Shown: piece by piece, positions 1 through 64,000 of the stretch
Layout of the letters: each line of letters begins with the position of its first letter
Numbering within the stretch: the stretch's first letter is position 1
Assembly (NCBI GenBank): GCA_033439255.1
Contig: CM065885.1
Location: forward strand, 1,736,001 to 1,800,000
Length of the DNA: 64,000 bases
Direction of reading: 5' to 3'
Source: Hericium rajendrae
Lineage: Eukaryota > Basidiomycota > Agaricomycetes > Russulales > Hericiaceae
Made by a program: the position numbers and the translations under genes
Notes under the pieces: model-generated
Database searches by the model: none
The model's input: only the letters and a program-made list of their open reading frames with translations
Told to the model about the DNA's origin: nothing

Positions 1-1559
1 ATTGAATTGAAGATATTGCCGAGCCCACCCTGAGAAGTGTGATCGCGTGCCATGAAATAAAATGCAGAGAGACAGCGCAGTCACTAAATCGGATGCCACC
101 CTTGCAGCGAGCTTCGGCACTATCGAACTGATCTGGTAGACAAGTCAATCTCGATGCTAAGACCGGACTGGTACGATCCGCCCACAGCGATGTTGGGGAG
201 TTTCACAATGTCCCATACACGGAATCTGCGATTTATATTCAGTCAAGATTCATCAAATGAATTCAACGTCAGAGACAAACTCTTTGACGACCTGCACTGT
301 AGTAAGAAATCAGCATGTTGAACGATCATCAATCAGGCGGTACGACTACATACCAATTCCAGTAGCTGGATTGTGATTAGCTCGTATCAGATCACATTGA
401 CTCATTGAATATCCGTGACACGCTCTCACCGACTTGCATCCCAATCAGCAGTACCTGCGTTGCCGAAAAGTCAGGTTCATTAATTAATTTGAACTTGCAA
501 AATCCGACATACGAGTATGATTGTCAAGGACCACCGCCATTTTCCCTTTGTCACTGCACTGAAAATGAGAACTATAGCTTCCAATTTTTGGAAAAGCACA
601 GACAGAAGTAGATCATTCGGGTGTAAAACCTGGAGATTGCGGGCGTTTCGTCACACGATTTTGAAGGTCAATGGAATGGTAACACTTACAGCTGTACTAA
701 AAAACAGATGGCGATCTGCCAACGAGTGTTTAAGTGACTCTTATCCAGACCAATTACGCTGAGACCAGACCCACCCCGACTCCAGGGGCCGCCTATACGA
801 GTGATGACATCAATGAAGGGAAATGTTTGGGACCGGCGAAAGGTACATGCATAAAGCGACCTGGTCAGGACGGCATAGTTAAGTGATTGGTATGACAGAA
901 CTGTCAGGCGTACGTACCATCGTCCACCTATCAACAAGAAAGGATCGTGGTAGGTAAGGATCTGAAGACGGGAAAAGGCGTAAAAATTCAGCCTTTGACA
1001 GAACCCAGGCTGGTGACGAAACGTACCAGGTAGTAATATGTCGAGTCGCATGCTGTCAATTTGGACGATTGATGTGAACTCTTGTCGGTAATGGTGGTAT
1101 AGCTTACTGAGAACTGCGTGCAGTGTTGACACGCAGCTTTTCAATACGTTGTCAGTGTGGAAAGGAGAACCGCAAGTGACGATACCAACAATAGCAGCGC
1201 GACCTGACTGAGTGTTGAATAAAATATCATACAACTTGTCGGTCGCTACTTACCAGCATTTTCAGCACCCCGCGGTCGTTCGGGTAGCTCAGATAGTACA
1301 GGTACGTCTTTGTTTCGGGGTCAACCTCACGCATATGCACCTCATATTGACCACTTGCCTGCAAGACCGACAGTCCGTAGAGAACAAGCATGACCATGCA
1401 GCATATCAACGCTCCGCCTATCAATCAATAATTCACCGACATCAACGCAGAGCTGAGTTGCATACAATTGGACGCACCGAAATTTTCACGAAAAACGCGG
1501 TCTGGAAGGGGTGTCGGTCCGTCGAGAGGGATGAGTGGAAGGCCCTGAGATGAAGACAT
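1..1559 (-). CDS. DUF6534-type membrane protein, copy 1 (cut by window edge)
   Basis: This is the 5' part of a gene running off the left edge. The chosen start is the ATG at 1557-1559. The N-terminus reads MSSSQGLPLIPLDGPTPLPD, and the first exon ends in a VFRENFG-type sequence. Later exons give a first membrane segment (ALICCMVMLVLYGLSVLQ) and then TYLYYLSYPNDRGVLKML, the order known from DUF6534 proteins of basidiomycetes: a seven-helix-like fold of unknown function. It continues through many small exons (for example CVSTLHAVLS near 1110-1135). The conserved C-terminal segment around YVNSCLATLNSR lies beyond the edge. It is about 80-85% similar to copy 2 at 28.7-30.9 kb. Function is unknown; a membrane location is inferred from the hydrophobic segments. 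I could not verify every splice site, so decay cannot be excluded. Confidence 0.5.
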
Positions 1560-1659
1560 GATACCCAACGAGGATACACAATATCGAGGAATAAACCTAC
1601 AACGACAGCAGGCTCGATGTCCCACACTTTTATACGAGCGAAAGGTGCGCGACCTCTTT

Positions 1660-2090
1660 GCTCTACTTATGTTGATTAGGCACCATCATCAAAGTGGTGT
1701 TGATCCGACGTTGGCTTGATGAACTGTCGACTGTTTTGATGAGGGGAATAACAGCGCTGGGACCTGCTGGAGCAATCATGATTCCATCGGAGGAAACGCA
1801 GGCCCGACACCAACGCGGAGCTGAGTTGCATAAATTTGGACGCACCGAGGTTTTCACGAAAAACGCTGTCTGGAACCGGTGTCGGTCTTCGAGAGGGATG
1901 AGTGGAGCCCAACGAGGATACACAGCATCGAGGGATGAACCTAGTGCACGACCTGTTTGCCCTAGCCACGTTGATTAAGCAGTTGAATCATCATCGTAGT
2001 GATGTTGATCCGACGTTGGCTTGATGATCTGTCGACTCTTTTGATGAGAGGAATAATAGCGCTGGCCACCAGCTGAAGCGATCATGATTC
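1660..2090 (-). repeat. Local tandem duplication carrying a spare DUF6534 exon 1
   Basis: Upstream of copy 1 its first coding exon occurs again at about 1815-1910, with peptide PTPVPDSVFRENLG in the minus direction. The flank at 1690-1790 is repeated at 1990-2100 (ctgtcgactgttttgatgag against ctgtcgactcttttgatgag). The unit is about 300-360 bp. Partner copy 2 has only one such exon, so this duplication followed the block duplication or was lost there. Whether the spare exon is transcribed as an alternative first exon cannot be told from sequence. Confidence 0.6.
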
Positions 2091-3029
2091 CAGCGGAGAA
2101 AACATAGGCCGATGCGACATTGGCAGTCCATTGTCAGTGACATCTACACAGGTCCCATCGGCGCAGAGCCTAACCACAATGTGACACATACATATGTCCC
2201 TTCTACCAATGTAGCAAGGCGTCTCTAAAGCAATCATGATCTGTTGCTGTTCAACAATACGGCAGTAACGCAATTTTTGGTGTCTGTTCACTATAACGCA
2301 AAAGCATGTCGATCACACGGTGGATAGAATATCTTCTGTATCAGACCTTGAACCGAGAAGCAGCGTCCTCATTGCTCAACTGATTGATGATAACAATGGA
2401 GCATCGGGGGTCCTCGCAGTGGATTCAGATCATTCAATGCGACTGGCCAGAAACAGCGCCTGAAAAGTCATTACATTAGCTGCTTTTAGAGGACACCAGA
2501 CGCGGAAAACAGACAAGACCGCGATGCCGGACTAAAGAGACCGTTAGCCCGGGCACCAAACTTCAAGAAAGCGTACAGCACTCACTACAGCTGCCCATGA
2601 ACGGGACAATTCCTGACAGCGAACTGCTGGATACGCATCGCCCTTCCGGTCAAGAAACAATGGTACACCTGGCTCGACACAAAGACACGATACCGGTTAT
2701 CGTAACACATAACAGATGCCTACAGATGATGTAGTCGCCCGAGCCGCTCCACTGGCAGTTTCAAGTATCGTCTCTACATCCTCTTCTGAGGGCGACCCGC
2801 AGACATCACTTGACGACCACTGCCTTGAAACATGCCAAAGCTTTTTGACGACACTTGCCATCACGGCAAACAGAACCTGCGCATGCGTTAAGAGCCAAAA
2901 AATCAAAAAACATTCAGATGTGTGATAAACAGACCTATACATTCCATGGTTGTTTCGCTGAATCAAATTCTTTGATGGAAGCAGCATCGACATGCGCAAT
3001 GATCGTGTCTCCGAGATCAGCAAGCGAGA

Positions 3030-3140
3030 ACGCGTCCAGAACAGCCTTCACGAGCGTGATGGGACCTCGGTCTTCTGCACGAGGTCGTCCCCGGCGTTCT
3101 CGACCACCAGAGGCGCATGCTCGTGCTCCTGCGGTTTCAT
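3030..3140 (-). pseudogene. Shard of the GVP36 BAR-domain gene
   Basis: These roughly 110 bp match the intact BAR gene at 34627-34740 closely (ccagaacagccttcacgagc against ccagaaccgccttcatgagc, then the shared run ggtcttctgcacgaggtcgt). In the parent this is the fourth exon, encoding the segment around VQKTEVAITLMKAVLD. Only this piece is present. It abuts the end of duplication block A and has no start codon or flanking exons, so it is a non-functional fragment left at a rearrangement breakpoint. Confidence 0.75.
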
Positions 3141-3808
3141 ATTGGTGCAGCGGACGTGTACTGAGTCGCGGGCTTTTGAGCCTACCACACTGTTGGTCCC
3201 TTGTAAGCATTTACTCTAGGACCATATCCCCCTAGCACTCGGACGGTGCGTCAGATTGCTGAATGTGGGAGGAGGAGGTACATTCTGTAGGGTGTGCAGT
3301 AGAGTAGGCAATATCGCTACATGAAGGAAGCGGCTGGTCGTGCAGAGATCATGTGAGGTCGCAGATTTGAAGAGAAGGGAATCGATCGAACGTACGTATA
3401 TACGTAGGGCGACTGTAAGCGGCTGTCACGGTGCTAAGTGCTTGAGTTTGTATTATGAGGCATTCTGCATCCTCGTGTCTGCGGCTTTCTCAAAGCATCT
3501 CATTGCGAACGCGGCTGCTTGCGTGAGGGTGAGGACGCGCTGAGAATGGCGCTCAGGAATGGGTAGGTCGCGAGGCGGAGGTGTCCAGGGAGAGGCCGAC
3601 TGGGACTGGCAGGGCTGGGAGCCGAGCTAGCAGGCATGGACGAGGTGAGAGAGGCAGGCGTCGAACCAGTCGGGTGTTCAGAAATTGAATGACGTTGCGC
3701 CCGATCGGGCCGGGAAGTGGTTGCTCCGACCCGGTTCGTCCCGATTATGCTTTACCCCGCAAATTGCGATCTTCTCCTTCGCTCCCCACGTCCTCGACGC
3801 TGCCCACC
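3141..3808. other. Spacer and promoter region before the PP2C gene
   Basis: No gene was recognised. The stretch separates the GVP36 shard from the phosphatase start and must hold the promoter of the plus-strand gene. An upstream in-frame ATG at 3689 lies here, but the one at 3809 has the better start context (ccaccatga) and gives a more typical mitochondrial leader. Confidence 0.5.
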
Positions 3809-5788
3809 ATGACCCCCCCAGGCCCTATCAAGGCCTTCCCCAAGCGACTCTACACCGTCCTCCCTCGCTCAGCAGCAGGCTCCTCTGCTCAGCGCGGTCG
3901 CTCTAGCTCCTTCTCCTCGTCCTCGGCACGCTCCCTCTTTACGGCCCCGCCCTCGTCGCTCTCCTCGCTCGGCTTCTTTGACACTCCTCCGCCGCCACAG
4001 GGCAAGCACGGCCACGGTCCTCTCACTCCCTCCCGTCTCCCGCCCCACTCCAAGGCAGAGCTTGAGGCTCCCGACTCACCCACCCACCATTCGCAGTCCT
4101 CCCAGTCATCGCATTCATCCAGCGGCGGAAATGGCTCGAACGGGAACAGCGGCAACGGTGCCCCACACTCCTCCATCGCCCTCTCCTCCACAACCCCGTC
4201 CACCCATTCGTCTAATCCTAACCACTCCTTCCCCACGAGCACGCACAATCCACCCTTTTTCCCGTATACCCCCTTCTCCACCCCTCCGCCCTCCGCGTCC
4301 GCAGCCGAGTCCGAGACTGCCCCGGACCATGCTTCCTCGCGGGCTGCCCCGCACAAACACCGAACGAAGTACCACTTTGACGTCGGCGCCTATGGCATTC
4401 CGAAGCGCGGCGACCGGGCGCGATCGCAGCATTCTCGCGTGATGGACGAGCTGGATCTCGCCGTGCAAGTTGGCGAGGATGCGTACTTTGTGCGGGAGAA
4501 TGCGATGGGTGTTGCGGATGGCGTCGGCGGCTGGTCACGATGCAGTGAGTGTTCTTCTTTATCCATGCCTGCGTTGGAGACAGCATGTTCGTGTGACTGG
4601 TAACTTCTTCGTGCGGAGCGATCGATTCGCAGACAAGTTGTTGTTCGACTACCGTGTATCTGGTCTACGACCCCGCAGGCGGAACGTGCACACTGCGAGG
4701 CCGCGCTGCACATGTTATCTATATTTACTGACATCTTTGTACAGAATCGTCCCTCACGGACCCCTCGCCCTCAGCCCTCTTCGCACGCCGGCTCATGCAC
4801 TTCTGCTCTGCCGAAGTCGCATCGTCGTTGCCCTCCCCGTCACCTTGCCCACCATCTCCCCCACTACCATCATTCACATTCGCGCCTCCATACGTCCCAT
4901 TCACTCCGCCACCGACGCCACCATCACTCGCGTCCGTGGCAGAAGAGGAGGACTGTGACGACGAGTACGACGATTTCGAAGAGGGCCTCGACGTGCTGCT
5001 GATCCTCGAGCGTGCATACGAGCGCGCGCTCAAAGCGCACGTCGCCCCGCCCGCACCGAGTCGCACGCCCCCGCCCCGCGTGCCGACGCCCCCCAAACCC
5101 GCACAAGAGCCCGTCCCGCTTCTCACCGGCTCCTCGACAGCCCTGCTCGCCGTCCTCGACCACGCCGGCCCCTCCCCACCGACCTTCCCCTCGCCCTCCC
5201 CAGACGACACACCCACCTCCACCTGCGACGCCATAATCCGCATCGCGCACCTCGGCGACTGCATGGGCATGCTCGTCCGCGGCGCCTCCATCGTCTGGCG
5301 CAGCGACGAGATGTGGTGGGCCTTCAACACGCCGCTCCAGCTCGGCCCGAGCACGCGCACGCCCCCGAGCGCGGCACAGCTGCTCACGCTGCCCGTGCGC
5401 GCGGACGACATCCTCATCCTCGCGAGCGACGGGCTGAGCGATAATTTGTGGGACGAGGACGTGCTCGACGAGGTCGTGCGCTTCCGCGCGGGCATGCAGG
5501 CCGGCGCCGCGGGCTGGTCGCTGCTCGGGCGGCGCACGCTCGCGGGCATGCTCAGCGAGGCGCTGTGCTCGCGCGCGCGGCGCGTCGCGGAGGCGCGCGG
5601 GGGCGACGAGATCCCGTTCGCGCGGCGCGCGAAGGAGGAGGGCCGGGTGTTCCGGGGCGGCAAGGCGGACGGTGCGTGCTTCGCTTCGTTTTTGGTGTCC
5701 GGCGCAGGCTGATAAGATCAATGTCGCAGATATATCGGTCCTCGTGGCGGTCATTTCGCCGGCGGAGGGCGACGCGCAGCCGCATTAG
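3809..5788 (+). CDS. PTC7: PTC7-type PP2C protein phosphatase, probably mitochondrial
   Basis: Metal-dependent Ser/Thr phosphatase of the PTC7/SpoIIE-like branch. Exons: 3809-4544, 4745-5671, 5730-5788; 573 aa. The N-terminus is rich in Arg and Ser with few acidic residues, like a mitochondrial presequence. A long Ser/Pro/His low-complexity segment follows. Catalytic blocks are GVADGVGGW (metal-binding Asp), LFARRLMHFCS, TGSSTALLAVL, IAHLGDCMGMLVR, ILILASDGLSDNLWDEDVLD and the C-terminal KADDISVLVAVI with its metal Asp. Yeast Ptc7 dephosphorylates the coenzyme Q enzyme Coq7; the same role here is inference. The catalytic half has two Pro/acidic inserts (about residues 265-310 and 330-390), making the protein longer than the usual 340-400 aa. 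The first intron is 200 bp, long for this window. Confidence 0.85.
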
Positions 5789-6104
5789 AGCGGCAGCTCT
5801 GCTTCCTGTCCTATTCGCGTCGCGCTACCCACCATACAGCCATACATACTTCGTCTGTACATAAAACCCCCGCCGGGACTTCTCTTCGACTTCATGCCTC
5901 GATCATTCGACTTTCCTTAGCTCTATGCTTCATTCCCGCGCTTCGCATCTTGATTCAGCTGCATATGTACCCGTACTCTCCCTACACGTCCCGTTGTCGC
6001 CTGCATGCATCTATACAGTATAAAGTTGGTCCGCATCGGACATTGCATGGTCTACCCCACGCGTGCTGGCTCCGCGCGCAGTCGGACGGAAACAGGTTAT
6101 AGAG
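5789..6104. other. 3' flank of the phosphatase gene, no gene seen
   Basis: AT-richer convergent spacer between the plus-strand phosphatase and the minus-strand unknown gene. No open frame with recognisable content. Confidence 0.5.
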
Positions 6105-6398
6105 CTTTTCGTTAGCGAAGCAGGCTACGATACACCTTGTATGCAAGCTGAAATACAAAGTCAGTATTCCTTTGTTTTATAATCACGCCTCCGCAGGTCC
6201 GAACACCCGCTCCGCTGCCTCAACGTGTGCCCCCACCGCGTACTCCAGCCCCGCCAGCACGCTGCCCCGCCGAGTCCCCGTGCCGAGCGCTTCTAGCCCT
6301 CGAGCATCCCGCGCCGCGGCACGCACGCGCGCAGGTCGCGGTGCGCGGGCCCGCCCGCGGCCGACAACAAGCCAACCGCGCAGGTTATACTTAGTCAT
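6105..6398 (-). pseudogene. Degraded second copy of the last exon of the unknown gene
   Basis: On the minus strand this ends in ERVFGPAEA and a stop, exactly like the intact gene ending at 6480. The flanks downstream of the stop also match (acaccttg, then aatacaaagt, then attcct, in both copies). The copies are offset by 297 bp. Upstream of the shared terminus only patches remain (ARDARGLEALG against ARRPTLEGLRALG), consistent with an internal deletion. It therefore looks like a tandem duplication of the terminal exon plus 3' flank, followed by decay. Read-through from the intact gene cannot use it, because that gene stops first. Confidence 0.65.
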
Positions 6399-6479
6399 AA
6401 AGTTTGTTGTTAGTGAACCGAGCTACAATACACCTTGCGTACGTCAAAATACAAAGTTAGCATTCCTCTGCTTCTCCAA

Positions 6480-7571
6480 TCACGCCTCCGCAGGCCCAAA
6501 CACCCGCTCCTCCGCCACCCGCCGAATCTCCTCCACTACCTCCCGCACCTCCCGCTCCTCAACCCGCGCCCCCATGGTGCTCCCAACGCCAGCACATCCC
6601 AGCTCCGCCAACATTCCATGCAGCTCGCCCGCACACTCCCGCAGCTCCACCGCGTCCCCGTGCGCGAGCAGCGCGCCGAGCGCGCGCAGCCCCTCCAGCG
6701 TCGGGCGCCGTGCCGCCAACAGCCGCACGCAGTCGCGCAGATCGCCGTGCGCCAACATGCCCGCAGCCGACAACGCGCCGACCGCTCGCGCTTGCGCCAG
6801 CGCGCCCGCCGCATCCTCACCAGGCCTCAACTCACACCCACCGTCCTACACCCACCGCATCAGCCACATCCCACACACCACAAAAAAAAAGAAGAGACGC
6901 ACAGCCGCCCACCACCCCCCAAACCCCCCAATCGCACACTCGCGCACGCACCACGCAAAGCACGCGCCCGCGTCGCCGTAGCACGCGCGGAACGCATTGT
7001 CGAGCGCGCGCGCGGTCGCCGCGGCGGCGGGCGCGGCGACGCACCGCGCGAGGTCGGCCGTGCGCGCGGGCGTCCAGTCGCGCAGCGCGACGACCGCGTG
7101 GGCGTGGAAGGCGCGGAGGGCGGGGGTGCGTGCTGCGAGGGCGCGGGCGAGGGGCGTGGACCAGGGGCGGAGCGGGTGGGCGGAGGCGGGCGCGAAGGGC
7201 GCGGCGCGGGGGTTGAAGGCGAAGGTGTCGGGGGTGTCGAGGAGGCGGTCGAGCTCGGCGAGGAGCGGCGTGTGCAGGTCGACGGTGTATTCGTCTGCGT
7301 CTTTGCTGCTGGATGTGGAGGGCCCTGGCTCGGGGAGCTCGACGAGCGTGTCGTGCGAGGAGCTCGTCGGAGAGCTCGAGAAGGACAGGTCGGAGCCGAA
7401 GGGCGATGGGAGGCTTGGGAAATCGTCGTCCTCGGGCCGGGGTGCTGTGGGGGACGGCAGCGGGTCCTGCTTCCACTTCCCGGACACGGCGCTGGAGTAC
7501 GAGAGCACCTTCGGCTGTGGTACGAAGGGCGGCGCCTCGTGGATGCTTGGGCGGTGTAATATGTGAGACAT
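6480..7571 (-). CDS. Unknown protein, 324 aa
   Basis: Family not recognised. Start ATG at 7571 (MSHILHRPSIHEAPPFVPQP). Exon 1 is 6948-7571 and exon 2 is 6480-6830. The intron 6831-6947 is inferred, since the reading frame closes inside it and a CTGAT-like branch site and AG acceptor are present; the donor GTGCGC is weak. The N-terminal third is Pro/Ser-rich and acidic and looks disordered. The C-terminal two thirds are Ala/Arg/Leu-rich and helical (for example LAARRPTLEGLRALGALLAH and EVREVVEEIRRVAEERVF), possibly a helical repeat or coiled coil. Very high GC and strong codon bias support coding. The opposite strand carries long open frames that are GC-driven shadows. Confidence 0.6.
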
Positions 7572-8130
7572 CGGCAGACAATGTTCGGGGCGGTTGGATA
7601 TTGGAGGTGAGCCGCACGAATAAATCAGCGCAGGGCTTTATATCCCTGGATGGCAAAGGCAGATATGAAAGGGAGAACAAAGCGTGAAGGCCCTTGCAGC
7701 GCTTGGTTCCTCGTGTCGGCCATCCTCGTGGCGAGTGGGCCTGCCCGCTCCAAACTGCAGGACCTGCAGCAGCAGCCAATCACTTGACTGGGATGTGCAC
7801 ATTTCTGGAGGGCGATGCCCGCTTGAAGTTGAGCGCATACAAAAACGTATCCAATACACTGGTTTTGCAGACGCACCTGCGAGACCGCTGCACAAACACC
7901 ATTTCAGGGATAAGATCGCACCAGGAAAAGCCGATAAAATGGCGCAGTACCAGGTCTTCGTTCTTTTCGAACATTATCATGGTCGTCTTGTTGAATACAA
8001 GGTGCGTTTTCATGACTGCAATTTGTACGTCCTCGAAGGTGACTGTCGGCAGAAGAACAAGGCTCATGGGCCCACAGCACCATACAAACAGGTCGGATAC
8101 CAAGATTATTAAATGTTTAGTCGTTAACAA
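7572..8130. other. Spacer, no gene seen
   Basis: Holds the promoter of the unknown minus-strand gene and the 5' flank of the tRNA-Ser gene. Short open frames are present but none has a recognisable motif or codon bias. Confidence 0.4.
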
Positions 8131-8232
8131 GACACTATAGCCAAGTGGTTACGGCGACAGATTCGAATTGGATATTCCATAAAACTTATCTGTTTCCCTC
8201 TGGGAGCGCAGGTTCAAATCCTGCTGGTGTCG
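8131..8232 (+). tRNA. tRNA-Ser (anticodon CGA), with intron
   Basis: Acceptor GACACTA (8131-8137) pairs with TGGTGTC (8225-8231), and the discriminator is G8232. The anticodon stem is ACAGA (8157-8161) with TCTGT (8189-8193). The loop gives TT-CGA-A, so the anticodon is CGA at 8164-8166. A 20-nt intron (8168-8187) lies one base 3' of the anticodon, the canonical place. The long variable arm (tccctctggga) fits a serine tRNA. The T arm is GCAGG-TTCAAAT-CCTGC. A T4 run follows at about 8252, a plausible Pol III terminator. Confidence 0.93.
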
Positions 8233-8459
8233 GTAATGGATGTCTGTGGTATTTTACTGCAGCGTCCCTACTGATTTTGTTACCCATGCAATGCCTATGC
8301 CAATGCAATTAGAATCGCGTATTTTTGACGGCATCCCGCCCTAGATGGATGTGTGGGTTGGGTCAGCTAAGGATACCAGCCTAGCATTAGCATCTACAAA
8401 ATATGACAGAACAGCCTGTAGATCCTGGTATGATAGCACCCCGTACAGTCCAATGCAAA
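8233..8459. other. Spacer between tRNA-Ser and SDA1 3' end
   Basis: No gene seen. It contains the Pol III T-run just after the tRNA and the 3' flank of SDA1. Confidence 0.4.
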
Positions 8460-11146
8460 TCAATGATACGACTTCTTCGCCTTGTCGATATGCGCCCTCA
8501 ACCGCCGCTGCTTCTCCCTCAGCGATTGCTTCTTCTTCCCCCGCACGCCTTGGCTCCCCATAATCATCATGATCGGCTTGTTCCGTTTCTTCTCGCGGTT
8601 CGTCGTGCTGCTCACAGTCTCCCGGTTCTTCTTTCCCTTCATCGAGCCGAACTTCTCGCGGCCCTCGCGGCCCTTCGCGATCGACGCCATCCGCTCCTCG
8701 TAGTCTGCCTTGGTCTTCTTGCGCGGTCCGAGGATGTCTTCCTCGCCGACCACGGCGGTCTGCTCGTCGGCGGCGGAGTAGCTCGATTTTTGTGCGGCTT
8801 GCAGCTCGCTCAGTTTGCGTTTCGCGGACGTACCGCCGCCGGCTTCGACGGCTTTTGACGCCGCTTTCAGGCGCAGATCGTTCAGCATTGCAAAGTCGGC
8901 CGGCGTCAGAATCTGCAAATCTGGTGAGCCACTGGAATATCCTTCAAAGAACATTGACGCACTTTTGTAGTGGCCAGTGTGGATATCCTGTCTGGCTCTG
9001 GAGCGGCAGATGCGCTCTTCGCCGCCTTTGCGTCAGCATCGGCTTCGTCGTCACTGTCGCTGACGACGATGTTATCGTCGCCATCACTTTCGACGTCGAT
9101 CCAGCCGCCCGTGTCGGACGACGAGTCGGACGAATTTGACTCGACATCCCAGCCGTCCCAGCCATCACTCTCGTTCTCATCTCCTGATGCAACCCCGTCT
9201 TCTTCTCGCAGAGCCTTGAGGTGGTCCTCGAGCATCTATGACCGATATGAGCATCAAATAGGCAGGCAAAACCCAGGAAAATAGACGTACAGCCAGGCCC
9301 TCGATATCGATGGCTGCGTGCTCGCCATGGCCGAACGGTGCCGGTTGGCGGCCCTGCGCCATATCCATGCTCGCAGTCTTACCCTAAAGAAGCAAGGCAC
9401 AATTAGCACCGTTGTGCCCATCCAGCACACAAACGGCTTACCCTCTCCCTCCGTTTAAGCATCCCCGGATTCACATCCCTGAACAACTGCAGCAGCCCGC
9501 GCGCACCGCGCGTGACCGCTTTATCGCGGCTCTTCCGGTACTCGATCAGATCGTTCAGCAGATCCTCCTCCATCGCCCACGGCTGCCGCCTGCAGATCTC
9601 CCGCACCGAGTTCAACCCCGCCGCGATGACCTCGCTGCCCACGCCCGGGTGTATGAACTCCTGCGCGAGCTTCCTAATCACAGGCGTAATCGCGTCCGGT
9701 GGCGTGAAGTCGTGGATGGACTGCACCAGGCACGCGAGGATCGACGGCACGCGCAGCTGGTGGTACGTGAGGTACTTCATGACGTACGTGTAGAAGCCGA
9801 GCACGGTCAGCTTGTGCGCGCCGACGGCGCGCGAGAGCAGCTGCATGATGAGGATCTTGTGGTCGAGCGAGAAGCGCTTGTCGTAGCGGTTCAGGATGTC
9901 GTAGAGCTTTTCGCTGAAGCTTTGCGGGTCGTGCAGGAGCTGCAGCGCCGGGAAGTTCGTGCTAATCTCTGAAGCCTTACGCTTTTTTTTCTGCGGAGGT
10001 ATGGACAGATGAGATGAGATTGCACAATACATGGAGGTGCTACTTACCTTCTTGTCGGATTTGATGGTCTTGCGCATCTTGTTGTCCCCGCTGCGCGTCT
10101 TCTGTTTGACTGCGCGCTTATGTATGAGAGCTTTGATGTCCATGGCCTGAGGATTGCTCAGTGAGATAACATAGACGACCAACGAGATCAACTCACGTTG
10201 TCGTCTTCGTCGTCGCTGTCCTCAGCGTCATCATCGCTGCCGAGGAAAAAATGGATGGAAGCGCTCTGTACTTTTACAGAGGGATGGAAACAACCAAGAG
10301 CAACGATCGCGACCGACTTGGCATCATCCCTGTCAAGCGAAGCAGCAGCGGTTGGTCAGAGGGCGAGCCGTGGAAACAAATTAGAGACGCACCAGATACC
10401 CTTCGTCCAAAGTTCCTTCGTGACGATGACAGCCCAAACTGCCTCCTCTCCATTCTTGACTGAGCCTTCGTCCCCTGCAGAACGAGCTTTGCCTTTGTCC
10501 CCAATCACATCTGCATCCATCCCTCGCTCGACCATCCCGAAAAGCATGGCCTGGACGGCACGGTTCAGCTTGTGGTTCTTCGTTCGACTATTAGCGGTCC
10601 TGATGTCCGACAGGATAGTTTTACGAATAAATGCACGCAGAGACGAGGATGTTGAACGCGGGAGTAAAGGAAACAGTGTTTTTAGGAGCCTGCGAATCCT
10701 TCAGCATGATGCAGATGCGATGAGAGGAGAGGAGGATGCGCACTCGATAGACGATATAACATTTTTATTGCGGAGCATCACCAGGTTCTGCACGAGATTG
10801 TGACGGATATCAGGCGAGAGACTCCCGAAGTGCTCCAGAAGCAGGGATGACATCTGCGAAGGAAACTCTTTTGTCTCGGCAGGATAACATTGTGTAACCT
10901 ACATGAGAAACCATTAACTCTGTACGCATTTTTTTCCATAGAAGATAAGCGACTGACCTGCGAAATGAAGGAGACAAGCTCTCTGAAGTGGCTGGCCTGT
11001 TCATTCGGATTGATCTGGAAAATCTGGCGGATGCTAAGGTAGTGGTTCCATTGCTGAAGAAACTCTTCCTTGTAGCCGACAGGATCGCGTTTGATGAGAT
11101 TTTGAAGCTGGGGGAGATTAGAGGTCAACAGAATGCCTCGTGCCAT
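8460..11146 (-). CDS. SDA1: SDA1, nuclear protein for 60S ribosome biogenesis
   Basis: Nine exons were traced with consistent phase: 10958-11146, 10744-10898, 10393-10689, 10197-10329, 10048-10146, 9442-9990, 9291-9383, 8963-9235, 8460-8912, giving 746 aa, close to the family's usual size. The N-terminus [20 protein letters not shown] followed by [19 protein letters not shown] is the SDA1 N-terminal domain. Other hallmarks are [32 protein letters not shown]-type helical repeats, [37 protein letters not shown] and [18 protein letters not shown]. An acidic stretch (about 500-570) precedes [17 protein letters not shown] and a very basic C-terminus ([16 protein letters not shown]). Yeast Sda1 acts in late pre-60S maturation and export, and in actin organisation and G1 progression. 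No defect seen. Confidence 0.95.
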
Positions 11147-11958
11147 GTCGAAAACAGCACCGGGGTGCGATGGGCGGCCAAGGTAGAGAGGGTCGTGAAG
11201 AGGGAGGACTACCGTCCGCAAGTCGTCTGCAGTATAGTCCGAAGCAAATATGGCTTGTAGTCAGCATGAATGTGTCAGCGACAGAACTTCTGGGCGCTTA
11301 ACTTATAGCATCCTGGACTGGACCCACAGGCGTGCGCTTTCTTTTCCCCTTCTCCCAGCATCCCGATAAATTCATTAAGCTACTACCGCATCCAGTAATA
11401 ATGCCATCTAAAAGTTCTTAAAAACTACACGCATGATCCACACCGACAACGATGGGTCTACTATGCTGTACGAACCTTCTAAGTATATCGCTTCTGATAT
11501 CACATTCGTCCTGATCTCGCGTTCATAGCTGAGCAAATTTCGAGTTGCGTATGCAGAATGCCTGTCATCGCGCATGGTCCATGGCAATAATTAATCAGTT
11601 CGTCACGCTCGCATCAGTCTAACATACACTCAAAACGCGCGCTGTACAACGGATTTGATAGCTGACGTGCCTGCAATTCCAACTGTTTTCTAGTCCCATA
11701 TTCCCTCCCACGGCTTATTTGGAGTCGTAAACAGGCCAAGCTGCAGGTATATATCAAGGATTATACCCCCCAGTAGCAAATGACCAGTTGATTCAATTAG
11801 AATAAGACATTTATCATGAACAAATACGGAGCCGATGTTCTCATACACACGGCGGACGGATAGTCGAACCCAGATCTGCGCTCACTGCAATGGTACAAAA
11901 CGATCAGCTCTGTGTGTTTTCTGAGAAAAAATAATATGCAGACTAACTTGAACGATGA
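11147..11958. other. Spacer between SDA1 and the DUF5648 gene
   Basis: About 810 bp with no recognised gene. It holds the SDA1 promoter on one side and the 3' flank of the secreted-protein gene on the other. Confidence 0.4.
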
Positions 11959-12574
11959 TCAGTCCGTGAGGGGCAGCACATACATCGCGATCCCCTCGTC
12001 GACATATCCCTCGCTGCTAATTGCCGCATCTCGCTCCGAGCTACTCGTCGTGTAGAGATGATCCGTCGTGGTGGGATTATCCACAACATAGAGCGGCACA
12101 CTATCGCAGACCTGGGCCGTGAACGCGTACCAGTAGATGTCCAGGTCAACCCATCCTTCGGCTACGAGTGTGTTGACCTCATCTGAGGAGGTGGTGTAGA
12201 TGTAGTCTGCATCTGAGTTATGAACAGCATAGACGGGGGTGGTCAACGGCTGCAATGTCCCGAACACCAGAGCCGTGTCCCCTTGAGATTGGCCCTGCAC
12301 GCTTGTAATCCATGTTGCCATCTGGGAGGCGTTGATAGTATAATAGTGTGTCGTGTATGCATTGGATCTGAACCCTCTGAGGAGGGGGACAGCGTCACTG
12401 GGATCGGGACAAGGCGTAGACTGGCGAGCCTATCAGATGCGATCAGACTGGCTAAGATATGAAGATGCATGTGAAGCGAACCTTCAGGTCCTGGACATTG
12501 TTCTTGACAGCAGGCGATGCCAAAGACTGAAAGGTGTAAAGAATAAAAGCGAAGACAATTGGAAGGCCCTTCAT
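11959..12574 (-). CDS. Small secreted DUF5648 repeat protein, copy A
   Basis: Start ATG at 12574. Exons 12482-12574 and 11959-12429 with a 52-bp intron; 187 aa. The N-terminus MKGLPIVFAFILYTFQSLAS is a signal peptide, and a KNNVQDLK segment lies at the splice. The mature part has two DUF5648-type repeats: PVYAVHNSDADYIYTTSSDE with a following EGWVD, then PLYVVDNPTTTDHLYTTSS with EGYVDEGIAMYVLP. The Asp/His-plus-YTT pattern is typical of this repeat, found in secreted bacterial and fungal proteins and often linked to sugar-binding or wall-associated modules. Its function is unknown, and an extracellular lectin-like role is only a guess. It is nearly identical to copy C at 17379-17994. Confidence 0.82.
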
Positions 12575-12646
12575 GTTATAACGTGTATGAATCGGACTGA
12601 CGATGCTCTGGATATTACTCCTGCTTAGCATCGTCCTTTGAGCCGG

Positions 12647-12653
12647 CCTTATA
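12647..12653 (-). promoter_or_regulatory. Probable TATA box of DUF5648 copy A
   Basis: TATAAGG on the minus strand, 73 bp upstream of the ATG, inside the conserved context gggatataaggccggctc. The same TATAAGG occurs 75 bp upstream of copy C and 77 bp upstream of broken copy B, so the promoter spacing is kept across the family. Confidence 0.6.
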
Positions 12654-13064
12654 TCCCTGTGAAACACTGGTTTCGGAGAAAAGGCGGTTCTAGGACTCTC
12701 TTCTCATCATCTCTGAACAAGTGACAGATCCAAAACCACTCTTCTTGGCGGAAATAGGGAGGTGATTTTAGACGTAGCTGCACATGTGTGGGGAACATGC
12801 ATGAACCCACTGTTACGATTTATGTCTGTTCGGAATGCAGACGGAAAGTCCAGCTTCGACATTTGAGATTAGCGGCATTTCCGATTCGGATTAGACATGA
12901 ACATGAATAGAAGTTAGCACGCTACCTACATGGCGTCGGATTGCCATTTCTATGATCAGAAGCAACCTTATGAGTCCTGAGGCCTGAGCATGCACATTTA
13001 CGAGAACCGTCGTGGCGGGACTTTAAACCTGCCCGGGAAAGATAGAGATCCCTTGCGAATGTTG

Positions 13065-13550
13065 CTACATATCAGTCAACTCATTCCGTTCCGTGATATT
13101 CATCGTATAATTGTAATCCGTCAGAGTAGGATTGTCCACGATGTAGAACGGCATGTTATCGCAGATCTGCGACGTGAACGCGTACCAGTGTCCGTGGTGG
13201 ACCATGTAGATGGCCACGGTGGATGGCTGCTGCATCGCAAATATGCACAAGGCGTCATCTTTTGATCGGTCTTTCACCTCCGCGATTCACTATTCCATCT
13301 GTGAGGGGTCGGTGAAGTAGTATTGCGCCATTTTCGTGTTGGATCTGCCGGCGCGGAAGAGAGTCACGACGTCACTTGGGCCCCACACGGCGGAGACTGG
13401 CGAGTCTGCTGAACCCGATCAGAGCCGCTCATGTACGAAAGCTACAGGTGAACGAACCTTCACGTCTTAGAAATTGTCCTTCACGATGGCCAATGCGATG
13501 CACTGGCCCGCGTAAGCAACGAGAGCAATGATAGTCAAGAAGCCCTTCAT
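13065..13550 (-). pseudogene. Broken DUF5648 gene, copy B
   Basis: It starts with a normal signal peptide (ATG at 13550, MKGFLTIIALVAYAGQCIAL) and a TATA box at 13627-13633. A stop codon falls in the first exon just after VKDNF, and another follows where intact copies read QMATW. The first repeat has lost its middle, while the end still reads VDNPTLTDYNYT and stops at 13065. It is an old tandem relative of copy A, more diverged than the A/C pair. The promoter and signal sequence look better preserved than the body. Confidence 0.75.
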
Positions 13551-14735
13551 GTTACTGCTGTATCTGGAGATCCCAACTGGCAATAGTCTATACGTTGCGC
13601 ATGGATTCTATGATCCCCTTAACTGCCCTTATATCTTCGGAAAACCCGGTTTCGGAGAAACGTGAAATGAAAAATCCTGAAAAATCTGGGCTTAGTACGT
13701 GTACATCAGCGGAAAGCTAAGGTCCGATGACTTTTTCCTTGACGGTGACAAGGTGGCGAAGTTAGACGTCGCCGAGTATGCGAAGATTATGAGCAAGCCC
13801 AGCTGATTTGTTCGGAACGCAAGCGGAAAGGTCGATGGTGTGCAACGTCAACATCAGCAAAAGCGTGCTGAAGCGGTATTTCCTGGTGAGGAATGTCACG
13901 CGTGACCGAGCTTGCGGGACATCAGAAGGGCATAGAAGGTTTTAGCAGGGAGGAGCGCAGCCCACGGAAACCCGGTCGATCCTTGCCATACTCATACCAG
14001 CCTTGCGCGACCTTGGATTGGCCTTAGATCTCCATCGCAAGGACTTATGATGCGTTGGTGACCGTTTGTAAGTCTCAGAGTCTTTATCTCGCGCTGCCAA
14101 GTTGTCTAATTATCAACTTTGGCAGCTTAGATTCGGATGATATCCCACGTTTCTACGGTGCGCGCTGATTGTAGAGCACTTAGTGCACGACATATCGCGT
14201 TTGAGAAGCCCTGATGATGTTAGATTATATATTCGCAAAGTAAGTACATTAATTCACTGCTTCGCGCCTCTCTTCGTCGAACACAAAATGTAAGTATTTC
14301 ACCCTCGCTATCGCCTTCTCAGATCCCATGACCATTTCGTCTTTGACTTCGGAATTCTCGCACTCGCTTTCGCCGCCCTCCGAGTCGCCGTCATTATCGT
14401 TCTCGTCTCCCCTGCTCGGCACTTTGTGTGTGCTATGCCTGCATCATCCCCGGCAACTGTCGCCAGTGCTGTGTCGACGTCGCCCCGTCATCCTGGGGCT
14501 GAGGGCAACTTCTCAACTTTAACTTACGCCGCCTCACGCCGTCTCGGCCCACACAGCAATGATGTGTGAAATGGAGATATGACAGGTGCCTGGCGGATCT
14601 TTGCTACCACCGGATCATGGAGCTCGACCGCTCATACACGGGCAGGACTATGATCGTCGATTTCCGACGATCTTAGTGATATACGATTTGGGTTCTTCCG
14701 GATTAGCTGAATTGCGCATGCTGAGAGCGCAGCTG
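13551..14735. other. Gene-poor stretch upstream of broken copy B
   Basis: No intact gene recognised. It includes an imperfect hairpin at 14093-14126 (GCTGCCAAGTTG against CAACTTTGGCAGC, one extra T). An open stretch at about 14321-14570 follows a donor-like GTAAGT and a CTTCTCAG acceptor. It reads as a hydrophobic helix (ILALAFAALRVAVIIVLV) then a Ser/Pro tail, but has no convincing start codon and may be a relic exon. Confidence 0.35.
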
Positions 14736-15504
14736 CGACAATCGGGCCGATGGAATAGCTTCGACAATCCCGAAGGTCGTGTTTAAGCAATCCGATCAGA
14801 TTGCGCCAAATCACCAAGTCTGATTTTCGTTTGTAGACAATCTCGCTAATTTTGTAGTCAGATACCTTTGCGTAATGACGATTCTTAGCGGTTTCATCAG
14901 TGCAGACATGTTCGTCGTGGTCGGAGTCAACAGCCTTGGTCGAATGCGCAAGATACCAATATTGACTAGTATTCACTCACTCTTTGTATTTGCTACAGTA
15001 AGTGGTCATATGCAAGTAGAGTGGCGGCGAGGGAGATTGCAGACACATACGGCTTCGAGCATCACGATCGGGAACGCCTTGGGAATATGCGAAAGTGCAT
15101 GCAACCCCGGTGCACAGAGCACACCATAACACTTATGCAGAAAGCCATGCCGGCTGTCAGCGGCACACATCTCCGTGATTAAACACATCATCGAGCAGCA
15201 GCAGAGTAGCAAAAATGGCCGACAAAGTCTGGTATTAGTACTACAAGTACTTTTCCAGCCAGGTTAAAATCGATGCGTTTTATTTTAATTCAAAGTCACT
15301 ATGGACTAGTGGTAGTAGTAGATGCATTCCCTTACTTACGTCGGATTTTCGTAGTTCGATTCTTGCTGCTGCCTTTTTTTTCGTGCTCACCCACTCAAGC
15401 TACATACAGCGCCGAGAAGTGCGGCGCACAGCGTGCCTGGGCGCCTTGGATTGACGAGACTGGACAATCTGACTCGCAGTATCAGTCCATCGGCCCGATT
15501 GTCG
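14736..15504. repeat. 19-bp inverted-repeat pair bounding 769 bp
   Basis: CGACAATCGGGCCGATGGA occurs at 14736-14754, and its exact reverse complement at 15486-15504, in the orientation of terminal inverted repeats. No matching target duplication is visible outside the pair, and no transposase-like frame lies inside. It could be the ends of a small non-autonomous element or internal repeats of a larger one. Confidence 0.45.
15302..15382 (+). other. Pol III promoter-like unit (tRNA-derived relic)
   Basis: An A-box-like TGGACTAGTGG at 15303-15313 is followed about 40 bp later by a B-box-like AGTTCGATTCT at 15353-15363 and a run of nine T at 15374-15382. Boxes and terminator are in the right order for a tRNA or tRNA-derived SINE head. 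The acceptor and T stems do not pair, so it is not called a tRNA. It lies inside the 19-bp inverted-repeat pair. Confidence 0.3.
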
Positions 15505-17378
15505 ATTCCGGCCACTCTGATTGCGTGCTGACGTCCATCACAAAGATTTCTGGATTCGGCAGTTTGGCTTCTTGCCTGTGTACCCATGGGGAATCCCACT
15601 GGAATCCCGCGACCGTACTCGATAGGCGGGCAGGTGAGTGCCCGCCTTGGCCGAGAACCTTGACAAGTACAATATATTTTCGTAGGCCAGCAATATAAGA
15701 ATGAAGCTGTCTGTCGCAATGAAGCCAGCTGATCACCCGCACATCCGCAATTTCTCGAATTTCTCTCACTTCCAACTTCCACGACGATGACTGCCACCCG
15801 AGACATTCAGCTGGTCGGATTAAATTGCCCGCTGTTGCCAGATTGTGGACTGATTCATCGAGCTCCACCTGGCTGCGCCGGCTGATTTCGAACATCCGGG
15901 TTCCCGTCAAGCACGGTCTTTGCGCGGCATTGATGAGGCTCGTTCTGACAACACCAACAAGCTCGAGCTCTCGGATCTTATGTTCTGGGCTTGTATCGGG
16001 CTGCCTGTATCTTGATTGATTTCTCTCTCAAGTGGTGCTCTGTAAAAATGCTGGCATGTCTATTGACCCTATGTTTGATTGCGTCAGGTTTCAGGAGCAG
16101 TGCCCTGCGAAGCACATTTGTCACAATGGGTAAGTGACGTTCTCGGTTTGTCTAGGATATATTGTAGTAGCTATAGTAGATTTGCGTTGTATAGTGGTGG
16201 TGAAATATAATTTTTAGATCGCAACTCATTCGTGACAGAAAGCCATAAAATGTCATTGAATATTTTGTCATTATTCCCTAGTTATGCCGGTATACTAGTA
16301 TTATGTATCAACTGGAGGAGCACTATCTAATATAATAGAGTAGATTGTCGAGCATGGTCGATGCGATGAAGGCTTGGGCTACGAGTCAAGAGCGGTGAAT
16401 GCGGCCAAGCGACATAGGTTCGTTCTAAGGTACTACGGTGATCGGGAAGGTCAGCCGTACTTGCAAAGTTTGAGAAAGGTGACCTACCTTGTCGTAAATT
16501 CCGAGCCTTGGCAGATGAAACTGTTGTGCTCTAAGCCTGGGTGACAAATTCCGGAATGCTCACCGAGCGTCGACGACTGGCGCCTCTCTAAAGCCTTCTA
16601 AGGCTTTCCCATCTCAAACCCATTTTGCTGATGAAAGGAGTGGCGGCCCGAGTCGGTGATAGCATGTGGCTTGTGGACCTGCGCACTCACTGCAAAATGC
16701 CCGGTCAGACTTCTGAAAGAGAATATAACATAACTTTTTGAGTCCCTGAGCATGTGCATCCTGAGAAATGTCGTGACCCCGTACAGGCTTGCGACGGCCC
16801 GTCGCAAGCCTGTACACGATGCCACTTGCTCGAACAGTAGCACGGCCGCTTTTGGGTCATTTGAAGGATCCATTTCCCGGGACAGTCACGGAAAGACAAC
16901 ACTGGCATCATGTTCCGTTCGATAGGGCGGCGAGGGATCGCCCATAGACTTGTGCTTACCTGAGCTCTGCGCTTGATCTTGACAAACAGATAATACCAGC
17001 AATGAGCATCGTACGCGGTCAAAAATGATTCAAGACATCGAAAGAGAAAGAACGACATCGCTTTCAATATTCAGCGTCACGCAGGACTGTTCTCTGAGTG
17101 ATGTTTGGGAAACTAGACATCTTGAATCCAGAGCTGCACTTGACAGACCCATATGATGAGTGGTTGCTCATTGATGCGAGTCAAGAGAAAATTGTTATCA
17201 TGAGTTGTCGGGCAGCATCTTCGTACAAAAAGCAATGCAAAACAATGGAGATAGAAAAAAAATCTGCCAACGCCATAGTCCCCCAGAGTTTGCTGAAACC
17301 GAGTGTAAGAGCATCAGCACATACCCAGTGTAATTTGAGGCGAAGAATCTAAGGTGCTTACTTACCTCTACCGGACGA
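15505..17378. other. Gene-poor stretch with remnants
   Basis: No intact gene recognised. Around 16720-16780 there is a short match to the DUF5648 upstream region (ctgagcatgtgcat shared with 18397-18410), so part of this may be a much-diverged copy of the same duplicated unit. A perfect 35-bp palindrome sits at 16781-16815. The rest has short frames with no recognisable content. Confidence 0.35.
16781..16815. repeat. Perfect 35-bp palindrome
   Basis: The arm GTACAGGCTTGCGACGG is followed by a single C and then the exact reverse complement, ending in tgtac. There are 17 paired bases per arm with one central base. It would form a tight cruciform or, if transcribed, a very stable hairpin. No mismatch has accumulated although the surrounding DNA is degenerate. 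Confidence 0.9.
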
Positions 17379-17994
17379 CTACCCTGTAAATGGCAGCACG
17401 TACATCGCAATTCCTTCGTCAATATATCCCTGGCTGCTAATTGCCGCATCCCTCTCCGTGCTATTCGTCGTGTAGAGATGATCCGTCGTGGTGGGATTAT
17501 CCACAACATAGAGCGGAACGCTATTGCAGACCTGGGCCGTGAACGCATACCAGTAGATGCCAAGGTCAACCCATCCTTCAGCTACCAGTGTGTTGACCTC
17601 ATCTGAGGAGGTGGTGTAGACGTAGTCTGCATCTGAGTTATGAACGGCATAGACGAGCGAGGTCAACGGCTGCAGTGACCCGAACACCAGAGCGGTGTCC
17701 CCTTGAGATTGGCCCTGCACGCTTGTAATCCATGTTTCCATCTGGGAAGGATCGATGGTATAATAGTGTGTCGTGTATGCATTGGATCTGAATCCTCTGA
17801 GGAGGGGGACAGCGTCACTGGAATCGGGACAAGGCGTAGACTGGCGACCCTATCAAATGCAATCAGACTGGCTAAGATATTAAGATGCATGTGAAGCAAA
17901 CCTTCAGGTCCTGGACATTGTTCTTGATGGCAGGCGATGCCAAAGACTGAAAGATGTAAAGGATAAGAGTGAAGATAATTGGAAAGCCCTTCAT
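17379..17994 (-). CDS. Small secreted DUF5648 repeat protein, copy C
   Basis: Start ATG at 17994. Exons 17902-17994 and 17379-17849 with a 52-bp intron; 187 aa, the same structure as copy A. The signal peptide is MKGFPIIFTLILYIFQSLAS. Repeats are VYAVHNSDADYVYTTSSDE with EGWVD, and PLYVVDNPTTTDHLYTTNS with QGYIDEGIAMYVLP. It differs from copy A by about two dozen residues, many conservative, with the reading frame fully kept. This suggests the pair has been under selection since duplication. Secretion is inferred from the signal peptide; molecular function is unknown. Confidence 0.82.
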
Positions 17995-18068
17995 GTTGCA
18001 ATGCGTATGAATCGGACTGACGATGCTCTGGACGTTCCTCCTGCTTGGCATCGTCCTTTGAGAGCCGG

Positions 18069-18075
18069 CCTTATA
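18069..18075 (-). promoter_or_regulatory. Probable TATA box of DUF5648 copy C
   Basis: TATAAGG on the minus strand, 75 bp upstream of the ATG, in the same context as in copy A. Confidence 0.6.
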
Positions 18076-18499
18076 TCCCTGTGAAACACTTGTTTCGGAG
18101 CCAAGGTGGTTCTAGGACGACTCTCTTCTCATCATCTCTGAACAAGCGATGAATCCAAAGATACTCTCCTTGGCGGCAATAGGGAGGTGGTTTTAGGCGT
18201 AGGTCCACATATGTGGAGAATATGCGGAAACCCACTGTTATGATTTATGTCTGTTCGGAATGTAGACGGAAAGTCCAGCTTCGACAATTGAGATTAACGG
18301 CATCTCCGACTCGAGTTCGACATGAGCATGAATAGAAGTTAGCACGCTACCTACATGGCGTCGGATTGCCCTTTCTATGATCAGAAGCAACCAGAGTGCC
18401 TGAGCATGTGCATTTACGAGAACCGTCGTGGCGGGGCTTTGAACCTGCCCGGGAAAGATAGGGATCCCTTGCAAACGTTGCTACTATTGCGAACATTTG

Positions 18500-18760
18500 A
18501 GATTCCCTCCCCCGCCGTAGCAGACGCCGGCACGCTATCGCAGGTCTGCGGAATGAACGCGTACCAGAAGACGCTGTGGTCGACCCACCCCTCCGTGACG
18601 AGCGTGCTGATCTCGTCCGAAGACGCGGTGTGGATGTTGTCACGGTTCGTCTTGTCGTGGACCAAGTAGACGGCCGCGTGTGTTCGCGACACAGCAGCCA
18701 TCGAACACACGCGCAGCGTCGCCCTCGAACCGGCCGTTGATGTCGGTACAGTATAGAAGT
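18500..18760 (-). pseudogene. Broken DUF5648 gene, copy D
   Basis: A minus-strand frame reads AVYLVHDKTNRDNIHTASSD, then EISTLVTEGWVDHSVFWYAF and TCDSVP, which is the first DUF5648 repeat. The signal-peptide exon is missing, and the second repeat is replaced by the unrelated upstream segment of copy C. It occupies the position of copy B in the partner block, so it is the truncated second gene of the tandem unit. Confidence 0.65.
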
Positions 18761-18789
18761 ACTTAGTATAGACAAGTAGATGTGTTTTA

Positions 18790-19333
18790 TGCTGAGCTAG
18801 TAAGTTGTGCATGCTCCTGTCTTGTCAAGATGAGATAGACTCGGTCGGCGATAACTGTTGTGGTCCAGGAGAGCAGCCTTACGGGTATCACAGACTTGTT
18901 GTGTGATAATATGAAAAGATGAAGATTCAATTTAGCGCGCACTGATGTCATGCAGATCTGGGCGCTTAGGGACTCAAGTAGCTCGGCCGCGCTCTGCTTG
19001 CCTCGGAGTTAGCATTCTGAGAATCGCAAGACCGTAGCGGACAGTTCGCTCACCGTTTCGTAATCAAGAATTGTCTACCCATATCGCGGTAGAGGTGCAA
19101 TCATGAAGGTCCACCTTTGCTGATGGTGTTCGGTTCGTAGGTATCTGCGCCGACCACGCTCTCATACATCTCCGTGCAAATGCTCTTTCTCGGGCTCTAC
19201 TAGTACTGTCATCCCACCCTGTCGAAGTGATCTCAAGAGCTGATATTCTTCAAGGAATGCTTGTATACAACAGTTCTAAAATACATCCATGACAAGATAC
19301 CCAACACTTCTACAAATCAGCCCACGCAGCCTT
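18790..19333. other. Spacer, no gene seen
   Basis: AT-richer DNA between the DUF5648 cluster and the 3' end of DDB1. It marks the change from accessory to housekeeping sequence. Confidence 0.4.
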
Positions 19334-22300
19334 TTACTGCACGCTCTGCAGCATCTCCACGAGCTGCCTCACGTCATTCTCGCCCATCGCCAGCCGCTCC
19401 GCATCGCTCGCGCCCTCAAGGACGCGCTGCATCTCTCGTGAGCCCGGCTCGTACCGCAGCACATGCTGCAGCAGATCGCCGTCGAAAAACCCAACCGCCG
19501 CCGCCTCGCCGTCGATCTTATCGCGCGCATTGCGCGGGGCACGCCAGCTGTCCGCTCGTCAGCATCGAAAAGAAAGAGATGAAGGATAAATTCCGAACAG
19601 GGTGTGTGCCGCGCCTACGGCGTCCTTCACGACCCGCGCGACATTTTGCTCGAGCCTCGTCATCTGCAGCGCGAGCTCCTTGTCTTCCACCGCGAGCAGC
19701 GTGCAGATGCGCCCTGCGGATGTGCAGAACAGCATGCGTGGCTGCACGCGGTTGTCCTCAAGCGCGTCGGGGCCACGGAGGCTGCCTGCATTGGGAATGT
19801 CAGTCGCGTTAGACGCGCACAAGGACAGGCTGTAAGTACGCACCGGGTACGAACGCGTTGACGAGCTCGCCGAGATGCCAGTTCCCTGTCCGGTCGAGCC
19901 GGCCCTCATCCTCGTTGAATGCGAACAGGTTGCCATCAGTCTGTCCCCATGTGCGCATACGGATACATCAGTACGGCGCGGGAAACACAATACCAGAGCT
20001 TACGTTCGCGCCGACGACCGCGCCCTTGTCCCACGCCGCGAGCGCTACAGGCCAAAGCGAGCGGTAGTCCCGCGCCGCAGCCACAAGCCGCCCCTTCTCC
20101 TGCTTGGCACTCGCATCGAAGCGCAGCATGGACACGGACATAATTGCGTCGCCCGCAACGAGGTCGTTTCCTTGCGCGACAAGGTTCGTTATATAGTAGC
20201 CGTGCGCCCAGTCCGCGACCCTTGCCAGTGCATCATCCCGCAAGGCGTACACGATCACCTGGTCAGCATCCATCAGAAAGGAACATAAGTAAAGGCAGAA
20301 CGGACGTACCGAAGCGTTGATCGCAGCAGCGAAGTGCCCCGGCTCCGCCAGCGGCGCGAACGCATAGGTGTTCCCAGAGCAGTCGACCGAGGCCACCTCC
20401 TGCAAGATCAGGTCTTTCCCGGAGGGCGCGGTCGTAGACGTGAGTATCACGATCCGGCCCTCGATTGGCTCGCGCTCCTCCGCTTGTTGCGAGACAATCC
20501 CTAGATAGTACAGGGATCGACCCGTCGAGTCTGTTGCTGCATGAGCAGCCGAAATTTCTTCGCCTTGACGACATTTAAACTGTGCCAGTCCTGCGAAGAC
20601 ATGCATGATGTAGGAGTCAGAATAAAAGGGCTCAACATACTCACGGTCGAAAGTCGTATTGTCGAATAGAGAGAAAGAGCTCTCAGCAGAGCCGGCTTCA
20701 CCTATCCTAGACGGCTCCATGCGCACAGAAACCACACCGAATACCTTCATGTTTGCATCATGGATGATTCGCCGCGGATTATCCAAACCCAAGTGTATCT
20801 GCGGGACTGAGATCAGATGCAGAGACAGAAATGAGACCGACTCCACCCACCGCCCTCGTGTGAATCTTTTCCAGATCGTGCATAGTGCCGATGATTAGGC
20901 CCGCCGGCGACAAAAGCGCCAGACACGAGCCCCAAGACGAGGTCCGCAGCCGACACACCGCGTCTACATCCTACGCAAATGAACAATCAAACCGGCGTCT
21001 CGCACGCCACGCAGTCGAAGCCTCGCACCTTCAGCGACATCGACGAGTTCTGCAAGCGGCCGTTCTCCCAAAATACGACGCTCGCCCTGCTCCCTGACGC
21101 AACGACAGATGGCCGGCCCTCAACCTCGCAAGCGACCAACGACACCGGCGCCGACCCGACCGCCATCGTCCGCTTATCCCCCAGCGTGCCGTCCGCAAAC
21201 GCGTAGGCGACGAGCGTGCCGTCGCGAGTGCCGACGAGCAGGTGCTTCATCCCGGCGTCGAAACTGTGCAGCAGCACGGCGCAGGGCAGCGCTGGGAGCT
21301 CCACGCCGGCGCATGCCGGGGACAGGTAGGCGGCGCTATTGATGAGCGAGAGGACCTCGACGCGGTGCGTCCGCCAGAACGCAACGACGGCGTAGGGCGA
21401 GTACGGCTTGTTGTCGACCGGCTTACAGGAAACAGCGCAGATTTCCTCGTCAAAGTCCTTGTGCCTGGTTCACTACGTAAGTACAAGAGCGAAGAACTAC
21501 AGCAGGAGACGCACCCGACGACGTGGAATTTGCTCTCCTCCGTCAGGTTGAGCACGGCGACTCTCCCGCGCGTCAGCGCGAGCAGAACTTGGCTCGCGTT
21601 CACCGACGCGCATACGATCTCGCGGCCGGCCCAGTCCCCACCGAGATCGGCCGGCGTCCACTCGTTCACGAGCTGGTGCACGCGAAGCGTCACGTCGAAC
21701 TCGAGCACGACGACCTTCGTCGGCGTCACCTGCACGATCAGCGCCGAGTCCTCATACGTCGAGGCCGTTGACCCTGGCTTTTTCGTGCGGTGGGAGACGT
21801 TGCCCGTCGCGAGGGTCGGTTGCTTGCACATGAAGCTGGTGTCGGAGGCATTGACGCGTGTTATGGTGTCTGCGCCATCGAGACTGAAGAGAACAGTCTC
21901 GAACCCGTCCGATGCGACAATGTGGGAGTCATGCCTGCGAAATTGTCAGAGGCGTGTGGAGAATATAATCACGAACGTACGAATCCTTCCACCGCAGACG
22001 TAGCGGCCACAAGCTCGTAAACTGCGCAAAGTCACGCAGGACGGCATGTTCGCGCAGCTCAGCGCCGCTGTGAATGAGGCGCAGACTACCTGTGTTGTTC
22101 ATCCCAGAGCACGTCACGATGTAGGGCTGCATGTCCGCAGATCAGCAACATGCCACGGCACAAATCACGCAGTGCACGTACACGGCCACTGTCTTCCGTG
22201 TCCGCAACGGCTGCGTCGAGGATAGGTGCGATGTTCTTCCATGTGTCGAGCACCTCTATGTACTGCCCTTTCATCGCGATGATACAGCCTTCGCCCTCCT

Positions 22301-23807
22301 TAATCGCGACGGGAGCGGATGCCTTGCCTTTGCCCTTGTACGTCGACGCAAAGAGGCGGTTGGGCGGGAGCGCGGACAGGTCGTGCGGGATGTCGATTGT
22401 GGCAACATCAGTGTTGGAAGTAGGAGACGAGTGTATGCGCAGGAGCTGCGAGTCTCCAGTGTGTGAGCCGAGGAAGAGCATTTGTGCGGAGATGTACGAC
22501 AGTGTGGTCGGCGCAGACGCCTGGAAACATCGTCAGCACAGATGACGAGGCGATCTTCAGAGAACTGACATGACCGAGCGGCACGATAACAAGGCCGTGT
22601 TGTTTTAATGTATCGAGCGACAGCAGCGCCAGGCGCCCGTAGGAATCACCGAGAAGATAACGCGACCCCTCATGCCCGACGCGACACCACCTGCACTCGG
22701 ATAAGTCTCACAATATATCCACATCACCGGCGACTCACGCAGTAATTTCACTCCAGGGCCAGTCGACGGCCGCCTTCGGCTTGCGCCGTTTCGCCTCGCG
22801 GTCACGCTCCTTGTTATGCGCGCCAGCTACGGTCTTGCGATCGTTACTGTTCTTCTTCGCATCGTTTCGCTTCTGTTTCCCGCGATACTTCTCCTGCCAC
22901 AGCGAGTCCGACAACTCGTGCAGCTGGATGCGGCGCCCGCCCACAACGAGCACGCCGCCGCGGAAGCGCTCATCCTCTTCCCCGTCTTCCGCAGCCGGGA
23001 CAGTGATGAGCGCGGGCGGCGTCTCGAGAATGGGGAAGGCGGAGGAGGGAAGTGAGGTTGGGGGCAGGAAGAGCGAGTGCGCGGTGGACAGCTCGTAGTC
23101 GGCGAGGTTGAGGTCGCGCGCGATGAGCTGCACCTGCTGGTGGTGGTCGATGTACAGGATGGCGAGAGCGTATTTCTCGCTGTCTGTAGGAATGAACGAG
23201 AGTGAGAGGACGTTGAGCTCCGGAATCCTAGTTCTGTTAGTATTGAGCGGAAGCTAATGCCATAAACTACTCACGAGACGTCGAACTGTGAGCTCAATTT
23301 TTCATCTTGCAGTTTAAGCACCTTAAGCCGTCCGATATAACATGCAGCAACGACGACTTCTCCAGATGGATCGACGATGACATCCTGGAGGAACTCGTTG
23401 TTCCGGACAGGACTCTGTTCCTGCAGGCTGATGGTGTGGAGGGTCGCGAGCGTACCTTGGCCTGACGTAGGCACGCGGAAAGTGAGGATGACGAGCTTTG
23501 GATCCGGATGATCCGTCATGAGGATAAGATTATCCTGTCCTTTCTGCGAAGTAGAAATCAGATCTCCGAAACAGGGCTGAGCTACAGATAAGTCACGAAC
23601 AGAGGTCGGAATGGCTTTCAGGGAGACAATGCGACCCCATATCTCGGCACGATGGACATGGTGAAGACCCTCTGGCCTTGCCTCGAAGACTTCGAGCGCG
23701 TTGGTCTTCGCGACGACGAGGTGGGAAAGGGAGTCGTCTTCGGTGAGATGGCAAGAGACAGATGCGGTCACGGAGGACGGCGCATGGAAAGTCGTGACGA
23801 CCTTCAT
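19334..23807 (-). CDS. DDB1: DDB1, damaged-DNA-binding protein 1 (CUL4 ligase adaptor)
   Basis: A large gene with about fifteen short introns, roughly 1,150-1,250 aa. Start ATG at 23807: MKVVTTFHAPSSVTASVSCH, then HLVVAKTNALEVFEARPEGL and EIWGRIVSLKAI, the DDB1 beta-propeller A opening. Later parts read ELNVLSLSFIPTDSEKYALA, LIHSGAELREHAVL and, in the C-terminal CPSF_A domain, HFAAAINASVRPF-type repeats. It ends in ENDVRQLVEMLQSVQ and stops at 19334, as expected for DDB1. DDB1 bridges CUL4 and WD40 receptors for ubiquitination in repair and replication. An unusual Lys/Arg-rich insert (RKTVAGAHNKERDREAKRRK, about residues 255-290) interrupts the first propeller and could serve as a nuclear signal. 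CPSF160 was considered, but the opening matches DDB1. Not every intron was resolved. Confidence 0.88.
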
Positions 23808-24376
23808 GATTGTTCAGAGCCTTTACTGCGATATGAGTAGACAGCTTCCGGGTACGAAATGGTGGGCTCGCTAGGTCCGCTGCGTTCTTTCGACTCTCGA
23901 GGCTGAGGCAGCAGAAGACCGCGGCCGAGCGCTACTCGAGAGTCCGTTCTAAGCGCCTGGATCTGCATGACATCAGTGCCGACCAAACAGAGCACAAACG
24001 CAAGCTGGACATCATCTGGACATGCTCTCAAATGTCCCGTCCGTACGGTAGTACTTACCATCAAAACAACGCACAGTCTTGTCGTCATGATCTTCATGTC
24101 TTTTCATACTACACACACACTAAGTCTGTCATACCCGTATTCAAGCTGCTCTCCTGGACCACAACAGCCATCGTCGGCCGAGTCTGCATCCGTTCGACCT
24201 TGATAAGACATGTACAGTCGCATGCGCGACTTGTTTCTTGCTTGTCCTGCCCTCAGGTATGTCAGACATGCGCTTTCTGATTTCCGGATATTTCTCCTGC
24301 ATATTGAATTCATTCTTGACCGACCCCTCTTCCTGACACAATGATATCTATATAACTTACTCACGTTTATTCTAAT
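23808..24376. other. DDB1 promoter region and spacer
   Basis: Holds the DDB1 promoter. The part around 23955-24005 (catgacatcagtgccgacca) recurs near 28165 and 32860, and the DDB1-proximal part near 33470. The promoter was thus copied together with exon 1 in the DDB1 shards. Confidence 0.5.
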
Positions 24377-24463
24377 CTCCCGGTAGTACATTGGTTAGTA
24401 CACCCGCTTGTCGGACGCAAATCTACGCGCGGGAGAGCGAGGTTCGATTCCTCGCTGGGGGGC
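24377..24463 (+). tRNA. tRNA-Asp (anticodon GTC), with intron
   Basis: Anticodon stem CCCGC (24403-24407) with GCGGG (24429-24433). The loop TT-GTC-G gives anticodon GTC at 24410-24412. A 14-nt intron (24414-24427) sits at the canonical position. The T arm is CGAGG-TTCGATT-CCTCG, and the D loop has TTGGTTAGTA. The acceptor CTCCCGG pairs with TGGGGGG at most positions with one G-G mismatch, so the ends are the least certain part. A T4 run follows at about 24471. Confidence 0.85.
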
Positions 24464-24810
24464 TGCACTGTGTTTTCATAATTCTTTTGGCTGAATACCA
24501 GTTGTGTTTTCCTCCGCGTCGGGTCGAGTCCGCTCGGCGACGATGATGTCATGTCGAGATCTCACATTGACGAGATCTTTGATCGTGTCTCTTCTTCCTT
24601 TTCAGTACACGCAACGAGAAGGCCGTCGCTTCTGTTTGACGGCGCTGTAGACCACCGTTGACCCATCGACCAACAAATATTTCAGATATACTGCATTGCG
24701 GACATTTTTGTCTCGAGACAACCCCAACTGCAGCGCAGCTTACCAATGAGCTGACAAACAGCGCGCGTGCCGCCTGCAACGCGCCCGGGTCCGTGCGCAC
24801 CCCCGCAGCC

Positions 24811-24818
24811 TATATAAG
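24811..24818 (+). promoter_or_regulatory. TATA box of the U2 snRNA gene
   Basis: TATATAAG, about 28-30 bp upstream of the predicted U2 5' end, in an otherwise GC-rich promoter. Confidence 0.7.
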
Positions 24819-24839
24819 CCAGCGCGCGCCATGCTTATT

Positions 24840-25028
24840 TCCTCACCACTCTGGCCTTTTGGCTTAGATCAAGTGTAGTATCTGTTCTTAATAGTTTAAC
24901 CACTATTATGGGGGCACTGCCCCCATTCTTGGTTATCTTATTTTTGCCGCCCTCGTCCCCCGGGCTCTGCTTGCAACCTGGGGGCGCGATGACCTCGCCG
25001 CTGCACTACCGGCCCGCGTCGTCGGGGG
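24840..25028 (+). ncRNA. U2: U2 spliceosomal snRNA
   Basis: The highly conserved 5' part is present: tggccttttggcttagatca, then agtgtagtatctgttctt. It includes the branch-point-recognition sequence GTAGTA at 24875-24880. An Sm-type site ATTTTTG lies at 24940-24946, between stem IIb (gggggcactgcccc) and stem III (CCCCCGGG...CCTGGGGG). The final stem-loop IV ends near 25028. U2 pairs with the intron branch site in the pre-spliceosome. 5' and 3' ends are estimates within a few bases. Position between tRNA-Asp and a protein gene, with its own TATA box, indicates an independent transcription unit. Confidence 0.95.
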
Positions 25029-25376
25029 ATCACTCTTTCTTTTCTTTTGCACTTCCTGTTGATGTCCGCTTGTTAGCGGATGCTTGGGATGTGCAAATGA
25101 ATGGCTTGAGTGTCCTTTGGGTCTTTGTCATGACATGGGAGTTGGATTGTATGGTCTGTACTACTAGTAAGTTATAAAATGTATGCTACAACTAGCTGAG
25201 TCTTGGTGTGTATGGTACAAATATGCTTTGGCTATAGAATGCTACAGAGACGGGGGGCGAGATACAAGTAATGCAGAAAATATGCGGAAAACGCATTCGA
25301 GAGAAAAATCGATATAGCTTATGCCAAGACACCTTTGCGATCTTCCTTGCGCTAAGCACCAACTTGATATCAATCA
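25029..25376. other. Spacer after U2
   Basis: No gene seen. A small hairpin TCCGCT...AGCGGA lies at about 25063-25080, close to the U2 3' end, and could assist 3' processing. Confidence 0.35.
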
Positions 25377-27407
25377 TTATGTCAAACATGAAGGTAACAA
25401 ACTACGCACCATGCGCACCCCGTGGCTGAGCGCGAGATACAGACGGAAAAGCCTCGCGCATGCCTCATCACCCGCAAAAGGGTATTCCGCACCAAGACGA
25501 TACGCGGCCGCAAAGCCAGACGTCACGGCGATCTCGTGCATGTTCAGAACTGCGACGTGTTAAGTTAGCAGCAGTATGCATACGTAGGAGAAAGGATGTA
25601 CCAGACCATGCGCCGGCGAAGCTGGAGTAGAGACATGAGTGGCTTGAGAAGGGAAGGAACCCACGGCAACGCACTAGGTATGTTTCTTCCCGTTGAGGAA
25701 CATCATCCATGGCACGCAATTAGCGTAATGCTGCCAGCGATGGCTCTGCTGCTTCCACCACCGCTCCGCGATAACCTTGTCCTCGCTTATCTCGTCTATC
25801 ACGACCATCAGCGTGAAACACAGCAGGAAAGATGGCAACCTACCCTTGGTCCACAAGTCGCTGCTGTCTTTCTTGTCGAGAAAAATCGTCTGGAACACAT
25901 GGCGCTCGAACGGCGGCTCTGGACACCCATGGTCATCTGCGCCCGTGCGCGCCGTATCTTCCGATGTCGCAGCGTCGTCCGGACCATCCCTTGTCTCGTC
26001 AGCAGGGTCTGCTGGTCCCATGGGACCCACGCCGCGGAACTGCGGCTGATAGTGCGTGAGGTCGAACGACATCTCGAGCTTCGCGCGGTTGGACGGGTAC
26101 TGCATCGTATAGTACAGTGGACGGAAGGACTTGCGCGCAAACTCGCGTGGGTCAGACGCAGCCCCGTTCTCGGGGTCCGCGACCTCCTTACCCTTCGACC
26201 GTGTATCCTGCTCGGCGGGATCGACAGCGAGGTCTTCCCTAAACTCAGTCTCATAGTACTGTGCGGGGTGAGTGGGGGGCAGGAGGGTGAAGAGAGTGTA
26301 GGCGAACCTTGCGCATATACGCGGCGTCGGCGTGCGTCACAGTCACATCCCAGAGGTACTTGACACTGCCGAGCACGCGGCGTTCCATCCACGTCGCGCC
26401 GGCGGGCTTCTCGCGCTCCATCTCTTCCGCACCGTGCGCCTTGCCCTTGTCGGCGCCGTCGAGCAACGTCAGCGCGGTGTCGGCGTCGACGGCGAGGATG
26501 AGCGCGTCGAACCGCTCGGTGACCGTGTCCGTGTAATCGCCTGGGTTGGCGGCGCGGTCGGCGGGCGCCGGGGCGCGGAACTCGAGGACGACACCGTTGG
26601 CGTCGCGCGTGACGACACGAGTGACGGGATGGTTCAAGAGAAACTTGACGTTGTGGACGTTCGCGGACTCGGTGCGATGTTGCCAGGCAGTATAGACATC
26701 GTGCAGCTGCGTGGGATCAGCGAAACGGAAAGGCGGAAAGGAAGACGGTCGGGAGGACGCACTTTGGGGAACGCATACATGGTGGGAATGCTTGCGAGAA
26801 GGGAGGTATCGTTGTACTCGAAGAGGCGCATGCTGGGGTCCTTGAAAACGCGCTCAAGGATGGCGCAGGAGACAAAAGGCGTCTGGTTTCCGGTGCCAAA
26901 GAAGAGGGCGACGAGAGGGTAGACCATCTTCTCCCCAAAGTCCTTCGAGAAGCGGAAAAGGAAGAGCATGACATGGACGGGGATGACGACAAAAAGAAAC
27001 TCCAAAGCGCTGATGACGGACAGAACGCGGCCAAACTTGCGGATGTCCGGGCGGAAGTGGGCGGTAAGCCGGGAGGGGAAGACGTTGGACCAAAAGTCAG
27101 GGCCTTTGCCGAAGCTGATCTGCATGCCGACCTCGCTGGGCTTGAATCCCAGCTCCGAGAACATGCGAAGGGTGTTTGCAAAGGCAGGAGAGCATCCCTG
27201 GACACCATCGTTGATGTAGGACGCGCCATACTTGTCGGCGTCGATGTCCAGGCTGGTAGCCATCCCGCCAGGCACATCCTCTTTCTCAAAGACGGTAACC
27301 ATGAACTTGTCGGGATGCTTGGAGAGAGCATACGCGGCGGACATGCCGGCGGCGCCGCAGCCTACGACCGCGACGCGCTTCGGGCTTGGAGTCGGGCTTG
27401 GAGGCAT
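25377..27407 (-). CDS. FAD-dependent amine-oxidase-like oxidoreductase
   Basis: Start ATG at 27407. First exons 26763-27407, 26308-26706 and 25844-26258, then smaller ones to a stop at 25377; about 560-580 aa. The N-terminus PKRVAVVGCGAAGMSAAYAL is an FAD-binding Rossmann motif (GxGxxG), followed by VTVFEKEDVPGGMATSLD. The family block YGASYINDGVQGCSP and a hydrophobic stretch (VIPVHVMLFLFRFSKDF) follow. A second-half segment reads FDALILAVDADTALTLL. The C-terminus has LNMHEIAVTSGFAAAYRLGA then EYPFAGDEACARLF, the closing FAD-contact region of fungal amine-oxidase-like proteins. Substrate unknown. One acceptor was assigned to keep frame (TKDEISEDKVIAERWW). A piece of this gene was copied to 32.35-32.84 kb. 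Confidence 0.8.
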
Positions 27408-27779
27408 GGCGGGTTGGGGGTTGAACAAAGGTTGAACGTTTGAATATTTGAAAGAAGGAGCGGGATGGCTATTAGCATTAAGGTACAGATATGCAATTCA
27501 GTACTGCGATCCAAAACGGCACAAACAAGAGCTGACCGTTGACCCTCTAGTGCCGTGTAGCATGCGGCGATGAAGGATTGTCCGGGTAGATCGAAGATGC
27601 AACTGAAAAGGAATTGTTGCGGCAAGCTGATGATGTATGTACAGGTTGGAGGGAAAGTCTTGGAAGTGCGGGAGGTGAGAATGACGAACTTTGATTTCAA
27701 TGGCCCGTTATGCGTTTATACCTTCGCTGCGAGATAAGAAAGGGGTTGGGAATATGAATGCGGAGTTGTTACAACCTCT
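27408..27779. other. Promoter region of the amine-oxidase-like gene
   Basis: No gene seen. The region lies between the amine-oxidase start and the first DDB1 shard. Confidence 0.4.
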
Positions 27780-27992
27780 GTCAAGAGGATCTTCAGGGCA
27801 AGAATGAAAACGAGACGTCAATCCCAACACAGCAGATGTTTTGGCAGTCCTACAGTAAGATCTTTTCTCGAGCAATTCCTTTTGGCAAGAACGAGATAGG
27901 AAAGGGACCGGGTAAAAGGGTATTGACAAAGACCAGACGGTCAGGGAGTATAGCGCGTAGAAAGTTGTGACCACCTTCGTGGCAATGTCTCG
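27780..27992 (-). pseudogene. Shard 1 of DDB1 exon 1
   Basis: On the minus strand this reads KVVTTFYALYSLTV at 27945-27986, where DDB1 has KVVTTFHAPSSVTA, followed by about 200 bp still alignable to DDB1 exon 1 (23640-23805) with many changes. The ATG is replaced by ACG and the frame soon closes. The upstream flank to about 28200 also resembles the DDB1 promoter (gcgcccagatctgtatgaca). It contains no introns to judge by, but the copied promoter argues for a DNA-level copy. Confidence 0.7.
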
Positions 27993-28253
27993 GGTATGAC
28001 ATGAGCAAACAACTCCTGGAGATGCTGGCAATATTGGTGCGCTCATCGTCCGTCTATCGTCCGCGGCCAAATGGCCGTAAGTACTAGTGGAGTCGTACTG
28101 ACTCCATATAAGAGCTCGAGCCTGCAGCAGAGCTGGGCGCCAAGTTCAACTCAACGCAAGCGCCCAGATCTGTATGACATCAGTGCGGTCGCGAACCAAG
28201 CGTCGTCACTGATTGCAAGTCGGTACTTCTTGAAAGCTGAAATGTTGATGCTC

Positions 28254-28286
28254 AGCGCTGCTCAGTAATACAATTCTGAAGAACTG
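28254..28286 (+). repeat. 33-bp direct repeat, first copy
   Basis: Shares agcgctgctcagtaatac and a following aattctgaagaactg with the copy at 28604-28636, a period of 350 bp. It differs at one base. Confidence 0.8.
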
Positions 28287-28603
28287 CACGGTCCTACGGG
28301 CATCACCTGGTCCCATGTTCAGAAGGCCATGTGAACTGTGAGGGAGCAAAGTGGGCATGTGGGAAGCATGTCATAGTCCATACATACGGGCAGCATGACA
28401 GGTAGATCTCGTTCGCCAGCGAGCCAGTAAGGTAATGTCCGTCGGCCAATTGTGCGACAAAAAGTACGATAAGCAGCACGTAGTCTGTGTGTGCGATAAA
28501 AAAAAAAGTACAGACAGGAGAATCACCGTAGAAACAGATGGGAAGGGCAAAAAGTCAACGTAGAAGAGATCGGAAGTGTGCGAGGATGCCTCACTGAGGC
28601 GCC

Positions 28604-28636
28604 AGCGCTGCTCAGTAATACAGTTCTGAAGAACTG
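28604..28636 (+). repeat. 33-bp direct repeat, second copy
   Basis: Its end, CAGTTC-TGAA-GAACTG, is a perfect small inverted repeat. The pair brackets 317 bp without a gene, directly downstream of DUF6534 copy 2. Confidence 0.8.
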
Positions 28637-28727
28637 AACCAGTTTCATTGATATAGTTCACACAGCAGATGTCTAGTTCCGCATGGCCTCCGCGTGAGCT
28701 GGAGGTATAATGATGGCAAAATGGATA

Positions 28728-30869
28728 TCATACCACAGCATGATTGCGAGGTTTCCTCTCCGAGTCGGTGGATCTATCCATTTGGAACCTCATCATATCC
28801 GTCGGCGACATAGTGTTCAGGCCGATGCTTATCGAAGAGATTTCCCTGCCTGCGGTGCGACTATGACGCTGTTCGAACTGGATGACATGGCCCATAGTCA
28901 GCTTGTCGGAGGGCTCCATGCCGTTTTCGTGGATGTTGCGCAGGTGATTGCGCGAGTTGAGCGTTGCCAAGCAGGTATTGACATACACTTGGAAGAGAAA
29001 TAAGCCTAAAACGTTTTGCAGCTGAGGGAGACTAACGATGGGCACTGATGTAGTTTATGAGCATGGCCCAAATGTCGTTGGGAGAGTAGATGAGCTGGTT
29101 GTTGATTTTATCAGCAAAGGAAACCTCATTAAATACAATGCGAGGAAGCGCACCACTATCATCTCAACAAGGACGATCACCCTGCCAGTGATCTCTCAGG
29201 AACGGAATGATGCGGTAGATACAAATCAAAATACGCACGTCGTTAGAAGGAACCTGTTAATGCAGAAAATCATCAAGGTATGTAGCAGTTTCCCTGATCT
29301 GGTTTCAAGAAGTCAGAGGGTGCAAGTCAATTGAATGAAAGATATTGCCGAGCCCACCCGGAGATGTGCGATCGCGTGCCATGGAATAAAATGCAAAGAG
29401 ACAGCGCGGTCACCGAATCGGATGCCACCCTTGTAGCGAGCATTGGCACCGTCGAATTGAGCTAGCAGACAAATCAGTTTCGAAGATTCGGACAGGACTG
29501 GTAAAATCCGCCCACAGCGATGTCGGCGAGTCGCACAATATCCCATTCACGGAATCTGCCATATGCGTTGAGTGAAGACTTATCAAATGAGTTCAACATC
29601 GAAGACAAACTCTTTGACAACCACCACTATAATAATTCATTAACACGTTGAATGAGCATCAATTAAACAGTACGACCACATACCAATTCCAGTAGCTGGA
29701 TTGTAATTATCTCGTATCAGATCATATCGAATGTCTATAACACGCTCTTACCGACTTGCATCATGATCAGCAGCACCTGCATTGTCGAAAAATCAGCTTT
29801 ATTTTGAATGTGCGGAATCCGACATACGAGTATAACTGTCAAGAACCACCGCCATTTTCCATTTGTCACTGCACTCAAAGTGAGAACTAAAACATCCAAA
29901 CATTGGAGAGGCACAGACAGAAGTAGATCATCCGGGTGTAAAATCTGGAAAATGCAGAAATTTCATCCCACGAATGTGAAAATCAAGGGAATGGCGGTAC
30001 TTACAGCTGTACTAAAAAACAGATGGCGATCTGCCAACAAGTGTGTGTTCATGACTCTTATCCAGACGAATTACGCTGAGACTAGACCCACCGCAACTCC
30101 AGGGGCCGCCTATACGAGTGATGACGTCAATGAAGGGAAATGTTTGGGAACGGCGAAAGGTACATGCATAAAGCGACCTGGTCAGGACGACATTGCTGAG
30201 TGACCGGTATGGCAGAATGGTCAGATGTACGCACCATCGTCCACCTATCAGCAACAAAGGATCGTGGTAGCTAACGATCTGAAGACAGATGCGTAAAAAA
30301 TCAGCCTTGTACAAAGCCCAGGCTGATGACGAGACGTACCAAGTAGTAATAGAGTGCGTCGCATGCTGTCAATTTTGACGATCAGTGTGAACTCTCCTCG
30401 GTAATGAAGGTCCTGCTTACAGAAAACGACGTGCACTGTTGATGTGCAGCTATTTGATACATTGTCAGCATGGATAGAGAGCCACGAAACGATACCAACA
30501 ATAAGAGCGCGACCTGACTGAGTGTTGAATAAAATATTACACAATTTGCCAGTTGTGGCTTACCAGCATTTTAAGCACCCCGCGATCCTTCGGGTAATTC
30601 AGGTAGTAAAGATATGTCTTTGTTTTGAGGTCAACTTCATGTATATGCACCTAAGATTGACCACTTACCTGCAAGATCGACAGTCCGTAGAGAACAAGCA
30701 TGAGCATGCAGCATATCAATGCTCCGCCTATCAGTCAAGAATTTACCGACATCAACACAGAGCTGAGTTGCATGCAATTGGACGCACCGTAATTTTCACG
30801 AAAAACGCTGTCTGGAACGGGTGTCGGTCTGTCGAGAGGGATGGGTGGAAGGCCCTGAGATGAAGACAT
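28728..30869 (-). CDS. DUF6534-type membrane protein, copy 2
   Basis: Start ATG at 30869: MSSSQGLPPIPLDRPTPVPD, then VFREN. Membrane-rich exons follow in the same order as copy 1, with further segments such as LQIVSYHDPLLLIGGRW. The C-terminal exon has the conserved VYVNTCLATLNSRNHLRNI and a Ser/Thr-rich cytosolic tail ending in RKPRNHAVV at 28728. This is the characteristic DUF6534 end (transmembrane helix then the TLNSR-type motif). The gene is intron-dense, and several donors deviate from GTRNGT, so the exact protein is uncertain. It lies in duplication block A. Function unknown; an integral membrane protein of the seven-helix type is inferred. Confidence 0.55.
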
Positions 30870-32345
30870 TATTTCGAACGACGATACACAGTATCGATGA
30901 ATGAACCTACAACAACACCAGGCTCGACGTCCCACACATTTATATGAGCGAAATGCGTGTGAGCTATTTGCTCTAGCTACGTTGATTAGGCAATTGAAGC
31001 ATCATTGCAGTGATATCTGACCGGGATTGGGTTGATGGTCTGTCGACTGTTGTAACGAGAGGAATAATAGCACTAGGGCCTGCTAGAGCGATCATGATTC
31101 CATCAGCGGAAACACAGCGGACCGTTGTCAGTGACTCACATTTTCAAAGGCGCAGAGTCCTAACGACAATACAAGAAGTATGTCCTTTCTACCAATGTAG
31201 CAAGGCGCCTTTGAAGGGGTCCCGATCTGGTTGCTGCTCCTCAGCAGGGCCGTAATGTCATGAGAATTTTGGCGTGCCTGTTCGATATAAGGCAAAAGCA
31301 TGTCGACTTCAAAGGGCAGTAGGATGTCTTCTGTATCAGACCTTGAACCGGTTGCTTAGCTGACTGAGGATAATGGAGCATCGGCCGTCCTCGCCGTCGA
31401 GCAAGCTTCAGCAGAAGAAAGGAAATGAGATACTAGGTTAGACCACGCAGGGTCGCGGAGTAGATCCAGATCATTCAATGCAATCGGCCAGAAGCAACGC
31501 CTGAAAAAAGGTTGCTTAGCTGATTGAGGATAATGGAGCATCGGCCGTCCTCGCCGTCGAGCTAGCTTCAGCAGCAGAAAGGACATGAGATACTAAGTTA
31601 GACCACGCAGGGTCGCGGAGTAGATCCAGATCATTCAATGCAAATAGCTAGAAGCAACGCCTGAAAAATCATTGCATTAGCCGCTTTTAGAGAACATCGG
31701 ACACCGAAATCAGACAAGACCGCAACGCGGGGATAATGAGACCGTCAGCCGTTGCACCAAACTTCATAAAATCGTATAGCACTCACCATAGCTGCCCATG
31801 ATCAAATTCTGATAGCGAGCTACTTTGAAGCACGGTACGCATCACCCTTCGCGTAGAGAAATAATGGTACATCTGGGCTCGACAAGAAGACATGATACTG
31901 GTCATCGCACCATAGAACAGATGCCTGCAGATGCTCCCCACGGTATATAGTCGCCCGAGCCACTCCACTGGCAGCGTCAATCATCGCCTCCACATGCTCG
32001 TGGGAGCGAGATCCGCAGACACGACCACTGCCTTGAACCCCTTAGTTATTTGATAAGGTCATGCAGGGTGTGCATATATTCCTCCGAAACTGAGCGCGAT
32101 GCGGATGGCGTTGCCTGGGAGATAGAGAGTGATCATGGAGAGAGAGTTTTTGTGGGGATTAGGAAGCTACACATGGCTAGAGTCCTTTGACGACACTCAC
32201 AGCAAACGGAATCTGCCCGTGCGCGAGAGCCCAGAAACCAAGGATGTTAAGCAAAGAGCCAAAGCGATAGATGTTTTATAAATAGAATACATTCCACAGT
32301 TGTTCCACTGAATTAAAATCTTCCATGGAAGTAGCATCGGCGTGA
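29338..32345. repeat. Segmental duplication, block A copy 2 (partner 1-3020)
   Basis: Aligned with the window start, same orientation. It contains most of DUF6534 copy 2 and its upstream DNA. Relative to the partner it lacks the spare exon-1 duplication and has gained the 160-bp tandem repeat at 31350-31669. Confidence 0.8.
31350..31669 (+). repeat. 160-bp tandem duplication, two units
   Basis: Unit 1 begins at 31350 and unit 2 at 31510, both with gttgcttagctga, then gcatcggccgtcctcgccgt and ctgaaaaa near the end. The units differ at about a dozen bases. The corresponding place in block A copy 1 (about 2360-2470) has only one unit, so the duplication is specific to this copy. Confidence 0.85.
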
Positions 32346-32349
32346 CCAT

Positions 32350-32840
32350 GTCCGAGATACTGTCGACGTTGTTAAGCACGGGCGCTCGATCCACGTCACG
32401 GACGTCTCGTGGGTGTAATCTTCGCGCCGAGTGCTTCGTCTTCGTTGGCCCTGGCGAGCAATGTGAACGTGGTGTCGGTGTCGGTGCTGTCTCCCGGTTG
32501 GAGGCGCAGTCCGGAGAGGGTAGAAGGCAAAGCTCGACGACGATGCCGTGAGGGCGTTGCACACGAGGACGTGAGTGGCAACGGTAGCGCAGGAGAAAGG
32601 AGTACTGTTGGTTACCGGACTCGGTCTTGCATTTCTAGGTGGCGTAGACATCTTGCGGTTGTGTCGGGTCAGTGTGATGGTAAGACGCGCCCGAGGATGG
32701 CGCAAGAAACGCAAGACGCCTCATTACTGGTTCCAAAGAAGGAGACGACAAGCGGATAAAGCATCTTCTCGTAGAAGTGTTCAGAGGAGAGAAACAGGAA
32801 GAGCACAGCATGTGCGACATCAAGAACTCTGTAGAGCCGA
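32350..32840 (-). pseudogene. Shard of the amine-oxidase-like gene
   Basis: The minus strand reads AHAVLFLFLSSEHFYEKMLY then PLVVSFFGTSNEASCVSCAI, matching HVMLFLFRFSKDFGEKMVY and PLVALFFGTGNQTPFVSCAI of the gene at 25.4-27.4 kb. A second patch around 32380-32480 matches the parent's VDADTALTLLDGA region. The parent's first intron is absent together with flanking coding sequence, and the frame is interrupted. It is a decayed fragment of about 490 bp abutting the end of block A. Confidence 0.75.
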
Positions 32841-33194
32841 TGAAAGTATGTAATAGCCCAGATGTTATCAGTGCGAACCAAGCAGAGGGTAAACAACGTC
32901 TAGAGACATCCTACACGCGCCATGCATCACGGTGTGACGAAGAACTGTCCGGATGGATTAGCAATGCTGTCTAGATCCTGGGAAAAGTTGTGCTGGAAGA
33001 GCTCCGTTCTTGCAAGGTGATTGTGTAGGTTAGCGAGAATGTCTTGGCCCGACAGTGAATTGACACAGTCACCCGTCGAAACGATACCTTCTGGATAATA
33101 ACCCGTCATGAGCTTATTCCGAGAAGTAAATCAAATGGGCAACAATCTGGAAAGATGAATGGGTTGGAAGGATTTTGAGATGGGACCCCGACCC
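32841..33194. other. Spacer between shards
   Basis: Around 32855-32895 it resembles the DDB1 upstream region (atcagtgcgaaccaagcaga against atcagtgccgaccaaacaga). No gene seen otherwise. Confidence 0.4.
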
Positions 33195-33346
33195 TGATGA
33201 CCCTCTGATCTTTATTCGAACGCTTCGAACACATTCTTCTTAGAGAAAATGAGGTAGGAAAGGAAATCGTGCTGGATAGGCTGCCATTAACAAGGAACAG
33301 GCCGTTACGGACTCGATGGAGCGTGGAAGGCTATGATGACCTTCAT
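33195..33346 (-). pseudogene. Shard 2 of DDB1 exon 1
   Basis: The minus strand starts MKVIIAFHAPSS, where DDB1 has MKVVTTFHAPSS. It continues with alignable DNA (gatgaccctctgatcttt against gaagaccctctggccttg) and peptide patches such as FSKKNVFEAF for VAKTNALEVF. A stop follows soon after HAPSS. The flank to about 33520 resembles the DDB1 upstream sequence. It is independent of shard 1, because it is closer to the parent in different places and keeps the ATG. Confidence 0.75.
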
Positions 33347-34250
33347 GACAGTACCTCTGTTCTGATACGAGTTAGTGAAGAAATCCTGGAGAAGAATGTG
33401 AAGCTTACCGTCCATTCATTGTTCAGTGAAAGACTGATGCTACTTGAAATCTTAAGGTGAGAGTCCACGATCGCCGTGCGCATTCATGATAAGAAGCGCC
33501 CAGATTTGCATGAAGGAAGGAAGGAAGGACGCGTATAATCCGCGGCGGTCCTAATGAGGAACAGAGCCTGACTGCATAGGACTGCATGCGTATCATGTAA
33601 CTACTTACTCCGATCACTGTGCAGATTGACAACGAAACAAAAGTCAATACTGTAACCCTACATAGAACAACCGAGAGAGATTCGATGAAAGATCCGTGCT
33701 CGAACGGGAAACCCGGGTGAAGGAGATTCATCAATCGTGAGCAATGTCCATAGAGACATGCTTGTGAGCGTAAGAGCTCACGACGAGGCAAGGGCCAACG
33801 CATCGGAGACAACATGCGCGCATAATATCAGCACATCAGCGTGAATCGTGATGGAACAGAACGGAGAACAGACACAGACAGTATACAAAACTTATCGTCG
33901 ACTCTGAAACAATATAACATCAATTGAGGTTCGACCTCAGACTATCGTTCTCTTCAACGTGTAAAAAGCTAACCAAGACGGAACTGTGCATGACTCAAAT
34001 AGGTTCTCAATGCAGATGCATAGTTAGAGACAAGCAGCAAGGCGACCGTCATAAAGGCAGTCCAGTCGTAATCCGATCCATTCAGCACAGTACCACATCA
34101 GACAAGCACAGTACGTATGTAAGTATGCATGCATAGCACAAATCATATGAATACAGCACATCGCTACGCACGAGCGGCGAACACAAAGAGTTCCACTACA
34201 GGGCTATCTAGTGCCACACAAAGGGTTATTAGACAGGGACGGGGAAGAAG
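33347..34250. other. Spacer, no gene seen
   Basis: Holds the copied DDB1 upstream DNA at its left end and the 3' flank of GVP36 at its right end. A short aagg repeat lies near 33513-33527. Confidence 0.4.
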
Positions 34251-35606
34251 TCAGAGGCGAAGGAGAGGAGAAGGAAGGTAGATCATGGGTTCACTGCAGG
34301 GGTACTTCAGTGGTCGCGAGACTTTCTAGGTTGTTGTTGTTAGATCGACCCAGCAAGGATGTAGAGTGCGAGACGCACCTGTATTCGCCCTCTGCAGCGA
34401 CACTGAGCTCTTCGATCTCGCCCTGCACGGCGGACAGAGACTCGGCAGCCACCGCGTGGTAAGCCAGCTATCACATGGCACTACATCAGTCTCAAGAATG
34501 CGTATGAGGGCGGGCAGAAGGCCTTACCTGGGCTTTGATGAGCTCGTTGAGGTTCTTGATGGGCTCGGGCTGTGTGGGGAGCACTGCATTCAGCAAGCAA
34601 GCACGCAGGGTCGAGGGCACGGCGTACGCTGTCCAGAACCGCCTTCATGAGCGTGATCGCGACCTCGGTCTTCTGCACGAGGTCGTCCTCGGCGTTCTCG
34701 ACCTCCAGACGCGCATGCTCCTGCTTCTGCGGGCTGGCGTTCTTCAGCCTGCGAGCAGCATCAGCACGTAATACAAAGAAAATTGAGGCCATCGTGAGAT
34801 AGAGAAAGAGGGACGCACGTCTGCTTCGCGGCGTCGAGCTCGAGCCGGCTGAAGCGCACCGCCTGGCGCGCCTTCATCGCGACGGCGATCGACGTCTGCA
34901 GCGTCTGCTGCCACGGCGCGAGGAACGCATTCTGGATCGTCTCGTCCTGGACGATGCGCGCCTCGGCGATCTTGTCCCACGCGCTGGCGTACTCCGTCAG
35001 AGCGCGCTCGAGCTTGTCGTCTGTGCCCGGGCCCGCGTTGGCGTGGACGGTCGCGGCGGCGGCGTTCGCAGCGCGGCTGAGCGCATGCGGGAGCGTCTTG
35101 TGCTGGGGTTGGGGCGGGGCGGTCGGGTTGGGGGCGGGGAGATTGGTGCCCTTGAGGTTGGATGCGGCGAATGTGGTGATGTTGTGCCCCAGGGCCGAGC
35201 CGAACTCGGCGAGGGACTCTTGCACCTGGGTGGGGTAGTCGTAGGCTTCGGTTTCGTAGACTTTAGTAATCCTGGATGCAGAGGTGAAAAGTTGGCCGTC
35301 GTCGATTGATGGGATGGAACGAAGTACTTACTTCAGGAGAGCAAGGTGAGTTTGGCGAAGGGCATCGACACGCGCCTCGAGGTCTTTGTACTCTGTAACA
35401 CCGAATATCGATATCTGTATCAAACATGCATCTGGAGCTCATCCACACGCACCCTGGGGGAGCTCAGTTATCTCATCAGGAGCGACCTGACCCAGTCTCT
35501 CCCTGGTGGCCTGCACACTAGAATTGAAGCCCTTGGCGAACTTGTTTGCGGACTGGCCGAGATTGAGAGTAGCGAAGCTCGAGGAGATCTTGTTCCAGCC
35601 TTCCAT
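34251..35606 (-). CDS. GVP36: GVP36-type BAR domain protein
   Basis: Seven exons with consistent phase: 35453-35606, 35332-35392, 34819-35271, 34628-34748, 34528-34569, 34379-34467, 34251-34293; 320 aa. It starts MEGWNKISSSFATLNLGQSA, then FNSSVQATRERLGQV, ELPQEYKDLEARVDALRQTH and VYETEAYDYPTQVQESLAEF, which is the BAR_GVP36 opening. The long helical core includes AWDKIAEARIVQDETIQNAF and LEVENAEDDLVQKTEVAITL. The last helix is QLAYHAVAAESLSAVQGEIE. Yeast Gvp36 is a Golgi and early secretory BAR protein that senses or bends membrane and affects endocytosis and vacuole shape. It is transcribed divergently from PUP1 with only 175 bp between the two start codons, so they share a promoter region. 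One exon was copied to 3030-3140. Confidence 0.88.
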
Positions 35607-35781
35607 TGCAGCGTCTGAGGTGACAAGGTGGTGCAGGATGATGGAGAGGAGGATACGGGCTGTGTGCCCCGCGCAACCTTCGTTGGTCCTGTGCAGGAAG
35701 CGGGGGCCATTACGTCAGCATTCGAGCCTGCAAGTGGCGACGCGCGGCGACGCGTAAGTACGCTTGTCTTCTACATTCACC
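35607..35781. promoter_or_regulatory. Shared divergent promoter of GVP36 and PUP1
   Basis: Only 175 bp separate the ATG codons of the divergent genes, so both promoters and 5' leaders must lie here. No clear TATA box; an overlapping pair of gacgcg motifs occurs around 35740-35755. Confidence 0.55.
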
Positions 35782-37447
35782 ATGACATCGACATACAGAG
35801 GCGCAGGGTTTGACTTTGGAAATGAGATTCGGTGAGTAGGAAGCATAGGTATTCAGAATCGCTGCTAAACCGAGCGATCTGTAGCAATTCGTTTCTGCAG
35901 GACAAGGGCTTGAATTTGCCCAAGGCTACTAGTACCGGTACCACTATTGTCGGCTGCCTCTTCAAGGATGGTATCGTCCTGGGCGCGGATACCCGTGCAA
36001 CTGAGGGACCCATCGTCGCAGACAAGAATTGCGAGAAGGTGCGCGGTCCCAGAAGGACTCAATATTACGCGTCCTCATCTTGTCTAGATCCATTATATCA
36101 CGGACAACATTCGGTGCTGTGGTGCAGGAACGGCTGCCGACACTGAATTTATCACCGCCCTCATCTCGTCGAACATGGAACTGCACGCGCTCAACACTGG
36201 ACGCAAACCCAGAGTCGTTACCGCCATGACGATGCTCAAACAGCGACTATTCAGGTGGGTCACTTGGTTTTCACATCTCTGACACCGCGTGTCTGACCGT
36301 GTTATCCTACATCCTCTCCACCTCCTGCGTCGCGTCATCTGCGTACATTTACGCCTTGCGTCACTCCGTCATGCGTCACCGGCCAAATCGCGCTGTGTGC
36401 ACATCAACATGCATTTATCCGCGGCTGGACGTCGTACGTCTTGCGTATCCGCGTCGATTTCATTGGGTCATATCCCTGCGTCACGCTCATCGCGTTCATT
36501 GGGTCATATTCCTGCGTCACTTCAATCCGCGCTGGATGTCATACGTCCTGCAAAACCGCGTTGATTCTCTCATTGGGACATTTCCCTGCGCCATTGGGTC
36601 ATATCCCTGCGCTGCGTCAATCCGCGCTGGATGTCGTACATCCTGCAAAACCGCGTTGATTCTTTCATCGGGTCGTATCCCTGCGTTCTGCGTTGCTTCA
36701 ATCGCGTCATTGGGTCATACCCATGCGTCCGCGTCACCTGCGTCCAACGTATCCCCGCGTCATACGTTTCCTCAAACTGCGTCGCGCACATCTGCGTCCT
36801 CCAAACTGCGTCACGCTATTGCGTTCAACATCATTGCCTCGCTACCGTCCTTCACGCTTAACATCCCCACTGAACACACTGACCTTACATGACGCAGCTA
36901 CCAAGGGCACATCGGCGCCGCGCTCGTCCTCGGCGGCGTGGACCCCAGCGGCCCCCACCTCTTCACGATCCACCCGCACGGCTCGACCGACAAGCTGCCG
37001 TACGTCACCATGGGCTCCGGCAGTCTCGCCGCCATGGCGATCTTCGAGTCCGGCTGGCGCCCGGACATGGAGGTGCGTTCGCCTGTCCTACATTCGTCTG
37101 CACTCGCGCTGATGCGGGAACAGAGGGAGGAGGCGGTCGCGCTGGTGGTGCAGGCGATCGAGGCGGGTATCTTCAACGATCTCGGCTCCGGCTCGAACGT
37201 AGATGCATGTGTGATCATGGCGACGCACACGGACTACCTGCGCAATTTTGTCAGGCCGAATGAGGTACGTGCTTTCCTTAAGGACTGAAAGAAATTGCTG
37301 ACGTCCCTCCAGCGAGTGGAGAAGGAGCGCAAGTACGGCTTCCGGCGGGGCACGACGGCGTGGACGTCGGAGAAGGTGCGCACGTTTGTCGTGGACGAGA
37401 AGGTCACGCCTCTGGCCACGGAGGGCGACGCGATGGATACGAGCTAG
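35782..37447 (+). CDS. PUP1: 20S proteasome subunit beta-2 (trypsin-like)
   Basis: Six exons: 35782-35831, 35885-36038, 36088-36254, 36898-37072, 37124-37264, 37313-37447; 273 aa, the usual size. A propeptide [20 protein letters not shown] precedes ATSTG, and the catalytic N-terminal Thr is residue 36 ([20 protein letters not shown]). Further signature blocks are [70 protein letters not shown] and [15 protein letters not shown]. The C-terminal extension ([11 protein letters not shown]...) fits the beta-2 tail that wraps beta-3. The third intron is 643 bp, more than ten times the others, and filled with a minisatellite. Splicing there gives FSYQGHIG, where the family usually has F-R/K-YQGHIG. 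Confidence 0.95.
36330..36860 (+). repeat. Minisatellite inside PUP1 intron 3
   Basis: Degenerate repeats of cattgggtcatatccctgcg, each usually followed by tca, occur about seven times (near 36460, 36487, 36564, 36591, 36667, 36708 and weaker). A longer 95-bp direct repeat starts at 36524 and 36619, with aatccgcgctggatgtc then gcaaaaccgcgttgattct. GCGTCA words are scattered throughout. Several frames stay open across it because of the repeat, but nothing resembles a protein. Confidence 0.85.
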
Positions 37448-37603
37448 ATTTGTTTTTCGGGCGCACTTGTGTTGTAGGATTGAAAATCAGAGGTTTTTCG
37501 AGAATTCAGAACTAGTGCTTGTCTCATTATGGGTTGGTGAACATGAAGGACAGTTCATTGTTCAGTAAATGTACGGTAGGATCCGCCACGGCACTCTCGT
37601 CTT

Positions 37604-37606
37604 GTA
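37604..37606 (+). repeat. Target site duplication GTA, left
   Basis: GTA directly before the left terminal repeat, matched by GTA at 39141-39143 after the right one. Confidence 0.6.
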
Positions 37607-39140
37607 CACCGCGCGTTGACCCTGGATTTCCTAGGGGGACATTCGCGGGAAAGAGCAAATGTCCTGAAGTGTCCAGCGAATGCTCCGTGGGGGCTCGAGA
37701 CCCCCGAATGTCCTGCCGATGTTAGATCGTCCACGTGTAGATAGCTTTGAGGCGCCTGACCTTGACGTGTCGCGAAATTCACTAAGTCGTGCTCAGGCGC
37801 GCCTCCCTTTTTGTGCCCCGCCTCCCTTCTCCCACCTCATCGTGCCCCGCAGCGAGTAAGTGCCTGTATGCGCTGTTTTCTCCTTCCCTCGACTTGACGA
37901 GCTCTATTTTCGTGATCTCTGGATCTATGCCAGGTGCACAGAAAGTCTCAGGCCGACATTACTGTCCGTGCAAGCCCTGTAGCTCCCATGATCCCCCGCG
38001 CAGGCAGGCCAAGCATACCATATATGACCATCTGGAGAGAAAATCAAGGGCCCTGGCCCGAAAGTCCTTGGCCTTGGCTCAAAAGTCCTCTCGGGCTGTC
38101 GCTTCTGTGCCGCTAGCAGCTCGGGATAACAATAATGTAGGTCTTTCTCGACCCCGCTGCCATCCTTCTGGGGAGTGCGAGCCTCCGCGACAAGAATCGC
38201 CTGTTGATGGCATGCGGGATTCATCAGGTGCGTGGGGATGCTTCTCACAATCGTGATACTGACGCCATGCCGCCTCTCGTGCTCGGAACCTGGATCTGAT
38301 CGCGCGATGCTTGACGCGACGCGCAGACTTGTAAGTGCTGTATCTCGTATTCGGAAGGAGATTCTTACCATCTTGGTCGCTCTGCGTAGTCTCGTCGCTA
38401 CCCGCTGGGGCAGCGCGCCGCGTGATGTATGGATCCTTGAAGCGGGGGCGATCGACGGCTTGTTTGGAAAGCCGAGCACGTTTGGCATCAGGGATTCTGG
38501 GAGACGCGGGAGGGTTCGGCATGATATATGGTATTTTGGAGCAGGTAAGTCATCGATTGTATGGTGTTTACAGCGCACTGAACGTTCGCTCTTTGGAGGC
38601 GCAGCTTAGACCATGGGGCTGCCGTATTTAACCTCTCTATCCATCCTCGTCGCCGCCGTCCCCGACTCGATCAAGGTTCTTCTTGATCCCTCTCGTCGCT
38701 GTCGCCTTTGATCGCTGCCCAATCCCGTCGCGCGATACGCATCGATTAATTCGCGTTCGATGTTCGTCATGCACACTTCTGTTGCCTCCTCGTAATTACT
38801 GCTCGCTTTGGAGCTTCGTTTCCCTTTCTCGCTCAGAACCTCAAGTCGTTTGCGAGCCTCGTGTACTTAATCTGTGCCAAATGCTAGCTACTGTATCATT
38901 TGCAATAAATCATATTTATTCGGAATTAATTGAGCAAGCAACAATACCAGCGCATGCCGCGGCTGGGTGCTGCTTTCCATGGACACTACAATATGACATT
39001 TGCCTGACATTGGCGGGAAATCGCGCGGGTCCGGAGATTGTCGGGCTGATGTTCCACAAAGTGTCCTGGGTGGACATTTGTCGGAAACCGGCCGTTTCCG
39101 GCAAATGTCCTGCCAGGAAATCGAGGGTCAACGCGCGGTG
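37607..39140 (+). mobile_element. CACTA/EnSpm-like non-autonomous DNA transposon, 1,534 bp
   Basis: Terminal inverted repeats start CACCGCGCGTTGACCC on both ends and stay similar for about 30 bp (ggatttcct against cgatttcct). A 3-bp GTA duplication flanks the element. Both ends carry many short subterminal copies, direct and inverted, of a ggacatttgccgg-like motif (about three on the left, six on the right). TIRs beginning CAC, 3-bp target duplications and dense subterminal repeats are CACTA features. Inside, a frame at 37927 reads like the N-terminus of a fungal Tnp2-type protein, but there is no room for a transposase. It is therefore probably a deletion derivative or MITE-like relative. 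Confidence 0.8.
37927..38050 (+). pseudogene. Transposase N-terminal remnant within the CACTA-like element
   Basis: ATG at 37927 gives MPGAQKVSGRHYCPCKPCSS, then HDPPRRQAKHTIYDHLERKS. The CxCxxC spacing with a following Arg-rich segment and HL motif resembles the N-terminal zinc-like knuckle of basidiomycete Tnp2-family CACTA proteins (established pattern, recalled and not searched). The catalytic part is missing. The region could be spliced to downstream frames, but none is recognisable. Confidence 0.45.
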
Positions 39141-39598
39141 GTACTCCTCCCAGTTCTGCCCATACCTTCCGGCCTCAAATCAAGGCTCATCCAAACTGTA
39201 TCGAGAACCGACACGTTCTTTTTTGCGCAAGCCTCGTCTCCGTGTCCGTGGTGCATGAGGAACTCAGTGAGGAAGACCACATAGAAATATGTGAGAGGCG
39301 TGCAAAAGCTGGTCGGGAGGGACCACGCAAGAGCCAGAAGGAGGTCTCCCCTTCGCGGCATATCAGTCGAGGAATAAGCATAGAAGACCATGAAGCTCGC
39401 ACAGATGATTCGGATGGCGCTATATAACGTACTCGGGTTGAGCGCGGACGGGGTGGACATCTTCCTCTGCATAGGTGACGGCATCCCCGTGGGCATCACG
39501 ACTTGATTCTTCGTGGAGAATAATGTATGAGATGATTCTAGTGAAAGTTTGAGCCATGATTCGATCTGAGTTGGGTCGTTGGGGTAACACGGCCTCAT
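39128..39598 (-). CDS. Unknown multi-pass membrane protein, 3' end replaced by transposon
   Basis: From the ATG at 39598 a frame of 156 codons runs to a TGA at 39128-39130. Hydrophobic segments include IRIICASFMVFYAYSST and LLLALAWSLPTSF, with FCTPLTYFYVVFLTEFLMHH, so several membrane helices are likely. It resembles part of fungal wax-synthase-like or similar multi-pass proteins only loosely, and I assign no family. An upstream hydrophobic stretch (LLLICVLVAYEAVLP, about 39585-39629) in another frame may be an earlier exon. The last four codons and the stop lie in the right terminal repeat of the CACTA-like element, so the original C-terminus has been cut off. The gene may be non-functional. 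Confidence 0.5.
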   Translation of the reverse strand: MRPCYPNDPTQIESWLKLSLESSHTLFSTKNQVVMPTGMPSPMQRKMSTPSALNPSTLYSAIRIICASFMVFYAYSSTDMPRRGDLLLALAWSLPTSFCTPLTYFYVVFLTEFLMHHGHGDEACAKKNVSVLDTVWMSLDLRPEGMGRTGRSTTAR

Positions 39599-39946
39599 AC
39601 GCAACTAATACGCAGATCAAGAGTAGCAAGGCAAGTCATAGTCAATAAGTACACGCGGTACGGAACGCCGACTAAAACGGAGAGCGTGCGTTCGAAGGCA
39701 AGACTTCAAAGTGGTCGACGCAAGGGTGGCATGTCAGGTTGCGTTAGAGAAGCACAGTGCTCGATATCTTTGAGGGAAATCCAGCGAAACTTCTCCGTAG
39801 CGGGCTCTGCTTCGAGACCGGAGCGACGAACACGCCATGAGAATGTTCTCAATAGAAGACTGATTATCTTATGTGTGGGGTGAGCCAGCAAACATCCAGC
39901 AAAACTATATGCATGAACATCCATTTAAGTCGTCAAAAGTAATAAA
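39599..39946. other. Spacer upstream of the truncated membrane gene
   Basis: May contain its promoter or an unresolved first exon; also the 3' flank of the p24 gene. Confidence 0.35.
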
Positions 39947-40872
39947 TTACACCTTATACCGCCGCCCCGTCTTCGTGAAGAACGTCTGGAGAACATAAAC
40001 TTGGAATCTGCAGAAAGTGACTGTCAGCGTTGGGCTAGATGAAGAGAAGAGAGGCGCATACACTGCCATCCCGATGACGCCGACCGTCTCGAGGACAGCA
40101 TACCAAAACAAGCGACTGGGAGCGATACGTCAGTATTGGGATGAGACGCGCATATGCAGACGCAGGACGCACTTTTGCGTGGACTTCACAATCGAGAACC
40201 CTCTGTTCTCCCTCGTGTGGAAACTAGAACCAGACTAAGTCAACGCCCAACACAAACACAAGCAGCCAACTCACTACTTCTGCGTCCTCTTGATATTCAT
40301 CAGCATGCCGTTCAGCCTGAATATGCTCTCCTCCAGCGCGCTCGTGTGCTCCGAAATCTGCCCCGGCTTCGCAGGCGCGTCGCGGCGCGGCTCGCTCTCG
40401 ACCATGATGTCGAACTCGATGAGCTTCTCGGTGAGCGTCGACATGTCGTTCTCGAAGCAGAAGGCGTATTCGCCGACGGTGTTCGCGGTGAGCACGTAGT
40501 CGCCCTGGCGCTCGCGCGTGCCGTCGAGGAGGACCTTGTCGTTCGGGTCTTTCACCTCGAAGTCGATGTCGAACGACCCGCCCGATTGGACCTGCGTCAG
40601 ACGCCGTTCAGGCTGTGCCCCACGCATTGCGACAAATTAGACATACGGCATAGTAGAACTGCAATCATACCGGCGGTTCGGTCAGTATGTAGTGTAGATT
40701 TGAGTACGCTACTCACACCAATCTTTTCCCCGGCCTTGTCGACCTCAGCGTAGAAACATAGTCGTTCGTTCGGCGAGATTGCGCTGGTCAGAGCCACGCC
40801 CCGCACGGATACCGTTAAGAAAGCCAAGGCAAGTACGGAAAGCAGCCAGTGGAAGTGGAAGGAGAGTGCCAT
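39947..40872 (-). CDS. p24/emp24 family cargo receptor (TMED)
   Basis: Six exons with consistent phase: 40717-40872, 40647-40658, 40275-40591, 40173-40223, 40062-40115, 39947-40007; 216 aa, the usual p24 length. A signal peptide (MALSFHFHWLLSVLALAFLT) is followed by the GOLD domain (SPNERLCFYAEVDKAGEKIG, FYYA, VQSGGSFDIDFEV, GEYAFCFENDMSTLTEKLIE). A coiled-coil stretch ends in SIFRLNGMLMNIKRTQKYFH. One membrane helix follows, with a short cytosolic tail FFTKTGRRYKV. p24 proteins cycle between ER and Golgi in COPII/COPI vesicles and help sort GPI-anchored and other cargo. The second exon is only 12 nt and encodes FYYA. The tail has an aromatic FF pair, the usual COPII signal, but a weak COPI signal. 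Confidence 0.9.
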
Positions 40873-41081
40873 GACAAGGCGACGAGGCCGTCAAGGCCGA
40901 ATGGGAAAGGCTGGTGGTGATGAATGCTGGAAATCACAGCCGTGAGTTGGCCGTGAGAATAGAGGATGGGGACTGGAGGCGGCCAAACAACGCGTAAATA
41001 CGGGCCGCGGCTGCTGCACTCAGGCGACTGCACTCTTCCTGTTTCGCTTCCATCCACCCGCGTATCTATTCCAAGACCATA

Positions 41082-43278
41082 ATGAACGGCGAAGACATAT
41101 CTCAGTAAGAGCTCTCATTCCATAAAAAATGTGTGTCTTTTAACGTGGAAACAGGGAGCTCGAATGGTTCTCTTCCTGCATGCTGCATGCTACACCTTCG
41201 AGCTCTCCGACGAAAATGCCGCATAGTCCTTTCCCATCTATGTCGCTCCATCAATCGTCTCCTGGCTGCCTGCGAAGCAATCCGTTTGATGGACTTTTTC
41301 TTCAAGATGGACTCGCCCTGAATCATCTAAGCGTCTTTTCACCTGCGCGGCCTTCTCCCAGAGCGCATACAAGCGGCTCCTTACTCCGTCGCGTCTTTTC
41401 TTCCTCTCCTGCATCGCTGCTGTCCGTTTTCCGCTCTGATTCCAGCTCGTCTACCTCTTATCATCAGTCTCAATCATCTGATGAGTCTTACACTCATCTC
41501 GATACACCTCCCGGTAACCTGAACCACCTTCAACTGATCGCATCTCCCTCTCCGCTGCCATTTGGTCCTCGCTCGCCTCTCTCTTCGCATTCGTTCTCGC
41601 CATTGAAAGCACCTAGCAATGCTCTTTTCTCCGCAACACCTAACTTCATGTCAACTCCACCGACGCTCTTCGCCGCGTACACGCCAGGCATCTCTCCAAT
41701 CGAGCATTCTCCCAAAGACCTCAAAGCTTCCGTGCGCTCGCCTTCTGTGGATGGCTCTCTTGACGACCTAGTTCCCTCACATGAGACTGACGCACCTTCT
41801 ACATCTCGGACTCCCTTCATGGACAAGCTCATGCGCGCTCGATCTGATACCTCTGCTCCGTCTTCACCTGCTCCTCCAATGTCTTCTTTTACTCGCGTTC
41901 ACTCATCTGTAACGCCGCGGACATCTTCACCCCCTCGGCCTTCCTCGCCGGCAAACTGGCTTTCCCCTGGATTCTGCTCTCCTTTATCTGCCGTATCGAG
42001 CCAGGGTCCTCCTTCTCGTTCTCAGAGCTTGTCTCTACCTGGGATCCCCGTCGTCGAGGCTACTGATCTTGACTTCCTATTCGAGCCTCGGAGACTTACG
42101 CGCTCAATGCGAAACCGTCTTGGACCTGTTCAGGCCGCAATCTCAGAGCCTCGTTTAAGAGAGGTAGGCCGAAATTCTGCTCTTTGTTTGACATTTATTT
42201 ATCCCATCTTCTAGGACACATCCCGGAAGCCAGCCAGGAAGACGGAAACTAAACGGCCCCGTCCAGAGACCTGTACTCCAGAACCAACAGCGAAAAAGCA
42301 GAAGACAGACACTCCTGCACCTACAACCGGATCTAACGAGACTAACAGCAGCACCTACGCTCAACGGACATTCCCTTCTAACATACCCATCAATCCAACT
42401 TTCCCTCTTTTCTACCGTCGCTTCCCCGTCAGCTCCTACCGCCAGTCGGGTGATAAACCGTCAGTCCAATTATCATTTTTTTCACGCCAAATCCTGAAAC
42501 ATCATAGGCCCGTGCTTAAATCTCAGTCCGGCGCATCTTACAATCCCCCACGGGAGACTTTCGACCTTTACACGCCGCGTTTTGTCCGAGGACGCGGGAG
42601 GGAGAAGGTTGGCGCGTGCCCGATCTGCTGCGAGAGCCTCGAGCGCGGTGGGGAAGGTAAGGTCTTGTGGTTAAGCACCAAGTTCTCAGCATTCAAGTGG
42701 TACGGCGCACCTCTTACCCCCGTCTGAAACCAGCTAACAGCCTCACGCAGAGTAATGTCTCTTCTGTAAATCCAAAAGCGTGATTGACTGGCTCCTCAGC
42801 TACCACATGCAATACTACCATGGTAACTAGTCCTTCATCTTATCCATCGACTTGGTTCACCCTTCATCTTGCGGCCAGGTATCTCAGCCGTGACAGGCCT
42901 CCCCTACTCCCCTCCCACCGCCTTCCGCGTCGTGCCGCGCCCAGAAGCAGGGAAGCTCGAGAGGACAGAGATCACGCAGGGCCGGTGCCACAAGTGCAAG
43001 AAGTGGGTGAACGTGGAAGGCATCAAGGACTTTGAAGCAAAGGTAACGTTGCCGTCAATGCAGAAAAATAATTATGTGCTGATGACGGCTTGCTGCGCGA
43101 CAGGTCAAGGAGATCTACTGGTACGTTGTTGCCCGAGATCACACGCCGCTTATCGTATGGACGTCGTATCAGGTGGAAACACGCAGCCACATGCCACCAT
43201 GGCTCCGCGCTCGATGGCGAACGCGACATCTACATCGAAGACGCACTATACCACCAACTCGCATCCTCGCATGCATAA
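41082..43278 (+). CDS. Rua1-type transcription regulator (C-terminal zinc domain)
   Basis: Eight exons with consistent phase: 41082-41104, 41155-42163, 42215-42459, 42508-42696, 42800-42822, 42879-43042, 43104-43120, 43173-43278; 591 aa. The first 430 residues are Ser/Pro-rich and disordered, with a basic KKQKT patch that could be a nuclear signal. The C-terminal domain reads FDLYTPRFVRGRGREKVGAC, then PICCESL, LWLSTKFSAF, YHMQYYHGISAVTGLPYSPP, CHKCKKWVNVEGIKDFEAKV and IYWWKHAATCH. This is the Cys/His pattern of the Rua1 C-terminal domain (formerly DUF4451). Ustilago maydis Rua1 activates the ustilagic-acid cluster; the target here is unknown. Exons 5 (23 nt) and 7 (17 nt) are micro-exons within the conserved domain. 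The donor of exon 4 is the least certain. Confidence 0.85.
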
Positions 43279-43787
43279 ACTGGACTCTCCACCTCTGCTG
43301 ACCTCCGTGGACTTTGAATGCTTCTTCTCTGACTTCGCTCTGTATTCTCGCGCACGCTCATCACTGGACAGACTGTTTCGCTATCGTTATTCGCATTGCT
43401 CTGACCTCTATTTCTCACTCACTTTTCAACTGACTTTGCTGTGTTGCTGGAGATCGGTCGCATGGGTTCGGATTCGCATCTGGACATATCGTAGACTTGC
43501 AATTACTTATTCATTCGCACTTTCGCATACCATCGTTCTGTAGCTTTGTTCAATTATACCTCGTCAGGTGTATTCTCGTTCTCTGCATGCGACGTGCAGC
43601 CAAGAAACTCGCTTCGCACCAATGTGCCTTGATCGCATATCGCGGTCTTCTCGGAAGCATATCATAGACGCAACGTCAATACTGTACCTAGCAAACCAGA
43701 TTTCATCTTATATCCCGCCCTTTGCCTTCTTGCTGAAAGTAGAGGGCTTCAGCAAGGCTTTAATATATCGATTTATTTAAATAATCT
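43279..43787. other. Convergent spacer between the Rua1-like gene and SUS1
   Basis: About 500 bp with both 3' untranslated regions; nothing else recognised. Confidence 0.4.
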
Positions 43788-44259
43788 TCAGCTGTCGAAC
43801 TGCTCGTCCAGAAACTTCCTAATGGCAGTCATGATATCTGCCCGAACAAACTCAGGGATGGTGGCTGCACATTGTCAGACAATTAAGTAAAGGAGTGGTC
43901 AAAGGGGGGGCTGGCTTACCTCGGGCTCTCGGACCTACATGTTCAATCAGCTGCCGTAACGACAACGGCTCCATAGCGCGAGCATGTTCTGCAACAAAAC
44001 CGTCGTCCCGAAACAATCCACTTGGACAACCAGCTATGAAACGTACCTTTGCTCTGGTTCCGCACGTCGTCCACCCAGCCCGCGTCGTTCAATTTATACG
44101 ACAGCATCAAGCAGATCCTGCGCGACCGTCAGGTCAACTTGGGGACGGACGAAATACAACAATGACTCACCGATCCCACTCTCCCGACTGGACAAGGCGC
44201 TTCTGCACCTTGGAGTACAGCGCGTCCACGTCCGCCTCAGACTGCGTCGTGTCGCGCAT
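43788..44259 (-). CDS. SUS1: SUS1/ENY2, SAGA and TREX-2 subunit
   Basis: Four exons with consistent phase: 44171-44259, 44047-44117, 43920-43988, 43788-43864; 101 aa, the normal size. The protein is a run of helices: MRDTTQSEADVDALYSKVQK, RLVQSGEWDRICLMLSYKLN, DAGWVDDVRNQSKEHARAM, SLRQLIEHVGPRARATIPEF and VRADIMTAIRKFLDEQF. This is the SUS1 family pattern. SUS1 belongs to the SAGA histone H2B deubiquitinase module and to the TREX-2 mRNA export complex at nuclear pores. The start at 44259 was chosen because it gives the family length. The frame is open upstream to about 44415, through a repeat encoding TVETVETVETVET, so a longer form cannot be fully excluded. Confidence 0.92.
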
Positions 44260-44789
44260 GTCCTCCTGTTCCGATTCGCGACCGCTCGACTGGAGCAGAG
44301 CTGCAAAACGCGAAACGCGCGCGCCGCGAGGGTTTACGGTTTCTAGAAGTGTCTCAACCGTCTCGACCGTCTCAACCGTCTCAACCGTCCCGAACTGCTT
44401 AAGTAAGCCATTCAATTGTGGACGTTGGGACGGTTGGGACGGTCGGCCTGTCCAACCCTAACCCAAACTCAATATCTCACATCCCTCGAAAATCATCAAT
44501 ATACCCGCCAACCCAACCAACCCAACCTCCAACCCAACCGCCAACCCAACCGCCAACCCAACCCATCCCAACCCCAACCGGCGTGAGCGCAAACGCGCCG
44601 CACGGTACTCGTCGTCTCCATCATGTGATCGTGCGAATGGGCTGCCTTACCGGGACGAAGCGAGTCTTCGCGTCTCGAGGGATTTGCTGGTCCGAGTCTA
44701 GCTCTCCGACCATTGCAGCATCGCACAGACTGTGAGCGTTTGTTCTTTTCCGTGGAATGAAGTGAATGGAGGGACTGATGCTTTGATAG
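44260..44789. promoter_or_regulatory. Divergent SUS1/RSM10 intergenic region with simple repeats
   Basis: Holds both promoters. A 9-bp repeat (cgtctcaac and variants, about five units) lies at 44344-44390. Pyrimidine-strand ccaacccaac repeats lie at 44505-44580. Between them gttgggacggttgggacggt carries the same GACGG word in inverted form. Length polymorphism is likely here. Confidence 0.6.
44344..44580. repeat. Two adjacent simple-repeat tracts
   Basis: Tract 1 is a 9-bp period (cgtctcaac); tract 2 is ccaacccaac with interspersed cgccaaccc. Both lie in the shared SUS1/RSM10 upstream region. Confidence 0.85.
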
Positions 44790-45836
44790 ATGCTTGCTGC
44801 CGTAGCGAGGTCCGCGCGGACGCGTTCGTGTCGTTCTGTCATCTCCGTTCGTGCGCGATGGGCGCATAATGAGGGGGAGGCTCCTGCGTGAGTACATTTC
44901 CTCCGCTATAGATTGGCACGATTCTGACGTATCTATTCAGCTCTGAAAAAGAGAAGGAAGCTCCAAAAGAGAAGGCTGCTTCTGGATCCGCCGTACCACC
45001 CCCGACGCAGTCGAAGCCCTTGAAGCCCGCACAGTATGTACAGCATTGCTTTCCATCTAGCTGTGGATTGACCTGGATTTCATGAAGGTCTGTCGCGAAG
45101 GAGGCTTCGGAAGCAGTCAAAGCAGCCCTCATAAAACCTTCCGAGACACCGAAAGCCGTTTCGTACGTACAGCGTCTTGTCCTTTTATTACCTCTCTGAC
45201 GACCAGCGCAGTGACAAGACACCTCAGCCCTCCGCTCCCGCCTCCGCAGCCCCAATACCCGCCAAGCCCCTCCGCCGCGTCACGCTCGACCCCGACGAGC
45301 GCGACTTCCACGCGACCGTCGTCCACGGCCGCGGCAGCCTCAAGCCCTACCAACACCCCCAAACGCACGGCATCCCCGTCGCGCTCGTGCACTTCCGCTC
45401 CTTCTTCCCGCCGCTCCTCCCCATCTTCACGAACTTCGCGCTGCACGCCGCCGCGTCGCTCGGCATCCCCGTCTCGGGCGTCGCGGCGCTCCCGACGCAG
45501 CGCTCGCTGTGGACCGTCCCGCGCGGGCCGTTCGTGCACAAGAAGTCGCAGGAGAACTTCGAGCGCAAGGTGCACAAGCGCGTTGTCAAGGCTTTCGATG
45601 CGGACCCCGAGGTCGTCGATCGGTGGATCAAGTACCTGGAGCGCCATGCGCTTGCTGGCGTCGGTATTAGGGTCGTGCGGTGGCACCGCGTGCCCGTGGG
45701 GGTTGGGCGGAAGCAGCTCGAGAGTGCTGTGAGCCGGATGCGGTTGGAGGGTCCGACGGATAAGGAGAAGGTCAAGGCTTTGGGCCAGCAGATCATCACG
45801 GAGGAGACGAAGGCGGCGCAGGGCGCGACGGCGTAG
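44790..45836 (+). CDS. RSM10: Mitochondrial ribosomal protein uS10m
   Basis: Four exons with consistent phase: 44790-44887, 44941-45033, 45088-45162, 45212-45836; 296 aa. The N-terminus MLAAVARSARTRSCRSVISV is a typical Arg-rich mitochondrial presequence. The S10 core reads TLDPDERDFHATVVHGRGSL, IPVALVHFRSFFPPLLPIFT, LPTQRSLWTVPRGPFVHKKS and QENFERKVHKRVVKAFDADP, where the last two are signature S10 motifs, followed by a fungal C-terminal extension. It is a part of the mitoribosomal small-subunit head. It is divergent from SUS1. Part of this gene, introns included, was copied to 59681-60098. Confidence 0.93.
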
Positions 45837-46153
45837 ATGACTGCTGTGTGCTCTGTTTAGACTTCATACCTCCAACTCGTATCTCCGTTCATAATGCAAG
45901 CCGTTCCGTCATAACTCGCGCGTTGCGTGAACTCTGCTGCACATACTCGGCGACGCTGAACATTTTGGATTCTACTCTGACAGACATTTCGGTTTGGCCG
46001 TGTTTGGGTTTGTAGGCGGCGATAATTTTCTGTTTCCTCGCTAAGCTTGTTGGCAAATGGTCGCGTTATACAGACATTACACCCGCCGCGAGCCCTTTCT
46101 CTTCAGTTCCATGCCTGCATCATAGTTTGTCCAACTTATTTCCTGCGCTCTAA
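45837..46153. other. Spacer between RSM10 and BMT2
   Basis: Contains the 3' end of RSM10 and the BMT2 promoter; no gene seen. Confidence 0.45.
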
Positions 46154-47167
46154 ATGCCCAAAGCTCGCAAACGTAAAGCCGCCGTCACCCAGCACCCCAG
46201 CGCGAACGAGCCCACCACCTCAAGCACCCCGCACTCCAGCCGCACGCTCATCCGCCGCTTTCACGTTCTGCTCAAGCAGCAGTCGCAGCTGCAGCATGAG
46301 CCGCCCACACCATCGAACTCGGAGACGCTGGCCACCATCGCGGCGGAGATCGAGGAACTCGGCGGACTCTCGGCGTACCAGCAGATGTCTAGCATCGGGC
46401 AGGGAAGCGACAGAGGTGGGGGGAGCGAGAAGGTGTTTGTCGGCTGGCTGAAGGAGCTGGGATGGGATGATGTCACTCATGAGAAGAAGCACAGGTGCGT
46501 TGTCTTTCTTTACTGTGGTAGCTGACTGGGTCCAACCCGTTGACTTCAGACACCCATAGGCTCTTAGAGGTTGGAGCGCTCAAACCAGATAATTATGCTC
46601 CATATAGCGCATGGATCGATGTACAGCCTATCGATCTCCGCTCGCGGCACCCGTCTATCTTGGAGCAGGATTTTCTGCTCATGGACGCGGAAGAGCATAG
46701 GGAGAAATGGGACGTTATCAGTCTCAGTCTCGTCGTCAACTTCGTTGCAGATGCGAAGGATCGCGGTGCGTATTGAGGGTTTACTGAGTGAATTCATGTT
46801 TAACAGAATATCTTGCAGGCCGCATGCTCCGTTTAGCCCATATAATGCTACGCGCAGAGGGTCTACTCTTCCTAGCCGTCAGTATCTCCTCTAGAGTGTA
46901 TCATCGAGGCACATGTTGACTATCTTACTCCTACAGCTCCCACTACCATGCGTGTCGAACTCTCGTTACACTACGCCCGAGCATTTGACTGCTCTCATGG
47001 CGGCCATCGGATTCACGCAGCTGCGGGAACGCTGGAAACCAGGCGGCAAGATGGCTTACTGGCTTTATCGAAAGACGGTTCCGGAGGCCAATCAAGATGC
47101 AGATCGTTTTTCGAAGAAGAACGTTCTGCGCCAAGGAAATAGAAATAACTTTTGCATCTTGCTTTAA
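46154..47167 (+). CDS. BMT2: 25S rRNA adenine-N1 methyltransferase BMT2
   Basis: Four exons with consistent phase: 46154-46494, 46560-46765, 46819-46877, 46937-47167; 278 aa. It starts MPKARKRKAAVTQHPSANEP, a basic nucleolar-type N-terminus. It continues with LIRRFHVLLKQQ, EELGGLSAYQQMSSIGQGSD, LLEVGALKPDNYAPYSAWID, VQPIDLRSRHPSILEQDF and DVISLSLVVNFVADAKDRGR, ending in LLFLALPLPCVSNSRYTTPE and LTALMAAIGFTQLRERWKPG. The LEVG..., IDLRS... and SLVVNFV blocks form the SAM-binding fold of the BMT2 family (N1-methyladenosine at A2142 of yeast 25S rRNA). No defect seen. Confidence 0.93.
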
Positions 47168-48902
47168 CTGGAACGCGATGCCTTGAGCATCCATGACGGG
47201 ATTTTGAGCGTTAGCCGTAAGCCTCGGGCTTACGTCTCTGGCTTTTGTACGTCGTCTTCAGTCGGGTCATGTCACGATCGGTTTGTCTGAAGGCGTCCCT
47301 CGACTTCATGCAAGGCTGGGATCGTAGAAGCTTTCGGGGTACGTCGTTGGGTTCAATCATCGTGACATGAGATGATGTATTCTTCGATATCAGTATACAC
47401 TGTATGTTTTGACAGAATCTTGAGATGATACCTCGCCGGTACTATTCGTACTATTCTTATCTCGTGGCTTACAGCGGCTTAATTGGCAGATGGTGATCTA
47501 GCGGAACAGCAGTGGAGTGCATTGGTCTGTATGAAGCATCACTGTCCCTGAAAGGCTCCGCTGAATCTGGTTGTTTTCAGGTCTCTCGCTGTCGGGTATA
47601 TCCTGTACATCGTATTTCATCGGAAGTCCGGATTCTTTGCGATTCATAAATGGGTTCCGCTTTTTTTCCGCGTCATCCCATCTTCTAGGCTCAGGCTAAG
47701 TATCTATCATCTGCGAGCCGCACATCGTTCTTAGCGCCGCTCAAGGCAATAGGCACCATGCGCTTCGCAGGCGATAGCACAGACACCGCGGTCAACTGCC
47801 TGATACCCTGAGAACCTTCTCAGGCAGATAGAAGCTGAGGGCATTAAGCCGTTGGTCGTTCATGCGAGTATCAGTCAGTAGGAGCTGATGAGAGCGGGCA
47901 CGAGCTGACAACGCGCTAATATCTCGTTGTGGAAGACTGCGGACCGGTCTCATCAGTAAACGTAGAAGGTCTGCTGTTTCGCTATAAATGGACTGCCCTT
48001 GAAATGGTCAGTCAAGGCGGAAGCGGATATATCAATCGCCGGTAAGTAAGACTGCTGTGGAGTGCAATTGTGCTGATATCATCGCTGGTCATCCTTCCGA
48101 TACAGGATCACCATCAGCTCTTGGCCAGCGCGACAATTCCATCTTATCTCATGCAGCGCCTCAAAATGTACTACATACCAGAGGAGCCACGCATGGCTGT
48201 GGTGAGTGCGTCTACTGAACCGAACCTGAAGAGCAGGTAGCTGATTGGGTGGTTTGCATAGCTTCTGCTTTATGTCAGTCTTTGAGCGATACGCTTGACA
48301 TCTGGTTTCGCTTCCTGAACTTGAGGTGCGTTATGCTTCTGGTTACTGTATCTACCGAACAGACCCTTCCGAACTCATGTTCCGTGATGCGAGCACAAAT
48401 AGAACGATGCCGAACAGATGCCATACTCCATCTATAGCATCGGAAAGGCCTGCTATGTAGTTACTAATGTTCTTCGTCATGGTCGGGAGTCTGTGCCGTG
48501 AAGATCGCGTAGATGTGCGCGAACGATGGCTCGCTGCCTGCGCGGGACTCGTGCTTCCTCATCGACCAGGCAAGAGAGCAGATTCTATACTATGCTTCTA
48601 GCGGTAGGCATGCAAAAGTTCATCAGAAAAGTTGACATACGGTCAAACAGCCATGGGATGGCCATCACTCCAAACACGGTTCAATAACTATTGGGGCCTG
48701 CGAGATTCCGGTTTATAAGCAACTGCTATGCAGACTACTGATATGGAGACCTGGCCGTTCGCTCTGGTGAATCATCTCGCAGCTCGCTGGAGCAACAAAG
48801 CACCATCTGTTCTGCTCACTGGTACCACATAAGTACCTGTGATGTCAAACCTGCTGAAGGTTGTGGATACCTTCCCTGGCACTGTGGCTCCTCATTATCG
48901 AT
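47168..48902. other. Accessory spacer leading into DUF6534 copy 3
   Basis: No gene recognised in 47168-48330. A hairpin with CTGCCTGA and TCAGGCAG arms sits at about 47798-47826. From about 48330 on, the sequence matches 60100-60678 (for example catggtcgggagtctgtgcc), i.e. the promoter side of duplication block B. Confidence 0.45.
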
Positions 48903-51060
48903 ATGTCTTTGGCTCAAGACCTGCTATCCTTCCCTCTCGACAGACCTACCCCCTATCCAGACATTCTCTTCCGCGAAATTTTTGGTAAGTTCATCATTAT
49001 GGGCACTCGACATTATATTGGTCGCGTCAGTTCATGTATTACTTTACTTTTTAGGTGCCACATTGATATGTTGCATGCTCACGCTCATCCTCTATGGACT
49101 ATCCATCTTGCAGGCAAGCGGTCATCCTCACTTGTAAGCATCCCGAGGTTGAACCTAATCAAAGACGTACTTGTACTATCTGAATTACCCGGACGATCGA
49201 TGGGTACTCAAAGTGCTGGTAGGTAGTAATTGGCAGTTCTGTGCGACATATTGCTTAACAATCAATCAGGTCACAGTGCTCTTGTTGGTACTGTCGGTTG
49301 TATTTCTCTGTCCACTCTGACAATGTGCGAAACAGCTGTGTGTCAACACTGCATGTAATCTTTGGTAAGCAGCCTCTCCTGCTCTTAAACTTGTATTGAA
49401 CAGCCTCATGGACAGTATGCAATTCCGTGTATCACTACACAGTGCGTCTGAGGATCGTAAGAGTGGATTTGAACGAGAACTGAAAGCTTTGATCCATCTC
49501 CAGATCATCACCTACCACGACCCGTTGTTATTGATCAGCGGATATTGGTATGTATATCTCATCGTTACGTCGCTTTAGCTGTGATTGAACAACTATTGCC
49601 ATGGCTAGGTCGCTTTATGCATGAACATTCCGCTGCTCCTATTCTTCCCTTTACTTACTTTTCTGATTGTGTAGGCATCACCTGCGGTCGGAGTGGGTCT
49701 TGCATCAGCGAAATAAATCTGAAATATCAATGACTTTTCCGGCAGGTTTTCGTCTGTTTTCTAGTCCAGCTGTGGGCCTTATGCTCCTTCATGAACCTGC
49801 GTGATCACTGATTTATGGTCAATCTCAGGTTCTATATGCGGATGATCCACCATCGTCGGTGCATCTGTGCCTTTCTCTTTTTATACTTCTCACATCCATT
49901 ATTTGAGCAGTGACAAAAGACATATGGCGCTTGTCCCTGACAATTATACTTGTATGTAGCATCTCATGCGCTTGGGTTAACTACGAATCAAAGTTGATTC
50001 GTTAACGATATAGGTGCTGTTGACATTTATGCAAGTTGGTAAGAGCGTGTTCACTGATAGCGATCATAATCTGAGAAGAGAGGACTATGGCTAGCTTTTG
50101 GAATCTGTAAGCGACTAGATTGCTTTGTTGATGTTCTTCACGAATTTGATTATTACAGTGATGATTATCAGAGAGTCAGTCTTCGGCATTGAATCCATCA
50201 TATGTATTTCCTAAGTCAAACGGCAGATTCCATAACTGGGATATCATGAAACTCCCCGACATTGCTGTAGGCTCTAGCCAGCCTTCTCCTAATCTCCAAG
50301 GTTAACTTATCCATCAGCTCAACACGATGGTTCCGACACTTGCTGCAAGGGTCGCATCAGATTCGGTGACTGCGCTGTCGCTTTGCATTCTCTTGCATCG
50401 CAAGCAACAGGTGAACTTCATCGGGTGGGTTCTACCGCACTTCTGGTTTCGTAATATGCCTCTGACGTCTTCAAATAGATCAGCAAAACTAGTCCACACC
50501 TTGATCATTTTCTCTGTGAATAGATTTCTTGTGACTACGTGTGTATTGGATTTCTATATACCAGATTCTATTGCTGAAATAGCACAGGGTAGTCGTTCTT
50601 GTCCAAATGATAGTTGTGAGTTTCTTCGCGGCGCATGCAGGTCTTCTCGACTAAGCAACTTCATGGCCAGCTCATCTGCTCGCCCACGAGCACTTGGGCT
50701 CTGCCCTTCGACCTTGTCAGTACTCATCGTGAGCCTTCCTCAACCATAAAATTTGGCACTCTCACCCCCTTCGCAGTTTATATAAATAGCTGCTTGGCAA
50801 CACTCAATTCGCGCAACCACATGCGCAGCATCGGCCAAACTGGCATAGAGAAATCTGACTTTCTGGCCTCGGGTCACAGCATCGAGTTTGAACGTCCCTC
50901 GACCGTCAACACGAGCAGAAATACTAGACGTTCAGTGAATGCTGAATTGAACCGCGCGAGGACGATGGAGGAAGTAGGGATTGACATGGTGGATTCTGTC
51001 AAGGATCATAACGCGGACTGCACTACTGTATGGATCATCTCCTAATCAAAGTCTCACCGG
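48330..51060. repeat. Segmental duplication, block B copy 1 (partner 60100-62825)
   Basis: Continuous similarity to 60100-62825 in the same orientation, including about 550 bp upstream of the start codon, the whole DUF6534 gene, and the downstream sequence to just after the stop (atctcctaatc and caccggct in both). Identity looks near 85%. A third, more diverged relative covers about 51550-54040. Confidence 0.85.
48903..51045 (+). CDS. DUF6534-type membrane protein, copy 3
   Basis: Start ATG at 48903: MSLAQDLLSFPLDRPTPYPD, then ILFREIFG at a GTAAGT donor. Next exon: ATLICCMLTLILYGLSILQ. Third: TYLYYLNYPDDRWVLKVL. A later exon reads LIIFSVNRFLVTTCVLDFYI. The C-terminal exon holds VYINSCLATLNSRNHMRSIG and a polar tail ending in DCTTVWIIS at 51045. 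These are the hallmarks of DUF6534, in order. Many short exons with some weak donors make the middle uncertain. Plus-strand orientation, opposite to copies 1 and 2. Membrane location inferred; function unknown. Confidence 0.55.
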
Positions 51061-51549
51061 CTCCACTGACATTGTCTTGATGTAGATATCGGTTGTTTGA
51101 ACTACGTATTAGATTGGCTACTTCAAAGTTTATGCTCCCCGCGCTGCACACGCCGCCCTTCATATAACTTTCATCTCCTGAAAGCAGCTATTGAGATGAC
51201 TTCATACGGCATCGTCTCCCACAACTAACCATCTCGATTTAAAGCTCTGGGTTCCAATATACTCCCCGTTCTGATCAGCTCAAACTATCTCAGTGTCTTG
51301 TCAGCTGATAGGTACTTCGACACCGAAAGAACAGACTGGGTGACCAAGGTACAATTCATCAGTGGTGCGCCTGTTCCCTTCTTCGCACACATCAGCTCTG
51401 ATTTGGATCTCTCTTCCGGGTCAAACTATTTTAACTGACGGGAATTTTCGATTCAGTATTATGACGAGATAACATTTTCCTATCTTATAGTCGTACACAG
51501 GTTTACCTACATCGGATGGACTGGTTTGAACTGTAAGGCCCTCGGGATG
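51061..51549. other. Spacer between DUF6534 copies 3 and 4
   Basis: No gene recognised. The following 51550-51861 resembles the upstream part of block B (tcttccacgatgcgatgctg here, tcttcacgatgcgatgctga at 60164). Confidence 0.4.
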
Positions 51550-51861
51550 TTGCCGGAACTCGTCTTCCACGATGCGATGCTGATCGGAGCAAGAATACAA
51601 TGACTTCCATTCAGCTTACTGAAGGGCTTCTTTGTAGTGCTCGGAATCCGCACAATCTGGGAAGGGCGGAAAGTGGTCCGCTGAATCCGTGCTCACTTCG
51701 ATCGGTGCAATCACCACACTATGACCGTTCTACACTAGAAGGTGCACGGATCGCGGCCAACTTGAGCAACAGATCGCCACAGATCCCGCACATATAAGTT
51801 GCTGGGGCCTGCTGTAGATCGTGCAGAACTTCCTCGGCGCTGCTGTTCCTCATTGCTAAAT

Positions 51862-54039
51862 ATGTCTTCGGTTCAGGAGCCTCCATCCTTCCCTCTGGAC
51901 AGACCTACCCCAATTCCACCCAGCCTTTTTCGCGAAGTTTATGGTGCGTGAAACTTGAACATCGGAATCTATGTCCATTTAACTGATATGATTGTTGTCA
52001 GGTGGCGCGTTAATATGCTCCATGCTGTTGCTTGTCCTTTACGGACTGTCAGTGTTGCAGGTAAGTGATCATTCTCATATGGCATGCGCCGTGAGGCTAA
52101 TCCTACCACGAAGACATACCTGTACTATCTGAACTACCCAGGCGACAGTCGGCGGCTGAAAATGCTGGTAAGCAAGAACTGGCGATTTCGCACGACACGT
52201 TGATCAACAATAATTAAGGTCACATTGCTATTGTTGGTATTGCTACTTGTGACGTCCTGTATATCCTCATGATGTGTGGAATAGCTGCGTGTCAACGCTG
52301 CATGCCATCTTCAGTAAGCCGTCTCTCCTACTTCTAGAGTCGTATTAACGAGCTTCACGAATAGCATCTCACGCTGTCTATCATTATATGGTATGTCTTG
52401 TCGCAGACCTAGATTTCGATGAAAAGCGACAACGTCTATCTGTTCCCAGATCTTTGCCTACGACGAGCCTCTTTTACTGATTGGTGGTGACTGGTATATC
52501 TCGCTATTCTTCCATACTAGCTGTTGCTCAATGATTGTCTTCTTGACCAGGTCGCTTTATGTACGGATCTTTCACCCCTCCTACTCTTCGCTACTAATTA
52601 TGTCGCTTGTACAGATGGGCCCTGGAATCGGGGTGAGTCTTGCATCGGCGACGGAGGTTTGAATTATTGATGGCCTTTTTGCCAGGTCGTCATCTGCTTC
52701 TTCGTCCAATCGTCAGTTTCTCTGCTCCTTCGCGAATCCGCATGTAAACTTATGGTAAATTTTAGGTTCTATATTCGGGTAATTTACCTTCGTGGGTGAA
52801 CCTTTGCCTTTCTTGTTTCTGCAAATCTAACAACGAACATTCAAACAGTGACAAAACACAAGTGGCGCATCTTCTTGACAATTGTACTCGTATGTTGCGT
52901 TTCATACACTCGGATTAATTCCAAGGCAAATCTAATTTATTATCTATGTAGGTACTGTTGATCCTTATGCAAGTCGGTAAGAGCATGTCCGCCGTTAGCA
53001 ATTATAATCTGAGATGATCAAACTATGGTCCAGCTTTCGGAATTTGTATGTGACGAGATTGTCTCACTGATATCGTTCACTGAATTGATTACTGCAGTCT
53101 CGATCGTCGGAGAGTCAGTCCTTATTCAGTCTAATCTATTTCTTGCTTAGCCCATACATTCAGATTCCGTGAATGGGATATCCCGAAGCTGTCAAATATC
53201 GCTGTAGGCTATGATTAACCTTCTCCCGATCACCAGGACTTATATGTCGAATAGCTCGACGCGATGGTACCGACGTCTGCTGTCAGGGCTGCAGCAGATT
53301 TGGTGACGGCACTGTCGCTTTGTATTCTGTTACACCGCGCGCAACAGGTGGACTTCGTCGGGTGGGTTCTGCCGTAGCTTTCGATTTCGCTATGCGCCTC
53401 TGACTTCTTCGAACAGATCAGCGAGATTGGTCCATACCTTGATCCTTTTCTCTGTGAACAGGTTCCTCCTAACTACGTGTGTTTTGAAATTTTATATGTC
53501 AGATCATATTGCTGAAATTACACAGGGTCGTTGTTCTTATTCAGATGATAGTGGTGAGCTTCCTCACATTGAAAATCGGCCGTCCTCGACTGAGCGGCTC
53601 CACAAACAGCTCATTTGCTCGCCTAGTAGCACTTGGGCCATGCTCATAGACTTCATCAGTGCCCATCGTAGGTCTTCCTCAAATACAAAGCTCCGGATAC
53701 TCATTTCCCTTCACAGTATATGTGAATAGTTGTTTGGCGACGCTCAATTCGCGCAATCACATACGCAGCATCGGCCACGGAATAGAGCGATCTGAATTCC
53801 TGACCATGAGCCCCGGCATTGAGTTTCAACATTCGCAGGTTGGCACTACAGGCAGAGATACACAAATGGTGGATGTTGATTTGAACAACACGAGGACGAC
53901 GAATGGTGCAGGGATTGGGGTGGTCAAGTCTATTGAAGGTTATAGCCCTGATGACACCGTGGTATGGATTATTTCAATATCACGCTATCATTGGCTCACG
54001 TCAACATCATCTCGGTGTAGATATCGGCTGTGTGAATGA
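51862..54039 (+). CDS. DUF6534-type membrane protein, copy 4
   Basis: Start ATG at 51862: MSSVQEPPSFPLDRPTPIPP, then SLFREVYG. Following exons give ALICSMLLLVLYGLSVLQ and TYLYYLNYPGDSRRLKML. Near the end VYVNSCLATLNSRNHIRSIG is kept. In copies 3 and 5 the protein ends at VWIIS-stop. Here the stop codon has become a sense codon and the frame runs 19 residues further, to 54039. It is the most diverged of the three plus-strand copies, so either an older duplicate or one evolving faster. Exon structure is only partly certain. Confidence 0.5.
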
Positions 54040-54303
54040 AGCATACCAAAGTACCACAACTTTCCACAAGGCAACCTCGGGCTATCTCCTGATCATGAGA
54101 GTTGGGACCAAGGTTGTGGATCATTGATCAAGGACGTGATTTGGAGAAAATGGGTGCCATCGTCGATGGTATAGAGTATATACTGAGTATGCACACAGTA
54201 GTACAGACGATGATTCTGAGAGCTCAGAGGACCAGTGTAGACGCTTGTAAATACTACGTACCCTAACCTATAGTCCCCTGCAGACATTTGTAGACGCCGG
54301 AAG
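54040..54303. other. Spacer before the hAT-type element
   Basis: No gene seen; ends in the target site GCCGGAAG (54296-54303). Confidence 0.4.
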
Positions 54304-54980
54304 TAGGGCTCTGTGTAGAACTCCCCACGGAGTTTCTCACGCGTTTTAAACAAAACGTGTTTTAAACACGGTGTTTTAAACAGAGTTTCTAACTACCACA
54401 GTGTAATACGTAATGATGCACCAGACCCGACAGAATTAGCCATCAAATCTATTCTGCTCCACCCAAGGATCGTCAGATATGTCTCCGTGTGTTGAGGATA
54501 TGCCCGACTCAGGAAGAAGGACATCAGAGTGGCCAATACAGACTTTGACGGCAGCATTCCTGATCTATAAATGGCCTTGCTTTCGCATCGCCGGCGCTGA
54601 GGACAATATTGAGGCCTGAGGATCGGCAGTCAGAAATCAAGAAACAATTCCTGATTTGTGGTGCACGCTCAGATCTGAGCCTCGCCAGTTGGCCGCTCCG
54701 TGACTTTAGATCACCATACACCCCTCCCAATGCACTGAATGATCACCACCGGGATCGCGCATGAGCCTGCATGAGCTCGAGGGCCACCGCCGTGTCGATG
54801 TAGTCAATGCCGCCCTTCCCAAGCCTCCCCCGATGGTTCCCCGAGCCTCTTACGTAATACACCGAGTGACGTTTCTAACACCTCAAAATATGGTACCCTC
54901 GGCAAATAGGTGTTTATAACGTGTTTATAACGCCTTGTTAGAAACTGAGTTTCAAACAAACACTTCTACACAGAGCCCTA
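54304..54980 (+). mobile_element. hAT-type MITE, 677 bp, with 8-bp target duplication
   Basis: The left end TAGGGCTCTGTGTAGAA is exactly inverted at the right end, giving 17-bp perfect TIRs. They are flanked by identical 8-bp GCCGGAAG at 54296-54303 and 54981-54988. TAGGG-type TIR ends with 8-bp duplications are diagnostic of hAT elements. Left subterminal DNA has three GTTTTAAAC boxes (within 54342-54379); the right side has two GTTTATAAC boxes near 54910-54930. The interior has no transposase. Perfect target duplications and TIRs suggest fairly recent insertion. Confidence 0.88.
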
Positions 54981-55432
54981 GCCGGAAGCATCTCGATCCG
55001 AATCTTGTTTCTATCAATCACCGTGACCGATGGCCCCTTCGACGTGCTCATCATATCACCGCAGTGGCGCTCCTTTCTGGCATCCGCACGTCTTTCTACC
55101 ATCTCCGTGCACTATGTAAGTACGTATAGCTTGCAGATATAGCCTGATATCGACGGCATTCTCACAATTACGGATGCTATCGCCAACCTGCTTTCATCTT
55201 GCGCTATGCTTGGTCTGTGTGGGAGGAGTGGACGCCTGGAAAGGCGACAAGACGCTCGAAAGTGTGAAATAGGGGAGAATGCGGTCGAGGACATGCTTCA
55301 GAGAGAAGCAGACTTTCGCATCGCGTTTTCCTGTTCCCATGTTCCTTCAAGTGTTCTCTCTAGTAAGTGTTCGCTGTCGCTGCCTGTCCTCTCTCCTCCA
55401 AACTCACCTAGCAAACACTCTGCTTCAGAAAA
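54981..55432. other. Promoter region of the flavin monooxygenase gene
   Basis: Contains the right target duplication and the upstream region of the monooxygenase; no separate gene recognised. Confidence 0.4.
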
Positions 55433-58075
55433 ATGACGACGGCTTCGATTCCTGTGCGATCCCAGCTCACTCTGCCCACGCTGTCCAGGCTGCAGTCGAC
55501 CGTACCCGCGGATGTCTCCCCAGCCGCAGTAGCTGCCCAATGGCTTGACAGCTTCTCAGCAGCAGTCTCCTCCAAGAACGCGCAAGCCATCGACAGCCTC
55601 TTCCTTGAGGATGCCTTCTGGAGAGACTTACTTGCCCTCAGTTGGGACTACAGATCCATCCAAGGCATTCCGCGCATCCGCTCTTTCTTCGACGCCTGCG
55701 TAGGCAGTGCCGGCCTCTCTATCTCTGCTATTGCACGAGACCCTCACCGCTCTCCCGTCCTTCGGAGCCCTTTCCCCGACCTTTCATGGGTCCAGTTTGG
55801 CTTCGACCTTGAGACGTCTCTCGGGAAAGGCCAAGGCTTCGCGCGCATCGTTCCTGTAGCGAATGATGAATGGAAGGCCTATACGATGTTCACCACCCTC
55901 GAGTCTCTTGCCAACGACAACGTGCCGTATTCACTCTCTCGCCTTACTTGCGCATCCATTGACTGTTTTTTTCCTGTGAAGGACTCTCCGGCGCATCAAC
56001 TTTCTCAGGAAAAGGACTGGCTGAGTCGCCGCCAGCGCGAAATAGAATTCACTGACGGCGATCCTTCTGTGCTCATCATCGGCTCCGGCCATACTGGCCT
56101 CGAGCTTGCCGCTCGTCTCGGCCAGTCCAACATTCCCACCTTGGTGGTCGAGAAAAATCCTCGCGTAGGCGATAACGTGAGCTCACCCCGTGTCTAACCT
56201 CCAAGTCTACTCACTGTTGTCTAGTGGCGAAACCGCTACGATTCGCTTTGTTTGCACGACCCCGTCTGTGAGTCCCTGATCCCTTTCTGGGGTCAAAAGC
56301 GTCTGATGGGTCGCATGCTCAGGGTGTGATCATATGGCATATCTACCGTAAGATGGAGTTTGGAGTTCTATGTGGTCTCGGGATGCTCGTTTCTGACACG
56401 AATATGGAAGGTTCCCTTCGACTTGGCCTATCTATACCCCGAGAATCAAAGTAAGATAAAGATCACTTCCTCATATACTCGGCTGCCCTCTCACGCTCTC
56501 GCAGCTCGCCGACTGGCTTGAATCTTACGCTCAATCACTCGATATCAATGTCTGGACATCGTCCAACATCGAGTATGCGCGTTGGCTTCCCGGTCAGCAA
56601 CTTTGGGATGTCTCCATCGTCCGAGATGGCAAGAAACGAGATCTGCGCATCAAGCACTTGATATTTGCTACCGGTATGGGCGGCGGTGTGCCCGTAACCC
56701 CCGATATCCCAGGAGAGGTCTGTAGTATGCCCTCTCTCCATCTTCATTCGCTGTTCTCTTGTTAAATGTGTATGGTTGAATAGGACAAGTTCCGTGGCGA
56801 GGTTCTTCATTCCTCTATCTTCCACTCATCGAAGCCGTACCTCGGAAAGAAAGTTCTTGTCGTTGGCGCTTGCAATTCCGGTACGATTCCTTCCTGCTGG
56901 TCATCCAGCCGTCTTTTCTCTGACATCTGTGCTTTTAGCCCATGATATCGCGCAAGATTTGGCCGAGACAGGTGTCGACGTAACAATGTATGCCGTCCTC
57001 TTTGCACATCATCTCGCCGTTAGCGATCTCATACGATACGTCTCAGGCTCCAGAGGTCATCAACATTTGTTGTCTCGGCCAAGGCCATTGTCGTGATGCT
57101 CAGCAGTGAGTCATCCAGTCTTCTTTCGCGCGCGCCTGAATTCACTGAGCATCTGTCCAGAGGCTTACCGAGAAAACAACCTACCTATAGAGGTCGCCGA
57201 CTACCTGAACGCCTCTATCCCTACTGCCATAGCCAAAATGATCCAGCAGCGCGTGACCCCCGACATCGCGGCCACAATTGACAAGTGAGTCAATTCGTTT
57301 ATCCATCTCTTATCTTTCTTACCCGCGGCGTGGCCGTAGAGAACTACACGAGAAGCTCCGAGGTGCTGGGTTCCAACTCAACATGGGCCCTGATGGCTCC
57401 GGGCTGATGCAGCTCTTCCTGCGTCGCGGCGGCGGATATTATATCGGTACGTCGTCCTCTGACATGGCTATCTTGCGTGCTGTATCCTCATCGGTATCCC
57501 TTCCAGATGTCGGAGCCAGCTCTATGATCGCGGAAGGCAAGATCGGACTGAAGTCTGGCACGGAGATGACGGAATACACGGCCAATGGTGTCAAGCTTGC
57601 CGATGGCTCCGAGCTGGAGGCCGACGCTATCGTTTTTGCGACTGGGTACGTATCACGCCGCTCGCATCGCGCGAGCATGCGTCCTTTCCTTCTGCGCTTT
57701 CGACGTGTCGCTGACCATCCTGGTCGGCGCAGGTTCGGCGACCCCCGCAGCCTCGCGCGCGATCTCTGCGGCGCCGATGTCGCAGACAAGCTGCATCCAG
57801 TGTGGGGCCTTGACGAGGAGAGCGAGCTGAGTAGCGTGTGGCGCTACTCGGGCCATCCTCGACTGCATTTTGCCGGCGGTGAGTCGTGCGCCCCATGTAT
57901 CTGATTCCTTGCTTATTCGATTCTGTCAGGAAACTTCGCTTTGTCGCGCTTCTATTCCCACTACCTTGCGTTGCGTGCGCTGCTCTTGTCTGTTTCATTT
58001 TGGACGTTTGCTCATTATATCCTAGAGATCAAGGCGGAGGAGGACGGCGTGGCTCCTCAGCGGTATGCTCAGTAG
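55433..58075 (+). CDS. Flavin-containing monooxygenase with N-terminal SnoaL-like domain
   Basis: Start ATG at 55433 (MTTASIPVRSQLTLPTLSRL); stop at 58075; around ten exons. Residues about 35-160 form an NTF2/SnoaL-like module (AAVAAQWLDSFSAAVSSKNA, DAFWRDLLALSWDYRSIQGI). The FAD Rossmann motif is VLIIGSGHTGLELAARL, with VVEKNPRVGDNWRNRYDSLC following. The FMO fingerprint region is FRGEVLHSSIF, and the NADPH motif is KVLVVGACNSAHDIAQDL. Later blocks are STFVVSAKAIVVML, YRENNLPIEVADYLNASIPT, ELEADAIVFATGFGD and the C-terminal HFAGGNFALSRFYSHYLALQ. Basidiomycetes have many such FAD monooxygenases for detoxification or secondary metabolism; substrate unknown. The second NADPH glycine motif is altered (GACNSA rather than GxGxxG), as is common in this subgroup. 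The first intron (55922-55981, 60 bp, no stop) might be retained. Confidence 0.82.
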
Positions 58076-58181
58076 GCGGCGCTAAACTCTCGTGGATTCG
58101 ATGTCTCGGATGGTCCTGTCGTACTCGTGCCGTTTTGGGTGTTGTTGAGTATATGGCCATTGCGTTCACAGCTTCTCACTT
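58076..58181. other. 3' flank of the monooxygenase gene
   Basis: Short spacer, nothing seen. Confidence 0.3.
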
Positions 58182-58617
58182 TTACCCACTTACTACCAAG
58201 TTACTAGACGTGAGGAAATCCATGAATCGTTGAAGACCTCGTATGGCTATGCGAGACATACCGCGGCAGCGTGGCAAGCTGCTTTTGCTCAGCTGTAAGC
58301 GACTGCTGCTCCACGGATCGGGCGCGCGACGCTCCTGGTTGTATGTGGCCACCTCAACATCATCGACGGGTAGTACCTTCACGATCTTCGGTATCTGAAA
58401 GCGCGGGGCCGGACGGTGCGTTCCTTCCGCTGGGCGGCCTTTGCGGACGGCGATGCCTGTTGCTGCGTATGTGTAGTGACCACTGACCGACTCATTGGGT
58501 GAGTGTCTGCGGTTATAGAATGCTGAATAGGCCGGTGCACAGACCTTGGGTTGCGCGCCCGTTAACAGCGATGATCGTTTTGACGGTGTGTCGTTGTCTG
58601 TCGACGCCATAAAAAAG
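58182..58617 (-). pseudogene. Unknown gene fragment related to the right-edge sequence
   Basis: The minus-strand frame from the ATG at 58617 reads MASTDNDTPSKRS and later IPKIVKVLPVDDVEVATYNQ. Similar text occurs near the right edge (minus strand MATTDDSTINDV from 63870; EIVKVLLVDGDVATNHQE at about 63474-63525). The family is not recognised. The two regions probably come from one gene, and this one is likely incomplete. Confidence 0.35.
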
Positions 58618-58631
58618 CTGACAGGCGAACA

Positions 58632-58934
58632 TTGCAAATTATTTCCCATCAATTCCACTGCTTTAGTCACTGGCAATTTCGGGCTTTACGCTGCTCGTCA
58701 TATCGTCGTCAAAACACCTCCCAACTCAGATGGCCCGATACGCCATACTATCACTATAGCCTCCAGTTTCAGCTGTCTGCGAACAACGGAGCCCCCATGG
58801 ACGGCATGGTGCGAGTCTACGCGGCAGCCTCTAGCCAGCCTCTTTCAGATGGCACTGTTGTGTTCATAAAGGCGAAGGTGCATATCGCGCCTGAAATTGG
58901 CGGTGCCATCCTGGAGCCGATATACATAGATTGA
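58632..58934 (+). CDS. Short open frame, possible last exon of an unknown gene
   Basis: The frame ends LQFQLSANNGAPMDGMVRVY, then AAASSQPLSDGTVVFIKAKV and HIAPEIGGAILEPIYID with a stop at 58934. The second half looks beta-rich and protein-like, but no start, splice partner or family is evident. Confidence 0.25.
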   Translation: MQIISHQFHCFSHWQFRALRCSSYRRQNTSQLRWPDTPYYHYSLQFQLSANNGAPMDGMVRVYAAASSQPLSDGTVVFIKAKVHIAPEIGGAILEPIYID

Positions 58935-59680
58935 TATTGAACAGTCACTTATCCGTCGGCTTGTTGTTGACACGTTTGTCTGGCATTGGTGATGATCCAC
59001 CAGCTGTGGCCCAAGATTCAAGTACTCTTTAGTTGGTTTGTGTGGTAGCATGGCCGGCGCTTAGCACTCGCTTAGTATAGGAAGCGCTGTGCTGTTGACC
59101 ACGAGGCATCCTCTGCCTCTTTCGACACGCGCTCATTAGCACATCGTCGCAAACACTTTCGAACGTTACATACAGACATCAGGAACTCAACCTCTCATAC
59201 TCAATAAAGTACTGCCCGTTCCAGTGCAATGACTTGTTGATCTGGAAAGAGAGCTTACGTACGACGCCTTTGCGTTGGAATAGCGCGCTAATTTATTTCG
59301 CCCGCATTTCCCAACCTCATTGTCTTTATCTTCTCTATGTTCGTCGTAAATGCTATTTACGCGTGGCATTGATAGTGTGGGTGGGACCGCTGTTGGTGAA
59401 GGAGCTGAAGCGGATCATCGAGCAGAGCGAAATCACCCAGTGCGTGTAGCAGCCATATTTCCACCGCATGTCCGGTGTACTCATATAGATTTCAGGGAGC
59501 ATAACATTGGCCAAAGAAGAACATCGTGACAGCAAATAAGCCCTGTGGGCAATGACCATATTGCATTGGAGGTATGCTTCTTCTGCGAACGTGTCTTCAT
59601 ACCGAGATTTTCTCTAATACGCCCAAGCAGATTGCGAAAATCAGCTCGTTGGTGGACATTTAGGATAGCCTGAAGGTCTC
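58935..59680. other. Spacer, no gene seen
   Basis: Several short frames only; no recognisable motif. Confidence 0.35.
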
Positions 59681-60098
59681 TGGCTTCTGGTTCAGCGGTG
59701 CCACTCCCAATGCGATCGAAGCCCTCTAAGCCCCTTACAGTACGTCAAGCATCAGTTTCCGTCTGGCTTGGGTTGACCTGGGTTGCCCGAAGGTCTGCTG
59801 TAAACAAGGCTTCGGGCTCTGTCAAAGCAGCTCCCGTGAAACCTTCCGAGGGGCGGAAAGTCGCTTCGTACATAGACCGTTATGTCCCTCTGTTGCCCTG
59901 CTGATAACCACTCCAGCGAAAGGATCACTCCACCCTCCGCCCCTGTCTTCGCATTTCCCAAATCCACCAAGCTTCTCCGCGGCATCACACTCAACCCCGA
60001 AGAGCGTGCATTTCACGCGAGCATTGTCCATGGCCGCGGCGATCTCAAGCCCTACCAGCACCCACAGACCCATGCATCTCCCATTGCGCTCGTCTGAA
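59681..60098 (+). pseudogene. Partial copy of RSM10 (uS10m) including intron sequence
   Basis: Aligns with 44980-45395 of the intact gene. It holds the end of exon 2, the second intron, exon 3 (VKAAPVKPSEGRKVAS for VKAALIKPSETPKAVS), the third intron, and the start of exon 4 (TLNPEERAFHASIVHGRGDL then KPYQHPQTH). It stops just after HASPIALV, where sequence similar to block B begins. Since both introns came along, this is a DNA-level copy, not a reverse-transcribed one. It has no start exon and no S10 core, so it cannot make uS10m. Confidence 0.88.
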
Positions 60099-60099
60099 C

Positions 60100-62825
60100 T
60101 GAACTTGAGGCGCGCCATGCCTCTGATTACCGTATCCTCCGAGCAGGCGCTTCTATACTCATCTTCACGATGCGATGCTGATGAGGACAAAATGAAACGA
60201 CGCCCAACGGGTCCCAAGCTCCATCTGTAGCTATGAAAAAGCTTGCTGTGTAGTCATTAATGTTCCTCATCATGGTCGGGAGTCTGTGCCGGCGCCCATG
60301 AAGATCACATAAATGTGCACGAACAATGGCTCGCCGCCGGGACTCGTGCTTCCACCATGGATCGATCACAAAGGCAGACCCCATAGTAGCAGGCATGCGG
60401 AAGTTTTTTAGAAAAGTTAACACACGGTCAAACAGTCATAGGATGGCCATCATTCCAACACGGTGCAGTGACTATCTGGGCCTGCGAGATCCCTGCTTAT
60501 AAGCGACTGTTATGCCGACTACTGATATGGAGACCCGGCTGTTCGTTCTGCTGAATCATCTCACAGCTAGCTGAGCAAAAAAGCGCTATCTGTCCTGCTC
60601 AGTACTATAAATACCCGTGACATCAAAGTTATTGAAGCTTGTAGATATCCTCCCTGGTGCCGTACCCCCTCATTGCGGATGTCTATGTCTCAAGACCTCT
60701 CATCCCTCCCTCTCGACAGACCTACTCCCTATCCAGATGGTCTCTTCCGCGAAATTTTTGGTGCGTCCAGTACTTTGGGGACTCGACTATGCTCATGTCT
60801 ATAAATCCATTACGTGTCAGGTGGCACACTGATATGTTGCATGCTCATGCTCGTCCTCTACGGACTATCGGTGTCGCAGGCAAGCGGTCATGCTCAGCTC
60901 TACGTGTCATTAGTTTGAACCTCATCGAAGATATACTTGTACTACCTGAATTATCCGGATGATCGCCGGATGCATAAAGTGCTGGTAAGTTATATTTGGC
61001 AGTTCTGTGCGACGTCTTGTTTAACCTTCGATCAGGTCACAGTGCTCTTGTTGGTACTGCCGGTCGTGGTTTCCAATCCGCTCTGACGATGTGCGAAACA
61101 GCTGTACATCAACATTGCATGTAATCTTTGGTAAGCATTCTGTCTTACTCCTAGAGTCGTATTGAACAGCCTCATGGACAGCTTGCGATTCCGTGTATCA
61201 CTACACAGTGCATCTCATCGTAAGACTGCGTCTGGATCGGAACCTAAAGCTTTTATTTGTCTCTAGATCATCACATACCACGACCCATTGTTATTGATCA
61301 GTGGATATTGGTATGTGTGTCTCGTTGTAACGTTGTTTTAGCTCCGATTGATCACGAATTTCCATTGCTAGGTCACTTTATGCATGAGCATTCTGCTGTT
61401 GCCATTCTTCCATTGACTAACGTTTCTGCTTGCTTAGGCAGCCCCTGGAACTGGGGTGGGCTTGCATCAGCAAAACGCTTTTGATTTATGACTGACCTTG
61501 TTTTTAGGTTTTCATCTGCTTTCTAGTCCAATCGTGAGCTTTGTCAAAATTTCGTGGATCTACGTGATCACCGAATTTATGGTCAATCTCAGGTTCTATA
61601 CGCGGATGATCTACTATTGTCGGTGCATCTGTGCCTTTTTTTTTTTGGTATACTTCTCACGTGCATTGTTCGAGCAGTGACAAAAGGCACCTGGCGCTTG
61701 CTCCTGACCACTATACTTGTATGCAGCATTTCATGGGCTCGGGTCGACTGCGAGTCAAAGCTAATTCGTCAGGAATATAGGTGCTGTTAATCTTTACGCA
61801 AGTTGGTAAGCGTGTGTTCACTGACAGCGATTACAATCTAAGAGGGGACTACGCTCCAGGTTTTGGAATTTGTACGCGAATAGGATCCTTTGTTGATATT
61901 CTTCACTAATTCAATCACTACAGTGACGAATGTTAGATCGTCAGTCCTTATTCAGTTCTTGCTAGACCTTGCTTCGATCAAACATTAGATTCCGTGGATG
62001 GGATATCATGAACCTGTCAAGCATTGCTGTAGGATTCAACTAGCCTTCTCCCGATCGCCAAGAATAATGTATTCACTAGCTCAGCTCGATCGTTCCAATG
62101 ATTGCTGCCAGGGTTGCACCAGACTTAGTGACTGCGCTATCACTTTGCATTTGCTTGCGTCACGCACAACAGGGGAACCTTATAAAGTGCGTTCCACGGT
62201 ACTTTTGATTGCTTATTTGACGCACCTCTGACTCCCCCGAAAAGATCAGCAAAATTGGTTCATACCTTGATCATTTTCTCTGTGAACAGATTTCTACTGA
62301 CTACGTATGTACGATTTTTGGCGTGCGAGATTATGCTGCTGAAATAGCACAGGGTAGTTGTTGTTGTCCAAATGATAGTGGTCAGTTTCCCTGTCGTGTC
62401 AGCAGGTCTTCTTGACTGACCAACTTGAATGACTAGCTCATCTACTCGCCCACTAGCACTTGGGCTATGCCAATAGACTACGTCAGCGTTCATTGTAAGC
62501 CTTCCTCAACCATATACTTTGGTGTTTCATTCCCTTCGCAGTGTATGTGAACAGCTGCTTGGCGACGCTCAATTCGCGCAACCACATGCGCAGCATCGGC
62601 GAAAACGGCACAGAGCAATCTGATTTCCTGACCACAGGCCACGGCATCGAGTTCGAACGTCCGCAGATTGTCACCACGAGCAGAGACAGACATTCAGTGA
62701 ATGTTGAATTGACCCGCACGAGGACCACGGAGGAAGTGGGGATTGATATGGTAGACTCTGTCAAAGATCATAACCCGGACTGTACTATGGTATGGATTAT
62801 CTCCTAATCGAAGTCTCACCGGCTA
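60100..62825. repeat. Segmental duplication, block B copy 2 (partner 48330-51060)
   Basis: Partner of the block at 48330-51060. Its left edge coincides with the breakpoint of the RSM10 shard at about 60098. Confidence 0.85.
60679..62807 (+). CDS. DUF6534-type membrane protein, copy 5
   Basis: Start ATG at 60679 (MSMSQDLSSLPLDRPTPYPD), aligning with MSLAQDLLSFPLDRPTPYPD of copy 3; a second in-frame ATG lies two codons on. Following exons read TLICCMLMLVLYGLSVSQ and TYLYYLNYPDDRRMHKVL. The C-terminal exon has VYVNSCLATLNSRNHMRSIG and a tail ending in DCTMVWIIS with the stop at 62805-62807. Copies 3 and 5 are the closest pair on the plus strand. It contains an eleven-base T run at about 61636 in or near an intron. 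Function unknown; membrane location inferred. Confidence 0.55.
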
Positions 62826-63641
62826 TGCTGATATATCTTTGTGTAGACATTGGCTGTTTAATTCATATGTTATATTGAGCCAATATAATCTTCTTCCTTG
62901 CTCGCACCGCGCCAAAGGCATAGGCCATCACAGCCGTAGGATTTGCTTGCATCGTGGAACTGCGGGCGGCTTGTCAGGAGATCGGAAGACGGTAAGAGGA
63001 GATCGGAAGGCAGTAAGAGGAGAACACATTCAAGGAACCAGGAGTGCCATACTCTGCGGGTTCATCTCGGGATCCGGAGAGGCTTATCGGTGGACAAGGC
63101 GGGTCGTCAGAGCAAAGACAACAATATAAAATTGCACGCGCATCACTCATGCACAAGCGGTGCGAATCTCAGTTGATTGAGGTGGCTTGCAGCGTAGAGC
63201 AGATTGGCGCTGAGCACAGCGAAGTAAGTCTGCAGACCGTAAGCCTGCGGTCGCAGTCGGCAGCAGGACAACGTGGCGGCGCAGACTACGATGATTGGCT
63301 CATCGGCTGTGCGACAATATGATACATGCGGGGGACGCTGTAGCGGCGGCTTCGTAAGGATGTGCTCCTAACTCCTTCCTGCAGGATCTCGAGGACCGTC
63401 GGCAACCGCAGCAGTGTGACGAGCTGCATCTTCCCAGTCGCGAGCGGCCCACAGAAGAAACAAGCAAAGTTCCTGATGATTCGTTGCCACATCTCCGTCG
63501 ACGAGCAGCACCTTCACGATCTCTTGTCTCTGGGCAGCGCGTCGTCCTGCGGCGGTCCTTGCACCACACAATCTTCACTGACGACGATGCTTGTCTCAGC
63601 AAGACATCAGTAGCCTCGCGCTGCGCTTGCGACAACGACTT
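62826..63641. other. Right-edge region with unknown gene remnants
   Basis: A short direct repeat (aggagatcggaag, twice, at 62977 and 62997) lies near the left end. From 63300 on, the minus strand carries a patch similar to the fragment at 58.2-58.6 kb (EIVKVLLVDGDVATNHQE). No complete gene recognised. Confidence 0.35.
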
Positions 63642-63956
63642 CTACGGCGCGAGGTTCGTCTCGTCCCACAGCACAGCTTGACCAGGCATGGTAGTAGCAC
63701 CCACTTGTCGCAGCTGCGAGCGGGCGAGCAGTACGTCGATTAGGGAAGAAAAGGGGCGAGCGCGCGTCTTTCTCCAGCCTCTTGACCTCTTGGAGACAAG
63801 TTGCCGCTCGTAGATGAGAGGGCCACGGTAGCAGACATCGTTGATCGTGGAGTCGTCTGTCGTCGCCATGCTCATGGTGCTGCGGGTGGGACGATATTGG
63901 GATGCAGCGAGATTAGAGAGCTTGTACCAGTGCGATTCAGCTTCAGAGGTATCCAC
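63642..63956 (-). CDS. Unknown protein, N-terminal part
   Basis: A minus-strand frame contains MSMATTDDSTINDVCYRGPL, then ERQLVSKRSRGWRKTRARPF, SSLIDVLLARSQLRQVGATT and MPGQAVLWDETNLAP before a stop. Basic, no membrane segment, family unknown. It may be spliced to downstream exons, because similarity to the 58.2-58.6 kb fragment continues beyond the stop. Confidence 0.3.
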   Translation of the reverse strand: MDTSEAESHWYKLSNLAASQYRPTRSTMSMATTDDSTINDVCYRGPLIYERQLVSKRSRGWRKTRARPFSSLIDVLLARSQLRQVGATTMPGQAVLWDETNLAP

Positions 63957-64000
63957 TTGGTAACGTGAACTAGAGTACTTTAACTTACTTCAGTTCGAGC

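Follow-up and report, generated by a model that had tools for sequence, protein, structure and literature searches.

The DUF6534 Genes and Their Neighbours

The DNA analysed here, referred to as the window, is a stretch of 64,000 nucleotides from Hericium rajendrae. It carries five DUF6534 genes, copies 1 and 2 on the minus strand and copies 3 to 5 on the plus strand as a preliminary description had stated, together with other genes, four of which (GVP36, amine oxidase, DDB1 and RSM10) recur as broken pieces, called shards below (Table 1). The DUF6534 gene structures come from a comparative spliced model across ten copies, which predicts 18-21 exons per gene, tiny ones of 10-18 nt among them, and in a profile search of the spliced models all five from the window exceed the curated PF20152 cut-off of 28.2 bits (range 47.2-56.1 bits). 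All five copies have frames open from ATG to stop, although openness alone is weak evidence since the splice sites were chosen by the method. Values of dN/dS between DUF6534 genes are 0.05-0.39 in 13 of 13 comparisons. Copy 1 continues for 535 bases beyond the left edge, into the upstream locus L022.

Members of DUF6534 (PF20152) are described as seven-helix proteins of Agaricomycetes and proposed as possible new fungal GPCRs; among the seven-helix proteins of 1357 fungal genomes that had no other explanation, they formed the largest cluster (PMC12842992). The predicted structure of a relative, P0004, has seven long helices (mean pLDDT 69.6), and the best matches in a fold search are mainly GPCRs and rhodopsins, a weak likeness with none at E <= 0.001. 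The nearest relative among the matches listed is a protein of Hericium alpestre, from a genus of the Russulales.

Table 1. Positions of genes, shards and duplicated blocks within the window
Feature	Position	Strand	Remarks
DUF6534 copy 1	1..1559	-	spliced model; PF20152 47.2 bits
Block 1, window part	1..3134	+	partner of block 2, parts missing
GVP36 3'-exon shard, right end of block 1	3020..3134	-	88% to 34617-34732
Inverted DDB1 5'-region shard	18806..19197	+	73-78% to 24222-24090, 23991-23799, 22544-22465
DDB1-type gene, approximate span	19300..23807	-	PF10433, PF23726, PF03178 across frames
Block 2	24775..34732	+	source-side partner of block 1
Amine-oxidase-like FAD gene, matched part	26334..27497	-	PF13450, PF01593
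DUF6534 copy 2	28829..30869	-	spliced model; PF20152 48.8 bits
Amine-oxidase shard adjoining copy 2	32334..32843	-	62-69% to 26334-27016
DDB1 shard adjoining copy 2	32916..33372	-	65% to 23329-23838
GVP36-type BAR-domain gene, matched exons	34617..35273	-	PF10455 BAR_2 in two frames
RSM10 (mitochondrial S10-type) gene, approximate span	44978..45836	+	PF00338 97 bits
Unit A, window part	45049..64000	+	runs ~10 kb beyond window; recurs whole or partly as B, C, D on C8
Bmt2 rRNA methyltransferase gene	46154..47167	+	PF11968
DUF6534 copy 3	48903..51045	+	spliced model; PF20152 51.9 bits
DUF6534 copy 4	51862..54035	+	spliced model; PF20152 56.1 bits
Flavoprotein gene, approximate span	55412..58609	+	PF13450; unit B begins within, near 56829
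RSM10 shard, left part of copy 5 block	59683..60093	+	73% to 44978-45388
DUF6534 copy 5	60679..62807	+	spliced model; PF20152 50.6 bits

Duplicated Blocks and Their Passengers

Copies 1 and 2 lie in a pair of blocks. In the window self-comparison, 1-1801 and 29330-31117 are 83% identical, and L022 continues block 1 leftward with its partner at 24775-26315. The GVP36 shard of block 1 is collinear with block 2 and marks the place where the end of block 1 cuts the gene. A Pfam search of 2001-5002 in all six frames gave no match, and for 3200-11900, used as a control, the matches listed elsewhere in the genome are confined to one dispersed stretch of ~100 bp (8 places).

From 45 to 64 kb, the window is part of a segmental duplication of ~29 kb with at least four copies (units A-D) on contig C8, interrupted by LTR retrotransposons. 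The unit cargo comprises RSM10, Bmt2, DUF6534, a flavoprotein gene and a NACHT-WD40 gene, and the units are collinear, passenger genes included; as in a segmental-duplication cluster, several highly identical blocks, each spanning more than one gene, occur in the same region. Besides copies 3-5 the units contain five more DUF6534 genes, and ten related DUF6534 genes lie inside ~296 kb of C8, so that the duplicated region of ~300 kb exceeds the single 64-kb neighbourhood originally envisaged. Within unit A, 48315-51098 is 77% identical to 60099-62859, and 48850-51101 is 69% identical to 51808-54036; with the 83% pair and its extension into L022, these matches bear out the view that the copies stand in recognisable duplicated blocks. 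Block ends cut GVP36 (block 1), RSM10 (units C and D) and the flavoprotein gene (unit B), and unit D goes straight from copy 3 to the sequence following copy 5, which is what unequal exchange would produce. For 39200-44300, a second control, the matches listed elsewhere in the genome are confined to one 138-bp stretch on C6, and the minus frames of 44001-46502 gave no Pfam match.

The passenger beyond the window end in unit A encodes NACHT and 14 matched WD40 stretches. The latter are encoded by 129-bp repeats, whose interpretation as a satellite was dropped since they code for WD40. Long open frames of NACHT-WD40 also occur in unit B, and an insert breaks the gene in unit C.

Patchwork Identity and Phylogeny

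Identity among the units is a patchwork of about 73-100%, changing in 250-bp steps with introns included, a pattern that gene conversion or unequal exchange would give. Three-way alignments had fewer runs than any of 2000 shuffles in five of five cases, by a test that ignores rate variation along the sequence. This is the pattern of exchange between units, under a model that leaves such variation out, and the mode of exchange was probably gene conversion or unequal crossing-over. Stretches of 99-100% identity connect units more than 100 kb apart, which would also suit an assembly that is partly artefactual, with collapsed or chimeric repeat units or mixed dikaryon nuclei. This is very improbable, however, as the units differ in transposon insertions and deletions and have 73-90% stretches between, blocks 1 and 2 are at 83% identity, and C8 is a contig of 2.8 Mb.

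A protein tree built without the genes of contig C9 grouped every C8 copy (support 100). With these genes included, C9y joined copies 1 and 2 in the DNA tree (support 100), whereas in the protein tree it fell outside the C8 group and C9z fell within (100); many deep nodes of these trees are below 70. The position of C9z is doubtful because, under the shared model, 3 stops interrupt it and only 13 of the 18 splice sites survive. A single shared local origin of all five copies is not established. Another DUF6534 cluster, on C14, has a local repeat of 4.24 kb at 94.5%.

Origin of the Shards

Each of the five shards scores 65-220 bits, whereas the highest score among 100 Markov-resampled queries did not exceed 32 bits. 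Four of them are no more than 2.1 kb from a DUF6534 gene, and the preliminary description of gene pieces bordering the copies holds for these, but the inverted DDB1 shard, in three pieces, lies 9.6 kb from copy 2 and adjoins a DUF5648 gene. Likewise, the statement that DDB1 pieces border the copies twice stands if it meant the two matched pieces beside copy 2 (32916-33053 and 33195-33372) and fails if it meant the inverted shard. Retrocopying was rejected as a source: by eye, neither the gaps in the amine-oxidase shard nor those in the inverted DDB1 shard coincide with introns, and the alignment of the RSM10 shard runs straight through.

Beside copy 5, the best reading of the RSM10 shard is the scar of a deletion that removed the 3' part of RSM10 and Bmt2 from a copied RSM10-Bmt2-DUF6534 block, because at either edge of the gap unit B retains sequence that units A and C have lost, ~40 bp more of RSM10 and ~400 bp more of the Bmt2-downstream flank. 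Unit B represents an intermediate state by which a deletion origin of the shard can be told from an insertion. The join to copy 5 is identical in units A and C; elsewhere in the units, the Bmt2 frame is open in A, C and D, and RSM10 is broken in C. A short repeat, TGAAC, at the join is compatible with end joining or slippage.

Beside copy 2, the amine-oxidase and DDB1 pieces follow each other in direct orientation, with the order reversed relative to the intact genes. These are the only shards in an order that one tandem duplication could not give; it would take two or more tandem steps, or else a jump backwards, and template switching or a circular intermediate might have produced it. A dispersed repeat with matches on several contigs lies near these shards, at 33512-33809.

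MMBIR/FoSTeS-like template switching, in which pieces of neighbouring genes were repeatedly copied along with DUF6534 and the shards are short templated inserts at the joins, would accommodate this reversed order, the three pieces of the inverted DDB1 shard and the TGAAC repeat. It is nevertheless unlikely as a general explanation, given that RSM10 is better read as a deletion remnant and the GVP36 shard is collinear with its partner block; the old joins are too decayed to read microhomology, those at the amine-oxidase and DDB1 shards because their identity is just 62-69%. The proposal that the shards mark a copy-and-insert process thus found no support, the truncations of GVP36 (block 1), RSM10 (units C and D) and the flavoprotein gene (unit B) being block ends.

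Alternatively, transposons may have captured or mobilised the gene pieces, by Helitron-like capture or reinsertion of circular DNA, and landed them beside DUF6534 genes. Dispersed repeats such as that at 33512-33809 are in keeping with such capture, a circle of 23.3-27.0 kb would yield the amine-oxidase-to-DDB1 join, and contig C2 carries a DDB1 piece of 368 bp (80%), the 3 kb examined there showing no match to DUF6534 (from the best 11 of 12 candidates, among which the query's own site and the amine-oxidase and DDB1 shards of the window were absent). Yet the shards lie near their sources, their gaps are not intron-precise by eye and no element ends were noticed in passing, all of which makes capture a very improbable origin. 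The C2 piece and the inverted shard are instances of what had been named as counting against the original account, namely shards away from DUF6534 genes. The matches listed for RSM10 and GVP36 include none off C8, a weak absence since the genome searches missed several known pieces of 62-78%; one DNA search gave the best 40 of 51 candidates, and the matches it listed lacked the RSM10 shard of unit B as well as that of unit C.

Evolution of the Cluster

Taken together, the locus is probably (roughly 0.8) a DUF6534 cluster with birth-and-death evolution via ordinary segmental duplication. C8 blocks of about 5-30 kb, each with DUF6534 genes plus adjacent sequence, would have been duplicated to give the left block pair with copies 1 and 2 and at least four right-block units. 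Passenger genes would later have been lost through deletion, truncation at block ends and transposon insertion, leaving shards, while the units went on swapping sequence via non-allelic recombination or gene conversion and purifying selection presumably held the DUF6534 frames open. The order of these duplications and losses is one that we infer. The earlier suggestion that blocks were duplicated locally and so amplified the genes, and that gene fragments lie at or within the block borders, is upheld in this form. Against birth-and-death evolution stand the reversed amine-oxidase and DDB1 order, and blocks 1 and 2, which are separated by 21 kb with other genes between and hence are not a simple tandem pair; the DDB1 shards away from DUF6534 genes are left unexplained.

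A more speculative and improbable proposal is that candidate seven-helix DUF6534 receptors and a NACHT-WD40 receptor of immune type form a recognition cassette, co-duplicated in a hot spot of ~300 kb and diversified by patchy gene conversion. If so, the locus would be a variation-generating region and its housekeeping neighbours would be broken as a side effect.

Comparison with Known Systems

The mechanism of cluster growth is of an already known kind. What the locus adds is a view of how DUF6534 genes, which may be a new GPCR class (PMC12842992), can multiply as blocks are duplicated, units exchange sequence and genes are lost, a history that the passengers record. The window proteins resemble those of PMC12842992, in that all five models pass the Pfam cut-off and the relative P0004 is predicted to have seven helices; the passages on DUF6534 in that paper concern predicted function and do not treat local duplication. 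The NACHT-WD40 gene of unit A, with WD40 stretches encoded by 129-bp repeats, recalls the hnwd family of Podospora, fungal NACHT-WD40 receptors whose WD repeats are near-identical (PMC1805685, PMC2873952), but here it is a passenger of segmental duplication. One parallel in process, among birth-and-death clusters in segmental duplications with gene conversion, is the mouse Abp family, for which block duplication, passengers, exchange between units and retrotransposons within the array are likewise described (PMC3669608), whereas in H. rajendrae the family is a fungal seven-helix one and the passengers are NACHT-WD40 and housekeeping genes.

Extent of the duplicated neighbourhood

The locus is best accounted for by segmental duplication, sequence exchange and decay, with template switching kept as a possibility for one spot only. 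The preliminary description had placed five DUF6534 genes (copies 1 to 5) and border shards, broken pieces of nearby genes, in one 64-kb neighbourhood. This observation is right, but the neighbourhood is wider than the window (C8:1736001-1800000 in a genome of 46.8 Mb and 19 contigs). A DNA search with copy 3 listed ten matching sites along C8, from 1.7356 to 2.0313 Mb, with weaker ones on C9 and C14, and a self-comparison of 264 kb plus L021, another C8 stretch, showed that the unit A segment recurs, in whole or part, as units B, C and D. Its passenger genes, by Pfam, are RSM10 (PF00338), Bmt2 (PF11968), a flavoprotein gene and a NACHT plus WD40 gene. The LTR element in unit B has a 5-bp target duplication, CCGAT, and the one in RSM10 of unit C has CAAGG and 487-bp LTRs that are 100% identical. 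Among titles and abstract beginnings of the literature naming DUF6534, to which this statement is confined, no treatment of the origin of the gene multiplication was found.

Features of the duplicated neighbourhood (window positions unless stated)
Feature	Position	Match or content
Block 1	L022 (directly left of window) and 1-3134	Block 2: 24775-26328, 28579-32053 gapped, 32169 to ~32415, 34617-34732; collinear
Copy 1 first-exon repeat	1436-2110	Tandem, directly upstream; 69% overall, one stretch 89%
DUF5648 gene pair	11972-13068 / 17392-18484	Second local duplicate pair, 90% identical; adjoins inverted DDB1 shard
Inverted DDB1 shard	18806-19197	Flanked by DUF5648 gene and DDB1; distance to copy 2, 9.6 kb
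Amine-oxidase piece	32334-32843	26334-27016, direct
DDB1 piece	32916-33372	23329-23838, direct
Transposon-like element	37607-39140	46-bp inverted repeat, arms 1.4 kb apart; left end matches C1, C3, C4, C13 places at 97-100%
Unit A	45049 to ~74092	Ends 10 kb beyond window
Unit B		From within flavoprotein gene onward only; one DUF6534 gene
Unit C		RSM10, Bmt2, three DUF6534 genes, flavoprotein gene, WD40 region; LTR inserts present
Unit D (part examined)		RSM10, Bmt2, one DUF6534 gene (97% identity to copy 3), then sequence found after copy 5
Predicted DUF6534 gene	48903-51045	~330 codons, very intron-dense, as in other copies
RSM10 shard	59683-60093	44978-45388 of RSM10
Copy 5 block after shard	60099 on	48315 on
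Unit B beyond LTR insert	162143-162554 (264-kb coordinates)	47875-48291
NACHT-WD40 gene	L001:4405-8335 (directly beyond window end)	14 matched WD40 stretches, near-identical 129-bp repeats
Right of unit D	C8:2036907-2048792	Weaker matches to 59.1-59.7 kb
Another DUF6534 cluster (C14)	L023:1-4242, L024:700-4928	4.24-kb local repeat, 94.5%

The matches right of unit D suggest that more unit pieces may lie there. The NACHT-WD40 gene was duplicated along with the unit, with long open frames in unit B too and an insert disrupting the unit C version. The end of the C14 repeat extends into the 5' part of the DUF6534 gene that follows.

Origin of the shards

Block 1 lacks the amine-oxidase gene that separates the first two matched segments in block 2, and its final piece is a GVP36 exon. 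The intact GVP36 gene runs on beside block 2, which makes that block the likely source and identifies the GVP36 shard as a block end. The blocks lie 21 kb apart with SDA1-type, DUF5648 and DDB1 genes in between, so that the pair is a dispersed local copy.

Because intact DDB1 lies left of the amine-oxidase gene, the order of the two pieces beside copy 2 is reversed, which a single tandem duplication would be unable to yield. Possible sources of this order are a circular intermediate, a template switch that jumped backward, and tandem duplication in two steps accompanied by losses; the identity of the pieces (62-69%) is too low to choose among the three. About 20 bp from the start of the amine-oxidase piece apparently occur in block 1 too, a weak match by which the piece would predate the block duplication.

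The RSM10 shard adjoins copy 5, and the middle absent from its block comprises the 3' part of RSM10 and Bmt2. Unit C is nearly identical to unit A across this join, where the short repeat TGAAC is present, while unit B reaches ~40 bp further into RSM10. The simplest reading is that the shard would result from a deletion within the copied block. Units C and D begin at the equivalent of 45049, so the RSM10 5' end is partly missing; which 5' exon is affected we infer. RSM10 has an in-frame stop besides its LTR insert in unit C and one stop, in a stretch taken as intron, in unit D. Bmt2 keeps an open frame in units A, C and D.

A special tie of shards to DUF6534 is weighed against by the inverted DDB1 shard and by a 368-bp DDB1 piece on C2 (80%), whose examined 3-kb surroundings hold no DUF6534 match. 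All places listed by genome searches for the RSM10 and GVP36 pieces are on C8, weak evidence of absence elsewhere since these searches missed known decayed pieces; two stretches taken as controls yielded a single dispersed stretch of ~100 bp and a single match of 138 bp. The element at 37607-39140, with its 46-bp inverted repeat, looks like a DNA transposon.

Patchwork identity between units

In 250-bp steps, units A and C are 98-100% identical over most of copy 5 and 96-100% over copy 4; for most of copy 3 the values are 76-87%, and beyond copy 5 they are 73-99%. Units A and D share 98-99.6% over 48150-50400 and mostly 85-97% elsewhere. Introns follow the same pattern (copy 5/C5 99.8%, copy 4/C4 97.6%, copy 3/C3 82.4%), so protein-level selection is not its cause. 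In five of five three-way alignments the run count was under all 2000 shuffles (runs versus shuffle mean 166 vs 231, 288 vs 519, 27 vs 56, 117 vs 174 and 215 vs 370), a test that takes no account of rate variation along the sequence.

The DUF6534 genes and their predicted product

An exon-by-exon search of the genome for PF20152 listed 17 matches, none within the window; all five window models match it with 47-56 bits. The comparative models have 18-21 exons, several of only 10-18 nt, and a spliced model over ten genomic copies gave start-to-stop open frames in all ten, by itself weak evidence since the method picks the splice sites. With the copy 4 model as reference, 15 of 16 aligned genes, spread over three contigs, retain 17 or 18 of its 18 intron positions as GT/GC-AG and have stop-free first 270 codons; the exception is C9z, a relative on C9 (13/18 positions, three stops). 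The dN/dS values are 0.05-0.39 in all 13 comparisons, including copy 3 against copy 4, where one codon meets a stop at which exon models disagree. A single clade unites copies 3-5 with the genes of units B, C and D (DNA support 100 in two trees, protein 99 and 95), and copies 1 and 2 pair.

Among 7995 scored candidates, 15 protein relatives were detected, the named ones all from mushroom-type fungi and the best from Hericium alpestre (53% over 56% of the query). One relative, P0004, was modelled as a protein with seven long helices, at a mean pLDDT of 69.6. Its best matches in a fold search are mostly GPCRs and rhodopsins, all with E > 0.001, and DUF6534 proteins have been put forward in a survey as a possible new GPCR class (PMC12842992).
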